A stretch of DNA of 64,000 bases from Stenopsyche tienmushanensis. Taxonomy: Eukaryota > Arthropoda > Insecta > Trichoptera > Stenopsychidae. The translations under genes were made by a program, and so were the position numbers. Shown here piece after piece: positions 1 to 64,000 of this stretch. The notes under the pieces are model-generated. The model had not been told where the DNA came from and did not search any database. It was given only the letters and a program-made list of their open reading frames with translations. The DNA lies in contig WACJ01000501.1 of the NCBI GenBank assembly GCA_008973525.1, positions 1,674,001 through 1,738,000 of the forward strand, in the 5' to 3' direction. Each line of letters begins with the position of its first letter. Positions within the stretch are counted from its first letter, which is position 1.

Positions 1-74
1 AACGCTTTCTTTGTCAACCAGAATTCCGAAATATCTACAAAGATGAAAAATGAAATAATTTTTTTTGAAAACAT

Positions 75-80
75 TTTATT
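75..80 (-). terminator. Poly(A) signal AATAAA for the Trp-Asp / Ser-His protein gene
   Basis: Canonical AATAAA on the minus strand, about 90 bases past the stop codon of the coding exon ending at 170. The distance is normal for a 3' UTR. No other candidate is seen before the window edge. Confidence 0.6.
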
Positions 81-169
81 TTTTAAATAATTACATACAT
101 GTTTCGAAACAATGATACCATTTGTTATTTAAAATTTAATTTAGGGCTTAATATTTTTCTGTCAGGAAA

Positions 170-2541
170 TCAATGTCCTCTAGAGTGGGAGTGGGAGTGG
201 GAGTGGGAGTGAGAGTGGGAGTGAGAGTGGGAATGTGAGTGGGATCTTCTTTTTCCCCAAGCATTACCCTTTCCTCTAGAGTGCGATCCTTTATGCTTTG
301 AGTGAGATCTGTTATTTGAATGAGACCCCTTGTGTTTTGAATGAGATCCCTTGTGTTTTGAATGAGAATGCTTCTTTTTCTTCTTTTCATGAGAATGCGA
401 GTGGGAGTGCGAGTGAGATCCCTTTCTACGTTTTTTATTTTTCTTCCTAGAATTGGTTTCGGTGTTTTCCCAGGAATTATTCTCAGTATTTTCCCAGGCA
501 TTGGTTTCAGTATTCTCCCAAGCATTGGTTTCAGTATTTTCCCAGGAATTGTTTTCATTATTCTCCCAAGCATCTGTCTCAGTGTTTTCCCAGGCATTAT
601 TTTCATTATTTTCCCAAGTATCTGTCTCAGTGTTTTCCAACGCATTGTTTTCATTATTTTCCCAAGCATTAGATTCACTATTGCTCCAAGAACTATTTTC
701 ATTTTCATTTATTTCTCCAGCATTGCTTTCTGTGTTTGCATAGCTTTCAGAATAGGAATCGGAATGAGAATCTTCATTATTATCTATATTATTAGAAGTC
801 TTTGATCTACTTGTAGATTTTGAATAGGAATTGCTGGTTGCACTATTCTCAGACGAATTTATATTGGTATTGGTTTTAGTAGTTTTAGTCGTTTTTTTCA
901 TCTTCTTTTTCATCTTTTTATAGCTTTTGTCATATTCTGTCAACATATTATTCGCTAGTTCATTCCAATCATCGTCTGTTTCGGTTAGACTGTCACCTTC
1001 GTTTATGAAGTTCAACCAATCATTTTGAGTAGCTTCAGACCAGCTGTCGCTTTCTGACTGTGAACTAACTTCAGTTTGCTGATCATCGGAAGTAATAAAG
1101 CTCGAACTGCTTGAACTGCTCGCTGCAGAACTAACATTGTCATTGGTTATGATAGTTTGAGTCTTTTTTTTAGTTTTCTTCTTATTTTTTTTACATCCTT
1201 GATTGTACTCTGTCCACATGTTATTTGCAAGTTCATCCCAATTGTCGTCTGTATCAGTCAAACTGTCACCTTCATTTATGAAATCTAACCAATCACTCTG
1301 AGTAGCTTCAGACCAGCTGTTGCTTTCTGACTGTGTATAGACTTCTGCATTTTGGTCATTAGTTGTAGTGGAGCTCCAGCTATTTGAATCACTAGCTGCA
1401 TTGTTGTTGTTTAAAGATGCTTGGTCGTAGTCTGCCCACATATCATTTGCTAGTTCATCCCAATTTTCATCAGGTTCAGTCAAACTGTCACCTTCGTTTA
1501 TGAAATCTAGCCAATCACTCTGAGTAGCTTCAGACCAACTGTTGCTTTCTGACTGTGTATTGACTTCTGCATTTTGGTCATTAGTAGTAGTGGAGCTCCA
1601 GCTATTTGAATTACTAGCTGCATTGTTGTTGTTTAAAGATGCTTGGTCGTAGTCTGCCCACATATCATTTGCTAGTTCATCCCAATTTTCATCAGGCTCA
1701 GTCAAACTGTCACCTTCATTTATGAAATCTAGCCAATCACTCTGAGTAGCTTCAGACCAGCTGTTACTTTCTGACTGTGTATTGACTTCTCCATTTTGGT
1801 CATTAATAGTAGTGGAGCTCCAGCTATTTGAATTGCTAGCTGCATTGTTGTTGTTTAAAGATCCTTGGTCATAGTCTGCCCACATATCATTTGCTAATTC
1901 ATCCCAATGTTCATTAGGTTCAGTCAAATTACTATCATTGTCTAAGAATTCAAGCCAGTCATCTTGGGTTACTTGAGACCAGCTGCTACTTTCCGATTGC
2001 GACGAAATTTCAGGCTCAAAGTCGTTGAAAGTAGATGCTGAGCTTGAGGTACTGCTGCTGCTAGAGCTGATTGTGTTTTCAGTCATTATCGGTTTGGTTA
2101 CAGTTTCGTAATCTGCCCACATGTCGTTTGCTAATTGATTCCAATCATCGTCTGAATCGGATATTGTTTCATCATTTTTGAGAAACTCCTGCCAATCATT
2201 TTGCGTCTGCATATAGTCATCGTTATTAGGAGTTTCAATGATGTCATGTGATGTTGTTGTTATGTACAATGGGCTTTCAATATCATATTTTGCCCACTCG
2301 TCATTCTGAATATTTAGGATTTCTTCTTCTTTTATGTCGTTAATTCCAGTTGATTCCATCCAGATCGGTTCAGCTCGCATTTCACTTTCAATGTTATCAT
2401 ATTTAACAATAGAAAAATCATTATAGGTGACGGGTTCATCTGTTGGTGCTATTTTTTGTTGGACAATTGCTTGATCCATTGTCTTATATTGGTTAAAGGT
2501 GTCGAAGTCATTTGTAATGCCTCTTTTCGTATCAGTTGCCA
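170..2541 (-). CDS. Silk-like secreted repeat protein with Trp-Asp modules and a Ser-His tail (large 3' exon)
   Basis: One open exon of about 790 codons; not a family I can name. An acid- and Asn-rich N-terminal stretch is followed by four or more copies of a 74-residue module of the type SESNSWSEATQ / DWLDFINEGDSLT / NWDELANDMWADYDQ, with poly-Ser and Lys-rich spacers. Then come WENTETNAWENNE repeats and a tail of Lys/Arg with long Ser-His runs. The exon opens just after a good acceptor (TACTTTCAG, minus strand); the first in-frame codon would be GTG, so the true start lies in an unlocated upstream exon, probably with a signal peptide (inferred). The NNSW, Lys-rich, GSHS C-terminal layout matches the 2761-residue neighbour at 11341-19626, so they look like paralogues. 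Silk or adhesive function is inferred from composition and neighbours only. Clusters of Trp/Asp plus a His tail could bind metal ions. Confidence 0.75.
1038..1980 (-). repeat. 222-bp in-frame tandem repeat inside the Trp-Asp protein
   Basis: The same landmark (the SWSEATQ codons) recurs at 1311, 1533, 1755 and 1977, exactly 222 bases (74 codons) apart. A further, more diverged copy begins at 1038. The middle copies are near-identical, including silent sites, which suggests recent duplication or gene conversion. Confidence 0.85.
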
Positions 2542-2820
2542 CTGAAAGTATTTTTAATTAATTGATTAATTACTTAACATGCCATATAATTTAAGTATAC
2601 ATATAAAGATACATTTTGAGTCTTGCAGTGTAAGTAGTAAATATCTAGACGTAAGAAAAAAATAAAAATAGAGCTTAAAGCTGATTTAATAGACAGATTA
2701 AATACCAACCATTCCCAAATTCTCATAACAGGGATCGACACATTATATCAAAAACAAAAAGAATACGTCAACATTCTGCTCCGTCAAAATTTCAAAATTT
2801 CTCTCTGAATCAAGTACAGG
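2542..2820. other. Intron or upstream flank of the Trp-Asp protein gene
   Basis: AT-rich. It holds the splice acceptor directly before the exon. I searched the minus strand for a short ATG/signal-peptide exon with a donor site and found none that was convincing. Confidence 0.4.
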
Positions 2821-3314
2821 GCCTTTCAATAAGGACGCTCAAAATTTCTTAGGTTTTAGTGTTCATGATGTTAAAGTAACATATGTCAACTTTATTACAA
2901 ATTATTCAGCAGTATATAACAAAGTACCATTTAGTTTTTAGCGACGAAGCTCATTTTTAGATGAATGTGTTTGGATCGGATCAGGGACTATATCAATTCA
3001 CACTAATTTTGGAACCAATGGTTCCATAAGACTTCTCCTTTTGGGTCTACCTTAAATCGTAGGTCTATGCGTATTAGCCTCAAACAATTGATGGCCTCAA
3101 AGTCAACATAACAAACGCCATCCAACAAATTCAGCCAGATTTATGCGACAAGATAATCTAAAATTGTACCTCCCGAATACTTGACATTTGGACGTTATAT
3201 TCTATACTTAATGCCATAAAATATTATTTCAAATAAATATAAATTAAAAATGATACCTTACGCACAACCTGTTTTATTTATTGATTTAAAGATCGAGCGT
3301 CCTTATTTAAAGAT
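2821..3314 (+). mobile_element. Deleted Tc1/mariner-type element, copy A of a three-copy family
   Basis: Bounded by inverted AATAAGGACGCTC (left about 2829, right about 3299-3312). Plus-strand frames hold transposase remnants: FSDEAHF near 2938, then a broken 3' part resembling VYAY-PQTIDGLKVNITNAI, which is typical of the mariner-like C-terminus. It carries frameshifts and stops, so it is dead. Related copies are at 28408-29790 (minus) and 51713-52097. Confidence 0.75.
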
Positions 3315-4284
3315 CCCACTGGCCTAACTGAGAGAAGATTAAGAAAAATTGGCGTCTAGGCGAATGTATCTGGACAGAACTTTTCTATTTAAAGTTTTAA
3401 ATAATAGCATTAATTCTGCAGTCCTCTTAGGACAAGTGAAGCTTAGAATTCCTTGACCCTCCTCACGTTCAAAAGACATCTTTCATATCACACCTTACTA
3501 TACAAACTATGCAAAATGCCTTCTTTACATGTTTTTATTTCCGTTATAATATTTTTTTAGTGATGTGCATATGTTTTCCACTACACTTGGAAATTAAAAG
3601 CAAAATATTGGTGATTTAATCTTCAATCTTATTTTGTAACTTGTTTCATTATAGTAATAACTTTATGTTATTTGTGTGTAATAAAAATACTTAGTAGTCT
3701 GTAACATTTAATGGTACTTTATGTCTTTTTTAGTCAATTTTAAGTTTAATACTTGTACACTACTGTTTATTACATTTTAATAAATAAAAAACACCAATCA
3801 GTATCGCTCGATATGGATTTAAAATAATGAAATTAATTGTCAGATACAAATAAAAAATCATAAAATTTCGCATAATTATTTTTAAAACAAAATAACTAAC
3901 ATATTAGGGGTACCTGATGAAACTTTCGTTTTATGACATCGTTCTTTTCAACGGTCATTTGTTCACCGGTTGTCGATCTTGTACAACATGTATTTATTTT
4001 GAAATTGATTGGTAGTTATTTGAAGCAAACATTTTAAAAATAAAAGTTTGCATCCTATTTTCAAACGAAAGGATTTATAAAATTAAAATTTAAGCAAAAA
4101 TTACTCGAGATAAATTAAGAAAATATCAATTTAACTATTCACCAACCATATTAATCTGATTTTGCTCCATCGAATTATCGTTTAATTTGATCAATGCAGA
4201 TTTTTTTATAAGAATTTTAAGAATATCGAAGAAGTAAAAACGGGCCTGGATGACTATTTATATAAATGTTTTTTTTTTGTTTAC
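3315..4284. other. AT-rich intergenic DNA, no gene seen
   Basis: No ORF of note, no splice-supported exon and no terminal repeats were recognised. It lies between two transposon relics upstream of the Trp-Asp gene and could be intron of that gene. Confidence 0.4.
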
Positions 4285-5113
4285 AAGGTGTTTTGCACAT
4301 GGAGCAATTTTTTTTTTCTTTGGTTTAGGGGGGTTTTTGCTACGTTTCACACATAGGCCCTATGTCCTGAGTGTCAGTCAGGGTTGTCGAAATAGATTTG
4401 TTTCAACATTTTGAAAATGATTATTTATTTAAATCATGCTTAAAATTACTTCTGAGCTTCGAAAGTCACAAAAAGTGTGCAAACGAATGAGAAATGTCAA
4501 ATTTTAAATTCTTTAAAAAAAAAAACTGACGACTATTTTCTACTTGACTTCATCTTAGTTATAAAATATTCTTTAATTTATATAATTTCCAACGATATTA
4601 TTCAATAAGTCTTTAAACTCGAAGAGGTACCAGTTTGCCAGGGTCAGGGTTAAGAAAATACTTTTTATGCTTAAGATATTTTTATTAGATTTATTTACAA
4701 AATTTGTTCAATTTGGTCAAGATGAAGTCAAGTTGAAAATAGTCGTCAGTTTTTTGTTTAAAGAATTTAAAAGATGACGTTTCTCAATCGTTTGCACATT
4801 TTTTGTGATTTTCGAAGCTCAGAAGTAATTTTCTTTAAGCCAATTGCATAAAATAATGATCTAAATAAATCAAAAATATATTGCAAGATACAAAAATAGT
4901 TATTTCGTGTTATTACAGACTAAAAAATAGTTATTACAGATTAAAAAGTTATGTCGATTTAGAGGTGAAAATCAGGGTATTTTTTCAAAATGTTGAAAAA
5001 AAATCTATTTCGACAACCCTCACACTTAGGACATAGGATCAATGTGTGAAAAGTAGCAAAAGACCCCCCTAAACACAAAAAAAAAATTTTTGGTCCATGT
5101 GTAAAACACCCTG
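4285..5113. mobile_element. Fold-back-like non-autonomous element with very long inverted ends
   Basis: The left half (about 4285-4620) and right half (about 4715-5113) are reverse complements over most of their length, including the tip AGGGTGTTTTACACATGG (right end, minus sense) and inner blocks around GACGACTATTTTC. Homologous sequence at 24757-25225 and 26577-26660 flanks a mariner/IS630-type transposase remnant. This copy is therefore probably a deletion derivative of that family. No coding capacity. Confidence 0.75.
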
Positions 5114-5249
5114 TATATATTAAGTTGACTTTTTACACCTTGATCGGCCGATGTGGAGCTCCCAAAATATTGGGATTAACGATTTACCGCCATTGCGTCC
5201 TGTTCTCTGCACCAAATGCTTTAAAGTCAAGGAATCGACCGTTTTAATA

Positions 5250-6339
5250 TTAGGGGTATCGAAAAGTATTCGCGTAATTTGAGACTTAATGTTTGAGCTC
5301 AGTTTGTGTTCGGACACAGTGACGGAAACATCTTTGTAAGCATTTTTATCGGTAGAACTTTTGTTAAACATTGTTTTTGTCTATCATATTTTTATAAATT
5401 GTTTTTTTTTATTGTTGTTTTGTTTTTTATATGTTTTGTTTTTTATATGTTTTGTTTTTTATATGTTTTGTTTTTTATTTTTGTTAAGGCTATAATATCT
5501 AGAACCGAAACTAAAGAAGTTTACATCCGGCAATGTATGCTGCTTTTTTTAAATTTAGGTTGGAATACCATTAAAGCCACTAGACACTCAAAGATGTTTA
5601 TGGTGAAGTGGTAGCAGTCCGCAGGTACCAATATTAGTAGCATAAATTTAAATCGGGTAATGGAAGCATGGTCTCTAATCAAGTTAGATCCATGACAAAC
5701 AATTGAGGAGTCATCGCAAAGACTGGGATCCCATTGGGGTTGAATTTCAATTAAATACAATGGCTTTATCGGAAAAAAAAACTCCAATTTCCAATTCCCA
5801 AGGCCGAATTACCTATAAAAAAAAGTTTTTTTTTGTGCATATGGTGGATATGCGTGGAATAATTGGTTATGAATCAATGAAACCGGCAGAAACAATAACT
5901 ATACAAGTTTATTGTCGACAGTTTCCATTGAAAATTATAAGAGATGCGTCGGTTTTTATACAACAGAAAAGGATAATTCTCCATGATGATGCACGCCCTC
6001 ATAAAGCAAAAACTGGATAAAATACTGGAATTAATACTGGAAAGTGCTACCGCGCCCTTTTTATTCGCTGGACCTCACCTCAACGGATTTCCACCGTATC
6101 AGGTCCACGGCGAGACAAAAACGATTCAAAAATGCAGCTCACGTGGAAACGCATTAAAATTGCTTCTAAGCTGAAAAGTTTTTACAAAAAAGGAAGCGAA
6201 AGAATGCCAAAGCGATATGAAAAGATGTTCTGAATAATGAAGGGAATTATACATTACGATGTTATATTGAAAACGATTTGTTTTCAATAAATTTAAACTT
6301 TTTATACTAAATACGCGAACACTTTTCGATAACCCTAAC
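5250..6339 (+). mobile_element. Degenerate Tc1/mariner element with TIRs
   Basis: Terminal inverted repeats: left TAGGGGTATCGAAAAGTATT at 5251 and, in reverse complement at 6338, TTAGGGTTATCGAAAAGTGT. Plus-strand frames contain transposase pieces, VDMRGIIGYESMKPAETIT near 5850 and IILHDDARPHK near 5975, the DDE-domain signatures of mariner-type transposases. Frames are broken by stops and shifts. Confidence 0.85.
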
Positions 6340-7098
6340 ATAAAATTTAATGTTAAACGTAATTCATATTTACCTTTTTTGTTTGGACGTAGACATAGTT
6401 GTCTCACACTCGATGATAAATAGGATATGAAATAGGAGGCGAAAAGTGTTCAAATATGTGCATGTATATGTTTCACCCTGGTGGTCAATCATATTTGTCG
6501 AACCCTGTTATATCTATAATTTTATTGTTGTAAATTTTCCGGTTGTATAATTTCGTGTGTTGTAATAATGATTCTTAAGATATATTAATAGGAAAAGCAG
6601 TTTAACAATTTATTACATTTTTATATACATATCTTCGTCAGTTTACAATTAACGTGTAATCTGTTTGTATGTGTTCAGTTAAGTGTGCACCTAACCCTTG
6701 AATTGCGCGCTTTGGTTTTATGTCGGGACTATGTAAAGCTTGAAGCATAGGCTTGCTATACATGTTTTCAATAAATTTGATCCTTCCTTGAGGAGATCCA
6801 TTAGGAGGAGATGGGTCTGAAAATTTAAATTATAACGATATTGATGAATTGCTAGCCGATGAAGCAATCACAGACAATTATTTATTCAATTCTGAATCAA
6901 TTTTAAAGGGAATTATCATTACTGACTGCAAATAGTCTGAACGGAGTTCTTCAATAAATATAAAAATATGACTTATTGAAAGAAAGCATTTACTATAGAA
7001 AAAGACAATTGAAATGATGAGTAATATCACTCAATATCAGTTTCGCTATATAGAAGGCATACTTTTTTTTTATACGTTTATATATTTTTTTATATGGT
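6340..7098. other. AT-rich intergenic DNA, no gene seen
   Basis: Lies downstream of the Cys-rich gene. It contains T-rich runs and no convincing coding exon or terminal repeats. Confidence 0.4.
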
Positions 7099-7104
7099 TT
7101 TTAT
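7099..7104 (-). terminator. Poly(A) signal AATAAA for the Cys-rich gene
   Basis: Minus-strand AATAAA about 205 bases beyond the stop at 7309, in T-rich surroundings. It is the nearest canonical hexamer I noticed. Confidence 0.45.
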
Positions 7105-7308
7105 TTTTGTATGATTTTTTGTAATGATAAAATATGCTAATTTTTGTACTCAGTTCTTGTTATATTTGTGGATATTGCAAAAGGCTTATAGATAATAATT
7201 CTTTCATTCATCAATCAAGTATAAGAGGTTAAAAAAAAATATATTTAGATTTCTCTTGCGGTGATCGTTGATCGTTTCTCCAATCGGTCTACAGAGAAAA
7301 TAACTAAT

Positions 7309-10300
7309 TTAAGTAAAAATATGTGAATTATAAAAACCTTTTGAACATTTCTTGGCAAGTGTTGGTTTGTCGACCTCTAATGGAAAATATTCATCCGATG
7401 CACCCATTGACGAATCCTCACGGGAGAAAGACAAAGAGAACGAAATGGATTGTGGCAAAGTGCATCGAGGATTTTTCTTTTTACGGTTTATCAGGGATAG
7501 TAGGTGTGCATTGTTTTTGTGATTGTGAAGAAGGCGTTGTGGTTTTTTCCGATGACGCATGTAATTAGGTAAGAAATCCATGAATCTTCTTCTCCAGAAT
7601 ATTTTCCTAAGCTTGTAGTAGCGTCTAAGAATGGCCAAAATTCGGGAGTCGCTTTCCGTTTCGCAGCTGATGCTTATCGATTTATCAGATAACATTCCAA
7701 TATGTTTGAGATGCTTCAAAAATTTTTTGTGTTTCATTTTTTTGCGTGGATGTATTCCACCCCAGTGGTGCAATTCGTTAGAGTGCGACCCTGAAATTGA
7801 TATGCTGATGTCCAATTCGGGAGGAATATATTTATTGAAACGCGTTTTGTCTTCTATCGTTGTCTCTGGAAGTCTTCTATTGCATGGGCAGCCTTTGTTT
7901 GGGATTGTGTCTCTGTCATGGTACCAATTATTGAATTCATCCCATAATTCTGAAGATATAGAATTGTGGCCATGAGAAATTGCATATGCAGGATGGTTAT
8001 TCCAACGTGGATGCATTCCACCCCAGTGGTGCGATTCGCTAGAGCGCGACACTGAAATTGATATGCTGATGTCCAATTTGGGAGGAATATATTTATTGAA
8101 ACATTTTTTGTCTCCTATTATTTTCTTTGGAAGTCTTCTATTGCATGGGCAGCCTTTGTTTGGAATTGGGTCTCTATCATGGTACCAATGAATGAATTCA
8201 TCCCATAAATCTGAAGATATAGAATTATGGCCATGAGAAGTTGAACACGAAGAATGATGATTCCCAATAATATCACTGAAATCATGGTGATGATCTCTAT
8301 GGTATGAGTGATCGTCTTTGATTGTGTTAAACAAATCATTCATATTTTGCCAATTTGACATATCACGAAGCAAGCGGGCCATTATGTAGTTATCGTCGCA
8401 GCTATCACTATGAGACATATCAATATAGTTGTGCCAATCTGATAAATCATAACTATGATGACGATGACCACAATTTCCATGCGTAACGTAAATATCATTG
8501 TCTCTATGTATATTGTAGTTATTATATTGTAGCCAATTGATGTTAGAACCATGGTCATGGTGATCACAACACTCATGACTATGTGTATGTGTCTCAATAC
8601 TAGTACTATAATATGTATGATTATCTCCATATATATGGTGGATATTATCGATATCGACATTGACGTCAATATCATGATCATGGTCATCATGATCGCAGTG
8701 ACTTTGTTCTATGGTTGTTGTATTATTATTATTATATATATTGTATGTAATATTACATGAACGACAATCATTAGGATGATGGTGATGATCATTATTACGA
8801 TGGCAGCAACATTTTTCTACGTGAGGTTTATAAATACAATCATCTTTATGTTCATTGTACCAATTGTTGTATTCATTCCAATCAAAATCTCCCTCAGGTA
8901 AACTGTAATCGCCACCACCATTACCACAGCAATTTTCGTCATGGCCTACTATATGATGTATATATGACATATCATTGTGACAAACGTTATCGTTGCAATA
9001 GTGGTATTCATGCCAATCCATAAGTCCCTCATGAACACTGTAATCACTATTCAGCGTACAATCTTCTTCTACATAAATTTCATCGTCCTTATTTACATTA
9101 TACCATTCGTTGAATTCGTCCCAATTTATATCTCCAACGTGGACGCTGTAGTCATCAGCATTGGGTGCAAGGCAAATCGCATCTCCATCCGTTGTATATA
9201 TTTCTTGGTCTTTATCGTCACGGTACCAATTGTCATACTCGTACCATTTGCAATCTTCCACATAGACGCTGTAGTCATCACTAGCATGATCTGTACAATA
9301 GTCAAGTATATAAATTTCATCGTCCTTATTTACATTATACCAGTTGTCAAAGTCGCTCCAACATATATTTCCCTCGTAGACGGAGTAGTTATCATTTAGA
9401 TGTTCCTGGCAAATTACATCTCCATCCGTTGAATAAATTTCAACATGATTTTTTTCTCCATACCAATTGCCATATTCATCCCATGCTGAATCATCTTCAT
9501 CTTCTGACCATATTGCTCTGTGCTTATCCCATACAATGTTGCAAGAATCACAAGAAATGCAAGAATCACAAGATTTGCAAGAATCACAATTGCCAGAATG
9601 ACAAGATTTGCAAGAATCACAAGAATTGCAAGATCCACTAGACTTGCAAGAATCACAAGAATTGCCAGAATGACAAGAATTGCAAGAATGACAAGAATTG
9701 CAAGAATCACTCGAATTGCAAGTATCACAAGAATTACATGAATCACAAGAATTGCAAAAATTCCATGAATTCCAAGAATTCCAAATATCACAAGAATTGA
9801 CAGAAGCATGAGAATTGCAAGAATCACAAGATTTGCAAGAATCACAAGAATTGCGAGATTCACAAGATTTGCAAGAATCACAAAAATCGCAAGAATTACT
9901 AGAATTGTCAGAATGACAAGAATTGCAAGAATCACAAGAACCACACGAATTGCAAGATTCACAAGAATTGCATGAATCACAAGAATTGCAAGAATCACAA
10001 GAATCGCAAGAACCACAAGAACTGCAAGAATCACAAGGATCGCAAGAACCACAAGAATCACAAGAATTGCAACAATTGCAAGGTTTGCAAGAAGGACCTC
10101 CGCAATCCTTTACAGATTCCCAATTGAATAATTCTTCCATGTGGCAATCTTCCCCACAAGTATTGAAGCAATGACAAGAATTGCAATTGCAAGAATCACA
10201 AGAATTGCATTTGCAGGAATCACAAGAATTGCAATTGCAAGAATCACAAGAATTGCAAGAATCACAAGAGTTACAAGAATGACAAGAATTGCAATCGCAA

Positions 10301-10644
10301 GAATCACAAGAATTCCAATTGCAGGAATCACAAGAATTGCAATTGCAGGAATCACAAGAATTGCAATTGCAGGAATCACAAGAATTGCAAGAATGGCACG
10401 AATTGCACGAATCGCAAGAATTACAAGCATTGCAAGAATCACAAGAATTGCAAAAATCACAAGAATTGCAAGAATTGCAAGAATGACAAGAATTGCACGA
10501 ATCGCAAGAATTGCAAGTATCACATCCGCACTCCTTCGTCCAGGATTCCCATCTTCTTAAATCTTCTCCACAGTTGCATGTTCCCTCTTGATGTTCAAGA
10601 CCAGTTGTAGAATGCCAGCCGAATGCTGAAGGTCGCCCGATTCC
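7309..10644 (-). CDS. Silk-like Cys-Asn-Ser / Trp-Asp-Tyr / His-rich repeat protein (large 3' exon)
   Basis: Open for 1111 codons plus stop. It is read from the acceptor TATATTTCAAG at 10645 in phase 0 (Gly-Ile-Gly-Arg), not from the internal ATG at 10140, because the same frame stays open with the same Cys repeat to 10644. In order: a short leader with CNCGEDLRRWESWTKECGC; a ~330-residue array of Cys-(Asn/Asp/His/Lys)-Ser tripeptides; units of about 45 residues built on NWYNVNKDDEIY and YSVYEG; an acidic His-rich block (HDDHDHD, HTHSHECCDHHDHG); a duplicated SSDLWDEF / DPIPNKGCPCNRRLP segment; and short (Ser-X)n runs (LDISISISVSRSSES). A signal-peptide exon should lie upstream but was not found. 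The exon start matches the neighbour at 19626, so I infer a divergent paralogue. Function is unproven. The Cys density suggests disulfide cross-linking or metal binding in an extracellular fibre or glue. Confidence 0.8.
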   Translation of the reverse strand, partial: GIGRPSAFGWHSTTGLEHQEGTCNCGEDLRRWESWTKECGCDTCNSCDSCNSCHSCNSCNSCDFCNSCDSCNACNSCDSCNSCHSCNSCDSCNCNSCDSCNCNSCDSCNWNSCDSCDCNSCHSCNSCDSCNSCDSCNCNSCDSCKCNSCDSCNCNSCHCFNTCGEDCHMEELFNWESVKDCGGPSCKPCNCCNSCDSCGSCDPCDSCSSCGSCDSCDSCNSCDSCNSCESCNSCGSCDSCNSCHSDNSSNSCDFCDSCKSCESRNSCDSCKSCDSCNSHASVNSCDIWNSWNSWNFCNSCDSCNSCDTCNSSDSCNSCHSCNSCHSGNSCDSCKSSGSCNSCDSCKSCHSGNCDSCKSCDSCISCDSCNIVWDKHRAIWSEDEDDSAWDEYGNWYGEKNHVEIYSTDGDVICQEHLNDNYSVYEGNICWSDFDNWYNVNKDDEIYILDYCTDHASDDYSVYVEDCKWYEYDNWYRDDKDQEIYTTDGDAICLAPNADDYSVHVGDINWDEFNEWYNVNKDDEIYVEEDCTLNSDYSVHEGLMDWHEYHYCNDNVCHNDMSYIHHIVGHDENCCGNGGGDYSLPEGDFDWNEYNNWYNEHKDDCIYKPHVEKCCCHRNNDHHHHPNDCRSCNITYNIYNNNNTTTIEQSHCDHDDHDHDIDVNVDIDNIHHIYGDNHTYYSTSIETHTHSHECCDHHDHGSNINWLQYNNYNIHRDNDIYVTHGNCGHRHHSYDLSDWHNYIDMSHSDSCDDNYIMARLLRDMSNWQNMNDLFNTIKDDHSYHRDHHHDFSDIIGNHHSSCSTSHGHNSISSDLWDEFIHWYHDRDPIPNKGCPCNRRLPKKIIGDKKCFNKYIPPKLDISISISVSRSSESHHWGGMHPRWNNHPAYAISHGHNSISSELWDEFNNWYHDRDTIPNKGCPCNRRLPETTIEDKTRFNKYIPPELDISISISGSHSNELHHWGGIHPRKKMKHKKFLKHLKHIGMLSDKSISISCETESDSRILAILRRYYKLRKIFWRRRFMDFLPNYMRHRKKPQRLLHNHKNNAHLLSLINRKKKNPRCTLPQSISFSLSFSREDSSMGASDEYFPLEVDKPTLAKKCSKGFYNSHIFT
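9530..10530 (-). repeat. 9-bp minisatellite encoding (Cys-X-Ser)n
   Basis: About 1 kb of near-perfect 9-base units (minus strand TGCAATTCT / TGTGATTCT) with a few in-frame 6-base variants giving Cys-Asn pairs. One non-repeat interruption at about 10050-10150 encodes CHMEELFNWESVKDCGGPSC. All unit sizes are multiples of three, so the frame is kept. Expansion and contraction between individuals is likely. Confidence 0.9.
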
Positions 10645-11191
10645 CTTGAAATATATAAAGGTGATGTAAATGCCATCGTCTTTTGTGCTTTATTTAAATA
10701 GTACATTATGAAATAAACTTTGTCTTTGATCTTGTTTTCGATGTTATCTTTTTCTATTCCTCATAATCCTATAAGATTCGCAATCGTTTGCCAATGAACT
10801 CATTATATAGATACAGTGACCATATATCCTCTTCTTAATAAGGAACACTCCTTATTTGAGAGGCTCTGAATTTATTTCTCCAAAAACATCTATCGTCTTT
10901 TATTTTTTGTTTCATTTCATCATTTACTAAAACCAAATAGGATTTGTTTAGTATTTTGATAAAGTTTAACAATATTTTATTTTGACACGAGCCTTCGTAA
11001 AAAAAATGTAAATACAGAATAGTTCTATTCGCATATGCTTTTCTTATTTTTGTTCCTTATTTAAAAGAAATACATATATGGTCCCTGTATGCATTCAAGT
11101 GTATGTTATAATATGTTGATGTCATGTAAATGTAGGGTTGGTGTTTGCTTTGGAATGAAATCAAATCAAACTAAATCTTTGTGTTGAAATT
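10645..11191. other. Intron or upstream flank of the Cys-rich gene; spacer to the next gene
   Basis: Holds the acceptor at 10645-10650. An ATG at about 10672 (minus) opens a short frame but is out of frame with the exon. No signal-peptide exon was identified, and no transposon was recognised. Confidence 0.4.
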
Positions 11192-11197
11192 TTTATT
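11192..11197 (-). terminator. Poly(A) signal AATAAA for the 2761-residue repeat protein
   Basis: Minus-strand AATAAA about 145 bases past the stop codon at 11341, at a normal spacing for an insect 3' UTR. Confidence 0.55.
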
Positions 11198-11340
11198 TGT
11201 TTATATTTTTCAAATTTTGACAAAGCAATTTACAATATTTACAGGAAATTTTCAAATATAAAAAACCGTATTTTTTCAATAAATCGTGATTTTCAACATT
11301 TAAAACTGCTTAATCTCTAATGGAGTCCATTTTTTTTGTC

Positions 11341-14300
11341 CTATTTTTTCCCCTTTCCTTTGCCTTTTCCCTTGCAACCGCAATGGGATCCATTTTTTTT
11401 ATTTTTTCTTTCGTGTGATCCAGAATGGGAACCGGAATGCGAACCGGAATGCGAACCGGAATGCGAACCGGAATGCGAACCAGAGTGTGATCCCTTTTTG
11501 CCTTTTTTATTTTTTTTATTTTTATTCCAGCTGTTATTTTCGTTTTTATTCCAAGCATTCGAGTTAGAATTGCTCCAAGCGTTCGAGTTAGATCCACTCC
11601 ATGCATTTGCTTCAGAAATACTTCCGCTCCCCGAACCCGCTCCGCTCCAAGCATTGGAACTAGCGCTGCTCCAAGCACCGGCTTCAGAATTGTTATCATC
11701 ATTGTTATCATTATCGTTCCAAGCATTTGAACTAGCGCTGCTCCAAGAACTGGATTCAGAATAGCTCTCACTATTGTTATCATCATCGCTTTGAGCACTT
11801 GAACTAGCGCTGCTCCAAGAACTGGATTCAGAATAGCTCTCACTATTGTTATCATCATCGCTTTGAGCATTTGAACTAGCACTGCTCCAAGAACTGGATT
11901 CAGAATAGCTCTCACTATTGTTATCATCATCGCTTTGAGCACCTGAACTAGCGCTGCTCCAAGAACTGGACTCAGAATAGCTCTCACTATTGTTATCATT
12001 ATCGCTTTGAGCACCTGAACTGGCGCTACTCCAAGCACTTGATTCAGAATAGCTATCATCTCCATCGCTAGCTACGCTTGAAGAACTTGAGCTGGCTGTT
12101 GAGGTTCCACTGGCAGATGAGCTTGATGCACTACTTGACGAACTGACTGTATTTTGTTCGGGTTGTATTTTTTTCAGATTTCTAGCAACACTGGTGGAGG
12201 AACTTGAACTACTTGATGAACTGGAGCTAATGCCTGAATCAGAATCATTAATGTTTGGTGATGAACTGGAACTACTGGATGAGCTTGAGGTAACTGCAAT
12301 GACTTCCTCGCGTTTTGGCTCATAGATAATAGGTTTAACTGGTTTTGGTTCATAGATAATAGGTTTAACTGGTCTTGTATCTTCGATGCTAATAGATATC
12401 GATACAGATTTTGCAATCGGTTTAGTGATGGGCCGAACTGGACCCGAATTTTCAATGCTAATAGATATCGATACAGATTTCACAATCGGTTTAGGAATGG
12501 GCTTTTCGTACGAAGCACTGAACGAAATCGAATATGAAGCATTTTTTTTATGGGGATGACGACAACCACATAGTTTCTGCCAGGCATAATATCCATGGTG
12601 GCATCTCTTATACCCAGGCCTGTAGATGGGAGAGTCCGAAATGCTATAAAAATCTGAATTACTTCTGCTATCTTGGTTCAAAATAAACAGCAGTCTGAGG
12701 AATCTCTTTTTCCAATATAAAGCTCTTTTACTTTGTTTTATATTCAATGGTTTCGAGCGTTTGGAGCCTAGGTGATTTTCGATGCTAATACTAATGCTTA
12801 GTCCTGGATGTCTTGGCGAGCCCGCTAACGAAAAGTGTCTGTTTGTATGTTTGTTTGTACCTTTGAATGGTTTTACTTCGCCAGACGACGATATAGAGAT
12901 AGAAACACTATTTCTGGATTTCTTTGGACGCACATATTCTCCAGATTGAGAGATGGAGATAGACAAGCTATAGCTCTTAAATCCTGGATAACCATGCTTA
13001 TAAATATGTTTATAAGGTTTGTTGTTCTTCCAATGTGTTATTTCTTTGGATATTGATTTAGATATGGAAATACTATAGCTATCGTCGCCGGGATATTTTC
13101 CCTTTTTGTGATAGTGCTTATGAGGTTGGTAAGGCAAGTTTTCAACTGAAGTTGAGATGGAGATTGACAAGCTATAGCTCTTAAATTCTGGATAACCATG
13201 CTTATAAATATGTTTATAAGGCTTGTTGTTCTTCCAGTGTGTTATTTCTTTGGATATTGATTTAGATATGGAAATACTATAGCTATCGTCGCCGGGATAT
13301 TTTCCCTTTTTGTGATAGTGCTTATGAGGTTGGTAAGGCAAGTTTTCAACTGAAGTTGAGATGGAGATTGACAAACTATAGCTCTTGGCTCCTGGATAAC
13401 CATGTTTATAAATATGTTTATAAGGCTTGTTATTCTCCCAGTATGATACCTCATTAGATATTGATTCGGATATGGAAATACTGTAGCTATCATCGCCGGG
13501 ATACCTTCCCTTTTTGTGATAGTGCTTATGTGGTTTGTATGGTAATCGTTCAATAGAGTTTGAAATTGATATAGAGATACTTCCAGTATTTTTTACAAGA
13601 TGAGGCAACTTTTTATGAACGTGCTTACGTAATTTATTGCCATTTGAGGATCGCTCTCTGGATGAAGATATTGAAATAGAAACGCTAAAGCTCTTGAATC
13701 CAGGTCCTCCACGTTTGTGGTAATGTTTGTAAGGCTTATTATTTTTCCAATGAGTTATTTCTTTAGAAATTGATTGAGAAATTGAAACACTAAAGCTAGT
13801 GTCTCCAGGATACTTTCCTTTTTTGTGAACGCGTTTATGTGGATTTTGTCTAGGAAAATAATGATTTTCAATAGATTGCGAAATCGAAATAGAGATGCTA
13901 TTTTTGCCATTTCTTCTATTATTGGGCTTGAGCCCACTTTCATTAGATTGGGAAATCGAGATGGATAAGCTAAAGCTTTGGAATTTAGGACCTCTACGTT
14001 TGTGATAATGGTTGTATGGCTTATTGTTCTTCCAGTGAGTTATTTCATTTGAGATCGACCTTGAAAGAGAGAAGCTGAAGCTTGGTTTTCCAAGACGACT
14101 TCCTTTCTTGTGAATGCGCTTGTAAGGTTTTTTCTGCCCTGGATAGAATATGTGTTTCTTAGTGTATGGCTTGAATGGTTTCTTTCCTTTCCAAGGTCCG
14201 TTTTCAAAAGATTTTGAAATCGAGATGGACAGACTGAAGCTATTGAATTTCCTGCATCCGGGTTTATGGTAGTGATTGTATGGTTTGTTATTCTTCCAGT

Positions 14301-17300
14301 GGGTTACTTCATTCGAGATCGATCTTGAAAGAGAGAAGCTGAAGCTTGGTTTTCCAAGACGACTTCCTTTCTTGTGAATGCGCTTGTAAGGTTTTTTCTG
14401 CCCTGGATAGAATATGTGTTTCTTAGTGTATGGCTTGAATGGTTTCTTTCCTTTCCAAGGTCCGTTTTCAAAAGATTTTGAAATCGAGATGGACAGACTG
14501 AAGCTATTAAATTTCTTGCATCCGGGTTTGTGGTAGTGATTGTATGGCTTGTTATTCTTCCAGTGAGTTACTTCATTGGAGATTGACCTTGAAAGAGAGA
14601 AGCTGAAGCTTGGTTTCCCGAGATGACTACCTTTCTTATGAATGCGCTTGAATGGTTTTCTACCGCCATTGTAGATGTGTTTCTTGTAGTAAGGTTTGGA
14701 AGGTTTTTTTCCTTTCCAAGGCCCATTTTCAATAGATTTTGAAATCGAGATGGACAAACTAAAGCTATTGAATTTCTTGCATCCGGGCTTGTGGTAGTGA
14801 TTATATGGCTTGTTATTTTTCCAATGGGTTATTTCATTGGAGATCGATCTTGAAAGAGAGAAGCTGAAACTTGGTTTTCCGAGATGACTTCCTTTCTTGT
14901 AAATGCGTTTGTAGGGTTTTTTCTGCCCTGGATAGAATATGTGTTTCTTAGTGTATGGTTTGAATGGTTTCTTTCCTTTCCAAGGCCCATTTTCAATAGA
15001 TTTTGAAATCGAGATGGACAGACTGAAGCTATTAAATTTCCTGCATCCGGGCTTATGGTAGTGATTGTACGGTTTGTTATTTTTCCAATGAGTTATTTCA
15101 TTGGAGATCGACCTTGAAAGGGAGAAGCTGAAGCTCGGTTTTCCAAGATGACTTCCTTTCTTATGAATGCGCTTGTAGGGTTTTTTACCGCCATTGTAGA
15201 TCTTCTTCTTATAGTATGGTTTTCCACCTTTCACAGTTTCGATTGATTTCGAAATGGAGATTGAAATACTTGTGCTAACATTCTTCTTAATGAGTTGATT
15301 AGAATAATTTCTCTTTTCGTTGGACTGAGAAATGGAAATGGATATGCTTGTACTGCCATTTTTTCTATTTTTGGGTTTAAGCCAACTTTCATTTGACTGT
15401 GAAATTGAGATAGATAGACTGAAGCTATTAAACTTCTTACAACCAGGTTTATGGTAGTGATTGTATGGTTTGTTATTTTTCCAATGAGTTATTTCATTGG
15501 AGATCGATCTTGAAAGGGAGAAGCTGAAGCTTGGTTTTCCAAGATGACTTCCTTTCTTATGAATGCGCTTATAAGGTTTTTTACCGCCATTGTAGATCTT
15601 CTTCTTGTAATATGGTTTTCCACCTTTCACAGATTCGATTGATTTCGAAATGGAGATTGAAATACTTGTACTAACGTTTTTCTTGATAAACTTTTTAGGC
15701 CTATTTCTCCTCTCGTTGGATTCAGATATCGAAATAGAGATGCTATTACTGCCATTTCTTCTATTATTGGGCTTGAGCCCACTTTCATTAGATTGGGAAA
15801 TCGAGATAGATAAACTAAAGCTGTTGAATCCAGGTCCTCTACGTTTATGGTAGTGATTATAAGGCTTGTTATATTTCCAGTGGGTTACTTCATTGGAGAT
15901 CGATCTTGAAAGGGAGAAGCTGAAGCTTGGTTTTCCAAGATGACTTCCTTTCTTATGAATGCGCTTATAAGGTTTTTTACCGCCATTGTAGATCTTCTTC
16001 TTGTAGTATGGTTTTCCACCTTTCACAGATTCGATTGATTTCGAAATGGAGATTGAAATACTTGTACTAACGTTCTTCTTGATAAAATTTTTAGGCCTAT
16101 TTCTCCTCTCGTTGGATTCAGATATCGAAATAGAGATGCTATTACTGCCATTTCTTCTATTATTGGGCTTGAGCCCACTTTCATTAGATTGGGAAATCGA
16201 GATAGATAAACTAAAGCTGTTGAATCCAGGTCCTCTACGTTTATGGTAGTGATTATAAGGCTTGTTATATTTCCAGTGGGTTACTTCATTGGAGATCGAT
16301 CTTGAAAGGGAGAAGCTGAAGCTTGGTTTTCCAAGATGACTTCCTTTCTTATGAATGCGCTTATAAGGTTTTTTACCGCCATTGTAGATCTTCTTCTTGT
16401 AGTATGGTTTTCCACCTTTCACAGATTCGATTGATTTCGAAATGGAGATTGAAATACTTGTACTAACGTTCTTCTTGATAAAATTTTTAGGCCTATTTCT
16501 CCTCTCGTTGGATTCAGATATCGAAATAGAGATGCTATTACTGCCATTTCTTCTATTATTGGGCTTTAACCCACTTTCATTAGATTGGGAAATCGAGATG
16601 GATAAGCTAAAGCTTTGGAATTTAGGACCTCTACGTTTGTGATAATGGTTGTATGGCTTATTGTTCTTCCAGTGGGTTATTTCGTTGGAGATCGACCTTG
16701 AAAGTGAGAAGCTGAAACTTGGTTTTCCAAGATGACTTCCTTTCTTGTGAATGCGCTTGTAAGGTTTCTTCTGCCCTGGATAGAATATGTGTTTCTTAGT
16801 ATATGGCTTGAATGGTTTCTTTCCTTTCCAAGGTCCATTCTCAATGGATTTTGATATCGAGATGGACAGACTGAAGCTATTGAATTTCTTGCATCCGGGT
16901 TTATGGTAGTGATTGTATGGCTTATTATTCTTCCAGTGAGTTATTTCATTGGAGATTGATCTTGAAAGAGAAAAGCTGAAGCTTGGTTTTCCGAGATGAC
17001 TTCCTTTCTTGTGAATACGTTTGTAGGGTTTTTTCTGACCTGGATAGAATATGTGTTTCTTAGCGTAAGGCTTGAATGGCTTCTTTCCTTTCCATGGCCC
17101 ATTTTCAATAGATTTTGAAATCGAGATGGACAGACTGAAGCTATTGAATTTCTTGCATCCGGGTTTGTGGTAGTGATTGTATGGCTTGTTATTCTTCCAA
17201 TGGGTTATTTCGTTGGATATAGACCTTGAAAGAGAAAAGCTGAAGCTTGGTTTCCCGAGATGGCTGCCTTTCTTATGAATGCGCTTGAATGGTTTTTTAC

Positions 17301-19626
17301 CGCCATTATAAATATGTTTCTTGTAGTAAGGCTTGAATGGTTTCTTTCCTTTCCAAGGCCCATTTTCAATAGATTTTGAAATCGAGATGGACAGACTGAA
17401 GCTATTGAATTTCTTGCATCCGGGTTTGTGGTAGTGATTATATGGCTTGTTATTTTTCCAGTGGGTTACTTCATTCGAGATCGATCTTGAAAGAGAGAAG
17501 CTGAAGCTTGGTTTTCCGATATATCCTCCTTTCTTATGAATGCGTTTGTAGGGTTTTTTCTGCCCTGGATAGAATATGTGTTTCTTAGTATATGGTTTGA
17601 ATGGTTTCTTTCCTTTCCAAGGTCCGTTTTCAAAAGATTTTGAAATCGAGATGGACAGACTGAAGCTATTGAATTTCTTGCATCCGGGTTTGTGGTAGTG
17701 ATTGTATGGCTTGTTATTCTTCCAGTGAGTTACTTCATTGGAGATTGACCTTGAAAGAGAGAAGCTGAAGCTTGGTTTCCCGAGATGACTACCTTTCTTA
17801 TGAATGCGCTTGAATGGTTTTTTACCGCCATTGTAGATGTGTTTCTTGTAGTAAGGTTTGTAAGGTGTTCCACTCTTAACTTTTTCAATAGAACTCGAAA
17901 CGGAGATCGAAATACTTGTACTATCATTCTTCTTAATTGGATTTTCAGACTTATTTATTTTTTCACCAGACTGAGAAATTGAAATAGATATGCTAGTACT
18001 GCCATTTTTTCCATATTTGGGTTTGAGCCAACTTTCATTTGATTGTGAAATCGAGATAGACAGGCTGAAGCTTTGGAATTGTGGACTTCTACGTTTGTGA
18101 TAATGGTTGTATGGCTTATTTTTCTTCCAATGAGTTATTTCATTTGAGATTGACCTCGAAAGAGAGAAACTGAAGCTAGGTTTTCCGAGATGACTTCCCT
18201 TCTTGTGAATGCGCTTGTATGGCTTTTTCTGTCCGGGGTAGTAAACATGTTTTTTTGTATATGGTTTGAATGTTTTTTTACCCTTGTAAGGTCTCTTGTA
18301 GTATGGTCTATTTGTGGAGTATCCTTTCCTTGGGTAATTTTCTCCAGATTGAGAGATGGAAATGGACAGACTGAAACTTTGGAAGTTAGGACCTCCGCGC
18401 TTGTGATAGTGATTATAAGGTCTATTATTCTTCCAGTGCGTTATTTCATTTGATATTGATCTCGAAACGGAGAAACTAAAACTCGAATCTCTCGAATTAA
18501 TTCCACGCCTGCGAATTCTTCTGTGTGAATTTTTAGGGCCGATATGAATGCCAACTTTGTTATTTTCTATCGATATCGAAATTGAAAGGCTGAAACTGTT
18601 GAAATTAGGTCTTCGGCCTTTGTGATAGTGATTGTATGGTTTGTTGTTCTTCCAGTGTGTTATTTCATTGGAGATTGACTGAGAGATTGAGAAGCTGAAA
18701 CTGTCCAATCCCAGGTGACTGCCCTTCTTGTGAATTCGCTTATATGGCTTTCCATTTTTATAGGCGTGTTTCTTGTAATATGGTTTAATTGTTTTTTCGA
18801 TCGATGTGGAGATGGAAATCTTCGCGGGTGCTCGTTCGTTAGAATTGGATATCGAGATGGACAAACTATAACTACTGTACCCTGGGCCTCTTGGTTTGTG
18901 GATATGTTTGTATGGCTTCTTGTTACGGTAGTGTGTTATCTCGTTTGACACTGATTCAGAGTACGAAATGCTGTAGCTGGCTTGTCCAGGGTATTTACCT
19001 CGTTTGTGGATGTATTTGTGTGGTTTCTTTATTCTTTCCACAGATTCTGAAATCGATACTGATAAGCTGATGCTATCGTAGTCGGGATGTTTTCGGATTC
19101 TTTTATGCGGATTCTTTCCTTTCAAAAATAATTCGCTGGACACTGAAGTGGAAAAGGAGAAGCTTTCGATATCATCTTCATTCAGTTGAACTGCGTTCAC
19201 TTCGTTGGAGTTATAAGCGATAGCAGTGGCACCGTATGGGGTTGCTATACTTCCTGCGCCTCCTTCTCCATCGCTGGACGTTCCGATGATGGTGACTCCG
19301 TCATCATCTTCGATGCCCGCTATGGTTTGGGATCCACTCAAAGTGCTATCGCTTCCGGAAAATGTTCCATGTCCGTCAGAATCGTGCGATTCTGCATACC
19401 CATGAGCATTTTCACCACTCGTGAAAGAATAAGAAGTTCCATCACTGTCTGAGCCAGTACTCGAGTAACTAGTTTTACCATCTGGTCCTGTGCTCGAGGA
19501 CCACGATTGGGAGAATCCCCCTCCGTTACCACAGGAAGAAGAGCTAGAGGAGCTACTCGAAAAGCTCGATGAGCTGCTTGAGCCCCATCCTGGGTGAAAA
19601 TTGCATGGCGATGCTCGTACGATCCC
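11341..19626 (-). CDS. Giant (Ser-X)n-Glu / Lys-His-Tyr repeat protein, silk or sericin-like (large 3' exon)
   Basis: An uninterrupted 2761 codons plus stop in one exon. It begins at the acceptor TATTTTAAG before 19626 in phase 0 (Gly-Ile-Val-Arg). Residues 1-150: Ser/Gly/Asp-rich head with a CNFHPGW start. Residues ~150-2270: about 21 modules alternating a basic linker (KPYKRIHKKGSHLGKP, THWKNNKPYNHYHK) with Ser-every-second-residue blocks (SFSFSLSRSISNE, SISISKSIE). Residues ~2440-2761: poly-Ser, five SESYSESSSWSSASS units, NAWNKNENNSWNK, GSHSGSHS and a last GSHCGCKGKGKGKGKK. (SX)nE blocks are the hallmark of phosphorylated caddisfly H-fibroin, and Ser-rich repeats with a Cys-x-Cys end recall moth sericins (family knowledge). 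The Gly-rich spacers of H-fibroin are absent. The signal-peptide exon was not found. I infer an extracellular, probably phosphorylated, silk or adhesive component. Confidence 0.85.
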   Translation of the reverse strand, partial: GIVRASPCNFHPGWGSSSSSSFSSSSSSSSSCGNGGGFSQSWSSSTGPDGKTSYSSTGSDSDGTSYSFTSGENAHGYAESHDSDGHGTFSGSDSTLSGSQTIAGIEDDDGVTIIGTSSDGEGGAGSIATPYGATAIAYNSNEVNAVQLNEDDIESFSFSTSVSSELFLKGKNPHKRIRKHPDYDSISLSVSISESVERIKKPHKYIHKRGKYPGQASYSISYSESVSNEITHYRNKKPYKHIHKPRGPGYSSYSLSISISNSNERAPAKISISTSIEKTIKPYYKKHAYKNGKPYKRIHKKGSHLGLDSFSFSISQSISNEITHWKNNKPYNHYHKGRRPNFNSFSLSISISIENNKVGIHIGPKNSHRRIRRRGINSRDSSFSFSVSRSISNEITHWKNNRPYNHYHKRGGPNFQSFSLSISISQSGENYPRKGYSTNRPYYKRPYKGKKTFKPYTKKHVYYPGQKKPYKRIHKKGSHLGKPSFSFSLSRSISNEITHWKKNKPYNHYHKRRSPQFQSFSLSISISQSNESWLKPKYGKNGSTSISISISQSGEKINKSENPIKKNDSTSISISVSSSIEKVKSGTPYKPYYKKHIYNGGKKPFKRIHKKGSHLGKPSFSFSLSRSISNEVTHWKNNKPYNHYHKPGCKKFNSFSLSISISKSFENGPWKGKKPFKPYTKKHIFYPGQKKPYKRIHKKGGYIGKPSFSFSLSRSISNEVTHWKNNKPYNHYHKPGCKKFNSFSLSISISKSIENGPWKGKKPFKPYYKKHIYNGGKKPFKRIHKKGSHLGKPSFSFSLSRSISNEITHWKNNKPYNHYHKPGCKKFNSFSLSISISKSIENGPWKGKKPFKPYAKKHIFYPGQKKPYKRIHKKGSHLGKPSFSFSLSRSISNEITHWKNNKPYNHYHKPGCKKFNSFSLSISISKSIENGPWKGKKPFKPYTKKHIFYPGQKKPYKRIHKKGSHLGKPSFSFSLSRSISNEITHWKNNKPYNHYHKRRGPKFQSFSLSISISQSNESGLKPNNRRNGSNSISISISESNERRNRPKNFIKKNVSTSISISISKSIESVKGGKPYYKKKIYNGGKKPYKRIHKKGSHLGKPSFSFSLSRSISNEVTHWKYNKPYNHYHKRRGPGFNSFSLSISISQSNESGLKPNNRRNGSNSISISISESNERRNRPKNFIKKNVSTSISISISKSIESVKGGKPYYKKKIYNGGKKPYKRIHKKGSHLGKPSFSFSLSRSISNEVTHWKYNKPYNHYHKRRGPGFNSFSLSISISQSNESGLKPNNRRNGSNSISISISESNERRNRPKKFIKKNVSTSISISISKSIESVKGGKPYYKKKIYNGGKKPYKRIHKKGSHLGKPSFSFSLSRSISNEITHWKNNKPYNHYHKPGCKKFNSFSLSISISQSNESWLKPKNRKNGSTSISISISQSNEKRNYSNQLIKKNVSTSISISISKSIETVKGGKPYYKKKIYNGGKKPYKRIHKKGSHLGKPSFSFSLSRSISNEITHWKNNKPYNHYHKPGCRKFNSFSLSISISKSIENGPWKGKKPFKPYTKKHIFYPGQKKPYKRIYKKGSHLGKPSFSFSLSRSISNEITHWKNNKPYNHYHKPGCKKFNSFSLSISISKSIENGPWKGKKPSKPYYKKHIYNGGRKPFKRIHKKGSHLGKPSFSFSLSRSISNEVTHWKNNKPYNHYHKPGCKKFNSFSLSISISKSFENGPWKGKKPFKPYTKKHIFYPGQKKPYKRIHKKGSRLGKPSFSFSLSRSISNEVTHWKNNKPYNHYHKPGCRKFNSFSLSISISKSFENGPWKGKKPFKPYTKKHIFYPGQKKPYKRIHKKGSRLGKPSFSFSLSRSISNEITHWKNNKPYNHYHKRRGPKFQSFSLSISISQSNESGLKPNNRRNGKNSISISISQSIENHYFPRQNPHKRVHKKGKYPGDTSFSVSISQSISKEITHWKNNKPYKHYHKRGGPGFKSFSVSISISSSRERSSNGNKLRKHVHKKLPHLVKNTGSISISISNSIERLPYKPHKHYHKKGRYPGDDSYSISISESISNEVSYWENNKPYKHIYKHGYPGAKSYSLSISISTSVENLPYQPHKHYHKKGKYPGDDSYSISISKSISKEITHWKNNKPYKHIYKHGYPEFKSYSLSISISTSVENLPYQPHKHYHKKGKYPGDDSYSISISKSISKEITHWKNNKPYKHIYKHGYPGFKSYSLSISISQSGEYVRPKKSRNSVSISISSSGEVKPFKGTNKHTNRHFSLAGSPRHPGLSISISIENHLGSKRSKPLNIKQSKRALYWKKRFLRLLFILNQDSRSNSDFYSISDSPIYRPGYKRCHHGYYAWQKLCGCRHPHKKNASYSISFSASYEKPIPKPIVKSVSISISIENSGPVRPITKPIAKSVSISISIEDTRPVKPIIYEPKPVKPIIYEPKREEVIAVTSSSSSSSSSSPNINDSDSGISSSSSSSSSSSTSVARNLKKIQPEQNTVSSSSSASSSSASGTSTASSSSSSVASDGDDSYSESSAWSSASSGAQSDNDNNSESYSESSSWSSASSGAQSDDDNNSESYSESSSWSSASSNAQSDDDNNSESYSESSSWSSASSSAQSDDDNNSESYSESSSWSSASSNAWNDNDNNDDNNSEAGAWSSASSNAWSGAGSGSGSISEANAWSGSNSNAWSNSNSNAWNKNENNSWNKNKKNKKGKKGSHSGSHSGSHSGSHSGSHSGSHSGSHERKNKKNGSHCGCKGKGKGKGKK
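14091..14620 (-). repeat. 264-bp in-frame repeat in the giant Ser-X protein
   Basis: Identical landmarks (minus-strand coding for KKGSRLGKPSFSF) sit at 14091 and 14355, 264 bases or 88 codons apart, with near-identical intervening sequence. Further copies with the PGQKKPYKRIHKK and NGGKKPFKRIHKK linkers continue up to about 17860. Confidence 0.85.
15540..16730 (-). repeat. 396-bp higher-order repeat, three near-identical copies
   Basis: Blocks starting near 15540, 15937 and 16333 are almost identical over exactly 396 bases (132 codons), including third positions. Each contains two different linkers and three Ser-X blocks. This is a recent duplication of a composite unit inside the exon. Confidence 0.9.
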
Positions 19627-20082
19627 CTTAAAATACATAAAATCTTTGTAAGTGTAATATGTATATGGATTTGCTATGATTTGAGAAGTGTGTAATACGA
19701 ATAGAGATTTTTAATTCCAGTCTCATGATATCTTGAGAAAAAATGAACGTGTATAATTCCAAAGAGGTGTATGGATCATCAGTAAAAACTGATCTACCTG
19801 ATCGATTTACATTAACCTATAAACTATACAATTTGTTAAGGTAATACGTTCTTAAGAGCAATGGCTTCCAACATTTTCTATATTTTGAATATTTCATACA
19901 ATTATAAAAATAATATTTTTCATGTGAGTCGAGAGTCAATACTCTTATACATATATATTTAAATTCAAGCTCGTATAACAAAGCGATTTTCAGCAACAGA
20001 TCACACAACACAAAACAAGATTTTAAAATTGAAGGTTGAGATTTTTTTAAAATAAATATTTAAATGCTAAAGCTGAAAGCAT
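19627..20082. other. Upstream flank or intron of the giant Ser-X gene
   Basis: Holds the acceptor just before 19626. The in-frame minus-strand extension runs without an ATG to a TAA near 19710, so translation does not start here. No signal-peptide exon or TATA box could be supported. Confidence 0.4.
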
Positions 20083-20740
20083 ATGGATAATTTTTCAATT
20101 ATTAAGTCAATCGTTAAGGAAAGACGATTTCGTGGAGAGAGTGTAGAACTACAAATACCTTGGATGCTACTTAAATCAACGAAAATACCTCAGAAATCTA
20201 TTATCTGCTGCAGAATAGAGAACGGAAAGGCAGCCTTCATAAATATGAAAAAAAAACTTTCTAGAACACTACGATTGAGATTACTACGCTGCTATGTGTT
20301 CAGTATTCTTCATTTTGGAATGGAAGCCTGGACATTTACTAATACAATGTGTAAGCGCTTAGAAGCCTTTGAGATTTGAATCTACAGAAGAATGTTGAAT
20401 ATCTCGAAAAATATGGAACGAAAAACAAATGTAGAGGTGCTGGCGCAACTACACCAACAAACCGAAGTGCTTATACTATAACCATAAAAAAGTTAGAGTA
20501 CTTTGGGCATGTTATTTGCAACAAGAAATATGCACTTCTATAATTGGTACTCCAGGGGAAGATCGAGGGTCGTCGCAGCCGTGGAGCCAGGAAGACGTCG
20601 TGGCTGAAAAACTTGCGGCAGTGGTACGGACTCAGTACCAGAGCGCCTTTTCGCACCGTCGCAAACAAGATAAGGCTTCAGCTGCTGGTGGCCGACGCAC
20701 TTGGAGTGCAAGGCACATAAAGAAGAAAGATCGTTGAGTT
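20083..20740 (+). mobile_element. LINE reverse-transcriptase C-terminal relic
   Basis: The plus-strand frame reads RLRLLRCYVFSILHFGMEAW / MCKRLEAFEI, then after a stop YRRMLNISKNMERKTNVEVL, then after frameshifts GRRR-SWLKNL-like text. This is the characteristic post-RT segment of many insect non-LTR retrotransposons. At least two frame breaks; 5' truncated. Confidence 0.8.
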
Positions 20741-23300
20741 ATCATTCGATTATTTTTTTTTGATCCACTTAAAATTAAAAATCACGCAAATCGAGGAACA
20801 GATGGCTAATTATTTTTATGGGTCGAAATTATTTTTTATTAAAAAATGTATTTTCACAGTATACTAATAGATGGCAGCGCATGTTGCTACACTATTCCTG
20901 TTGTATTTATCAATCGATGATCTTAAGATCAATTTAAACGCATCATTCGTCGATTTATTATTTTATAGAAGGCGTAGAATACGCGATTATGTTTTTAAAA
21001 AGCATATTTTTGACTTAAGTATTATTATGATTTTAAAAAAATCCCAACCACTCAAGATGTGAACAAATTTTAACAGGTGATATTTTAAATATTTTTTCAA
21101 CCCTCATATGCGAAATATTAAATATTCGCACGCGCTATTTGTGAAAATTGAAATTGCGTCGAGGTGTTAAACAGTGTGTGGGGCGCATTTCGGGGGTTGA
21201 TTTTTTGGCCGCCACGTCACACAAAAAGCAAGCCCATAAGCGCATATATTTTGCCATAATTTCATATTAGTTTTTCAGTAATTGCTACTCACATTTAGGG
21301 AAAGTAATAGTAGCAAAACGCCTATCTTCCAAGGGCTAAACGCCATCCTGGACGCGTCAATAACGACCTTCACTGGTTCAGGTCCCGAATTGAATTGTAA
21401 GGTTTAAACCCTCCAAATCCACTGATAATTCCTTGGCGTACCAAGGTTGGACGATGACTGAATTTCTTGATCAAACTGTATTCATATTTATAAGAAAATA
21501 ATGCGATTTCTGCGTCAGCCGTTGTATGTACACACATTTAAAATGTGTACAAAAGTTTGATTGATGGCCCTTTATTCGTTATAATTATTTTATTTGGACA
21601 ACGTGCTTAATTGTAAAAAGCAGACTAGATTTGGTGTTAAGATCTTGACTTGCATGTCTCGGAAGTTGTTTCGATAATTTATAACCATTTGATGAGAGCT
21701 TTTATGAGACTATGCCTGAAATATTTCAAAGTATTTGTTTTTGTATCTTCTGTTCAAAGAAGAAACCCTTATGTATTCAGATTTTCGTAGGATTAATGCT
21801 TGAAATTAGTATGAATTTTGAATGTTAGTAATCATTCTAAAAATCTTCACCTCGGTCTTATATAATATAAGACATAGCTCATATCTCAACAACAAATTGT
21901 AGAACAATACAAAAAATATGCAAGTATACATCGAATATTTTAAACCATTTGTATAAACGTTCATATTGACTTAGAAAATAAAAGTAGTTCAATGATAACT
22001 GAATTATTTTTTAAGCATTCTAACAATTGGAACAGGCTTTCATTATAATAAAGGAGCTGCCAGATCAAATGTTATCAACTTTTCTCCATTCCATACAAAC
22101 TGTATTACGATTATTTGTTGTAAAGAAAATATAAAAGCGTATATTTGCAATGAAATGAAGACCTAATGGTGCGATTACCTTATATTTGATTAGCAAATCC
22201 CAAACATCCATTGTTCACAGCTCAAACACTTGGATTTGAACAACAACAAAAAAAAATACAGTACCATTAATTATTTCAATTATAATGGCAGTATTGCTAA
22301 ATGTAATAATGGCGACCTGAAATGAACAGCAACTTATTAGGTGAAAACCCTAATCGAACAAAATCGGTTACCTATATTTGTAATAAATAATCTGTAAATG
22401 TCAATAATCTCCTCTCCCTTATTATTTCTAGAAAACAGATTGAATATCACGAAGGATTATATAAAAATCCCGGTATCTGAAAGCGAGGAGTAAAAAATAT
22501 CCACCTGATTTGATTGTTTGAGTGCAAAGCAGCGTTATATCACTGCGAGAAAATTCCGTCAAAAGTGCGTCGTGACGATACATAGACGTCAATTACAATC
22601 AGAAATTGGGTACGTGATGTGGTTGTATATTTTGCGCTGTGTCTGCATATATATTCTGTATTGAATGCATTCGTTTTATATACGATTATACCTAAAAAAA
22701 AATTTAAATACGAAGGAATTTAATTATAATCCGGAATGTTGTTTCGGAACCCGGAAAAAAAATCATCGGATAAGAAACGCTTTTTGATCTCGTCTGACAT
22801 ATTTCGCATAATACTTGCCGTTGATTTTTTTACTCGTTGATGATAATCAGTGAAAATTATTCCAAGCGCATCCCAAAAAAAAAGTCGCCATGATGTCGCC
22901 TGCAGATGGAGCTGTCTTCGTCTTCTTTGGGTCCGATTCTTACCTTTCATTTCATTGTTTTGTTCGGTTAGCCTTGAATGCGGAAAGATGTCCTTCCCGT
23001 GGCCAAATCTCTCTCTCTCTCTCATGTTTAATAAAGGAGTTATGTAAGACGAGAGTCTTTCTGTTCGACGCTCGTCCATCCACATCCATCCGTCCGGCGA
23101 CATGATGACCCGAAATCAAAACGAACCCGCGTGCTAGCTCGACCGTCCCGATGAGCACGTGGGAACGGGGAACCGCTCAGGGACGCTTTATTCCTATAAA
23201 TTATGTCGTTTTTCCAATACATATCAATATATTTTTTTCTTGAAGTATGTAGAACTTTTCTTATACAAAATAATTTCCTATATTATCTATCACATTTCAG
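20741..23300. other. Intergenic DNA, no gene confirmed
   Basis: Mostly AT-rich, with a less AT-rich patch at about 22850-23190 that has overlapping ORFs on both strands but no recognisable domain. It also holds a possible promoter and untranslated exon (listed separately). A segment around 21390 has a tRNA-B-box-like GGTTCAGGTCC and could be a SINE, but I could not support that. Confidence 0.35.
22458..22615 (+). promoter_or_regulatory. Possible TATA promoter with a short untranslated first exon
   Basis: TATATAAA at 22458-22465 is followed about 145 bases later by a consensus-like donor, GG|GTACGT at 22610-22615, with no ATG start that stays open between. This layout fits a 5' UTR exon of a plus-strand gene. 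No downstream exon was identified, so it may be chance in AT-rich DNA. Confidence 0.2.
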
Positions 23301-23319
23301 CTACCTTTATTTTAAATCG

Positions 23320-23775
23320 CCTACACTTATCTTGAAAAATTTAGTAGATTTTAAATGAACATATTCTAAAAGAATGGTTTTCAAAACTTTTATAGAACTG
23401 AAATTCTGATCTCTTAAAAAATGTTCCATAGAACAAAAAAAGTGACAATCAGATGTAAAATCTAGAGAGAATGATGATTGTAATAAGACGATGTCTCGAT
23501 AATTTCTGATAATTTTTCTTCGAAGATTTGTCTTCGATTGCAGACTTAGTAGCTGTTTCGTCTGCCTGGATGAAACAGCCCTTGGAGGCTTATTTCCAAA
23601 CTCAAACCACAAGATTTCATTTTTTTAAACCATTATTGGCATTACCTGACATACTAATGACCATTATGTCACCAAAAATCTCGCAGATGTTCCTCGTAGC
23701 ATGTGTTGATTTTTTTTTTTATATGATATTGAAACAACATACGTCATTACCTATGGGTACCTCTAATTTATGATA
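23320..23775 (+). repeat. Dispersed repeat with coding-like frame, copy 1
   Basis: Shares blocks with the reverse complement of 44365-44700: AAAAAATGTTCCATAGAAC near 23416, a protein-like frame with FFED, PLEAYF and LALPDILM, and PMGTSNL at the end. The matches are collinear, so these are two copies of one unit in opposite orientation. Identity is unknown; no transposase or RT motif was recognised. Confidence 0.45.
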
Positions 23776-24756
23776 TGTTGGTATAGTGCTTTTATGCCCA
23801 GAAAAATGCACTTATGTAATTATTATAGTACATATAATACTGCAGTTGATCAGCAATGTGTAAAGTTCAATGAAAGGAATGCTCATTGATCATCAAGTGG
23901 GTTTCTGTTCCAGTTGTCCAAAAATATCCAGGTATTTCAGGTCAAAAATATCAGGGGTATTTAAAACAACATTAAGAAGTAATGTAATATAATAAATAAA
24001 TTACATTTTAAATGTTACATGTGTTTATAGTTGTTTTATTTCAATTATATACTGATAAAATAATATTTTAACTGTCGAGAAATTTGAGAAATTAAATGGA
24101 GATTTCTCATTTCCCGAGAAATGAAAATCATCGAGAAATCAGAACCCCTACATGTGACAATAGCGAAATGTTTATATATTAATTAGACAATACAAAAGAA
24201 GGGCAATGCTATTCTTTATACGTCCAATTGGTTTTTTTTCCCACCTGAGCTAATGTTATCCACATTTTTTTCAGAATGTTTTCTTCTATTTTATGATATA
24301 AGATTATTATAATATCATAAAATTACCTTGTTTTCTTTACATCTATTAAATAATGTTAAAGCTGGATTTGAAGATTTATAATTATCGAGCACATACTGTG
24401 GCGAAAATACCAAACAATTAAAGTCAAAATTAAATACTTCGATGATTTTTCATTATATACAGAGAAAAATATTATTCAATGATAACTTAGGTAGGTATGA
24501 AGAAAGCCATTATATGCTAAAACAAGTTTAATGTCTAGTGGGTTAGTGCGATTAGAAATCACGGAGAATTAACCAAGCTTGACCCATTGATGAGTATGCA
24601 CTCACATGTTGAGTGCGCACTCGACCGATCAGCGCTCCACAGTGCTTTATTTTCAATGCTAAAGTACCAAAATTGATCCTATTTGAGACACTATTATGGG
24701 TCCTAAATGTATCGATTTCAAGCTTGACCGAATGTGTTCCTTTTTTACTAAAATTG

Positions 24757-26660
24757 AAGACACACATAAAGCTTTGTTTTGTTCAAAAAAAATTTTTGAG
24801 TATAGGGGGGTCTTTTTTAAGTTTCACGCATAGGCTCTATGTCCTATGTGTCAGAGTTGTCGAAATACATTTTATTTTTCAATATTTTGAGAATATATCC
24901 AAAATTTCATCTTTTAATCGTCATAACTTTTTAGTTTGTAGTCCTAATAGCACGAAATAGTTTTTATATTTTAGATCGAAATGAAGTATTATTTTATATG
25001 ACTAGTTTAAATTTAAAAAAAATCTGAGCTTCTAAAATCACAAAAAATATTCAAACGAATGAGAAATGTCAACTTCTTAATTATCTAAACGAAAAACTAA
25101 CAACTATTTTGAATTTAGTTAATTTTGAAAAGTTTTCTAGATTTTAACCTTTCCAACGACATGCTAAATGTCATACGAATCTTTCAATAAGTCGTTAAAC
25201 TTGAAGAGTTGCCAGTTTATTCAAATTCGCCTCTCGCAATCTCCAGATCTGACACCGTTGGATTTCTTTGCCTGGGGACGTATCCTATTCCGTGGCCCGC
25301 ACGGTTTTTGAACTTGACACCACTGGATTTCTTTGTCTAGGGGCAAAAAATAATAATTTACTGGTGGTAGTGTGGGATTTCTACCTACTAAAACCTCCCT
25401 CTTCTTCTGCTGCCACTCGGTTACTAGCTATGTATTTCACAAAGGTGGCAGCGATTGTCCCTCTTGGGCTCTTCTGTTGCATAGTTTTTCTGCTGCATAA
25501 CGTACTTTGTGTATTTGCACTACGCATTCCATACCATATCTTCTTAAGGTAGCTGCCAAACCAACCATGCCCGGTTAGAATCTGGGTCAGGTGCTAACAC
25601 ATTTGGCCATGTTGCCTGGCTATCCACAATTCCAGGTTTGGTATTAGTTCATATGTCCATCGACCTTTAGTGAAGCTGTCCCATCGAGACTGCCACACCG
25701 CCATGGTAGTATCTCTGGACGCCTTCTTATATTTCCCTTTTTGTATTGGCAGTCTCTCCTGAGCGAGCAAGTCAATTGGAGATGTGTCACTAAGTGTCAG
25801 AATAGCATCTTCAGCCACCCTGATCGCACTTTTTTTTTTGGACTTTGGTAAAGTTGAGCCGAACCCTTTCAACTTGTAGTATCTCGTTCTATATAGCACC
25901 GAGTGAACTACTTTGCTGTAGAGTTTTTTTTTTGCTGGATTTTGGACCTCCCATGTTAGGCACCAACCTGGCCAGAACCTCTGCAATTTTGAGCGCCTTC
26001 GCTGCTGCTGCCTGGGTGTGTGACAAAGCGGAGTTTGTCATCAATTTCCACCCCCATGTATCGAATAGATCTATATTATTTAAATTCACATCTATCGATC
26101 GTCAGGAGTGGAGGTGTAAGCTTTCTGCGTCTTGCGAAGAAAAGCGAACAGCGAGTTCCAGCCCAGCTCTTTTTAGTCACCTCTTCGCCTTTCGCGATGA
26201 GTCCTCATATGTTATGCGCATGATCTCGCAGATTTGGCCGTGATTAAGATAGCCACATCGTCTGCGAAGGCGACTATTTTAATGCCTTCCATTAGTCATA
26301 TCCACCGCATCATATACTACGTTCCATAGAATTATTTCCTTGGGGACGTGACCTATTCCGTGGCTCGCATGGTATCCAGACCTGACACCAGTGGATGTAT
26401 TTGTCTAGGAACATGCAAAAGAATTAATTTGTACGACAGGTTCCCACAAAAGACAACCCACTTGAAAGAATAATCGCTGCCTTTGCACAAATGAAAGAGG
26501 AAATGTTACTTCAGACAACTACAGTTGAAATAAGAAAAGGGTATCGTGCGTGCATACGGAACAGAGGTTGGTCACGTCCATTTGAACAAATTTTGTAAAT
26601 AAATTTAATAAAAACATCTTAAGCATAAAAAGTATTTTTCTATTCTATTTATTTAGTAAG
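24757..26660 (+). mobile_element. Mariner/IS630-type element interrupted by a LINE
   Basis: 24757-25225 matches the left half of the fold-back element at 4285. It is followed by transposase text SPDLTPLDFFAWG (about 25233-25275). After the LINE insertion the transposase resumes near 26430 with PLERIIAAFAQMKEEML-like and YRACIRNRGWSRPFEQIL followed by a stop at about 26598, then sequence matching 4656-4720 in reverse complement. Non-functional. Confidence 0.7.
25353..26330 (-). mobile_element. R1/I-like non-LTR retrotransposon fragment nested in a DNA transposon
   Basis: Minus-strand frames give, in order, AFADDVAILI (the RT catalytic FADD box, 26241-26280), RYMGVEIDDKLRFVTH, LVPNMGGPKSSKKK, ILTLSDTSPIDLLAQERLPI, WQSRWDSFTKGRWTYELIPN and ILTGHGWFGSYLKKI. 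This is the canonical order of the RT-thumb to C-terminal region of R1-type LINEs. Several frameshifts are needed, so it is dead. Confidence 0.85.
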
Positions 26661-26729
26661 TAAAAAGATTCAGTTGTAGTAAATACATCATAGTCAAGGA
26701 AAGGTTAATGTCTTCTGTTGCGTTGCGAA

Positions 26730-27560
26730 ATTCCAGCGTCCCGGGATCCTGGACAGTTTTAGGTGCTCATAAATCCCAGGATTAGTAAACGCAATCCCGA
26801 AAAAATCGGGATTAAAATTTTTATCTAATAGAAATAGTACCCCTCACTAACACGATGAAGGCTACTAAATCGAGACATTCCCGCCGAAATCTGGACGCTT
26901 GGAAACAGTGGCGTAACTACTAATTGGTGAGCTTAGGCAACGTCTAGGGACAGTAATTGTCTAATCTATGTATATACAGTACATATATGTTTTTCAAATT
27001 ATTATATTAACCTTTCCCTTCCGGTGATGTATTTACTACACCTCGACTCTAATAATGGGAATATCGATATGAAATATAATAGATACGAGGTTCAGAATTT
27101 TTGTGTTCCTCCGTAATATAATTACGAATCACATCAAAGTATTATAGTATATAAGTATTCATCTGCAGCGATGAAAATAAATAATTTGTCGGGAAATCGG
27201 GAATTTTGCGATTTTTATTCCGTGTCTCAGCAGAAAGGAATTTTATCAGTCACATTGATACGAAAATGGAAGCTCACGCTGTCATCAACTCGAACTAGCA
27301 TTTAAATATGTGATGACGATACCTCCGACGAGTGTGGAGGCTGAGCGTGCATTTTCAGCAGAAAGTTGCCTGGCTTCCAAAATCAGATCCAGACTAAATG
27401 ACGAAACACTCGATGCTTTAATGTTACTTCGGGCATATTTTCAAAATAATATTTGATTTTTTTAGTGTTTCATTGAATTGAAATCCCAGGATTCTGGGAC
27501 TGATCCCGGGATGGACTAATGCAATCCAGGGATCGAAATTTTGGCTCAGGAGTAGTGGTC
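26730..27560 (+). mobile_element. hAT transposon relic, copy 1
   Basis: Contains the hAT C-terminal dimerisation segment TIPPTSVEAERAFSA / LNDETLDALMLLRAYFQNN at about 27320-27455. Flanking blocks of TCCCGGGAT and AAATCCCAGGATT occur at about 26740-26815 and 27483-27540, in direct rather than inverted order. Most of the transposase is deleted. Confidence 0.75.
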
Positions 27561-28407
27561 ATATTCCGAATATCACTACTCCTTTGCAGAAATCTATTAT
27601 TGAATATAAGAAATCCTAAACTGACAGGCTCACATTTTTCCAGGATTTCCTTTCACGTTACAATGGTATTGAATATAAAAAAAATGTTTTGAATACAATT
27701 TAGTCGGGTTTTTAGTATATTTCAAGAGGCGCAATATGCTTTCATACGCCGCTCTTTATTTTCTCAAGTGTTTAAAATTGTATTTAAACGAATTTTCGCC
27801 TTGTGTCACTTTTTTCCATTGGCATCTTGCAATTAATAACAAGCATTTTTATGTAATTATTGTGATAATATTTGATCTGCACGAATCTATTTATCCATCA
27901 TATGTGCATAGTGAAGAATCTGCGACATTTGAATAGCCGCGCGGAATGGGTCATAATCGTCGTCAAAAATAAATCTTGAGCTTAGATAACTTTATGCGAT
28001 TGCTTGGTATGTGTTTTAATTAATTTTGCAACAACGGAAACAAAACAATAAACTATAACATGTTTTGAGTTGATGGCACAAACTTGATAGCTTGTTTTCA
28101 TATTGACATGGAAAATTAAGCATTCGGGATAAACTCTCTTGCTGTTTATTATGTCGTATATTTTATTTGATTAGCTGTTTTCGAGAATTAATAGCATTTG
28201 CAAAGTGAACATGTTTTGCACAAATATTTGTGTATGTATTGTAGAAAGGCGACAATTAATAGGTGATTAACTTAAGACGATCCGAAATTCAAATTTAATA
28301 GGAAAATAGCAATGGAATTGCCCGATAAAACCATATTAATGCAAATATTGACCTGTTATTGAGCCAATTGACACCTTGTCGCACAATTATTTAAATTGTA
28401 TAGATGA
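27561..28407. other. AT-rich intergenic DNA, no gene seen
   Basis: No ORF with recognisable motifs and no terminal repeats, between two transposon relics. Confidence 0.4.
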
Positions 28408-29790
28408 TTTCAATGAAGACGCTCGATTTTTAAATGTGAATAAAACAAGTTGTGTGTGAGATACATACTCATTTTTTCTTGTATTTGAAAGAATATTTTA
28501 TGGCATTAAGTATGAAATATAATATCGTTCAAATGTCAGCCGCGGCTTTGCTTGGCGGCGCGTATTTAGGAGTTCCGATTTTCGTTGACTTTGTCGCATA
28601 AATCTTACTGAATTTGCTGGATGGCGTTCGTTATATTGACTTTGAGAGCATCAATTGTTTGAGGTTTATACGCATAAATGTGCGATTTAATATAACGCCA
28701 ATGCAAGAAGTCTAACGGCGTTAAATCGCATGGTCAGTTGAAATCGCTCGTGCAGAATGTCCATTGTGGCATGCGCTGTGTAACACGTAGCGCCATCCTG
28801 TTGGAACTGCACGTCGTCGGTATCCACATCATCCAGCTTAGACCATACAGAGTTACAGAAACAGAACAGAAATCGTATACCTCACAAACACGATGAAGGC
28901 TACTAAATCGAAACATTTCAGCCGAAATCTGAACGCTTGAAAACAATAGCGTAACTACTAATTGGCAAGTTTAGGCGACGCCTAGAGGCATTAACTGTCT
29001 AATCTATGTTTACATATATACAATACATATCAAATTGTTATATTAGCCTTTTTCTCCCGGTGATGTATTTACTACACCTCGACTCTAATAATGGGAATAT
29101 CCATGTGAAATATAATAGATACAGAGTTCAAATTTTTTGTATTCCTCCGTAATATAATTACGAATCACATAAAAGTATTATAGTATATAGGTGTTCATCT
29201 GCAGCGACGGAAATAAATAATTTGTTGGGAAATCGGGAATATTGCGTTTTAGTTTTAGTCCGTGTCTCAGCAGAAAGGAGTTTTATCAGTCACATTGATG
29301 GTGTTGTACAAAAAGAACTAGCATTTAAATATCTGATGACGATACCTCCGACGAGTGTGGAGGCTGAGCGTGCATTTTCAGCAGCAAGTTGCCTGGCTAC
29401 CAAAATCAGATCCAATCTAAATGACGAAACACTCGATGCTTTAATGTTACTTCGGGCATATTTTCAAAATAATATTTGATTTTTTTAGTGTTTCATTGAA
29501 TTGAAATCCCAGGATCCTGGGACTGATCGAAATTTTGGTTCGGGATTGGATTCCCTACTCATCATGGATGTGTAGCGCTCGCCATTGATGGTTATGGCAA
29601 TGTCAGTTTCCAGGGTGATTTTGTCAGACCAAAGTCCGCACCAAATAGTGACTGGCATGCATTTGGTGCTGGTGCATCTTATATGGATTGGTATTGTCCC
29701 AAATCTGACAATTTTGCTTCTTCACACATCCATTCATCCAAAAATTGGTCTCATCGCTAAAGATGATTTTTTGTCTAAATATAAATTTAA
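28408..29790 (-). mobile_element. Mariner-type element, copy B, split by a hAT insertion
   Basis: The left end CAATGAAGACGCTCGATTTT at 28411 matches the ends of copies A and C. Read on the minus strand, 29790-29556 gives FWMDV...IWCGLWSDKITLETDIAITI and NGERYTSMM. After the hAT insert, 28871-28500 gives QQDGATCYTAHATMD, RYIKSHIYAYKPQTIDALKV and NDIIFHT. The collinear order fits one mariner-like transposase cut in two. The 5' end is not recognisable. Confidence 0.75.
28872..29555 (+). mobile_element. hAT transposon relic, copy 2, inserted in mariner copy B
   Basis: Near-identical to 26848-27560 over its length. It keeps an 85-codon open frame (29222-29479) ending in IPPTSVEAERAFSAASCLAT and DETLDALMLLRAYFQNNI, the hAT dimerisation domain. 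Both copies carry the same internal deletion, so they spread after it or arose by segmental duplication. Confidence 0.8.
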
Positions 29791-29879
29791 TAATTTATAT
29801 ATTACTAAACAATTCACAAAAAAATTGATAGATGTTACTTCAACAGCATTGACGCTACAATACAACAAACTTTGAGTGC

Positions 29880-31509
29880 CTGTATTGAAATACTTAGTAT
29901 ATTGCAATAAACGCATGCGGATATTTTATTGATAAGAGAACTAGTCGTTTCTTTGCCTTCTTGTAATATCATCAAATGGGTGTCCAATGTTGTTAACAGA
30001 CATCAGATGATTTATTGCCATGTTGTAAATTTCATCTTGGATTTTAATTTTGTCCACAATTTAAAAACTGTAACATCTTACTTCTTGTTTGAGCTATGAC
30101 GAAAAAATTAATTTATTACACACAATTTAATGTAATAAACGCCATGTGTATTTAATTTCAGTTTTGCAGTAGTTTTCGTGAAGAACCTGTAAATTATTAT
30201 TTAAAGTCAGTTGTCCATACTTTTATTATAATTGCTTGAGTAAATATTGCCACATATGGCTGACAGCTACCAATACATTGAATTATACACACGATGGTTT
30301 GTTTGCTTATTTAAATTTGGTACATGTTTTCTTCATTAGTTTTTCATCAAAGAAATTACTATGAGCGTTTAAATAATCATCAGCGGTTGTATGACCATGA
30401 TTAGGCAAAATGCAGAATTTCGCAAATAATTACTTTGTTTTTTAAATTGAGTTATCTCTTTTGAACCTACACTCACTTGATATGATGTTTAATTAAAATT
30501 AAATTCATATTTACAAGCCTGCAATACTGTATATAAATTAATTTTCATACTATAAATCGTATAATTGAACCTAATTTAATATTCATTAAATAAGCACATG
30601 TACAAAAAAATTATATTATTATCTAATACGCAATTTGCGAAAAGAGAAATATTGTTATATTTATCAAAAACAATCAATAAATAAAAACAATTTATAAAAT
30701 TAAATTTAATAATATATTCATTTTATAATTTCTGTAATATTCTAAATATAATTACAATAATTTTAAATATATTTAAAAACGTTCAATTCAATGGAGCAAA
30801 TTAAGCCGTAACTAGTATTAAGCGCGCGCGGCATATTGTTAAGGCCAAATCTGTCATTGCCAACGTCAAATATGTGATAAACAAATGCAGCCAATGGAGA
30901 ATTTCTGACATTAGGTATTGATCGATTTATAATATTATTAAAGCGTTTCCTTATACTTAAATATATTTATAAATATGTATTGGAAATTTTAAAAATTAAA
31001 TGTGTTATATTTAGATATTAATAAACGTCAAACGGGCTAGTTTTTTATTTAGAGTCTATAGCGAATGCTGCACAAAGACAGTGTTTGCGTTTTAATTCTA
31101 CGTTAAAAATTAAAATCCAATTCTTTCTGATACTCCGAGACTCATGGACCCGGAATACAAAGGTCAAATGCTGCACTTGACGTCAAGGGCAAATATTATT
31201 TTGGAATCTTTTCCCAAAAGTCCTAAAAATCGGACCAACGAAATACTTTTTTATACACTCTATTTTTTGTTTTTCCGTATGGTTCATACACGAACAAATA
31301 AGAAGGTTTTCTCACCACATACAGCTGTCTATGCGAGGAAGCATGCATACAAATTTAGTCCACACACTTGTAGCTTTATTTGCTGTCGCGGTGGATTTGT
31401 TTCGAGGAAGAATTTTCAGTGTTAAAACTGGGGACTTGTACGCTATCACTTCACCCGATATTTTCCTTTTACTTACTGTAGATGGCTCCTATAGCCCTAT
31501 AAATGAGCT
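29880..31509. other. AT-rich intergenic DNA, no gene seen
   Basis: Long A/T-rich stretches. The two short overlapping ORFs at 31144-31690 have no recognisable domain, and the second overlaps the LINE relic on the opposite strand. Confidence 0.4.
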
Positions 31510-31690
31510 CTGGTTACCGAAATCATATTTTGCCATCTCGGTCTGTCCTGAGTCTCTTCCATGCGATTGTCCAGGCCCAGATGTCGCTCCAGGCAGAATC
31601 GAATATGGTTTGAGGGACTCTATGAGTCAGCATCTGTGTCACATGACCTGCCCAGTGGAGACGGCGGTGAAGGACGAAGCTTGTGTTTAA
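31510..31690 (-). mobile_element. LINE C-terminal relic
   Basis: The minus strand reads HWAGHVTQM followed by Trp/Arg-rich text ending WKRLRTDRDGK. The WAGHV-RM signature marks the C-terminal region of many insect LINE polyproteins. Only this short fragment remains. Confidence 0.6.
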
Positions 31691-31899
31691 CATGTTCAAG
31701 ACCTCTCCTATGACCTTGTGGATTCGAAGCCTGATTTTTTTAAAAATTCATTTCTCAAACCTCTCAAGGCGCTCTATGCTTCGCGAATGGTCATGGTTCA
31801 TGTTTCATCCCCAGAGTATTATTCCCTAACGTATTTTTCAGACTATTATCGAGTTGAATCTTGAAGTTTATTTCGTTATTCATTAAATTATTTTCTGCA

Positions 31900-32175
31900 A
31901 GGGTGCTTTTTTGTCTTTGGAGCTACTTTTCAATTTAAAATTGTCTCGGGATCGACTTCTAATATGATCCTTATAGGAAATTTATTTAAGGTGGTTTTTT
32001 TTCCTTTTCCGCATACAAATAATACTTGTGCTAATTTAAAAACCTTCTTGGATACCCGCTCAATAACTTCAAATCAAAGTTTCATCGTAATCGGATGAAC
32101 GGTACAGGAATGTAAATATAACTGCTGACCACACGCTGACAGATATTAATTTATATATATATATATATATAAGAT
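31900..32175 (+). mobile_element. Possible LINE/SINE 3' tail ending in a TA microsatellite
   Basis: Contains AAGTTTCATCGTAATCGGAT at about 32079, a motif common in 3' tails of insect RTE/CR1-like elements. About 70 bases later comes a (TA)n run at 32152-32172, a usual place for such tails to end. Confidence 0.4.
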
Positions 32176-32570
32176 AGATAAAGGACTTATTTATTTCTGA
32201 TATTTCGCACAATAAGGCTTGCTTATAATTGTAGAATGACTCTATATATTTTAAAATAAAATAAATCTTATAAACTGCTGTTTAAAAAGCATATTTTTAT
32301 TTAAATTCTTAATGTAATCATATCTTTGTTAATTGTATTGTAGGTAGCTATAATTGTGTCGTCATTAGAAGCTATTGGGTCATTACAATACATCATATGG
32401 ACAAATTTATCACCAAACTACTAAACAAATCATGTAAAATGTGAGTATAACGCTTTGTGTATATCCATTTTGTGCGTTGGAGTGTTCATTGGTAAGATTT
32501 TGATGGCTGTAAAAAATTGTATTTTTTATATTATCTGTAAGATTAACGTTGCTTTTTTCAGTTTTATGAC

Positions 32571-33662
32571 ATGAATTACGAAAAAAGCTATTGCCAAAAA
32601 AAATCACAGGAGTATATGAATATTATTTTGAAGGTTTGTGCCGAACGAAGAGCAAACAAAAGGAAAATCAAAGGATTAGAAAAATGCTGTACGGATGAAT
32701 GGCGTAAACTTTTCCCCATTCCGCCAAAAGACGATTATACTATTGATACGTCTGAACTAAACGAAGACAATATTGTAAAAATAGATCTAACGTATGACAC
32801 AAACGAAAATAAAAAACTAAAACTATCTGATGATATAGAAATGAACGAATCGGAGGATATGAAATCTGCGATTGAAAAGCACGACGATATGATAGTCGAA
32901 GACGACAAGATAGATGATGCGACTGCTGCTGAAATTGATGAAATGACCGAACAGCTTCTTGAGGGCATCCAAGACGACACATTAGAAAAAGATTTTTTCG
33001 AAAAGATCGTACACCATCGTTATTTTTCCAAAATTTGTATTAAGCTGGCCGAACTTGCCACACCAGAAAATGTTCTAAAAATATGCGTATTTTTCTGCAG
33101 CAAAGTAGATGTAAATCTCCCGATATACATAAAAATATTTTTCACCTCGTTTATTCTCGTCCTATTAAGGCGAAATATTCCATCGCGTACAATTGATAAC
33201 GCCCTACTTCAATGCATAAAAATATATCCCTGGGAAGTATCTAAATATGTAGCGCTTCCGTTGATTTATTATTCACGACCAATCAGCTTCTTGACGTTCA
33301 TTGTTTCCAATCTCGACGATAAGTATAAAATATTCATATTGAAGGCGTTCTTGGACAACTGCAATTACGCTGTCGAGGAATGGGTATTTCCGATAATATC
33401 GACGCTTTATAAATCCACACCCTATGTGGAGGAAAATTTCTATTTGTTCGTTCAGTTTTTAGATCATTCTTCGAAACGTTTCTATAATAATATTGCATTC
33501 GGTAAATTATTATACGCCGTTTTACAGACGCCTCGGAATGCGAGTGTGACAATGTTGGGTATGTTGCAGAGAATAATTGCCGAAAATCAGACGTCATTTA
33601 AAACGTCGTGTTTGAACTTTCTGGAAAAATGGAATCTAAGCCCAATGAAAAACAAACTTTAA
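32571..33662 (+). CDS. FANCE: FANCE-like protein (Fanconi anaemia core complex, C-terminal helical domain)
   Basis: 363 codons from ATG 32571 to TAA. The N-terminal third is charged and low in complexity. From about residue 140 the protein is an all-helical repeat rich in Leu/Ile. The last ~60 residues (FYNNIAFGKLLYAVLQTPRN, MLQRIIAENQTSFKTSCLNF) follow the pattern of the FANCE C-terminal domain, in which a conserved KFAKLLLxVL helix is followed by a LxxILxxNKTFLKxS helix. FANCE bridges the core complex to FANCD2 in inter-strand crosslink repair (family knowledge). An acceptor (TTTTTTCAG) ends just 14 bases before the ATG and the frame stays open to it, so a 5' exon is possible. One candidate at 32396-32440 does not splice in frame. 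The assignment rests on pattern, not alignment; another HEAT-like nuclear protein is the alternative. Confidence 0.6.
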   Translation: MNYEKSYCQKKSQEYMNIILKVCAERRANKRKIKGLEKCCTDEWRKLFPIPPKDDYTIDTSELNEDNIVKIDLTYDTNENKKLKLSDDIEMNESEDMKSAIEKHDDMIVEDDKIDDATAAEIDEMTEQLLEGIQDDTLEKDFFEKIVHHRYFSKICIKLAELATPENVLKICVFFCSKVDVNLPIYIKIFFTSFILVLLRRNIPSRTIDNALLQCIKIYPWEVSKYVALPLIYYSRPISFLTFIVSNLDDKYKIFILKAFLDNCNYAVEEWVFPIISTLYKSTPYVEENFYLFVQFLDHSSKRFYNNIAFGKLLYAVLQTPRNASVTMLGMLQRIIAENQTSFKTSCLNFLEKWNLSPMKNKL

Positions 33663-36399
33663 TATTAGATTAACTATAATTATTGTGCCTTTACTTTTGA
33701 CTCTTTCATGACGGGATTTATAAGTAACATCGAGTACTTTAAAAACTATAATATAAAAATAATATTATTTCACATTATGCATATGAGCTGTATTGATGCT
33801 GTTATTTTTTTCATTTGAGGCTCTCTATATAATATTCTTATATATTTAATTTAATGGTTACTGTCTGCATTTTGTAATTTTTTATACCTAATTAAAAAAT
33901 ATGGCTTTGATAACATTTTTATTTCAAATAATTCAATATAAAACTACCCATATGAATTAAATTTACATGCAATTTCAGAAAATAAATCAATTCATATTTA
34001 AAAAATATTAATATTAGTGCGAATATGAAAAGTATTGTTGGATAGACGACATTATGTTATGTGCATAAGGCAGACACATCTCAATGTTTCGTTGAGGTAT
34101 GTTTAGATTTGCCTATGTGGATATTAACCCTATCGGACCGGAAATCGCGAGACAAACGGGTGTCTCGTGCATCGATGGCAAATTTGTGCCAACACGTCTA
34201 AATATTCCCAATATATTCTTAATTTTTTTTATAAAAACTCATACATTTTCATACTTACCATTCAACAAAGACTCTTTTAACCATCATAAAATTTAGGTAT
34301 AATTAACTGAAATCGCTATCGTCGGATAAGCTTTAACTGGAAACAAGAAAAGATATAATTCACGAGAAACCCATGCAGTTATTGATTGAAAAACAATTGC
34401 TTTTAGAAATGCATCATTGCTTAAATTTATTTTAAATCAGATACCACCTGTGATATTGAAAGAATTTGTGAGATACGCATCAAATATTTAGTAGAAAACT
34501 TTGTATCTAAATTATAATAAATAAAAATATGTTATTCTAAAACTATTTTTTTAACATATTAATGTGGAAAACCTTAGGAAAATTCATAACGCAGAATACG
34601 TACATCTAATAAATGGATACGCCACAATAATAGCATATTTTTATAATATCCGTAATCAAATGATCGTGATAAAAAATCATATCATCGATGCGCGTAAAGG
34701 GCAGATGTAGAATAACCTCTGTAAAGAAATTGATATTTAGATAATAGCCGCTTGTAGTTGTCAGCGGCAAAAACAATATGAATTTTGGTTGAACATTTGA
34801 ACCTTGATATCTTTGACAAAGTACAGTTTATTTAATAACAAAAAAAACATTTTTCAATCTGGATATTTTTTACAAATTTTGTAATATCAAAAGATCTAAG
34901 AATGTTGATCTTAGATAAACGACACTGTTTGGTTAGCTTTAATGAAGATCATTTTGATTATGGTTATTGTATAGCTGATTAAACTTTATTGTGTTTTAAT
35001 CAATGTTTGATTAGTATAATTCTATAAAAACGACCATAATACGTTAAAATATGAATTTTAAAATCCAAGGCATTACACTTTTCTCTTTAATAAAAAGTAT
35101 TTGTTAATTCCTCGCATTGAACATGAATTATTTTTTTGGTCAGCTTATTGCGATGTTCGATAATTACATAGATTATAAAACAAAGTTTTTGGATTGATCT
35201 TTGCATCAGAAGTACTTTGTAGAAATGACTCGATCAAATATAATCCAAAGTGCCAAATAAACAATCCAGATATGATTAAAGTAGTTTATTTTTTTATAAA
35301 ATGAAATAGATTTCAATAAAGACAAAATTTTCCAATATGAAGACGTTCTAATATTTATTCCGTAAATGCGTTTCATCTTAATCTATTGACGCACTACACA
35401 TGACGTAATAAACACTATTTGGTATGGTGTCGAGAAATACAAAAGAATAGTCAAGTCAACTAAACAAAGTGCTAGTTTTGAAGTATTGATTTAATGACGT
35501 TATATTACTCAAGAGTTGTTTTCAAAGTCTAAACCTGTTATTTTGTACTTGTTTGTATAAACGCACGCGTTTATCATTCTTTTCATTAATCTCTTTCATA
35601 TAGACAAATCAAATTATCAAAAAATCCTACTGCTTAAAAGGTACAGAATATAAATTATCATACGTAGAGATCCTTCAGCGATTTGTGAAATGTTTTTGTC
35701 TATTTTGTCATCAAATTCACTTTGGAATAATTTAAATAGCATTGTAAATATTAAAAATTAGCAGTATGTACTGTTGTTTGCATTGAATATATGCATTGCG
35801 TTGACGCAACATTGGGAATTTCTTGGTAAAAATATAAAATTATAAATTGTTTTGCATACGAGAACGATCAGGTATGTTGTCCGATTGCAAGGCGTTTATT
35901 TGTCACATCGGCAGTCTGAAAAGCGGACCGATTGGACATACAAACACATGTGGCCACTCCGTCCTCTTTTAGGGTTTTTTCCTATGATCTGTACGATCAT
36001 GGAAGCGACTATAAAGCAACAATAAATTGGATATCCGGGGGGGGGAGGCGGAAGTTAGATACTTGCCACGGGCGCTTCATACCCTTGTTACGGCTCTGGT
36101 AATGAGCCACCCATTTTGACCACCACGAACGCTATTAACCCATTCGCACTTGCTTATCAACATCTTTCACGCAATTGGACCCGTTTTGTCACAGTACACT
36201 TATGAACTTGCCTCGCACATAAAAATTATACATTTACTTTTATGCAATCTTAATCATTATTATAAAATAAAGACTAATTAATGCAATACCTGTGCTGCGA
36301 TTCGGCTCAATATTTGACAGCGAAACCCAAAGATCTTGGCGTCAAGACCTTTTAAGCACTTTTCATTTTAAATTTGAATTGTCTTGTTTGATCACACTT
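33663..36399. other. AT-rich intergenic DNA, no gene confirmed
   Basis: A poly(A) signal for the FANCE-like gene may be AATAAA at 33981-33986. Near 34125 and 36136 are TTAACCC starts resembling piggyBac-type ends, with no partner found. A run of nine G lies at about 36037. The ORF at 34099-34296 has no recognisable domain. Confidence 0.35.
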
Positions 36400-36615
36400 G
36401 TATCGGCTCAAGGCACACCAGTTGCGGAGCACTGATCACAATTCATCCCGCCATTATTAATAATCAATCGTTCATCTTCTATTTCTTCTTCGTCGGTAAA
36501 TTCGTCTACTTCAGGAGGTATGATGGCTGCATCGATGGATTCTAATGCGTCTAATTCATCAACTGTTGATAATAACTTTTTGTAGAATGCAATTTTTACG
36601 GTCTATAATTGAAAA
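36400..36615 (-). mobile_element. piggyBac-like transposase N-terminal fragment
   Basis: The minus-strand frame reads FYKKLLSTVDELDALESID then IIPPEVDEFTDEEEIEDE. The PPEVDE-TDEE segment is typical of the acidic N-terminus of insect piggyBac-like transposases. The frame is open across the fragment; the rest of the enzyme was not found. Confidence 0.6.
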
Positions 36616-38689
36616 ATAGGACAAAGAATGTATTCTAAATAATAGAATATTATAATACAATATACTTAGAAAGCTTTTAGGCTGCAGTTGAGGTCTTTTT
36701 CTCCCCGTCTATGTGCACCTTGCCAAAGCAGAGAATAAGCAATTTCCTCGCTCAAGTTGATCCTCCCAGTTCAGCGTTTTTAATCCGATATGGAAGGCAA
36801 CGAAAGACAGTTATGTTATTGACTGCGAATTGAAATTCGTCGTTAAGGCAGTCTGTGCCTTTTTGTTTTAGTGTGCATTTCACAATGGATGGAAAATCTT
36901 CGTGCCATTCAGGAAAGATACTGTTTGGTGTGCATTTTAGGCAAATGGTATTATCGGGCCGCATTTCTTTGAAGATGGTGCTGGAAATGCTGTTACAAAG
37001 CGATACCAATTAATGTTGAATGATTGCCGCAAATGAATCATTTTGATGTGTCTGATGTCTATTTCCAAGGAGACGGCGTCACATTTAGATGATTATTTAT
37101 ATAGGAATACATTTGATATGTGGGTGAATCAAATATAAATGGGATTTTTGTTCTTGAGCGTCTACAGTTGGTGGGACCTGCGCTTTCAGTATGTTGGGAT
37201 AGCCAGCCTTTCCACACTTTCAACCACTTCGTCAGTACCTTCGTTAGCTGGCAAAAGGTTCTTTCAACTGTTTTCATCGACTGGCTGGGAAAAATGTATA
37301 TGGATTTGATATAAAAAGGGACGTAAAATAAATTACAATGTATATATAGGAGAGTATAGATAATTTTATTTATATAAAAAAACAATGAATACTTGTGTAT
37401 TGTATTAAATGCTTAAAAAAAAATTAAATTATAATTTGTAATACAATATTTGTTATACAGGCCGAATGACTAGTTAGGAATAATCCTTTCAAAGGTACAA
37501 ACTTTGTGTAAAAAAAGTAATACAACATACTTTCGTGAACTAACATTGTGCTCAACAGTAGATTACACAAGCAAGGATATAACAACAGAGCAAACAACAC
37601 TTATATAAATTTAGGCCGCTAGTCACAGCAATTTGAAAATCCACCGATGTACACCGACGCTTTGGTGCTGCATCACAACATACATTTATGCCCGGCGACT
37701 GTACATCAAAAGGCATTATTAATGACGATAATATAACATTTAGTAAACAAGCTAACGCTAGTTTTAGCAAATAATTTAGGTATAAAATTTTACAATGAAG
37801 ATCCTTTCCCTTAATCATCACATTTTAACATAATATCGGACAGGATAAATCAGATTTTGTCTTAAATATCAATTTAAAAAATAGCCTCTGGATAATATCA
37901 ACGATGTTCTTTGGAAATTCAACTATGAAATATACAATGAGTACAATAAACTCAAAATTAAAAATAAATACACATACACAATAGAGTGACATCGATATAA
38001 TCCTAACAATGGTAATCACGCAACGCCGACCACGAAGTAAATATATTAAATAAATATTAAATGCCTCCTTCGCTTTAATTATATATACTTTGGTATATAA
38101 ATGCATTTCAACATCATTAAAATATACATAGACTTCAATTGAAACGCGCAACTCGTTATCATCACGCTTTGCAAGGCGTACAGCAATGCCCAATTAATCT
38201 ATCTACATTTTTTGCCTAATAGCCGTGGGGTTGAAACGTTCAGCTTATCAGCAACCAGCGTAGATCTGATCCACATGTAACGGAAATGATTTAATTGAAA
38301 AAAAAAATGATAACGCCGTGCGTTACGTTTATCTACAAACGGAAGACAATCGAAAACAAAGCTATCAACGAATACAATTTGATCGGTTGCTAATCAGCTT
38401 TGATTCAACGTCAAAAAATAGAATAATTTATATATTTAAATAGGTTTCGTTATGTTTTACGTTAAGAAATGATTAAGATCGCTAATCATTAGTCTTACAG
38501 ACTACGTATTATCATCACGTAATATGTAGCAACAGTATAAAATATGATTAGTGCTCTAGGGTTAATAATCGCAACACACAAATACAGAGTATGATAAGTA
38601 ACGCGTTTATTTTTTTCTGACGGCGAAATGTTAGCTTTAAAACGCACCCTTTAAAAGTTGTCTCCGAGTTATCAGAGAGTCAGGGCGTG
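36616..38689. other. Intergenic DNA with unassigned minus-strand ORFs
   Basis: Minus-strand ORFs at 36752-37009, 37059-37385, 37552-37821 and 37825-38193 (85-122 codons) have no recognisable domain. The first two adjoin the piggyBac fragment and may be further decayed transposon sequence. The last is rich in Ile/Phe/Val and looks like random AT-rich translation. Confidence 0.35.
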
Positions 38690-38960
38690 CGTTCATTGTG
38701 TTTCTATTAATCAACAACGTGCTAAGTCACAGCATCTTCATTGTCGATGATTTCATGGCCAGGATCTGCAATCCATTGGTTGCTATGCTTCCTTTTAGCC
38801 CCGACCTGTCTTGGAAAACATTGGGATACTATTGAAACCATCCAAGGTCATGTTACATCGGCTCTAAATGACATTCCGGAGGTCTTCCAGGCCGGGCAAC
38901 ACCGCCTCTAGAAGTGTATCAATGCAAAAGGATGCAAATACGGACGCATTACTTTTTGAA
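38690..38960 (+). mobile_element. Mariner transposase C-terminal fragment
   Basis: The plus strand reads DFMARICNPLVAMLPFSPDL, then after a frame change HWDTIETIQGHVTSALNDIP and KCINAKGCKYGR. This is the expected order of the third catalytic region and the C-terminal helix region (FQKCFEQWKKRW-KCI type) of mariner transposases. Stops are present. Confidence 0.7.
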
Positions 38961-40659
38961 CGCAATTTCAAAGTGATCACGTACATACACAAAAGCATCA
39001 TGGATTTGCACAAAGAGTAAACAACTAAAACATACATTATTAAGTGCAAAATAACGCCGTCGTCTGGCCATGAAAAGTTAGCGCTTAATTACATACAGAT
39101 TTTATTTTATTACAATATACAAAGAGAATGATTCACCGCTATATTTGCACATTCACGATAATTAATCAGCGGTAATCCAACACGAGAAATACACTGCAGT
39201 GAGCGCCCAAAGGTCTTCAATTGTGTGGATAAATGCTAGCTTATTCACGATGAAAATAAGCTTCGGTATAAAACTATTCGTAAAAGATGATTGTGAAACG
39301 TTCCATCGAGAACTTCATATAAGTCTTATCACAGTACAGTGCACAACAAGATATTTAGCAAAATACGTTTAAAATAATCTCTCTATGATATCATCTTAAA
39401 TTAAACATTTATACACGTTAATAAAGCCTTATTTTATTGTACAAAAATTTGATCACACGGAGTTTCTTGTATATATATTTAACAGTTGTACCAAATCGGC
39501 TCAACGCATTAATGCAATATAAAAACAAATCTATAAATGAATTGCATTTTATCTACATAACGAACGGTAGTTTGTACGTGTCGTCGGCGTTTTATCGTCA
39601 TTTCGTTTATCTATTTAAAGCGCGTCTCTCCTCGTCGAGATGCCAATTTAGCTACCGAAGCTGAAACGCGAGATATATACGAAACGGATAAAACGCCATC
39701 ATTACTATCGACATCATTATTAACTATATAATTTCCAATAAAGTCAGATTTCGCAGACGTTTAAAATATTCACACACGGAGCAATAGCTTAAAAATTAAA
39801 TGACTCGAAAATTTGCTAATATTTAATCTAATAAACAGACTGAATTAGCTAGAATTTTTGTAAAACGTGTTAAACGATCGTCTGATTAGCACCCTTATAT
39901 TCCAAGGCAATTTAGAACGGTACGTGCATCGTCCGCACGATGAAAAATGTATCGGCAGTGCCAAAAATACGCGCCGTTTTAATATTTATGTTCAGATAAG
40001 TTATAATAAAAATAGGGGATATATGTTTTTTTGCTATAAGTATTGAAAACGGTCATTGTTAAATTTATTCCAATAGAAAAACGTAGGAATAAACCCTCAA
40101 TAAAGGGAACGAATAAACTCATATATGACATTTACTACAATTTTTCATCAAAGCAATCGAGTTTACGGCATTTTTGGCTTATCCAATGATGTAACGATAA
40201 TGAACGAGCTGATATTAATTGGCTTGCAGATTTTTAATTATGTACGGCAAATGGATGAGGGGCGAACCGACAGATCCAAGGAAGCTCAGAAGGCTCGAAA
40301 AGAGAAGACCCAAGCTCAAAACTATGCGTAAGAAGAAGAGTTTCTATATGGTGCCAGTATAGCTGATTAACCGCTGGTTAGTTTATACCATTTATTACTG
40401 CCTTAAATTTTTTTTTTCAGTAACTTTTTTGACTTCCCGAAACTAAATCAAAAAGTTATCGACTAATTGTTTAAAATATATATTGTTTATTGTTGGGCCT
40501 TTCACAATTCCTAGTAAACTCTGATGGCGACCTTCTATTGGCAGCAGCTTATAACTTGTATATTTCCCGTGGGAATGAGTAAAAAAAAAATCAGATCTAC
40601 CTGTTAAAAAAATAAATATGAAAAATCTGATGGAAACTGTAATAGATTCAGCGGGAGAA
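38961..40659. other. AT-rich intergenic DNA, no gene confirmed
   Basis: Holds an ORF at 40125-40331 (68 codons) with a Lys/Arg/Glu-rich end. It has no recognisable domain, and I cannot tell whether it is an exon. Confidence 0.35.
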
Positions 40660-40665
40660 TTTATT
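40660..40665 (-). terminator. Poly(A) signal AATAAA for the MOSPD2-like gene
   Basis: Minus-strand AATAAA about 320 bases beyond the stop at 40986. Plausible, but not the only AT-rich hexamer in the interval. Confidence 0.4.
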
Positions 40666-40985
40666 ATTGATTACAGGCGCATATTTTCGGCACTACCGAT
40701 ATATAAGTAAACGTACAAAATGATATTATATACAAACAAAAGTGCCAATTTTAAAAGCAAAACAAATCAGGAATGTAAGAGTGCAAATAGAGAGCTGACA
40801 TCATCAAGAATCTGACTCCGGCAAAATAATCTTTTTATATACATTCAGTCGACGAATCACTGATGACTGATATACAAATATTTAAAGGCGACCAAAACGT
40901 TCGTCAAGAGGATCAATATCGCGAGGGCAAAGATGGCACATTGAAAATATGGCTCCAGATACTCGGGACTGAACGACCCCTCCTG

Positions 40986-42449
40986 CTATGGACCGTTGCA
41001 GAACTCGCCGTATCGCTCCGAAGGCTGGCCGACGTTGCGGAAGAAATACACTATCAAACAGAGCAGCAGTGCCGAAAGCGTCACGTTGACCAACTGTATG
41101 GTCTTCAAGCTTTTCAGCTGCGAGTTTAACGACTCATTGTTCAATTTCAGATTGGAGATGGACTGTGTCAGCATGGAGATCTGTTTGTCGCTGTCCGGGA
41201 CCTGCGCGATTGAATCGCTACCCTTGCCCTTGACGTATTCTATCGCGGAACTTTTTACAAAGTCGGCCGACGAACATCTCAAGCGGTGCTGCTCCAATTT
41301 TAATTTGGACATATTCTTCCATATATCGGATAATTCTTGATTCGTCATCGCTTCCGAAGCGACGGGGGTCGAAACTATGAGAAATTTAATTTTGGATGCC
41401 GTTACGCTTGCCGTGTGACTGTTGGAAATGAGCGATATTTTGACCATTTCGGATTTACCCACGCCGAGCGTGCCGACGCTCGGTACGACTTTTGCTTTTT
41501 CGGGCGCCGTCGTCTTCACTTTGAATGCGATTATACCGTCGTGGGTATTCATTATGGTGAAACCTCCGATCATTTCTTCTCCGTCGTTCTTAAACACGAT
41601 GACGTCGCGCGGTGAAAGGCTCATCATCGTGTGGTTTTGATTGTCGTCTTCGAAGTTCGTCGGGGGGTTTTCGGAACCGGGACTCCCTGCGTCTGCGAAT
41701 GTGACCTTTTTACTGGCGACGTCCGGTATGGAATTGGACGCGTTGAATGAATACGTGTAGTCATCTTCTCCGCCCCAGGATACATGCGCTTGATCGAGCG
41801 GGACGTACTGGCTCAACGTCGACTTGTTGATGAATTTCAATTGCGCCACGGCCTTCGTCGGAAGCAAAGATTTGATAACTTTGAAAGCGGCGTTCAACAC
41901 CCAAGGCATTTCATAGATTAGAATGTAATTTAAAAAATCAGGATAGTACGTTTTGAATAATCCTATTAAATACCTCGTGAAGTCCATGTCCAAATTCGAA
42001 AGTCCAGTGTCTGCCATGTCGAACAAGACTGAGATTCGATCGCAATGCTCGATTCTTTCGAGCCGTTCGAACCAATACACGACACACTTCATCACCTCGT
42101 CGAAGTTCCTCGCGCCTTTGGTGTGCTTTTTACTCTTGAAGACGAAAATAGTGCAACCGTCGACGTCTTTACCTCGAGGATAGAACAGGCCAGCTTTCAA
42201 GTACTCCATGTTGAGATTAGTTTCGTTTATGTCGTTAGTTCCGAAGTTCTTTCTCCAGAGGCAAGTGTCGGCGAGCATCTGGACGGCGACGCTCAGATCT
42301 CCGTCGTTATGATCGATGAACTTCTTCATCCACCAGTCGTCTTTGAGGCGCTCGAGATCGGCCGGGTGCAGGCTGGAAGCGGCAGGATTGCCGGCTTCCA
42401 TCCGCTGCGAAAACAGCGAGCGCAGCTCCTCACACGCAACGTTCGCCAT
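40986..42449 (-). CDS. Mospd2: MOSPD2-like protein: CRAL-TRIO, MSP domain and C-terminal membrane anchor
   Basis: 487 codons from the ATG at 42449 (MANVACEELRSLF). The frame continues 21 codons upstream to an ATG at 42512, but that stretch (KKDAIINIRYCH) looks untranslated and crosses a possible acceptor TGTCACAG. Domains: a CRAL-TRIO lipid-binding fold at about residues 80-235 (FERLERIEHCDRISVLFDMA, YEMPWVLNAAFKVIKSLLP); an MSP/VAP domain at about 280-380 (LSPRDVIVFKND, GFTIMNTHDGIIAFKVKTTA); a coiled-coil-like stretch; and a hydrophobic anchor at about 450-470 (VNVTLSALLLCLIVYFF). MOSPD2 is a tail-anchored ER protein that tethers organelles through FFAT motifs (family knowledge), and the length is close to the family's ~500. 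There is no intron, unlike the ten-exon neighbour, so a retrocopy is possible, but the frame is intact. Confidence 0.88.
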   Translation of the reverse strand: MANVACEELRSLFSQRMEAGNPAASSLHPADLERLKDDWWMKKFIDHNDGDLSVAVQMLADTCLWRKNFGTNDINETNLNMEYLKAGLFYPRGKDVDGCTIFVFKSKKHTKGARNFDEVMKCVVYWFERLERIEHCDRISVLFDMADTGLSNLDMDFTRYLIGLFKTYYPDFLNYILIYEMPWVLNAAFKVIKSLLPTKAVAQLKFINKSTLSQYVPLDQAHVSWGGEDDYTYSFNASNSIPDVASKKVTFADAGSPGSENPPTNFEDDNQNHTMMSLSPRDVIVFKNDGEEMIGGFTIMNTHDGIIAFKVKTTAPEKAKVVPSVGTLGVGKSEMVKISLISNSHTASVTASKIKFLIVSTPVASEAMTNQELSDIWKNMSKLKLEQHRLRCSSADFVKSSAIEYVKGKGSDSIAQVPDSDKQISMLTQSISNLKLNNESLNSQLKSLKTIQLVNVTLSALLLCLIVYFFRNVGQPSERYGEFCNGP

Positions 42450-43049
42450 CCCTGCCCGCCGACTGCTGTGACAATAACGAATATTTATGATTGCATCTTT
42501 TTTTAAGACCAAACAAATTTATTTACGAGCATACTCTACAATATTTATTCGTTCATTTTAAAACGATCAAAAATTCAATCGCTCGTTTTATAATTATTTT
42601 TTTCCTTTATAGACATTTTAAAATTTATACGAATATGTTTTAAATTATTTAATAATAGAAAACATAAATAAAATTAAAACATCGACGACATTTAAAGTGT
42701 TAATATGAATTATTTATTATTGATTCCCACCCTCACTCCCTCCTTTTTTCATTGTAATTTCAAAAAGTTTAATTTAACCCAATTTTAAGAGTTGCTATTT
42801 ATGCGCGATTGACGGGGGAATTTAAATTAATCAATTGGTTTTGCGTTTCAAAAATGGATCTGCTGTTGCTTGACATGTCAAATAATCCGTTACAAGCACG
42901 CATTACTGCAATTATTCACTCCTAATCTTGATCGTTTATAATTTTAGGAAAGAGAAAGGATTTTTCAATGATTTTAAGCTTCTAAAACGTGTCACTCCAA
43001 TATCTGTAACTCTTAATTGTTGAAGGGTTCATAGTTTCATCTAAACCAG

Positions 43050-43115
43050 TGGTTCTTAAACAGGGTCCGTGAAGCCTTTGCAGGATGTCCGCGAAGAAAA
43101 TTTAAAAAATGGTTG
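43050..43115 (+). mobile_element. Solitary hAT-type terminal repeat
   Basis: CAGTGGTTCTTAAACAGGGT begins at 43051, the typical opening of a widespread hAT terminal repeat family. A related end in opposite orientation lies at 58393-58433. No partner end was found nearby. Confidence 0.5.
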
Positions 43116-44364
43116 TGGAATTGAGAAAGATGAAAGAAGAATGCCGAAAGATTTTTATTTTCAATATTTTTTTTCTATGAAACTATTGCATATAATTAAA
43201 CGAATGTTTTTTTTTATCTCAAAGGTATGTTCAAGGAGAAGGAAGAAAAGTATTTTTTGATTATCAAAAATATTAATTTAAAAAATCAAGCGAATAAAAA
43301 GTTTTCTGCTGTCGCAGGTACTTTTAGCTCTCCTGATGATCTGGAACAGAAAATCGAAAAAGTTTATTAATCTATGTGACTATCTATCGTTCGAACCTCC
43401 GCCCTTCTGATAGCTTTTTTTAAAATTCAATTAAGCTATCTAACACATAAAATGTAATGATTGGATTGAATCAATGACAATAAAAAAAACTTAGATTTAC
43501 TCGATTTATTGAGTTTACTTTCATGTATTAGCGTTTGAAATAACAATACACAGACTGTAGATGCAGGTGAATCATAGGTTGAATAAATGTCATCAAATAA
43601 CATTGACCTTTAAAGTTTGCATCCATTAAATGTCACATTATTGCTTTTGATATACCACCCATAAAGAATTAATGGTCAATGAGCCATTCAATCGGACCTA
43701 AAAGAAAAACTAAAAATATTATCCAACACATTTATTCTCTCCGATCAATAGGTTGATATAAATAAATAATAACATTGCAATCATCATTTAAATATTTTAT
43801 TTTTCAGTATGTATATATATATATATATATATATATTTGAACGTTTACATTTTTTGTGACTAGATTTCGAATAAAAAAATTATTAAACTAGCAATAAATA
43901 CTTTCCTTCACCGCTCTGCAAACAGGATATTTTATATTGAGATTTTTGAAATCATGTCGTATAGCAAAGCCGCTTAGGAGAATACTGTTCTCCGCATATT
44001 TGCACACCATTAAATTGATAAACCTTAACAATAAATAAAATTTGACGATGAACATAAATACAAAATTAAACACTTTGAATATGATTTTCGACAAATTTTT
44101 GTCCATCGATCGATCGATCCTGTTGCAGTGTATAAATAAAAATTCGAATGATAAACAAGCATGATAAAAATTCAATTCAAAATACAGATAACGCAATAAA
44201 TATCAATTTGTTATTAATAAGCCTACACCGAATAATTATATTTTATAAGTAAACTTTGCAATACAATGGTCGGGGTGATGAATATTGTTCGGATTTCTCT
44301 CGTATACAATTTAGAAATAAATCCATAAATTATAGTCAAAGAAGAAAATATACAATTCGTAGGA
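43116..44364. other. AT-rich intergenic DNA with an AT microsatellite
   Basis: A (TA)n run at about 43811-43838 and a short (GATC)n at about 44106-44118. No gene is supported. Confidence 0.45.
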
Positions 44365-44700
44365 TATATTAGATGTTCCCATAGGTTGTCGCTTTTTTTT
44401 TATGCATTTAAAATAGTTTTGAAGTTTAGCGTGTCCGTCGGAACGACATCGTGGAGCTGTACGCTTTTTCAATGTTTTACGAAAAAGAAAACAACGGAGG
44501 ATACGAAGAACATCAGCGAGATGGTGCCAGGAAATGCCAACCATTTTATTAATTTTGGTAATTTAAGTATCTTGAAGTGGACCTCCAGGGGGGATGAAGC
44601 AGTGTTGAAATTGAGGAAAATCCGATGCTGATCATCGAAAAAATTCGTTCTATGGAACATTTTTTAAGAGAATTTCAGTTCTTTGGAAGGGTTCTATACT
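44365..44700 (-). repeat. Dispersed repeat with coding-like frame, copy 2
   Basis: Reverse-complement counterpart of 23320-23775. It shares the AAAAAATGTTCCATAGAAC block, a frame with FFDDQ, PLEVHFKI and WLAFPGTISLM, and PMGTSNIS at the far end. Several frame breaks occur between the blocks. Confidence 0.45.
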
Positions 44701-45175
44701 GCTATTTTGAAGGAAGCCTGGCAGTAGAGATGGAATCAGTCCAGCAAGGGAAGATGGATGGTGGAGGGCCCGAAAACACAGAGAAACGATCTACCGCTTG
44801 ACTCAGGTCCTCACTGGACATGGATGTGTGTACCTGAAGCAGATCAGCAAAGCATCCGCGGCATGCCACCACTGATGATACCGAACACACCATCAATGAT
44901 TGTGAGACTTGGACACCACAGAGAAACATGCTGAAACAAGCACTCGGGGTTGCCGAGTTCAACGCTGAGAACATGGTCCACAGTATGATGGTGAGCATGA
45001 AAAACTGGGACCTTTGGCGAGATTTCGTTGAAGAAATCGTGAGCGCCAAAGAAGGCAGTAAGAAAGAGAGACGCAGTGCGGCTCTCTAACACAAGAATAG
45101 AGCCAGCTACGTAAGGCCAGACTACCTGTCCTCCTGAAGCAATGTGATAAACAATACCAGGGGGAAACAAAAGGA
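44701..45175 (+). mobile_element. R1-like LINE 3'-end relic
   Basis: The plus strand reads HATTDDTEHTINDCETWTPQ, then RNMLKQALGVAEFNAENMV, MVSMKNWDLWRDFVEEIV and KKERRS. This matches the CH-C zinc-finger and tail region that follows the TGHG motif in R1/I-type LINE polyproteins. It has stops and a frameshift, and ends near a G-rich run at 45182. Confidence 0.7.
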
Positions 45176-46726
45176 CAAGGGCGGCGGGGGGGGGGGGAGA
45201 AGACTATTTTTAGTCAAACCTGCTGAATTTTTAATTGCGATGAAAAAAAAACACGTACGGAAACATCTAACATTAAAGCTATTTTGTGTTAAGATTCATC
45301 AAGACACATCCGCATAAAACAACGGAAAGTATCTATTTGTTTTATTTTTAAATTAAAGATATTAAGCCAAAATAAAACACTAATTTTAATCAGAATAGTT
45401 ACACTTTAGACATTATCATATAAAAAATGTTAACATGTTCAATATTTCAGATCGACGATTTCATGATAAAAGTGAGTTTCATATCAATTCAATATGCTAA
45501 AGGACAATTTTAGAAGACGTAATCACTTTCAAAGTTTTTACATTGAAAAATGTTACACTTTTACAAGCAAGAAAAGAGATTGTTAACACGTTACCGATTG
45601 CTATATATCATTTAACAATTTTTTTAAATTTCAATTTCATCTTTACTTGTAGTCATCGATTACTTAACTCGGCAGTATGATCAATTTTTTTAAAATTATA
45701 AATAATACTGTAACACAAGTATGCGCATAATTTGTACACGATTATAATAAGATTTAGAGGCATGAAATATAAAACATACTTTAAAAGTGTCAAAAGCAAT
45801 AAAAATGCTAGATTCTCACTACCTAAGAGTGTGTACCTCGTTATATAAATTAATTTGGAAATTATAATTAAATTTATTTTATTTATATATATAAATAGGC
45901 TATGTACAATTTACAGAAATATGAAATTTGAATGAACATGCAAAAAGTTGTCGACAATTTACATCTTATTTCGGAAACAAGTTCAATATATATTTTTACA
46001 AAACATACTGTTTGAGTGCTTCAAAAATACAAAATATCGGTCAATATAAATCACGACTCGGATTACCTTTCGTGGATTTAATTATGGACAAAATCTTTTG
46101 AAAATTAAAAAGTATCATAAAGGCACGGACTTTGGCATTTTAGCACCCTAATGGTAAAAAATATTATTTTACTATATTACTTAATGTTGAATTTATACAT
46201 ATTTTACAACACACAAAATTATTCATTAATATTAGAGAAGAAATACAACGGTGCGAAGAAAATACAAGTTTTAAACGCAACGATACACAATACGCTGTCG
46301 CTTTACAAATACATTTTTCTAACATAAAATATGAATTCATGAGATATTAAGATAAATTTAATTTCGTTATCGTGGAGTGCTTGCCAGATCGTAATTTTAA
46401 AATGGCCCTAAGACTATAAGAATTCGTCTACGAAACAATGCCAATCGAAGAAGACAGATGTAACGTTTTAATCTGAAATAACAACACACCAGAAGAAAAA
46501 AATATCCTAAAACAAACAAACATCAGACACTTCACAAATATCACGCTAATACAAAATGATACAATGAACACTAATAAAAAAATATACACAATGTGAGATC
46601 ATTTCATCACATCACCATATTAACCATTGCATTACAGAGGTTAATATTGCACACGCGTTATACAGCAAAGAGTTGATATGCATACATATATTAATATTTA
46701 GACATTTTACATGTTTGGATCGACTT
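45176..46726. other. AT-rich intergenic DNA, no gene seen
   Basis: A run of thirteen G at about 45184, then uniform AT-rich sequence without ORFs or terminal repeats that I could recognise. Confidence 0.45.
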
Positions 46727-47036
46727 TTAACACTACGGATACCGGCGTTGCCAATGCGGTATCATGACACGCCCGGACGTTGAACGCCGGTGATACCAAT
46801 GTGGCATCATGTTTGCGACGACCGTTTCAAGGCTGCTGATACTTGATTTTAAATTAAAGTAACGGTCATTAACGCTTGAATGTACTCAGTGAATAATTTC
46901 TAAAAAAATCCATAATAAATTATTAACTAATAAAGACGTTACAATGATTTTTGTATTATGCAACAGTGCATTTTCGATCAAACATGTGGTCACCAGCGTA
47001 AGATTAGCTATTACCATGCGGTAGCGATAGTGTTAA
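46727..47036. mobile_element. TTAA-flanked MITE (piggyBac type)
   Basis: Starts TTAACACTACGGATACCG and ends, in reverse complement, TTAACACTATCGCTACCG. It is 310 bases long and non-coding, with a TTAA at each edge as for piggyBac-mobilised elements. The interior is less AT-rich than the flanks. Confidence 0.7.
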
Positions 47037-47047
47037 TGAACGTACCC

Positions 47048-47375
47048 TAGGGCGATCCTTGTTTTTCGACTTGATTGGATGTAATATGATTCTCTACCGT
47101 AAAAAAATGTCTTGAAAGGTTTTAGATGGCCACTTGACTATGAATCCAGCTTATTGATTCTGGTATGTTTATTAGTTTATTTTGAAGTGGATTAGCATGC
47201 AGAAAGACTCACTTCTTCACTAATCAACCCTCCTCCCCTTTCCTGAGGGTACGAAATGAGGTTGAGCCCTATAGTGAGTCATCGCTTGGTCCATCTAGTG
47301 CTCCTGATATCCAATTGTTTAAAAGGTTTAAGAAGAGCTGGGACGAACATTAATTTTGAAACAAGGATCACCCTA
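47048..47375. mobile_element. MITE with TA target site and 15-bp TIRs (mariner type)
   Basis: Ends are GGGCGATCCTTGTTT (left) and GGGTGATCCTTGTTT (right, reverse complement), each preceded by TA. It is about 328 bases long and non-coding, lying 11 bases from the preceding TTAA MITE. Confidence 0.7.
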
Positions 47376-48470
47376 ATATGTACTCAAATAGTGATTTCAA
47401 AATATACACTATTTAAGTCGTACGAATTACATTAACAATAAACGGAAAAATATATTTCATTCATTTACTTATGTTCCGATGCAAATATATGTGGATGCCC
47501 CAAAAAATTATATCTATTTGCCTGAATAATGTATAAATAAAGCTAACAAGCCGATTTGATATATAATCAATTCAAAACATCCTTCATCAATTGTACGCCC
47601 TTTTTTTTTATAGATGTTTAAGTAATACATTCTTTCGATACAGTCTTTTTAAATACATCTTATTCATACACTTATTGCATATGCAAACGATTCCAATTAA
47701 TCTGGATGATTTCAAAAAGCGCTAATATTGTTTTCATTGAATTGGCTGTGTATATACACTCGTGTTTCGCTATTAATACTTTTACTCAACATGTTGATAA
47801 AAAGTTATAGTAATGTATGAGCAAGTCAGAAATATTATTTCTACTAAAATATATCATATTGTCCTATTTCAAAACATAACAGTTCACACCGGATTATTAC
47901 AGAAACATCTGATAATATTGGAGATATAATCGATTATATTATTGTGTTTTTCAGTATAAAAATATCATCATAATGGGGTTGGTTAATAATGTATAAATTA
48001 TGGCTATTGATGTATTGTCGCATTACTGTCTGATATTATTATATAATACGATAATACAATTTTAATGAAACTGATGTCGTTATTTCGAGAGAAAAATATA
48101 AATTACAATTAAATACGTTTATGACCTAATTAAAAATAATGTAAATTGGTGTTACTAAGAATTTGTCAGTTAAAAAGTTAATAAAAAGCAAATCAATTGA
48201 GAGATGAGCATGAATTACTATACTATTGCACAATAAATACATTTGCAATATATATACTTAAAAAAAGGACATAATCATTAAATGTATATAGTTTGTAAAA
48301 TCACAGAGTGATTTTAAAAATGTTTGTACCAATAATATTCATCTTATATAAATGGCGAATTATGCATTTGTAGCGCGCACAATGGTTTTAAAAAACAGTA
48401 TACACTTTGTTTGCTCGAACGTTCATACATTTACACTTTCTATTGTAGAATTATACTGGAAAACCACTTC
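47376..48470. other. AT-rich DNA downstream of Mgat2, no gene seen
   Basis: No ORF or terminal repeats recognised between the MITE pair and the Mgat2 poly(A) signal. Confidence 0.45.
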
Positions 48471-48476
48471 TTTATT
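48471..48476 (-). terminator. Mgat2: Poly(A) signal AATAAA for Mgat2
   Basis: Minus-strand AATAAA 56 bases after the Mgat2 stop codon at 48532. Confidence 0.6.
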
Positions 48477-48531
48477 TTTTTTTACAAATTTGTTCATTCA
48501 TCATATGAAAATATATAAAAGTATAGACACT

Positions 48532-51500
48532 TTAGTAAGCGCCCGTTTCTATAAGAATTTGCATCCTTTTTTCTCTAGCAGATCTTGCTTCTTTTGTTAT
48601 ATTCAAACAAAGTTGATGGTCTCTGAAAAATATCATTAGGAAAAATTGAATTTCTGATGAGTGCAAAAAATGATGTCAAATAACCACATAACTGCCACGT
48701 ATGAACATCAATTCATGAAACTGTCCCTACAAGCTGTATTTTGAATGTGATTTAAAAAATGAATTTATGATTAATAGTATAAAAAACATATATTATAATT
48801 GAGGTGTTCTTCAACTCTCAGTTGCAATTTTTTCAAATTTTTATTTAGTGAGCCCAAAATACAAATATGTAAAACATAAACCATCTGCAAGGCATGAAAT
48901 TTTGTAGGTATTTCAAAAGCGATGTGTGCTGATTGAAAGCCCTAGCGCTCTTCATAAATGCACATTAAAATGACACAAATAAACTGGAACATATACCAAA
49001 TCGAGTGAACATATTTTTTTTGGATGTATCCCGAGATGTCACCAAAAAATAAAATTTAAGATTATAGCAACCGGAATTGAATTGGTTGTTGGCTTGGTTG
49101 GGTCATCTTGTTGCATCAAACGAGTTGGGCAGCAATGATTTAAAAGAAAGGTGACAGGTGATAGATAATGTAGGAAAATACTTTGTATAAGAAAAGTTGA
49201 ATAGAAGTTAAGAAAAAATATTTTGAATCACATTCAAATAAAAACATTACTTTTGAGTAAAAAAATGCATAATTATATTTAGCTAAATTAATGTTGTAAG
49301 CTAAAAATATTGCAAATAAAAAAAATATTGAATAAATTTTACCTAACATCTCCCCATCCCCCATTTCCCTTGCGTAGTTTATTTTTCTTAGGTGCAACGG
49401 CTACTTGTAGCGTAAGACCGGCTGGAAATAGATATTGTCGAGCACCTCTAACCACCTTTTGAACTTTAGTTATAACTGCGTTGCTATCACAGTTGGCCTT
49501 TTTGTGGTGGACTCCGCTTAAACATCAAATATTTATTTTTAATATAAACGAAGGAGTGATTGGATGCGACTTGATGATAAATGCTTTATTCAAAAATTAT
49601 CTGATCACTTGTCAATGCCATTCATTAAAAATATCTCAAGCATCTGACATTTTATCGCGATAGCTTTCAAAACTGTACTTTTAATAAGCGGCAATTCAAG
49701 CACGATAAATAAATTTAGTAGATAAGTAAAATGTTTAATATTTCAGTATTATAATGAATATCAGTTGTAAAACATACCATTCCCCTATGTGAAAAACTCT
49801 GGGTCCTCTGGCTACCAATGCTTTCAAGCGCTGCGTTTGTGGAAGACACTCTTGTGATACTCGTTGTAACGACCAATCCCAATTATAATCGTCATACGAA
49901 CAAAATCCTTCTGCACAGGCGCTGAGTCCTCGCCACGTTTCTCTTTTGATGGCCATCCCCATATTGTGTCTGCTGGACTGCCAAGGGCAAACTTCCACCT
50001 AATACATACAAACGTATACGATAAGGCTTTTATTTTAAATAGAAAATAGATTTTACATTTGCATTTTGAGAGCATATCAAATATAAGGAATATAACTCGT
50101 TATCTTAAATGCACTTATCGACAGAAGTAAATCATATATGTATATATATATATCTACATAACCAATAAGTAACGAGAATTCCGATCGATAGATTAACTAT
50201 TTGTCTATTGATAATCTCTAAATTTGTCAGTTTTTCGTAAGACTATTGTGCATGTTTTGATAGACAAGTTCAAAATGAGTAATCAGAATGCATACATATT
50301 TAAATACCAAGCAAAAAATCAATTTAACAATCCCAATAAAAAACAAAGCATTCAGAAGAAAATTTTGATTATCAGATAAGAGAAATTTAAAGATTTGTGC
50401 CTGCCGTTGCTGGTTTTCATAAAGTTTGCTATAGCTTTGTAAAGTTTATGTTATATTTTACAGTACGATATAATATTGTAAATGCAGAGCCCATCAGGGG
50501 GATAGAGAAAAAGGGGCTGCTGCCTGAGGCTCAGGGGCCTCAATATGTTAGGCAAAAATATAGGAGAAGGCATGGCGTAACAAAATTTAAAAACAAACAT
50601 AAGACAGAAATTGATTTTATTCTAAACCACGTTTAGAATAAAATCAATGACAGTTCCAGTGCCTTTGTTACGAAAATATCAGTTTGTTTTGGGTGGATAT
50701 TGTAAAGTGAAGGCGTAAGGTAATGAACTTGAATTTTAGTTAGTAATTTTAAGTCAATAAGATTTTGGCGAGGGATATCTGCCCCTTTGAAATACACCAT
50801 GTATCCATTGCACGGGAACTTAAAAATGAATGCCCTGGAGTTGAAAAAAAAAATGCTTCAAAGTGCTAGTCCCAGGCTTCGTATTTTCTCCGAAAGGCCT
50901 TGTATAATGCACCTATTAATTTACATATGTGAATTTGTTTTGTTTATAGTAGGAAAATAGTCAAATTTATATGGGATAGTTGCATGATATTTAACTTTTT
51001 GAATACATCTTACCAAATTCATATATAGTAAAGATTTTTATTCAATTGATTAATAAAAATAAATATCAAGTCAACACTCACCAATTGAAAAAAAGAGAAG
51101 ATATTTCGGTTTCATAAGGTGCTAAGCAACGAAAATGTGATTTAGATAAAAAAAACATATTGTATATTTCAATTTAAAATTTGAATAAAACATTTTTAAA
51201 AAAATCTTAGAAGAATTGCAAAGCAAAAGATAAACAAGTTCCAACAAAAACAAAGACCTTATTTTAAAATACAATAAAGCTCCTTTGATTTGAAATTTAT
51301 CAATAGCAAATAACTCCTATCATTAAAATGAGGTAAAAATAGTGAAAATTAATGTGATATTATATAGTAAATTGTGTACTTTTTTAGTAAATTGTCAGGA
51401 AAACATTTTATGGATAATTGCCGATGATCGACTTATAGATAAAGTACACAAAGTATTGTGATATTGATTTAATCTTAAAAACTGTAAAGGTAAGTGAAAA

Positions 51501-54500
51501 TAAAATTATTGGCAATAAAAAATTGACAGTAATGGATTTCGTTGGAGTGGATATCTTAATAAAATCAAGTTTTATGAGAGTTACACAAATAATTTATGGG
51601 TCTCTCGATAAGTTTTTATGGCCTCTTAAAATTGAATAAAGATTGCATTGGTTTAAAAAAGTGCGTAATCTGGCATAAAATCAAATACATGCACATATAG
51701 TTATCCACAAATATCAATAAGGACGCCCGATTTTTAAATGTAAACAAAACAAGTCGCGTGTGAGATATCCGTTCATTTTATTTTTATTTGAAAGAATATT
51801 TTATGGCATTTAGTATGGAGTATAATGTTGTTCAAATATCCACTGCGGCTTTGCTTCGTGGCGCATATTTGGGAGGTCTAATTATCAATGACTTCGTCGC
51901 ATAAATTTAGCAGAATTTGCGGAATGTCATTAGTTATATTGACTTAAAATATTCTTTAATATACATTGAATTAATATATATAAATATATTAAATGGCTAT
52001 AAAATATTCTTTCAAATAAAAAATAATTATAAGTGGATATCTCACACGCAACTTGTTTTAATTACATTTAAAAATTGAGCATCCTTATTGAAAGATCCTA
52101 TATAATAATTTTGGGATGTAAATAAAACGTTTATCAACCCTAAAGCAACTTCCTAAAGCACAAACATATGAGGTATGATGCAACCCTCTTCTAATGCTGA
52201 TCATAGTGTATATTTATATGAACATTTTGTGATCGTTTTTTCTCTCTGTCAACCCTTTGCGCTCGAGCGGTGCCTCTTGGGCATCACTCAGATCAATACG
52301 GTAAATTAAACGATAGCGGTGTTTATTCAGATTTGGCTTAACGAATATTGTTTCACGAGTCTACTCCTGGCCTTTTGTGGATCATGTTATGAGATGTCGA
52401 GTGACACAAAGTATTATATGGCTACAAAGATGTCTTATCTCAAAAACACTCGCAACCATGGGTCGAACTCTGCCTTTGATGTTAGTTCGAGCTCTTCTCT
52501 TTTCTCACTTTCTTGGCAATCAGAATATTTCTTTCAAACATACTGAGCCCAATAAACATGGAACACGACGAAAAAATTACATCTCTGCATAGCCAGCTTG
52601 TCCATGGGAACGAAGATGGAAGTGATGAAGAACACAGAATCTGAAGAAATCCTCACAAAAATACCGTTTGTATCCGGTGAAAGACAAATTAGTCATGCAT
52701 CCGACTAAATGGGAAGCTGCATATTATTTTTATTGGACAAAAAAGGAATCGCAAGGTTTGTTCCCAACGAACCAGGCCTGGCCAAAGGCGACAAACTGTG
52801 TACTACTGTGTCATTTGCCCCGACTTGCCAAGAATGTACCTTGGAGATTGTTTTATAAAATACCATTAAGAGCAAAAATATAGAATGTAATGTTTAACAA
52901 ATATCCTTCAATGAACTATGAAAATATGTATAACATTGATATATATAAGTTTAAAGTGTTCTATTGTGTATAAAATGATTTTAAGTTAAATGTAAAGAAG
53001 TCATTAAATAAGCGGGAGCGGTTGACTGCTCTCGAGTTGCTGGCTCGCCCGAGCGAAAAGGGCCTCGAGTGCAAAGGGTTAAACCACATAATCATATTTT
53101 TAATTATTAAATACTACAATTGGTTAAGAAGAGAGATGGGTTTTGTTCAATAAATTAATAAAAGGTGAATTTCAAATTCAAAATGAAATGTACTTAGATT
53201 CATTAGTCACAATATATTTCATTGATTTTCAATGAATACTAGAAATGTTTTATTTAATTAATTACATATATATATTGATAAATTGTCAGATTTTAAAAAT
53301 GTACTGAGGAATGTATACCAACCTACATATTTATCCATCAGGTATTGAATAATTAATATTAAATGGTTGATTAAAAATTGGAAGAAAAATGTGCATAAAA
53401 CGAAACATTTTTGTACATTGTATACATACATTCGAAAAGAAAGATTATGTTGCACGAGTGAAACCACTACCGATAATGTAAGAGATTAAAAAAAGTTTAG
53501 GGCATGCAATCATTCCAATTAAAATTATAAATACAAACAAAACAAAAAATAAAAATTAGGTCAACGAGGAATATATCAGAGGTTATCTAATTTCAAGTAC
53601 TAGATGCTAAATAAATTTCAATTAATGTTTATTTGGTTGAAATTAGTAAGCTGGACATTCGCGTTGACCTTTCAAATTATATCAAAAATTCCTAGTGGGT
53701 TGTCACTAATTTGGACCTTTTGATAATATCCATAGAGATGTGGCAGCAGATGATAGCCCCAAGTCTGAGAGTAGGAGACACCGCGCGACCTGCCACTTTT
53801 CTGGTTCTTCTAACGTCAGTCCATCGGATAAATGAGTTGCAGCAAAAAGCACAGACAAATTGCAGTGAAAAACATGTTTTAAACACAAGTGTAATAACAA
53901 ATAAAATATGCAATCGACATCATAGCACGTGATATGAATTTTGTTAGGGGAAAATTATTTAACGGGGTTCAGTGCTTACAGGTATTTTTAAAACAAAAAA
54001 TGGATGATCCAATGGTCATGAGTTTTAATAGTATCGACGCAATGTAAGTCACATTAATAGGTTTTAATAAATGGACACATAAATAAGCGTTAATGAAAAA
54101 AATATACATTTCATGAGAAGCAGGAATGATTTAAATCCTCTGCAATGACAAAGCAACAGAGTGCATCATCGTTTCATATATTGATGGAATATGCGGAACT
54201 ACATCAAAACAATGACAATTATAGCTGTTTTTAATTAGACAATATAATCCAAGGATAAGTTTATACCTTGGATAATAAAGCAATGGAGTTGATAATGTAC
54301 ATTTAGATACTCGAAATTCATACCTTATCTCCGACAGCGTAATAGTTGTACGTTTTCAGATAAGTACCCAGGCAAAGTATATTGCAATTAGGACAATGTC
54401 GAATAACAGCGTCCTCCATTAATCTTAGTACGTGAAGAAAATCTTCAGCGACATAATGATCTTCTTCCAAAAATAAAACTAAGCCTGAAATTAAAATATG

Positions 54501-56386
54501 TATTACTATTCTAAAGTATTTTATAAACACATATTGGGTATGTGAATAAGTTCCTGCCGCTTCATCATCAGATGGTGATATAACGTAAACCCCTTGGTGA
54601 CAGAAAGTGGTTCACTATCTTCGTCGCTGCATTCTTCAGTCGCAAAGATTCGCATCGGAGAGGTGCTCAAAACCGAGAGTGATCGCTCAAAAAATGACCA
54701 TAGTACGGTGATGTACAGGGCGGCTCCGAATATCAATCTGGCTCTGATCAACGACAGAGGTCAGGATTCTTTATAACTTTCGGTGACTAATCAGGCTAAG
54801 TCGGCGGAGGCTCTTTGCATGGCAAGTCTCGATAATACCAGTGGAAGCTCAAGAACAGATTAAAGAAATCTTTCGAGATGATGCACTCCCCAGATGCTTG
54901 GACACACATGGCCTGAATGAGCAATACTTCACTTCTTATGAAGATAAGATATAAACCTCAAAAGATGAGTCATTTATTCAACGTGGAATTCTGCCAGACA
55001 GATGGGCAAGACTAATTGCTAGCAATGGGCGATACTTTAATCGATTTACTTAAAGTAAAGGATTTATTTTCACGAAAAACGGCAGGAACTTATTCACACT
55101 CCCCATAACAACTCTCTGATACAAATAAAATTACCTGTATGATCTTTGGTTACTTGAAGACCATCAAACACTCTATTTGCTTTCCACCACCAATGATGTT
55201 TAGTTTGCGTGAATTTTGCTTCTCGATAATGGCCATAAAGGTCTGGATGCAAAGCATTGGTACATTTTTTTTTAATAGCTCTAGAAACAAATTAATGAAT
55301 TATATACAATCAATATAAGAAATATAATTTCATAATATAATGTATATGTATTTGTGTATACTTACTCATCTTTTTTTACATTTCTTGGGCAGTCGTTTGC
55401 ATCTTCGCCGGGGAATTGAGTTGGATGAGTTTGTAAAGAGTGAGGATAGAAAATTTGCATCACCTAAACGAGGAGAAGTTTTGTTTTTATTTTTGCAAAA
55501 TAATTAACAAAGAACTTTAAACAATAAGATAAGTTCACTCAAAGATACCTTGCAAAAGTCAATGCTCTGAACAAGATCGTTGATATCTTCATCGTAATAG
55601 TCGTGAGAAAATACAAGAAGAGTATTCTGAATGTCTCTCGCTTGAGCTAATGATACTATCAAATGTCTGAGATACGTTATTCGTCTGTGAACCTAAAATA
55701 AATACCATCCTTAGACAATACAAAAATCTTCAAACGTTACATATTAAAGCGGACATAATTATAACAATGAAAATTTTTAGAATTCATATTTTTTTACTAA
55801 CACCACAAACGCGTTACACATTAGTCGACTAAAATTGATCCGTGTTAAATTACCTGCACTACTATGACGACGGAATTATTTTGTAGTGGTCCGAAAACAT
55901 CTTCATTTATTACGGTCTGTAGCATATTATATCGAGCAATATTTCGCATAATATCAGTAATATTTAATACTGGGGGAGCTCCAGCATCAGACGATGGAAC
56001 GGATGAATTTCCAACTAAAAGAGATCACATTAAATATTAAGAATAAAAATTTATTAACATTCTTTATGAAGCGCAATGAAAAGCTTTAGATAATACCTTG
56101 GAGTGTAGCATTTTTGGCTTTAACCGTGAGAAATTTGTGTAGTACTGGCGGCACCATAGCAAGTACGGCCGCAGATGTATCATTAGAGTTGAGAGTTTCA
56201 TCTTGAATATAAATTTGCAAGAAATTAGCGATAGTTAACGAATAAATACTAAATAATAGACATAGACTTACCACCATCGCTAGTAAAAGGTCTTTGGCTG
56301 ATTAACTGCATTTGCAACCAGATAAGGCAAATTAAACCAACTGATACAAAAAGTCGCAAAATAGCCGAACACCTCACTCGAGGCAT
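48532..56386 (-). CDS. Mgat2: Alpha-1,6-mannosyl-glycoprotein 2-beta-N-acetylglucosaminyltransferase (GnT-II), ten exons
   Basis: Golgi enzyme adding GlcNAc to the alpha-1,6-mannose arm during complex N-glycan synthesis (family knowledge). Exons on the minus strand: 56386-56272, 56201-56097, 56014-55854, 55692-55549, 55463-55366, 55280-55135, 54484-54324, 49998-49778, 49516-49343, 48622-48532. All have GT/AG borders, and the phases join into 1416 bases, 471 codons plus stop (human about 447). Residues 8-24 form a type II membrane anchor. Family motifs: VHRRITYLRHLI, FSHDYYDEDIN, HYREAKFTQTKHHWWWK, the metal/UDP-GlcNAc-binding FLEEDHY, EGFCSYDDYNWDWSLQ, PRVFHIGECGVHHKK and GWGDVRDHQLC. The EED triad is present, so the enzyme should be active. 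An in-frame stop precedes the ATG, and TTTTTCAACAG just upstream may be a 5' UTR acceptor. The exon 2 acceptor (TATATTCAAG) is the least certain join. The 4.3-kb intron 7 and the intron before exon 7 contain transposons. Confidence 0.92.
50611..50647. repeat. Perfect 17-bp hairpin in Mgat2 intron 7
   Basis: TTGATTTTATTCTAAAC, three-base loop CAC, then its exact reverse complement. It lies just downstream of a GC-richer patch (50505-50540, GGGGCTGCTGCCTGAGG). It may be the end of a small non-autonomous element. Confidence 0.6.
51713..52097. mobile_element. Long-TIR MITE, copy C of the mariner family, in Mgat2 intron 7
   Basis: Inverted ends of about 60 bases begin TCAATAAGGACGCCC (left) and TCAATAAGGATGCTC (right, reverse complement) and include AAACAAGT-GCGTGTGAGA. 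The interior retains a short transposase-end remnant. Same family as 2821-3314 and 28408-29790. Confidence 0.75.
52249..53081 (+). mobile_element. piggyBac-like element remnant in Mgat2 intron 7
   Basis: The left end CCCTTTGCGCTCGAG follows TCAA (a decayed TTAA), and the right end in reverse complement is TTAACCCTTTGCACTCGAG. Plus-strand frames near 52790-52870 read CQECTLEIV and CPDLPRMYLGDCFIKYH, resembling the Cys-rich C-terminal finger of piggyBac transposases. Most of the transposase is missing. Confidence 0.8.
54535..55105 (+). mobile_element. Deleted mariner element between Mgat2 exons 6 and 7
   Basis: TIRs GTGTGAATAAGTTCCTGCCG (right, reverse complement) and TATGTGAATAAGTTCCTGCC (left). 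The plus strand near 54915-55045 reads EQYFTSYEDKI and RGILPDRWARLIASNGRYFN, the mariner C-terminus. The 571-base element starts 51 bases outside exon 7 and ends 29 bases from the exon 6 donor. Confidence 0.85.
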
Positions 56387-56400
56387 GGTCTACCTGTTGA

Positions 56401-57110
56401 AAAATATACGCACTGTTAATAAAAGTCATATATCAATATAAATATATATAGACACTATAATAGTTGTTAAAATTTATGTATAAAAAATAGTTCAAACCCT
56501 CATAAAGTGATTTGTCAAATAAATGCTTACAAAAGTGACCTACATTTGGGGTATCTAGTAATTAACCTACTATTGCTGTATCAACTTTTTAAGTAACAAT
56601 AAAAATACTCTGTATACTACATAAAAGGAGAACTTGTGTACATTTAGGCTTTATTTTTAGCTTTACTAAATTTACCGAGCGAATTGTGTGCTAAAAATAA
56701 GTGAATCCGTAGATATGGACGGAAACATGAAACAAAAAATAAAGGAAGCCGATAATAAAACAAGTATAATTGCATATTAAAGAAAGAACTGCAGATAAAA
56801 CAATGATAAAAGGCCTAAACACGATTATTTCAAGTTTTGCAAACATGTATGACGATTGCTAGTTTTGTGATAAGTTGTGTGGTTTTATTAATACTAATCA
56901 CGAACAAAACTCAAAAATACAGTCCGCCAAATGACTATGTTTTCTATTGATAAAATCCGGCCACTAACACAGAAAGACTTCGACGTGAACCCAAGCAATA
57001 TTTAATAAGATAGTCCCAAATCTATTATTGAAATATAAAATTAACACCTAATTAAACCTATTTAAGCAAAACAATCTCTCTTTGGATACCACGATTTGAT
57101 AGATGATGAT
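56401..57110. other. Upstream region of Mgat2, AT-rich
   Basis: Should contain the Mgat2 promoter and a 5' UTR exon. No TATA box or clear first exon could be supported on the minus strand. Confidence 0.35.
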
Positions 57111-58581
57111 TTAACCCTTTGCGGTCGTTTATCTACTCTCAGCCACCAAAGCTTATTTTACCGTTCCGGTCGTATGTCTGCTCTCAGCCTCAGTATGTCT
57201 ACTATTTATTCATGTACCAGTTTATAACTTCTCTGAATCCTCTAAAGTGTCTAAGCGACTTTATCACAAATCAAAACATTGCCCCGACAAATCAGAGATA
57301 ACGAAACTCGATATAAAAAATGCAGTCGTCCCACAATCACCATGCAAAACACCTTGGCTAGTCAGTCACCTTTTAAGAATGAAGAAATCGACAATCTTCG
57401 GAGATATTTTGCATAATTTCAAATAAAGCTTTACAAATTAGGTTTAACTGTAATTAGGCATTCTTACAGTTAAAAAAGAAAGTCACTGAAAAAATTGTAG
57501 TCAACAACATGCTTTTTTTTTTTTTTTTTCATCCAATACTTTTCCGTGTCTCCACCGTGTCCGCACTGTGATCAATTTACACCGGTCATCACAGACACAC
57601 GCTTGCAATAAAAACGTACGCACCAGGCGTAGAAGTCAATGAATCAGGGGGTGTTGCTGGGAGCATTCTTCTGCTCCACCGTGGCTGCTGCAAGTATTTG
57701 CAGGGAATAGGGGGTTTGGACAACTCACTGCCAGTTCTGGAAAGGAGCTAGTTTAGTCCGGAAATTAGAGTCTATTATTAAGTCCAGATGCCAGATAGTT
57801 GTCTATAAGATTCTACATTTAAACGAAAATTGAAGAAGTAGACTATGGAATTATTCTCCGTAGAATCCTTCTTCCGCACATTTGGTGCCAAAACTATCTG
57901 AACGCGGGGACCAGCCACTAGGTCTGCGTGTCCAACAGATCCTGAAGTGGAACCTCTGACACAACGCAGGAGAGTTTCCTGATCGTGCATTGACACTCCG
58001 AGAGACTGCCTATACCGAACCGAAGGAGATGCCTTGAATCGCCCGTGTCCTGTGAGGTCCAATAATATGGAACCACCCAGTGACACGCTAAACGATATTT
58101 AATGTTACTGAAGTAATTGAACAAATGCCTACTATTGACGTCATTCATCCATCGTTTCTGCCAAATCTCTAAACAAACAACAAGAATCCTCCTTTTTAAC
58201 TCTTTTATACCGGGGGCTGACGAGGATTGGAGATCATCCAGAAGGGATGTGTCTAAAGCAACATTTTCAATTACTTAATTTTTCAAACAAACAAATTTTT
58301 CTTGGTCAACCTAGATCTTATAATGTTTTCTGTAAATAATTCCTCGAAAATATCTCGTTCAAGTACAGATAAATGTTTTTTTTATATTTTCACAGACCCC
58401 CGGTAATGGCTTCGTTTAAGAACTGCTGGTCTAAACATACATCTAATGTTCAATAAAGAATTGATAAATCTCGTTCATCCTTTATAATCTTGCATGTTAT
58501 GTATCACTGCTCTCTCAATGGAAATTAATTTTGACCAGTACGACATCCATGTTCAAATTTAATACGTCCGCAGAGGGTTAA
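57111..58581. mobile_element. TTAA-flanked piggyBac-type element with internal insertion
   Basis: The left end TTAACCCTTTGCGGTCGT and the right end, in reverse complement, TTAACCCTCTGCGGACGT match over 16 of 18 bases and carry the piggyBac target TTAA. No transposase motif was found. The interior contains a hAT-type end (58393-58433), so it appears composite. Confidence 0.65.
58393..58433 (-). mobile_element. hAT-type terminal repeat inside the TTAA element
   Basis: In reverse complement it begins CAGCAGTTCTTAAACGAAGC, closely resembling the terminal repeat at 43051. Its partner end should lie to the left within 57300-58100 but was not identified with confidence. Confidence 0.5.
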
Positions 58582-61500
58582 TAGAAAGTTCACTACATTA
58601 CAAATGAAGTGGAATTTTGATTTTGATTATTTGCTTTTTATAATTAAAATCATACGACAAAATAATAAACGTCATCAATATAGCAATTGTAATCCTAATT
58701 AATCCATTTATATTCATTTGAGATAGAAGAGTCCATTAACTGCGCAAGAAAAATATTAGCGTACAGTAAACACGAAGAATACAGATGAGCAATTTAAATG
58801 ATGCATAATGCGAAGGAAATTAAATTAAAAATGGCATTCACTCAGCAATACGGGGCGAGCATACCAGACGCTAAATATCATAGAAGACTATAAGACGTGT
58901 ATTCCATTCTTGTTGCTACATAAGCCAAGTACTCGGACAATAAAGGTCGCAAATGACTCGCCTTAAAAAATGATGCCTCAGCCGATTGAATTGTATGTAG
59001 GTGTGGTGTATTATAACAAAACATACATTAGCAATGATGTATATTTATTGATGTAATGGAGTACTCACCGCTGTAAATTTGATTGAATTACATAAAAAAA
59101 TTATAACGTGTGTAAAATAATCATTTTAAAAGCAGTAAAATAAGAATTACATACTAAATTATTTAATTGTTTCGATAATACATCACCTGATTATTCTGAA
59201 TTTAAAAAGAAACTAAGGCATTCAAACGTTTTAAACTGTTGAAGAATAATTGCAAGAATTCACATTCATCTATGCTATAGACCGAGATTTAATTTTGTCT
59301 TAAAACAATTATATATATGCATATTTCAATCGTTAAGTGATTAAACAATTTATCATAATTTAGAAGAAAATATTATTTTTCACTGTGTTCCAATATCACA
59401 TCACAGAATACTGTTTGCAATTTTAAACGCGTGATTACTATTTACTTCTTTTGCAGTTTTAAATATGCGATCATTGAGGTATGAATTTAAAATTCAAACT
59501 AAGCTGATTCAAAGGATAGCTGCTAAAGAACGTATCTTTCTATAACTAGTGTAACGTCGATGCCTTTTAAGGAGTTCGTGTGGCTCACTAAGAGAATTTG
59601 ATATGCCTGGTAAATAAAATTTATTTTCACGAGGCAATTTTTTCAACAAATTCAGCACATTTCGCCTCAGCAGATTTATATTACAACACTTTGATGGAGA
59701 ATAAATATTATTTCTGATGTTCGACCATTTTTTAAATAAATATTTTTACACTTTGAGGGACATTTAGTATTTTACATTGCTTCAATTCAATTCAATCACT
59801 CGCATCTTTTTACGAGTTCATGAATTAAATAGCGCTTCAATCTGCGTGTCCTGGGAGTCTTATCGATCAGTTTTTCAACTAGGCAGTTGGGATGTATTGT
59901 TGACACGACTACAATTTTCAATCTATTGTTTCGATGTGGGTCTTTTGAATTAATTATGTATGTCGTCGTTTGTCAGAAAATCATGGAACGTTGACTATTG
60001 TAAGCAGCACTTCAGACCGAAAGCATTGGAGAAAGTAAATATTGGAGGCTGATATGGCACACTGGAGATGTTCCTATATGTCTTAATGGGTTTTAGTATC
60101 GCTTTGTAAAATGGTATTCATTAAATTCATAAGAAATGACAATATAAATACACTTGAAGAACTATTTCTCATAACTATTTACAAAACATGATAATGAAAA
60201 AAATATCTCCAGACAAGAATCAACAAAACAAACTCGTATTTTGAAATACGCTGCAGTTATTTCAAGCAAATGTAAAAAAGAAATCTAGTGAATCAACAGT
60301 ATTGGGAAACAAATTTCACACTTTCACTTTCATGTTTGCATATGACTGTTAATGAACAACATAATGGATTATACGCTTTTGAATGCTGCAATATTTTAAT
60401 ATATAATTTACAAAAATCTATCCAAACCAAGTGTTAGAATAATTTATGCAAAAACTTATTTCAAGTGTCAGACATGAAATTATTATAATATTGGAAAATG
60501 CACAAAATTGGATATTTCGTTTTAAACGAGAGAAATATTTAAGGTTCCGAGAATTGTATTCACATCAAACACATAGACATATTAACCAATCATTACGAAA
60601 TGTCTAAGCAATGTGTTAAAATTGATAATTGATCACATGATGTTGTGAATGAATACTTCCAATTAGAGTTGCTTCATCATCCCAGATCGGCCGAGGCTAT
60701 TCCAGAATTAAAGTATTTGGGGACGAAGCAATCATTTGCGATGCTCAAACAGGCATAGAAGACATACGATTTTCAAAAAACTACATAGAATACAATTATC
60801 AACTGAATTATTTTAAGACTGAAAAAGATACACTATTTCACGCGGCAAATAGCATTATATCATCAATCTGATGAATGATCAATCTTTTCTTTATAAGATG
60901 ATAAAATAAAATAATCTAATCTGAATCATTTGATTTTGTCAATGGTTCTAAACAAAATTTTGGAAATACTCAACATTTGACTGTGAGAAAACTTGCTTTA
61001 TCGTTTTTTTTATACGGTTGCTAATGGAAAAATATATCAATGCAGAATTTTGAAGGAAAATATTGATTAAATTTTGCTGTGTTGAGTTTTTAAAAGTTAA
61101 TTCTCTAATAAACGCTCAATGGAGACACTACAAACACGTTCTTTCTCCACTTCATGTGGTTTTAAATGTCCGTAAGTAGATCATGTGATAAGACAAACGG
61201 ATCAAATATGGACATCGATTATCATAGCGCATTACCCGAGAGACGTGAAGTGACTGAGAAAACAACCGTTAAGATTAATGATAAAATTATGCAAAATTTG
61301 AGACGGACTAAACTAAAAATTGAGCGAAATCTTTGCTAAAAATATGTTTTTAGCCTCGGCATGAAAATATATTTATTAATTGAAAATGTACAATTACAGT
61401 TAAATTGCCTATTGAAATGTGACATTAATTCGCAAGCACACCTACTCTACTTGGTTCTTATGAGAAACCAGTTGGAATTGTACAAGATTATAACAGGAAT

Positions 61501-62969
61501 GTATTGCTCGCATAACTTTATATAATAAAAATTTGACCTTTATGCATAGCATTTGTGGAGAAAATATAAATAAATCTGAGTAATAATTATATGATTGCAA
61601 TGAGTAGCGGAATTTGTGTTAAGTGATACTTTAAGCACAAGAAGACTATTGCCCATCTAGAGATTTTGAGATATGAACATGTGTCTGATAAAGTTGTCGG
61701 CATTGATAGTTTTACCGTTTAATGCAGTGGTGGCCAATTTGTCCTTATTAATTCAAGCTTTCATAGTGAACGGTAGAAGTTTTGTCATATGGTTGCATCT
61801 ATGAAATATTATGCAGCTTCAAAAGAGATTGATTGATGATTCAGTAGACATCTTAACGAACTTAAATTGGATATGGAAAACCAATTTGAATACATTTTGT
61901 CTGGATGTAAAATCATGTTACTGCAAGTATCAAGGACGCTGATACAGCTTTCTGAAAAGAACTGTTATTAAATAGATAAGATGAAGGAAATAAACATAGT
62001 TTCAATAGTGGTGGATAAAAAAACATGGCTTCAATGACGCTGTCATAAAAATGACTATAATTATGTCTGAATATATAGAAAATGATATTCAATTTGTTGA
62101 TACATTTCTTTGCGTCATCATATCTTTTAGAATCAGGCTATAGTGCTGTTAGTCATATCAGCTTCGAGGATTTAATTAATAATCAATTAAATGTAATTTC
62201 AATAGGCTTTATACAGTTTTGGCATGTGCCATTATTAAAAATATTCAAATTTAAAATATAGATTATAAAGATAATTGAGTTTCAACAAAAAAGAAAGGAA
62301 TTATGTACACTGTTGTTTTTAAAACAAAAAGTTAATATTTTAACAAATATATTAAATCCTGTATTCAGATAAAAAACAAGAACATGATAAATATTGCACA
62401 TTTTCTTTATAATCAGGACTTGCCAATAAGGACACAAAGACTATTAAGCAAATGAAATCCTAATAATAAATGGGGTTTTAGAGTTAGAGGATCAGATCCT
62501 CGAGAAACAAGAATAATTGCAAGAATTCACAGCTCTGCAACGAACAGGATTACATATACATGAAATAAGGGGGCAATATATAAAAAATTCATCATGACCC
62601 TTTCTAATACTACGATGCCATAAAAATTGCAATTAGATGAGAAGCATTGCTTCTAGCTTTGTTTTGTTCTATCAGCTCCAATGTTGAGTGATTGTCTTTA
62701 CGGTGAATTGTATAAAGAGAGTTTTTTTTATTACAATTTGTAGTAATGCAAATGAAAGACATTGTATTTTGCATAATTATCCACAGATACATTCATAAAT
62801 CAAGGGCTGCTGACGCATACTTGATACAAACAAAATACATCATTCCGGAGTTTAGAAAACATATCTCGCTTTCATTAACATCTCGTTTCCGACAGTGCAT
62901 TTTGTGTTCATCATTCATGTTCGTTCATGAGTAGAATTTTCTTACAAATGTTATATTGCTGGGACAATT
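58582..62969. other. AT-rich intergenic DNA, no gene seen
   Basis: No ORF above about 60 codons with recognisable content. CAGTGGTGGCCAATTTGTCC at 61726 resembles the end of a hAT-type element, but no second end was found. Confidence 0.4.
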
Positions 62970-63425
62970 ACAGGGTGCGTTCAAAAAGTAATGTGTCCAG
63001 TTTTATCCAGATGAGATGATACACTGCAGTGCAATCTAATCTGTTGAGTCAGGTTGAGGGAAGCGTTAGCTTTAAAATTTGCCCTTAAAAAGTTCACGTG
63101 AACCTCGTTTTGAAGCAATGTAATACGGCACAATGGATCGCCATTAAGCTTTGCGTTAAACTTGCAAAGTTGTTAAAGTCCGCCAACAAATGTATCTATT
63201 AATTCAGCAGACCTTTGCAAGTGATTGCTTGTCCATAGCACAAGTCGTTCAAGACGGGCTGGGAGGATATCTCCAAAAAACCCCGCAGTGGACGTCCATC
63301 GACTTTCTGAATCGACAAAAATGTTATGCATGTGCGTGATTGTTTGAACTTTAAACATAATGAAAACAACTGTTTATCGCATTGTAACTGGAGATTTGAA
63401 CACAAAGACGCATGGAAATTTCATC
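62970..63425 (+). mobile_element. Mariner transposase N-terminal fragment with left TIR
   Basis: A TIR-like start, GGGTGCGTTCAAAAAGTAAT, is at 62974. Coding remnants follow: IAIKLCVKLAKLLKSANKC at about 63140, then ISKKPRSGRPST at about 63270 and VRDCLNF. The order fits the helix-turn-helix region and linker of mariner transposases. Frames are broken and the catalytic part is absent. Confidence 0.75.
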
Positions 63426-64000
63426 ACAACAACAATTATCTACCTAGGACCTGCACCCATAAATATATACTTTTTAAAAATTAAAACTAAAATATACTCT
63501 ATGGGGTAGGGAAGAGTCTTAGGAGGAAGAGAAGGGAACTCTGTGACCTGATGGAGATTGTAGAAAGTCCTGGGGATACATTTTCCCCCAAAATTTTTTG
63601 CGGAAAGCTGTAAAGATGTAGTGATCATAAAGTTTTTGTGTCCAACTGGTCTAAATTTCAGAGCGCTGAAACATTGAAGATGGTGCCTAACTGAGGGGAA
63701 GAAACTTGAGAGGTGGTAGCCGACGGATATGGCAAAGCGCATCTGAGGCATTCGCCTATATTGGGATTTCCCTGCCACCGATTACCGGGGAACAAAACAA
63801 CTTCTATTTAAACCTGATTATGATAGTTTCGTAACTTAAAGCGTACTATAGCTACGATTGTGACAATTTGATTTAATTTGGCTTTCACTATACACAGATA
63901 ATATTGTCTGAATATTTTTTGGTATCATCCCATCGGTTCCCAGGCCTCCCCACTGCTCTGATCTGGTCCCCTTTTTTAGACTTTTTTGCTTCCTCGTTTA
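63426..64000. other. Unassigned sequence at the window edge
   Basis: A 112-codon minus-strand ORF (63440-63778) in less AT-rich DNA has no recognisable domain. I cannot tell a gene piece from decayed transposon sequence. Confidence 0.3.

Follow-up and report, generated by a model that had tools for sequence, protein, structure and literature searches.

Giant exons on the minus strand

The window, that is the whole 64,000-nucleotide stretch of DNA analysed here (contig C501:1674001-1738000 of the Stenopsyche tienmushanensis assembly, which comprises 451,459,302 bases in 549 contigs), contains three long minus-strand reading frames without a stop codon, at positions 170-2557 (795 aa), 7309-10689 (1126 aa) and 11341-19710 (2789 aa). 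With boundaries placed after the splice acceptors, the corresponding exons are designated C1 (2541-170), B1 (10644-7309) and A1 (19626-11341). In ten 64-kb first-order Markov sequences, the longest frame without a stop was 122-163 aa per sequence, which argues against a chance origin of the three frames and bears out the proposal of an earlier note on this DNA that three real giant exons follow acceptors on this strand. The same note had reported a Gly-Ile-x-Arg start in phase 0 for the two larger exons, which was found as GIGR and GIVR, each directly behind an AAG acceptor; the smallest exon, C1, has a cag acceptor with implied phase 1.

Giant exon A1 (11341..19626, minus strand) encodes 2761 aa of a basic (SX)n protein (pI 10.2) rich in K, I and N, with 20.8% Ser, 13.9% Lys and 7.1% Gly. 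It begins with a domain of about 148 aa that is conserved in the A exons (19183..19626, minus strand), and for which a prediction from the single A1 sequence gave an all-strand model that is unusable (pLDDT 37). Tandem repeats of (SX)nE and basic aromatic linkers with periods of 204, 264 and 396 bp occupy 12950..17823 (minus strand), and 50 (SX)n blocks alternating with such linkers were counted in A1 by one pattern. A YWKKRFLRLL motif is located at 12688..12717 and an AATAAA polyadenylation-like signal lies 3' of the exon at 11192..11197, both on the minus strand. Runs of the (SX)4 type ending in E number 56 in A1, 3 in B1 and 1 in C1; the highest counts in 200 residue shuffles per protein were 2, 1 and 2, respectively, so that C1 is not above chance, and the short (SX)n runs previously noted in both the middle and the largest exon exceed those of the shuffles.

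Giant exon B1 (7309..10644, minus strand), with a phase-0 acceptor and the start GIGRPSA, encodes 1111 aa with a pI of 5.1 (127 kDa unprocessed), including 173 Asp and Glu residues and 11.6% Cys. An NSCDSC-type Cys array extends over 9539..10524 (minus strand); [N/D/H/K/G]SC pairs number 31 in B1 and at most 3 in any of 200 shuffles. The motif FWRRRFMDFL is found at 7570..7599 (minus strand). The "Cys-type" chemistry attributed to this member of the trio thus holds for B1 itself and does not extend beyond it, as the duplicate exon B2, described below, is half as long, has 2.2% Cys and lacks the array.

Giant exon C1 (170..2541, minus strand; acceptor cag|TG) encodes 789 aa after the splice codon, with a pI of 4.4, 148 Asp and Glu residues and 4.7% Trp. 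Repeats of 222 bp with the unit DWLxF...WDELANDMWADY are present at 1198..1928 (minus strand), and two helices were predicted with low to moderate confidence from single-sequence input. The S-W, N-W and K-S-H tails that had been described as common to the first and last exons are present.

Signal exon and promoter of the first unit

A scan for an ATG with a hydrophobic start and a donor detected a predicted signal-peptide exon of 18 codons, MAFSPWKIGVLLLLLSLN, at 21293..21346 on the minus strand, 1.7 kb upstream of A1, with the phase-0 donor AAT|GTGAGT. Further upstream are a TATAAATA box (21485..21492, minus strand), which is part of a 230-bp promoter module of units U1 to U4 and a putative TATA promoter, and an initiator-like TCAGTC site (21461-21456, minus strand) about 30 bases downstream of the box. 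The earlier note would have given up its reading if no signal-peptide exon existed; one is predicted here and in every unit of the cluster, and this exon and the wider cluster are additions to what had been read from the DNA before.

A tandem cluster of five units

The trio C1/B1/A1 is the first unit (U1) of a cluster of five tandem units on the same strand. The cluster covers about 110 kb (contig 1586004 to about 1695460), contains 11 giant exons along with 5 signal exons and continues about 88 kb past the left edge of the window. The four further units lie in the 100 kb to the left and span contig C501:1586004-1664300 (window -87996 to -9700). Their minus-strand signal exons are at contig 1664113 for U2, which has A2, B2 and C2 and is a tandem duplicate of the window trio, 1640751 for U3 (A3, B3), 1618944 for U4 (A4, B4) and 1590181 for U5 (D5); the minus-strand scan for signal exons returned 17 rows below contig 1700000, with these five among them. 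B4 is a 2406-aa exon with GGGGAAAASSAASAAAAGG repeats and D5 a 914-aa Ser/Gly exon. The region upstream of U5 has no match to the promoter model of U1 to U4. Modules of D5 look by eye like the A N-terminal domain, and with a blastp E of 0.28 and no profile match homology is not claimed. The contrast in charge between exons is greatest in U1 and U2 and small in U3 (pI 7.2 for A3 and 6.2 for B3).

No giant silk-like frame was detected in a further 40 kb to the left of U5 (to contig 1534001), and neither the promoter model nor the signal-exon model has another match in the 100 kb to the right of the window. This right-hand region has plus-strand frames, the longest of 636 aa, and some of them are rich in Gly/Pro or Ser/Gly; two at contig 1795265-1798866 (plus strand, some 57-61 kb beyond the right edge), one Gly/Pro-rich with 466 aa and one Ser/Gly-rich with 636 aa, perhaps belong to another repetitive secreted protein.

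Regarding divergence between units, 2 of the 54 bases distinguish the signal exons of U1 and U2, in each case by a synonymous change, intron 1 has 66% aligned identity over its first 700 bases, and a blast block with the promoter, signal exon and part of intron 1 has 87%. The U1 and U3 promoters are 72% identical over 176 bp; the A exons of these units are saturated at synonymous sites. An artefact of haplotypes is an unlikely origin of U1 and U2, since both are on one 3.09-Mb contig, divergence is 6-18% in 10 of the 11 listed blocks touching non-exon parts and 28% in the remaining block, and the exons have dS values of 0.07-0.26 over the six stretches measured.

Relationships and selection among the giant exons

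In all eight A and B exons the acceptor is in phase 0 and ends in AAG, and the encoded sequence starts with GIVRAS, GIGRPS or ELVRAT. The motif YWKKRFLRLL is present in A1, A2, B3 and B4, with YWKTRFLRLL in A3 and FWRRRFMD in B1 and B2 (seven of the 11 exons in total). The C exons are without this motif and have the S-W/N-W and S-H tail in common with A1. On these sequence features, namely the common acceptor, the GIVR/GIGR/ELVR start, the (SX)n blocks and the YWKxRF/FWRRRF motif, A and B are paralogous putative terminal exons, which together with the predicted signal exon lends support to the earlier view of a cluster of paralogues that code for secreted fibre or glue proteins.

The ratio dN/dS for A1/A2 was 0.063 at the N-terminus and 0.40 at the C-terminus; the N-terminal domains of A1 and A3 are 59% identical, with dS saturated. 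For C1/C2 the value was 0.194 over the whole exon and 0.646 over the first 130 codons, and for the N-termini of B3/B4 and A3/A4 it was 0.268 in both cases. Values for B1/B2, 0.73 over 225 C-terminal codons and 1.78 over the first 30 codons (few sites), suggest weak constraint in the parts measured. Stop-free frames of 539-2406 codons are found in all four B and both C exons.

Other features of the window

Between B1 and C1, an exon-like frame PSPPNGSPQGRIKFIENMYSKPMLQALHSP...TDYTLIVN with an AG ahead of it is present at 6640-6830 (minus strand); it has no PDB match at E <=10, and its stretch is without a match in the shorter gap of U2. Two hAT transposase ends, 86.6% identical and both with Pfam PF05699, are located at 26827-27505 and 28865-29528 (plus strand). 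Related copies at 3029-3311, 28408-28713 and 51711-51945 (69-81% identical) are of what we take, from frames read by eye, to be a Tc1/mariner-like element, and inverted repeats were detected at 4717-5081 and 24793-25128 (72% identical) and, as a neighbouring pair, at 4282-4417 and 4982-5115 (84%). A single-exon frame at 40986-42455 (minus strand) with CRAL/TRIO and MSP domains, presumably MOSPD2-like, has one genome match among the 7 candidates scored, and a 371-aa frame of ordinary composition at 32547-33662 (plus strand) has no Pfam match.

Evidence for one signal exon per unit

In 304 kb on both strands, the signal-exon profile matched five places (weakest E 6.7e-12; next E 1.7) and the profile of promoter and leader from U1 to U4 matched four (E 1.6e-61 or better; next E 0.089), so that the promoter module occurs once per multi-exon unit. 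Neither model has a match ahead of any B or C exon in the same 304 kb; as the profiles were built from the very places that they matched, only this absence of further copies is informative. Regarding the gaps between giant exons, a lax scan for an ATG with a hydrophobic start and a donor of at least 3/7 gave none among 48 ATGs ahead of B1 (705 bp, 15 ATGs), B2 (696 bp, 16) and C2 (1026 bp, 17). Candidate rows were obtained in the other gaps, nine weak ones with donors of 3-4 of 7 in the U1 B-C gap (77 ATGs), six in the U3 A-B gap (19 ATGs), one of these with a phase-1 donor of 5, and 17, most of them weak, in the U4 A-B gap (66 ATGs, A4 included). The best phase-0 candidate, with a donor of 5/7 reached from three nested ATGs, is in the U4 A-B gap, in sequence without a match in U3.

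A4 (contig 1613588-1612291) has a frameshift near residue 242 and its C-terminal part is missing, no match to A3 residues 448-1108 having been found between A4 and B4. The stretch between A4 and B4 contains frames which, named by eye, we take to be reverse-transcriptase-like and mariner-like. U4 retains its promoter, a signal exon with no difference from that of U3 at 54 bases, and an open B4, which would fit use of the unit's signal exon by B4; the argument is a soft one, as intron 1 of U3 and U4 is still 94.5% identical and little time may have passed.

The joining of C is less straightforward. C1 and C2 both have the cag|TG acceptor, which requires an upstream exon ending in phase 1, and the main donor of the signal exon is in phase 0. 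A second GT of the signal exon, 4 bases further on, is in the right phase for C and was judged by eye to be a poor donor. Inspection by eye gave a single in-frame phase-0 acceptor for C, the AAG ahead of ACA in C1, which was rejected as C2 has AAA there. C may instead be spliced from a donor within A or B: none of 6/7 was detected in A1, B1, A2 or B2, but A1 has 8 and B1 has 3 donors of 5/7, and the signal-exon donors of U3 and U5 also score 5. A general depletion of internal donors in the giant exons is not claimed, as 8 of 11 are without a 6/7 donor but shuffled exons are often likewise.

Interpretation and alternatives

The exons, signal exons, promoter count, conservation, motifs and composition, all observed directly, would be best explained by a silk-gland secretory gene cluster, each multi-exon unit of which has a single promoter and a single signal exon ahead of giant alternative last exons, with a probability of about 0.58 as judged from the DNA sequence. 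The layout of the trio looks less like three independent genes than like one promoter and one signal exon and then three giant last exons. The alternative last exons are supported by the single signal exon per unit, the empty gaps before B1, B2 and C2, the matching phase-0 acceptors of eight of eight exons and the paralogy of A and B, and further by U4, by selection (on A1/A2, C1/C2 and B3/B4) and by the precedents of two-exon silk genes and, in caddisfly silk, of acidic proteins in the outer coat and phosphorylated (SX)4 motifs. The reading is weakened by the phase of C, the weak constraint on B1/B2, the candidates in the U1 B-C, U3 A-B and U4 A-B gaps, a B start exon possibly of a kind missed by the scan, and the reported relative rarity of alternative splicing among the silk genes of Limnephilus lunatus. 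Compared with a gene that has alternative last exons, the genomic layout fits for A and B, with C out of phase with the main donor.

Silk-gland expression, alternative splicing, phosphorylation and assembly are what we infer from these observations. Transcription of each multi-exon unit would begin at a single TATA promoter and run through a single short exon for the signal peptide. The phase-0 donor of this exon would be spliced to any one of several giant terminal exons with separate stops and 3' ends, namely to A or B in units 1-4 and, in units 1-2, perhaps alternatively to C. A single gene may in this manner give rise to a set of large repetitive proteins, basic A1 and the acidic D/N/H/W- or Cys-rich B1 and C1. 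The (SX)n blocks of A1, with SFSFSLSRSISNE-type blocks as candidate phosphate bearers, are probably phosphorylated and Ca2+-bridged as in H-fibroin, and the A1, B1 and C1 proteins would be expected to form the adhesive coat of underwater silk, linked to one another through charge, metals and disulfides. It is put at even odds that these are alternative-last-exon silk loci, in which two or three mutually exclusive giant exons (1.6-8.3 kb) depend on the same promoter and secretion exon and, in U1, give products of opposite charge and different cross-linking chemistry.

The most serious rival, although clearly less probable, is that these are separate ordinary two-exon silk genes of the pseudofibroin or cadhesin type and that the first exons and promoters belonging to B and C went unrecognised. 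The relatives published from caddisflies are, as far as the accessible parts of those reports go, separate clustered genes with mostly two exons, three gaps (U1 B-C, U3 A-B and U4 A-B) do contain signal-exon candidates, mostly weak, and the phase-0 acceptor of B would be inherited under this explanation too. Against it are the 705-, 696- and 1026-bp gaps that hold no candidate, the promoter and signal-exon models that have no further copy ahead of B or C, and the position of the best U4 candidate in sequence unmatched in U3. A version in which only the A exons and D5 work as genes, B and C being promoterless duplicated exons that are decaying or rarely expressed, would suit the strong differences between B1 and B2 (a Cys array in one, the high C-terminal dN/dS, the halved length of B2), but the open frames of all four B and both C exons and the dN/dS of C1/C2 and of the B3/B4 N-terminus make it improbable. 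Ser-rich structural proteins secreted by another tissue (cuticle, eggshell, peritrophic matrix) are more doubtful still, for while the A1, B1 and C1 proteins have no Pfam match but one under the family cut-off (B1, E 0.18), the (SX)4..E motifs of A1 are of a type known from caddisfly H-fibroin, and a short signal exon with a giant repetitive exon is the layout of caddisfly silk genes.

If the preferred reading of shared signal exons and alternative last exons is right, a single promoter could supply the silk gland with components of opposite charge, the choice of splicing and polyadenylation would set how much polycation the underwater glue contains relative to polyanion, and new silk chemistries would arise by duplication of terminal exons inside a gene and not by gene duplication, the Cys array in one duplicate exon (B1) and missing from its partner (B2) being an example of such a change. 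The cluster itself, 110 kb of genes for giant proteins of the (SX)n, Cys and acidic kinds, provides concrete candidates for the adhesive coat.

Comparison with known silk systems

S. tienmushanensis is a net-spinning caddisfly (PMC6302954). Repetitive silk proteins from two-exon genes have been published, so the earlier description of the trio as an undescribed system was too strong for the proteins, which resemble the known pseudofibroins and cadhesins; the shared-exon arrangement is the part for which no published match was found in the open-access literature searched. A short signal exon with a long repetitive exon is present in all five units, with the assignment of B and C resting on the proposed layout. 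The five pseudofibroins (Pfib) of Plectrocnemia conspersa (Annulipalpia) have the same layout of short and giant exons and the same clustering, Pfib2A and 2B being adjacent, and are thought to coat the fibroin core; the accessible text describes them as separate genes with Ser-Ala/Ser-Gly motifs and describes no signal exon shared by giant exons (PMC9432349). The cadhesins Caz1-12 of L. lunatus are likewise clustered, heterogeneous and Ser/Thr-rich, mostly with a short signal-peptide exon and a long repetitive exon, but alternative splicing of the silk genes of that species was reported, in the part accessible, to be relatively rare, unlike what is proposed here (PMC11092239). In the open-access literature searched, no report was found of a signal exon common to several giant terminal silk exons. 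The likeness of the cluster to Pfib and Caz rests on descriptions and not on sequences.

H-fibroin is the best-described protein of caddisfly silk, which adheres underwater. FibH and A1 both have (SX)n motifs, a short first exon and a giant coding region. In accessible parts of the literature, the FibH intron of S. tienmushanensis comes after codon 14, compared with 18 codons here, and FibH of this species has been published as a complex of two genes that measures 21 kb and has GGX/GPGX repeats (PMC6302954), whereas A1 is K/I/N-rich with a much lower Gly content than FibH (27.8% in L. lunatus, PMC11092239). H-fibroin is characterised by a gene position between pros and DRSC, as described in one source, and by Gly-rich GGX/GPGX repeats with SXSXSX; A1 does not show such Gly-rich repeats, having (SX)n with low Gly and high Lys. 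PDB searches at E <=10 gave 1 match with the A1 N-terminus and 9 with a 4-row profile, no fibroin chain among them, in a PDB set that may contain no fibroin chain.

The sericin-like/cadhezin-like proteins of the moth Neomicropteryx cornuta, large silk proteins in small clusters (of the 7 listed, 6 have two exons), resemble the present units, with no shared exons reported in the accessible text, in contrast to the proposal here (PMC11906653). Lepidopteran Ser1 proteins are described in a partly accessible source as having a CXCX motif near the C-terminus, and CGC is found near the end in A1 and A2 only (2 of the 11 exons). Bombyx Ser1 is described as alternatively spliced. Its arrangement is probably a different one from a signal exon shared by giant exons. 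TIL/EGF2 domains of the zonadhesin-like kind were not detected by Pfam at E <=1 in the Cys-rich B1.

Regarding function, the (SX)n serines of caddisfly H-fibroin are described, in accessible parts of the sources, as phosphorylated and metal-bridged into beta domains, and the outer coat of caddisfly silk as rich in acidic proteins (PMC6302954, PMC12976744). Smsp-72k of Stenopsyche marmorata, a Cys-rich charged silk-gland protein suggested in the accessible text to be an underwater adhesive (PMC4363863), is, compared by description, Cys-rich like B1 and from the same genus, with B1 at 127 kDa before processing, and it is a candidate relative of B1.
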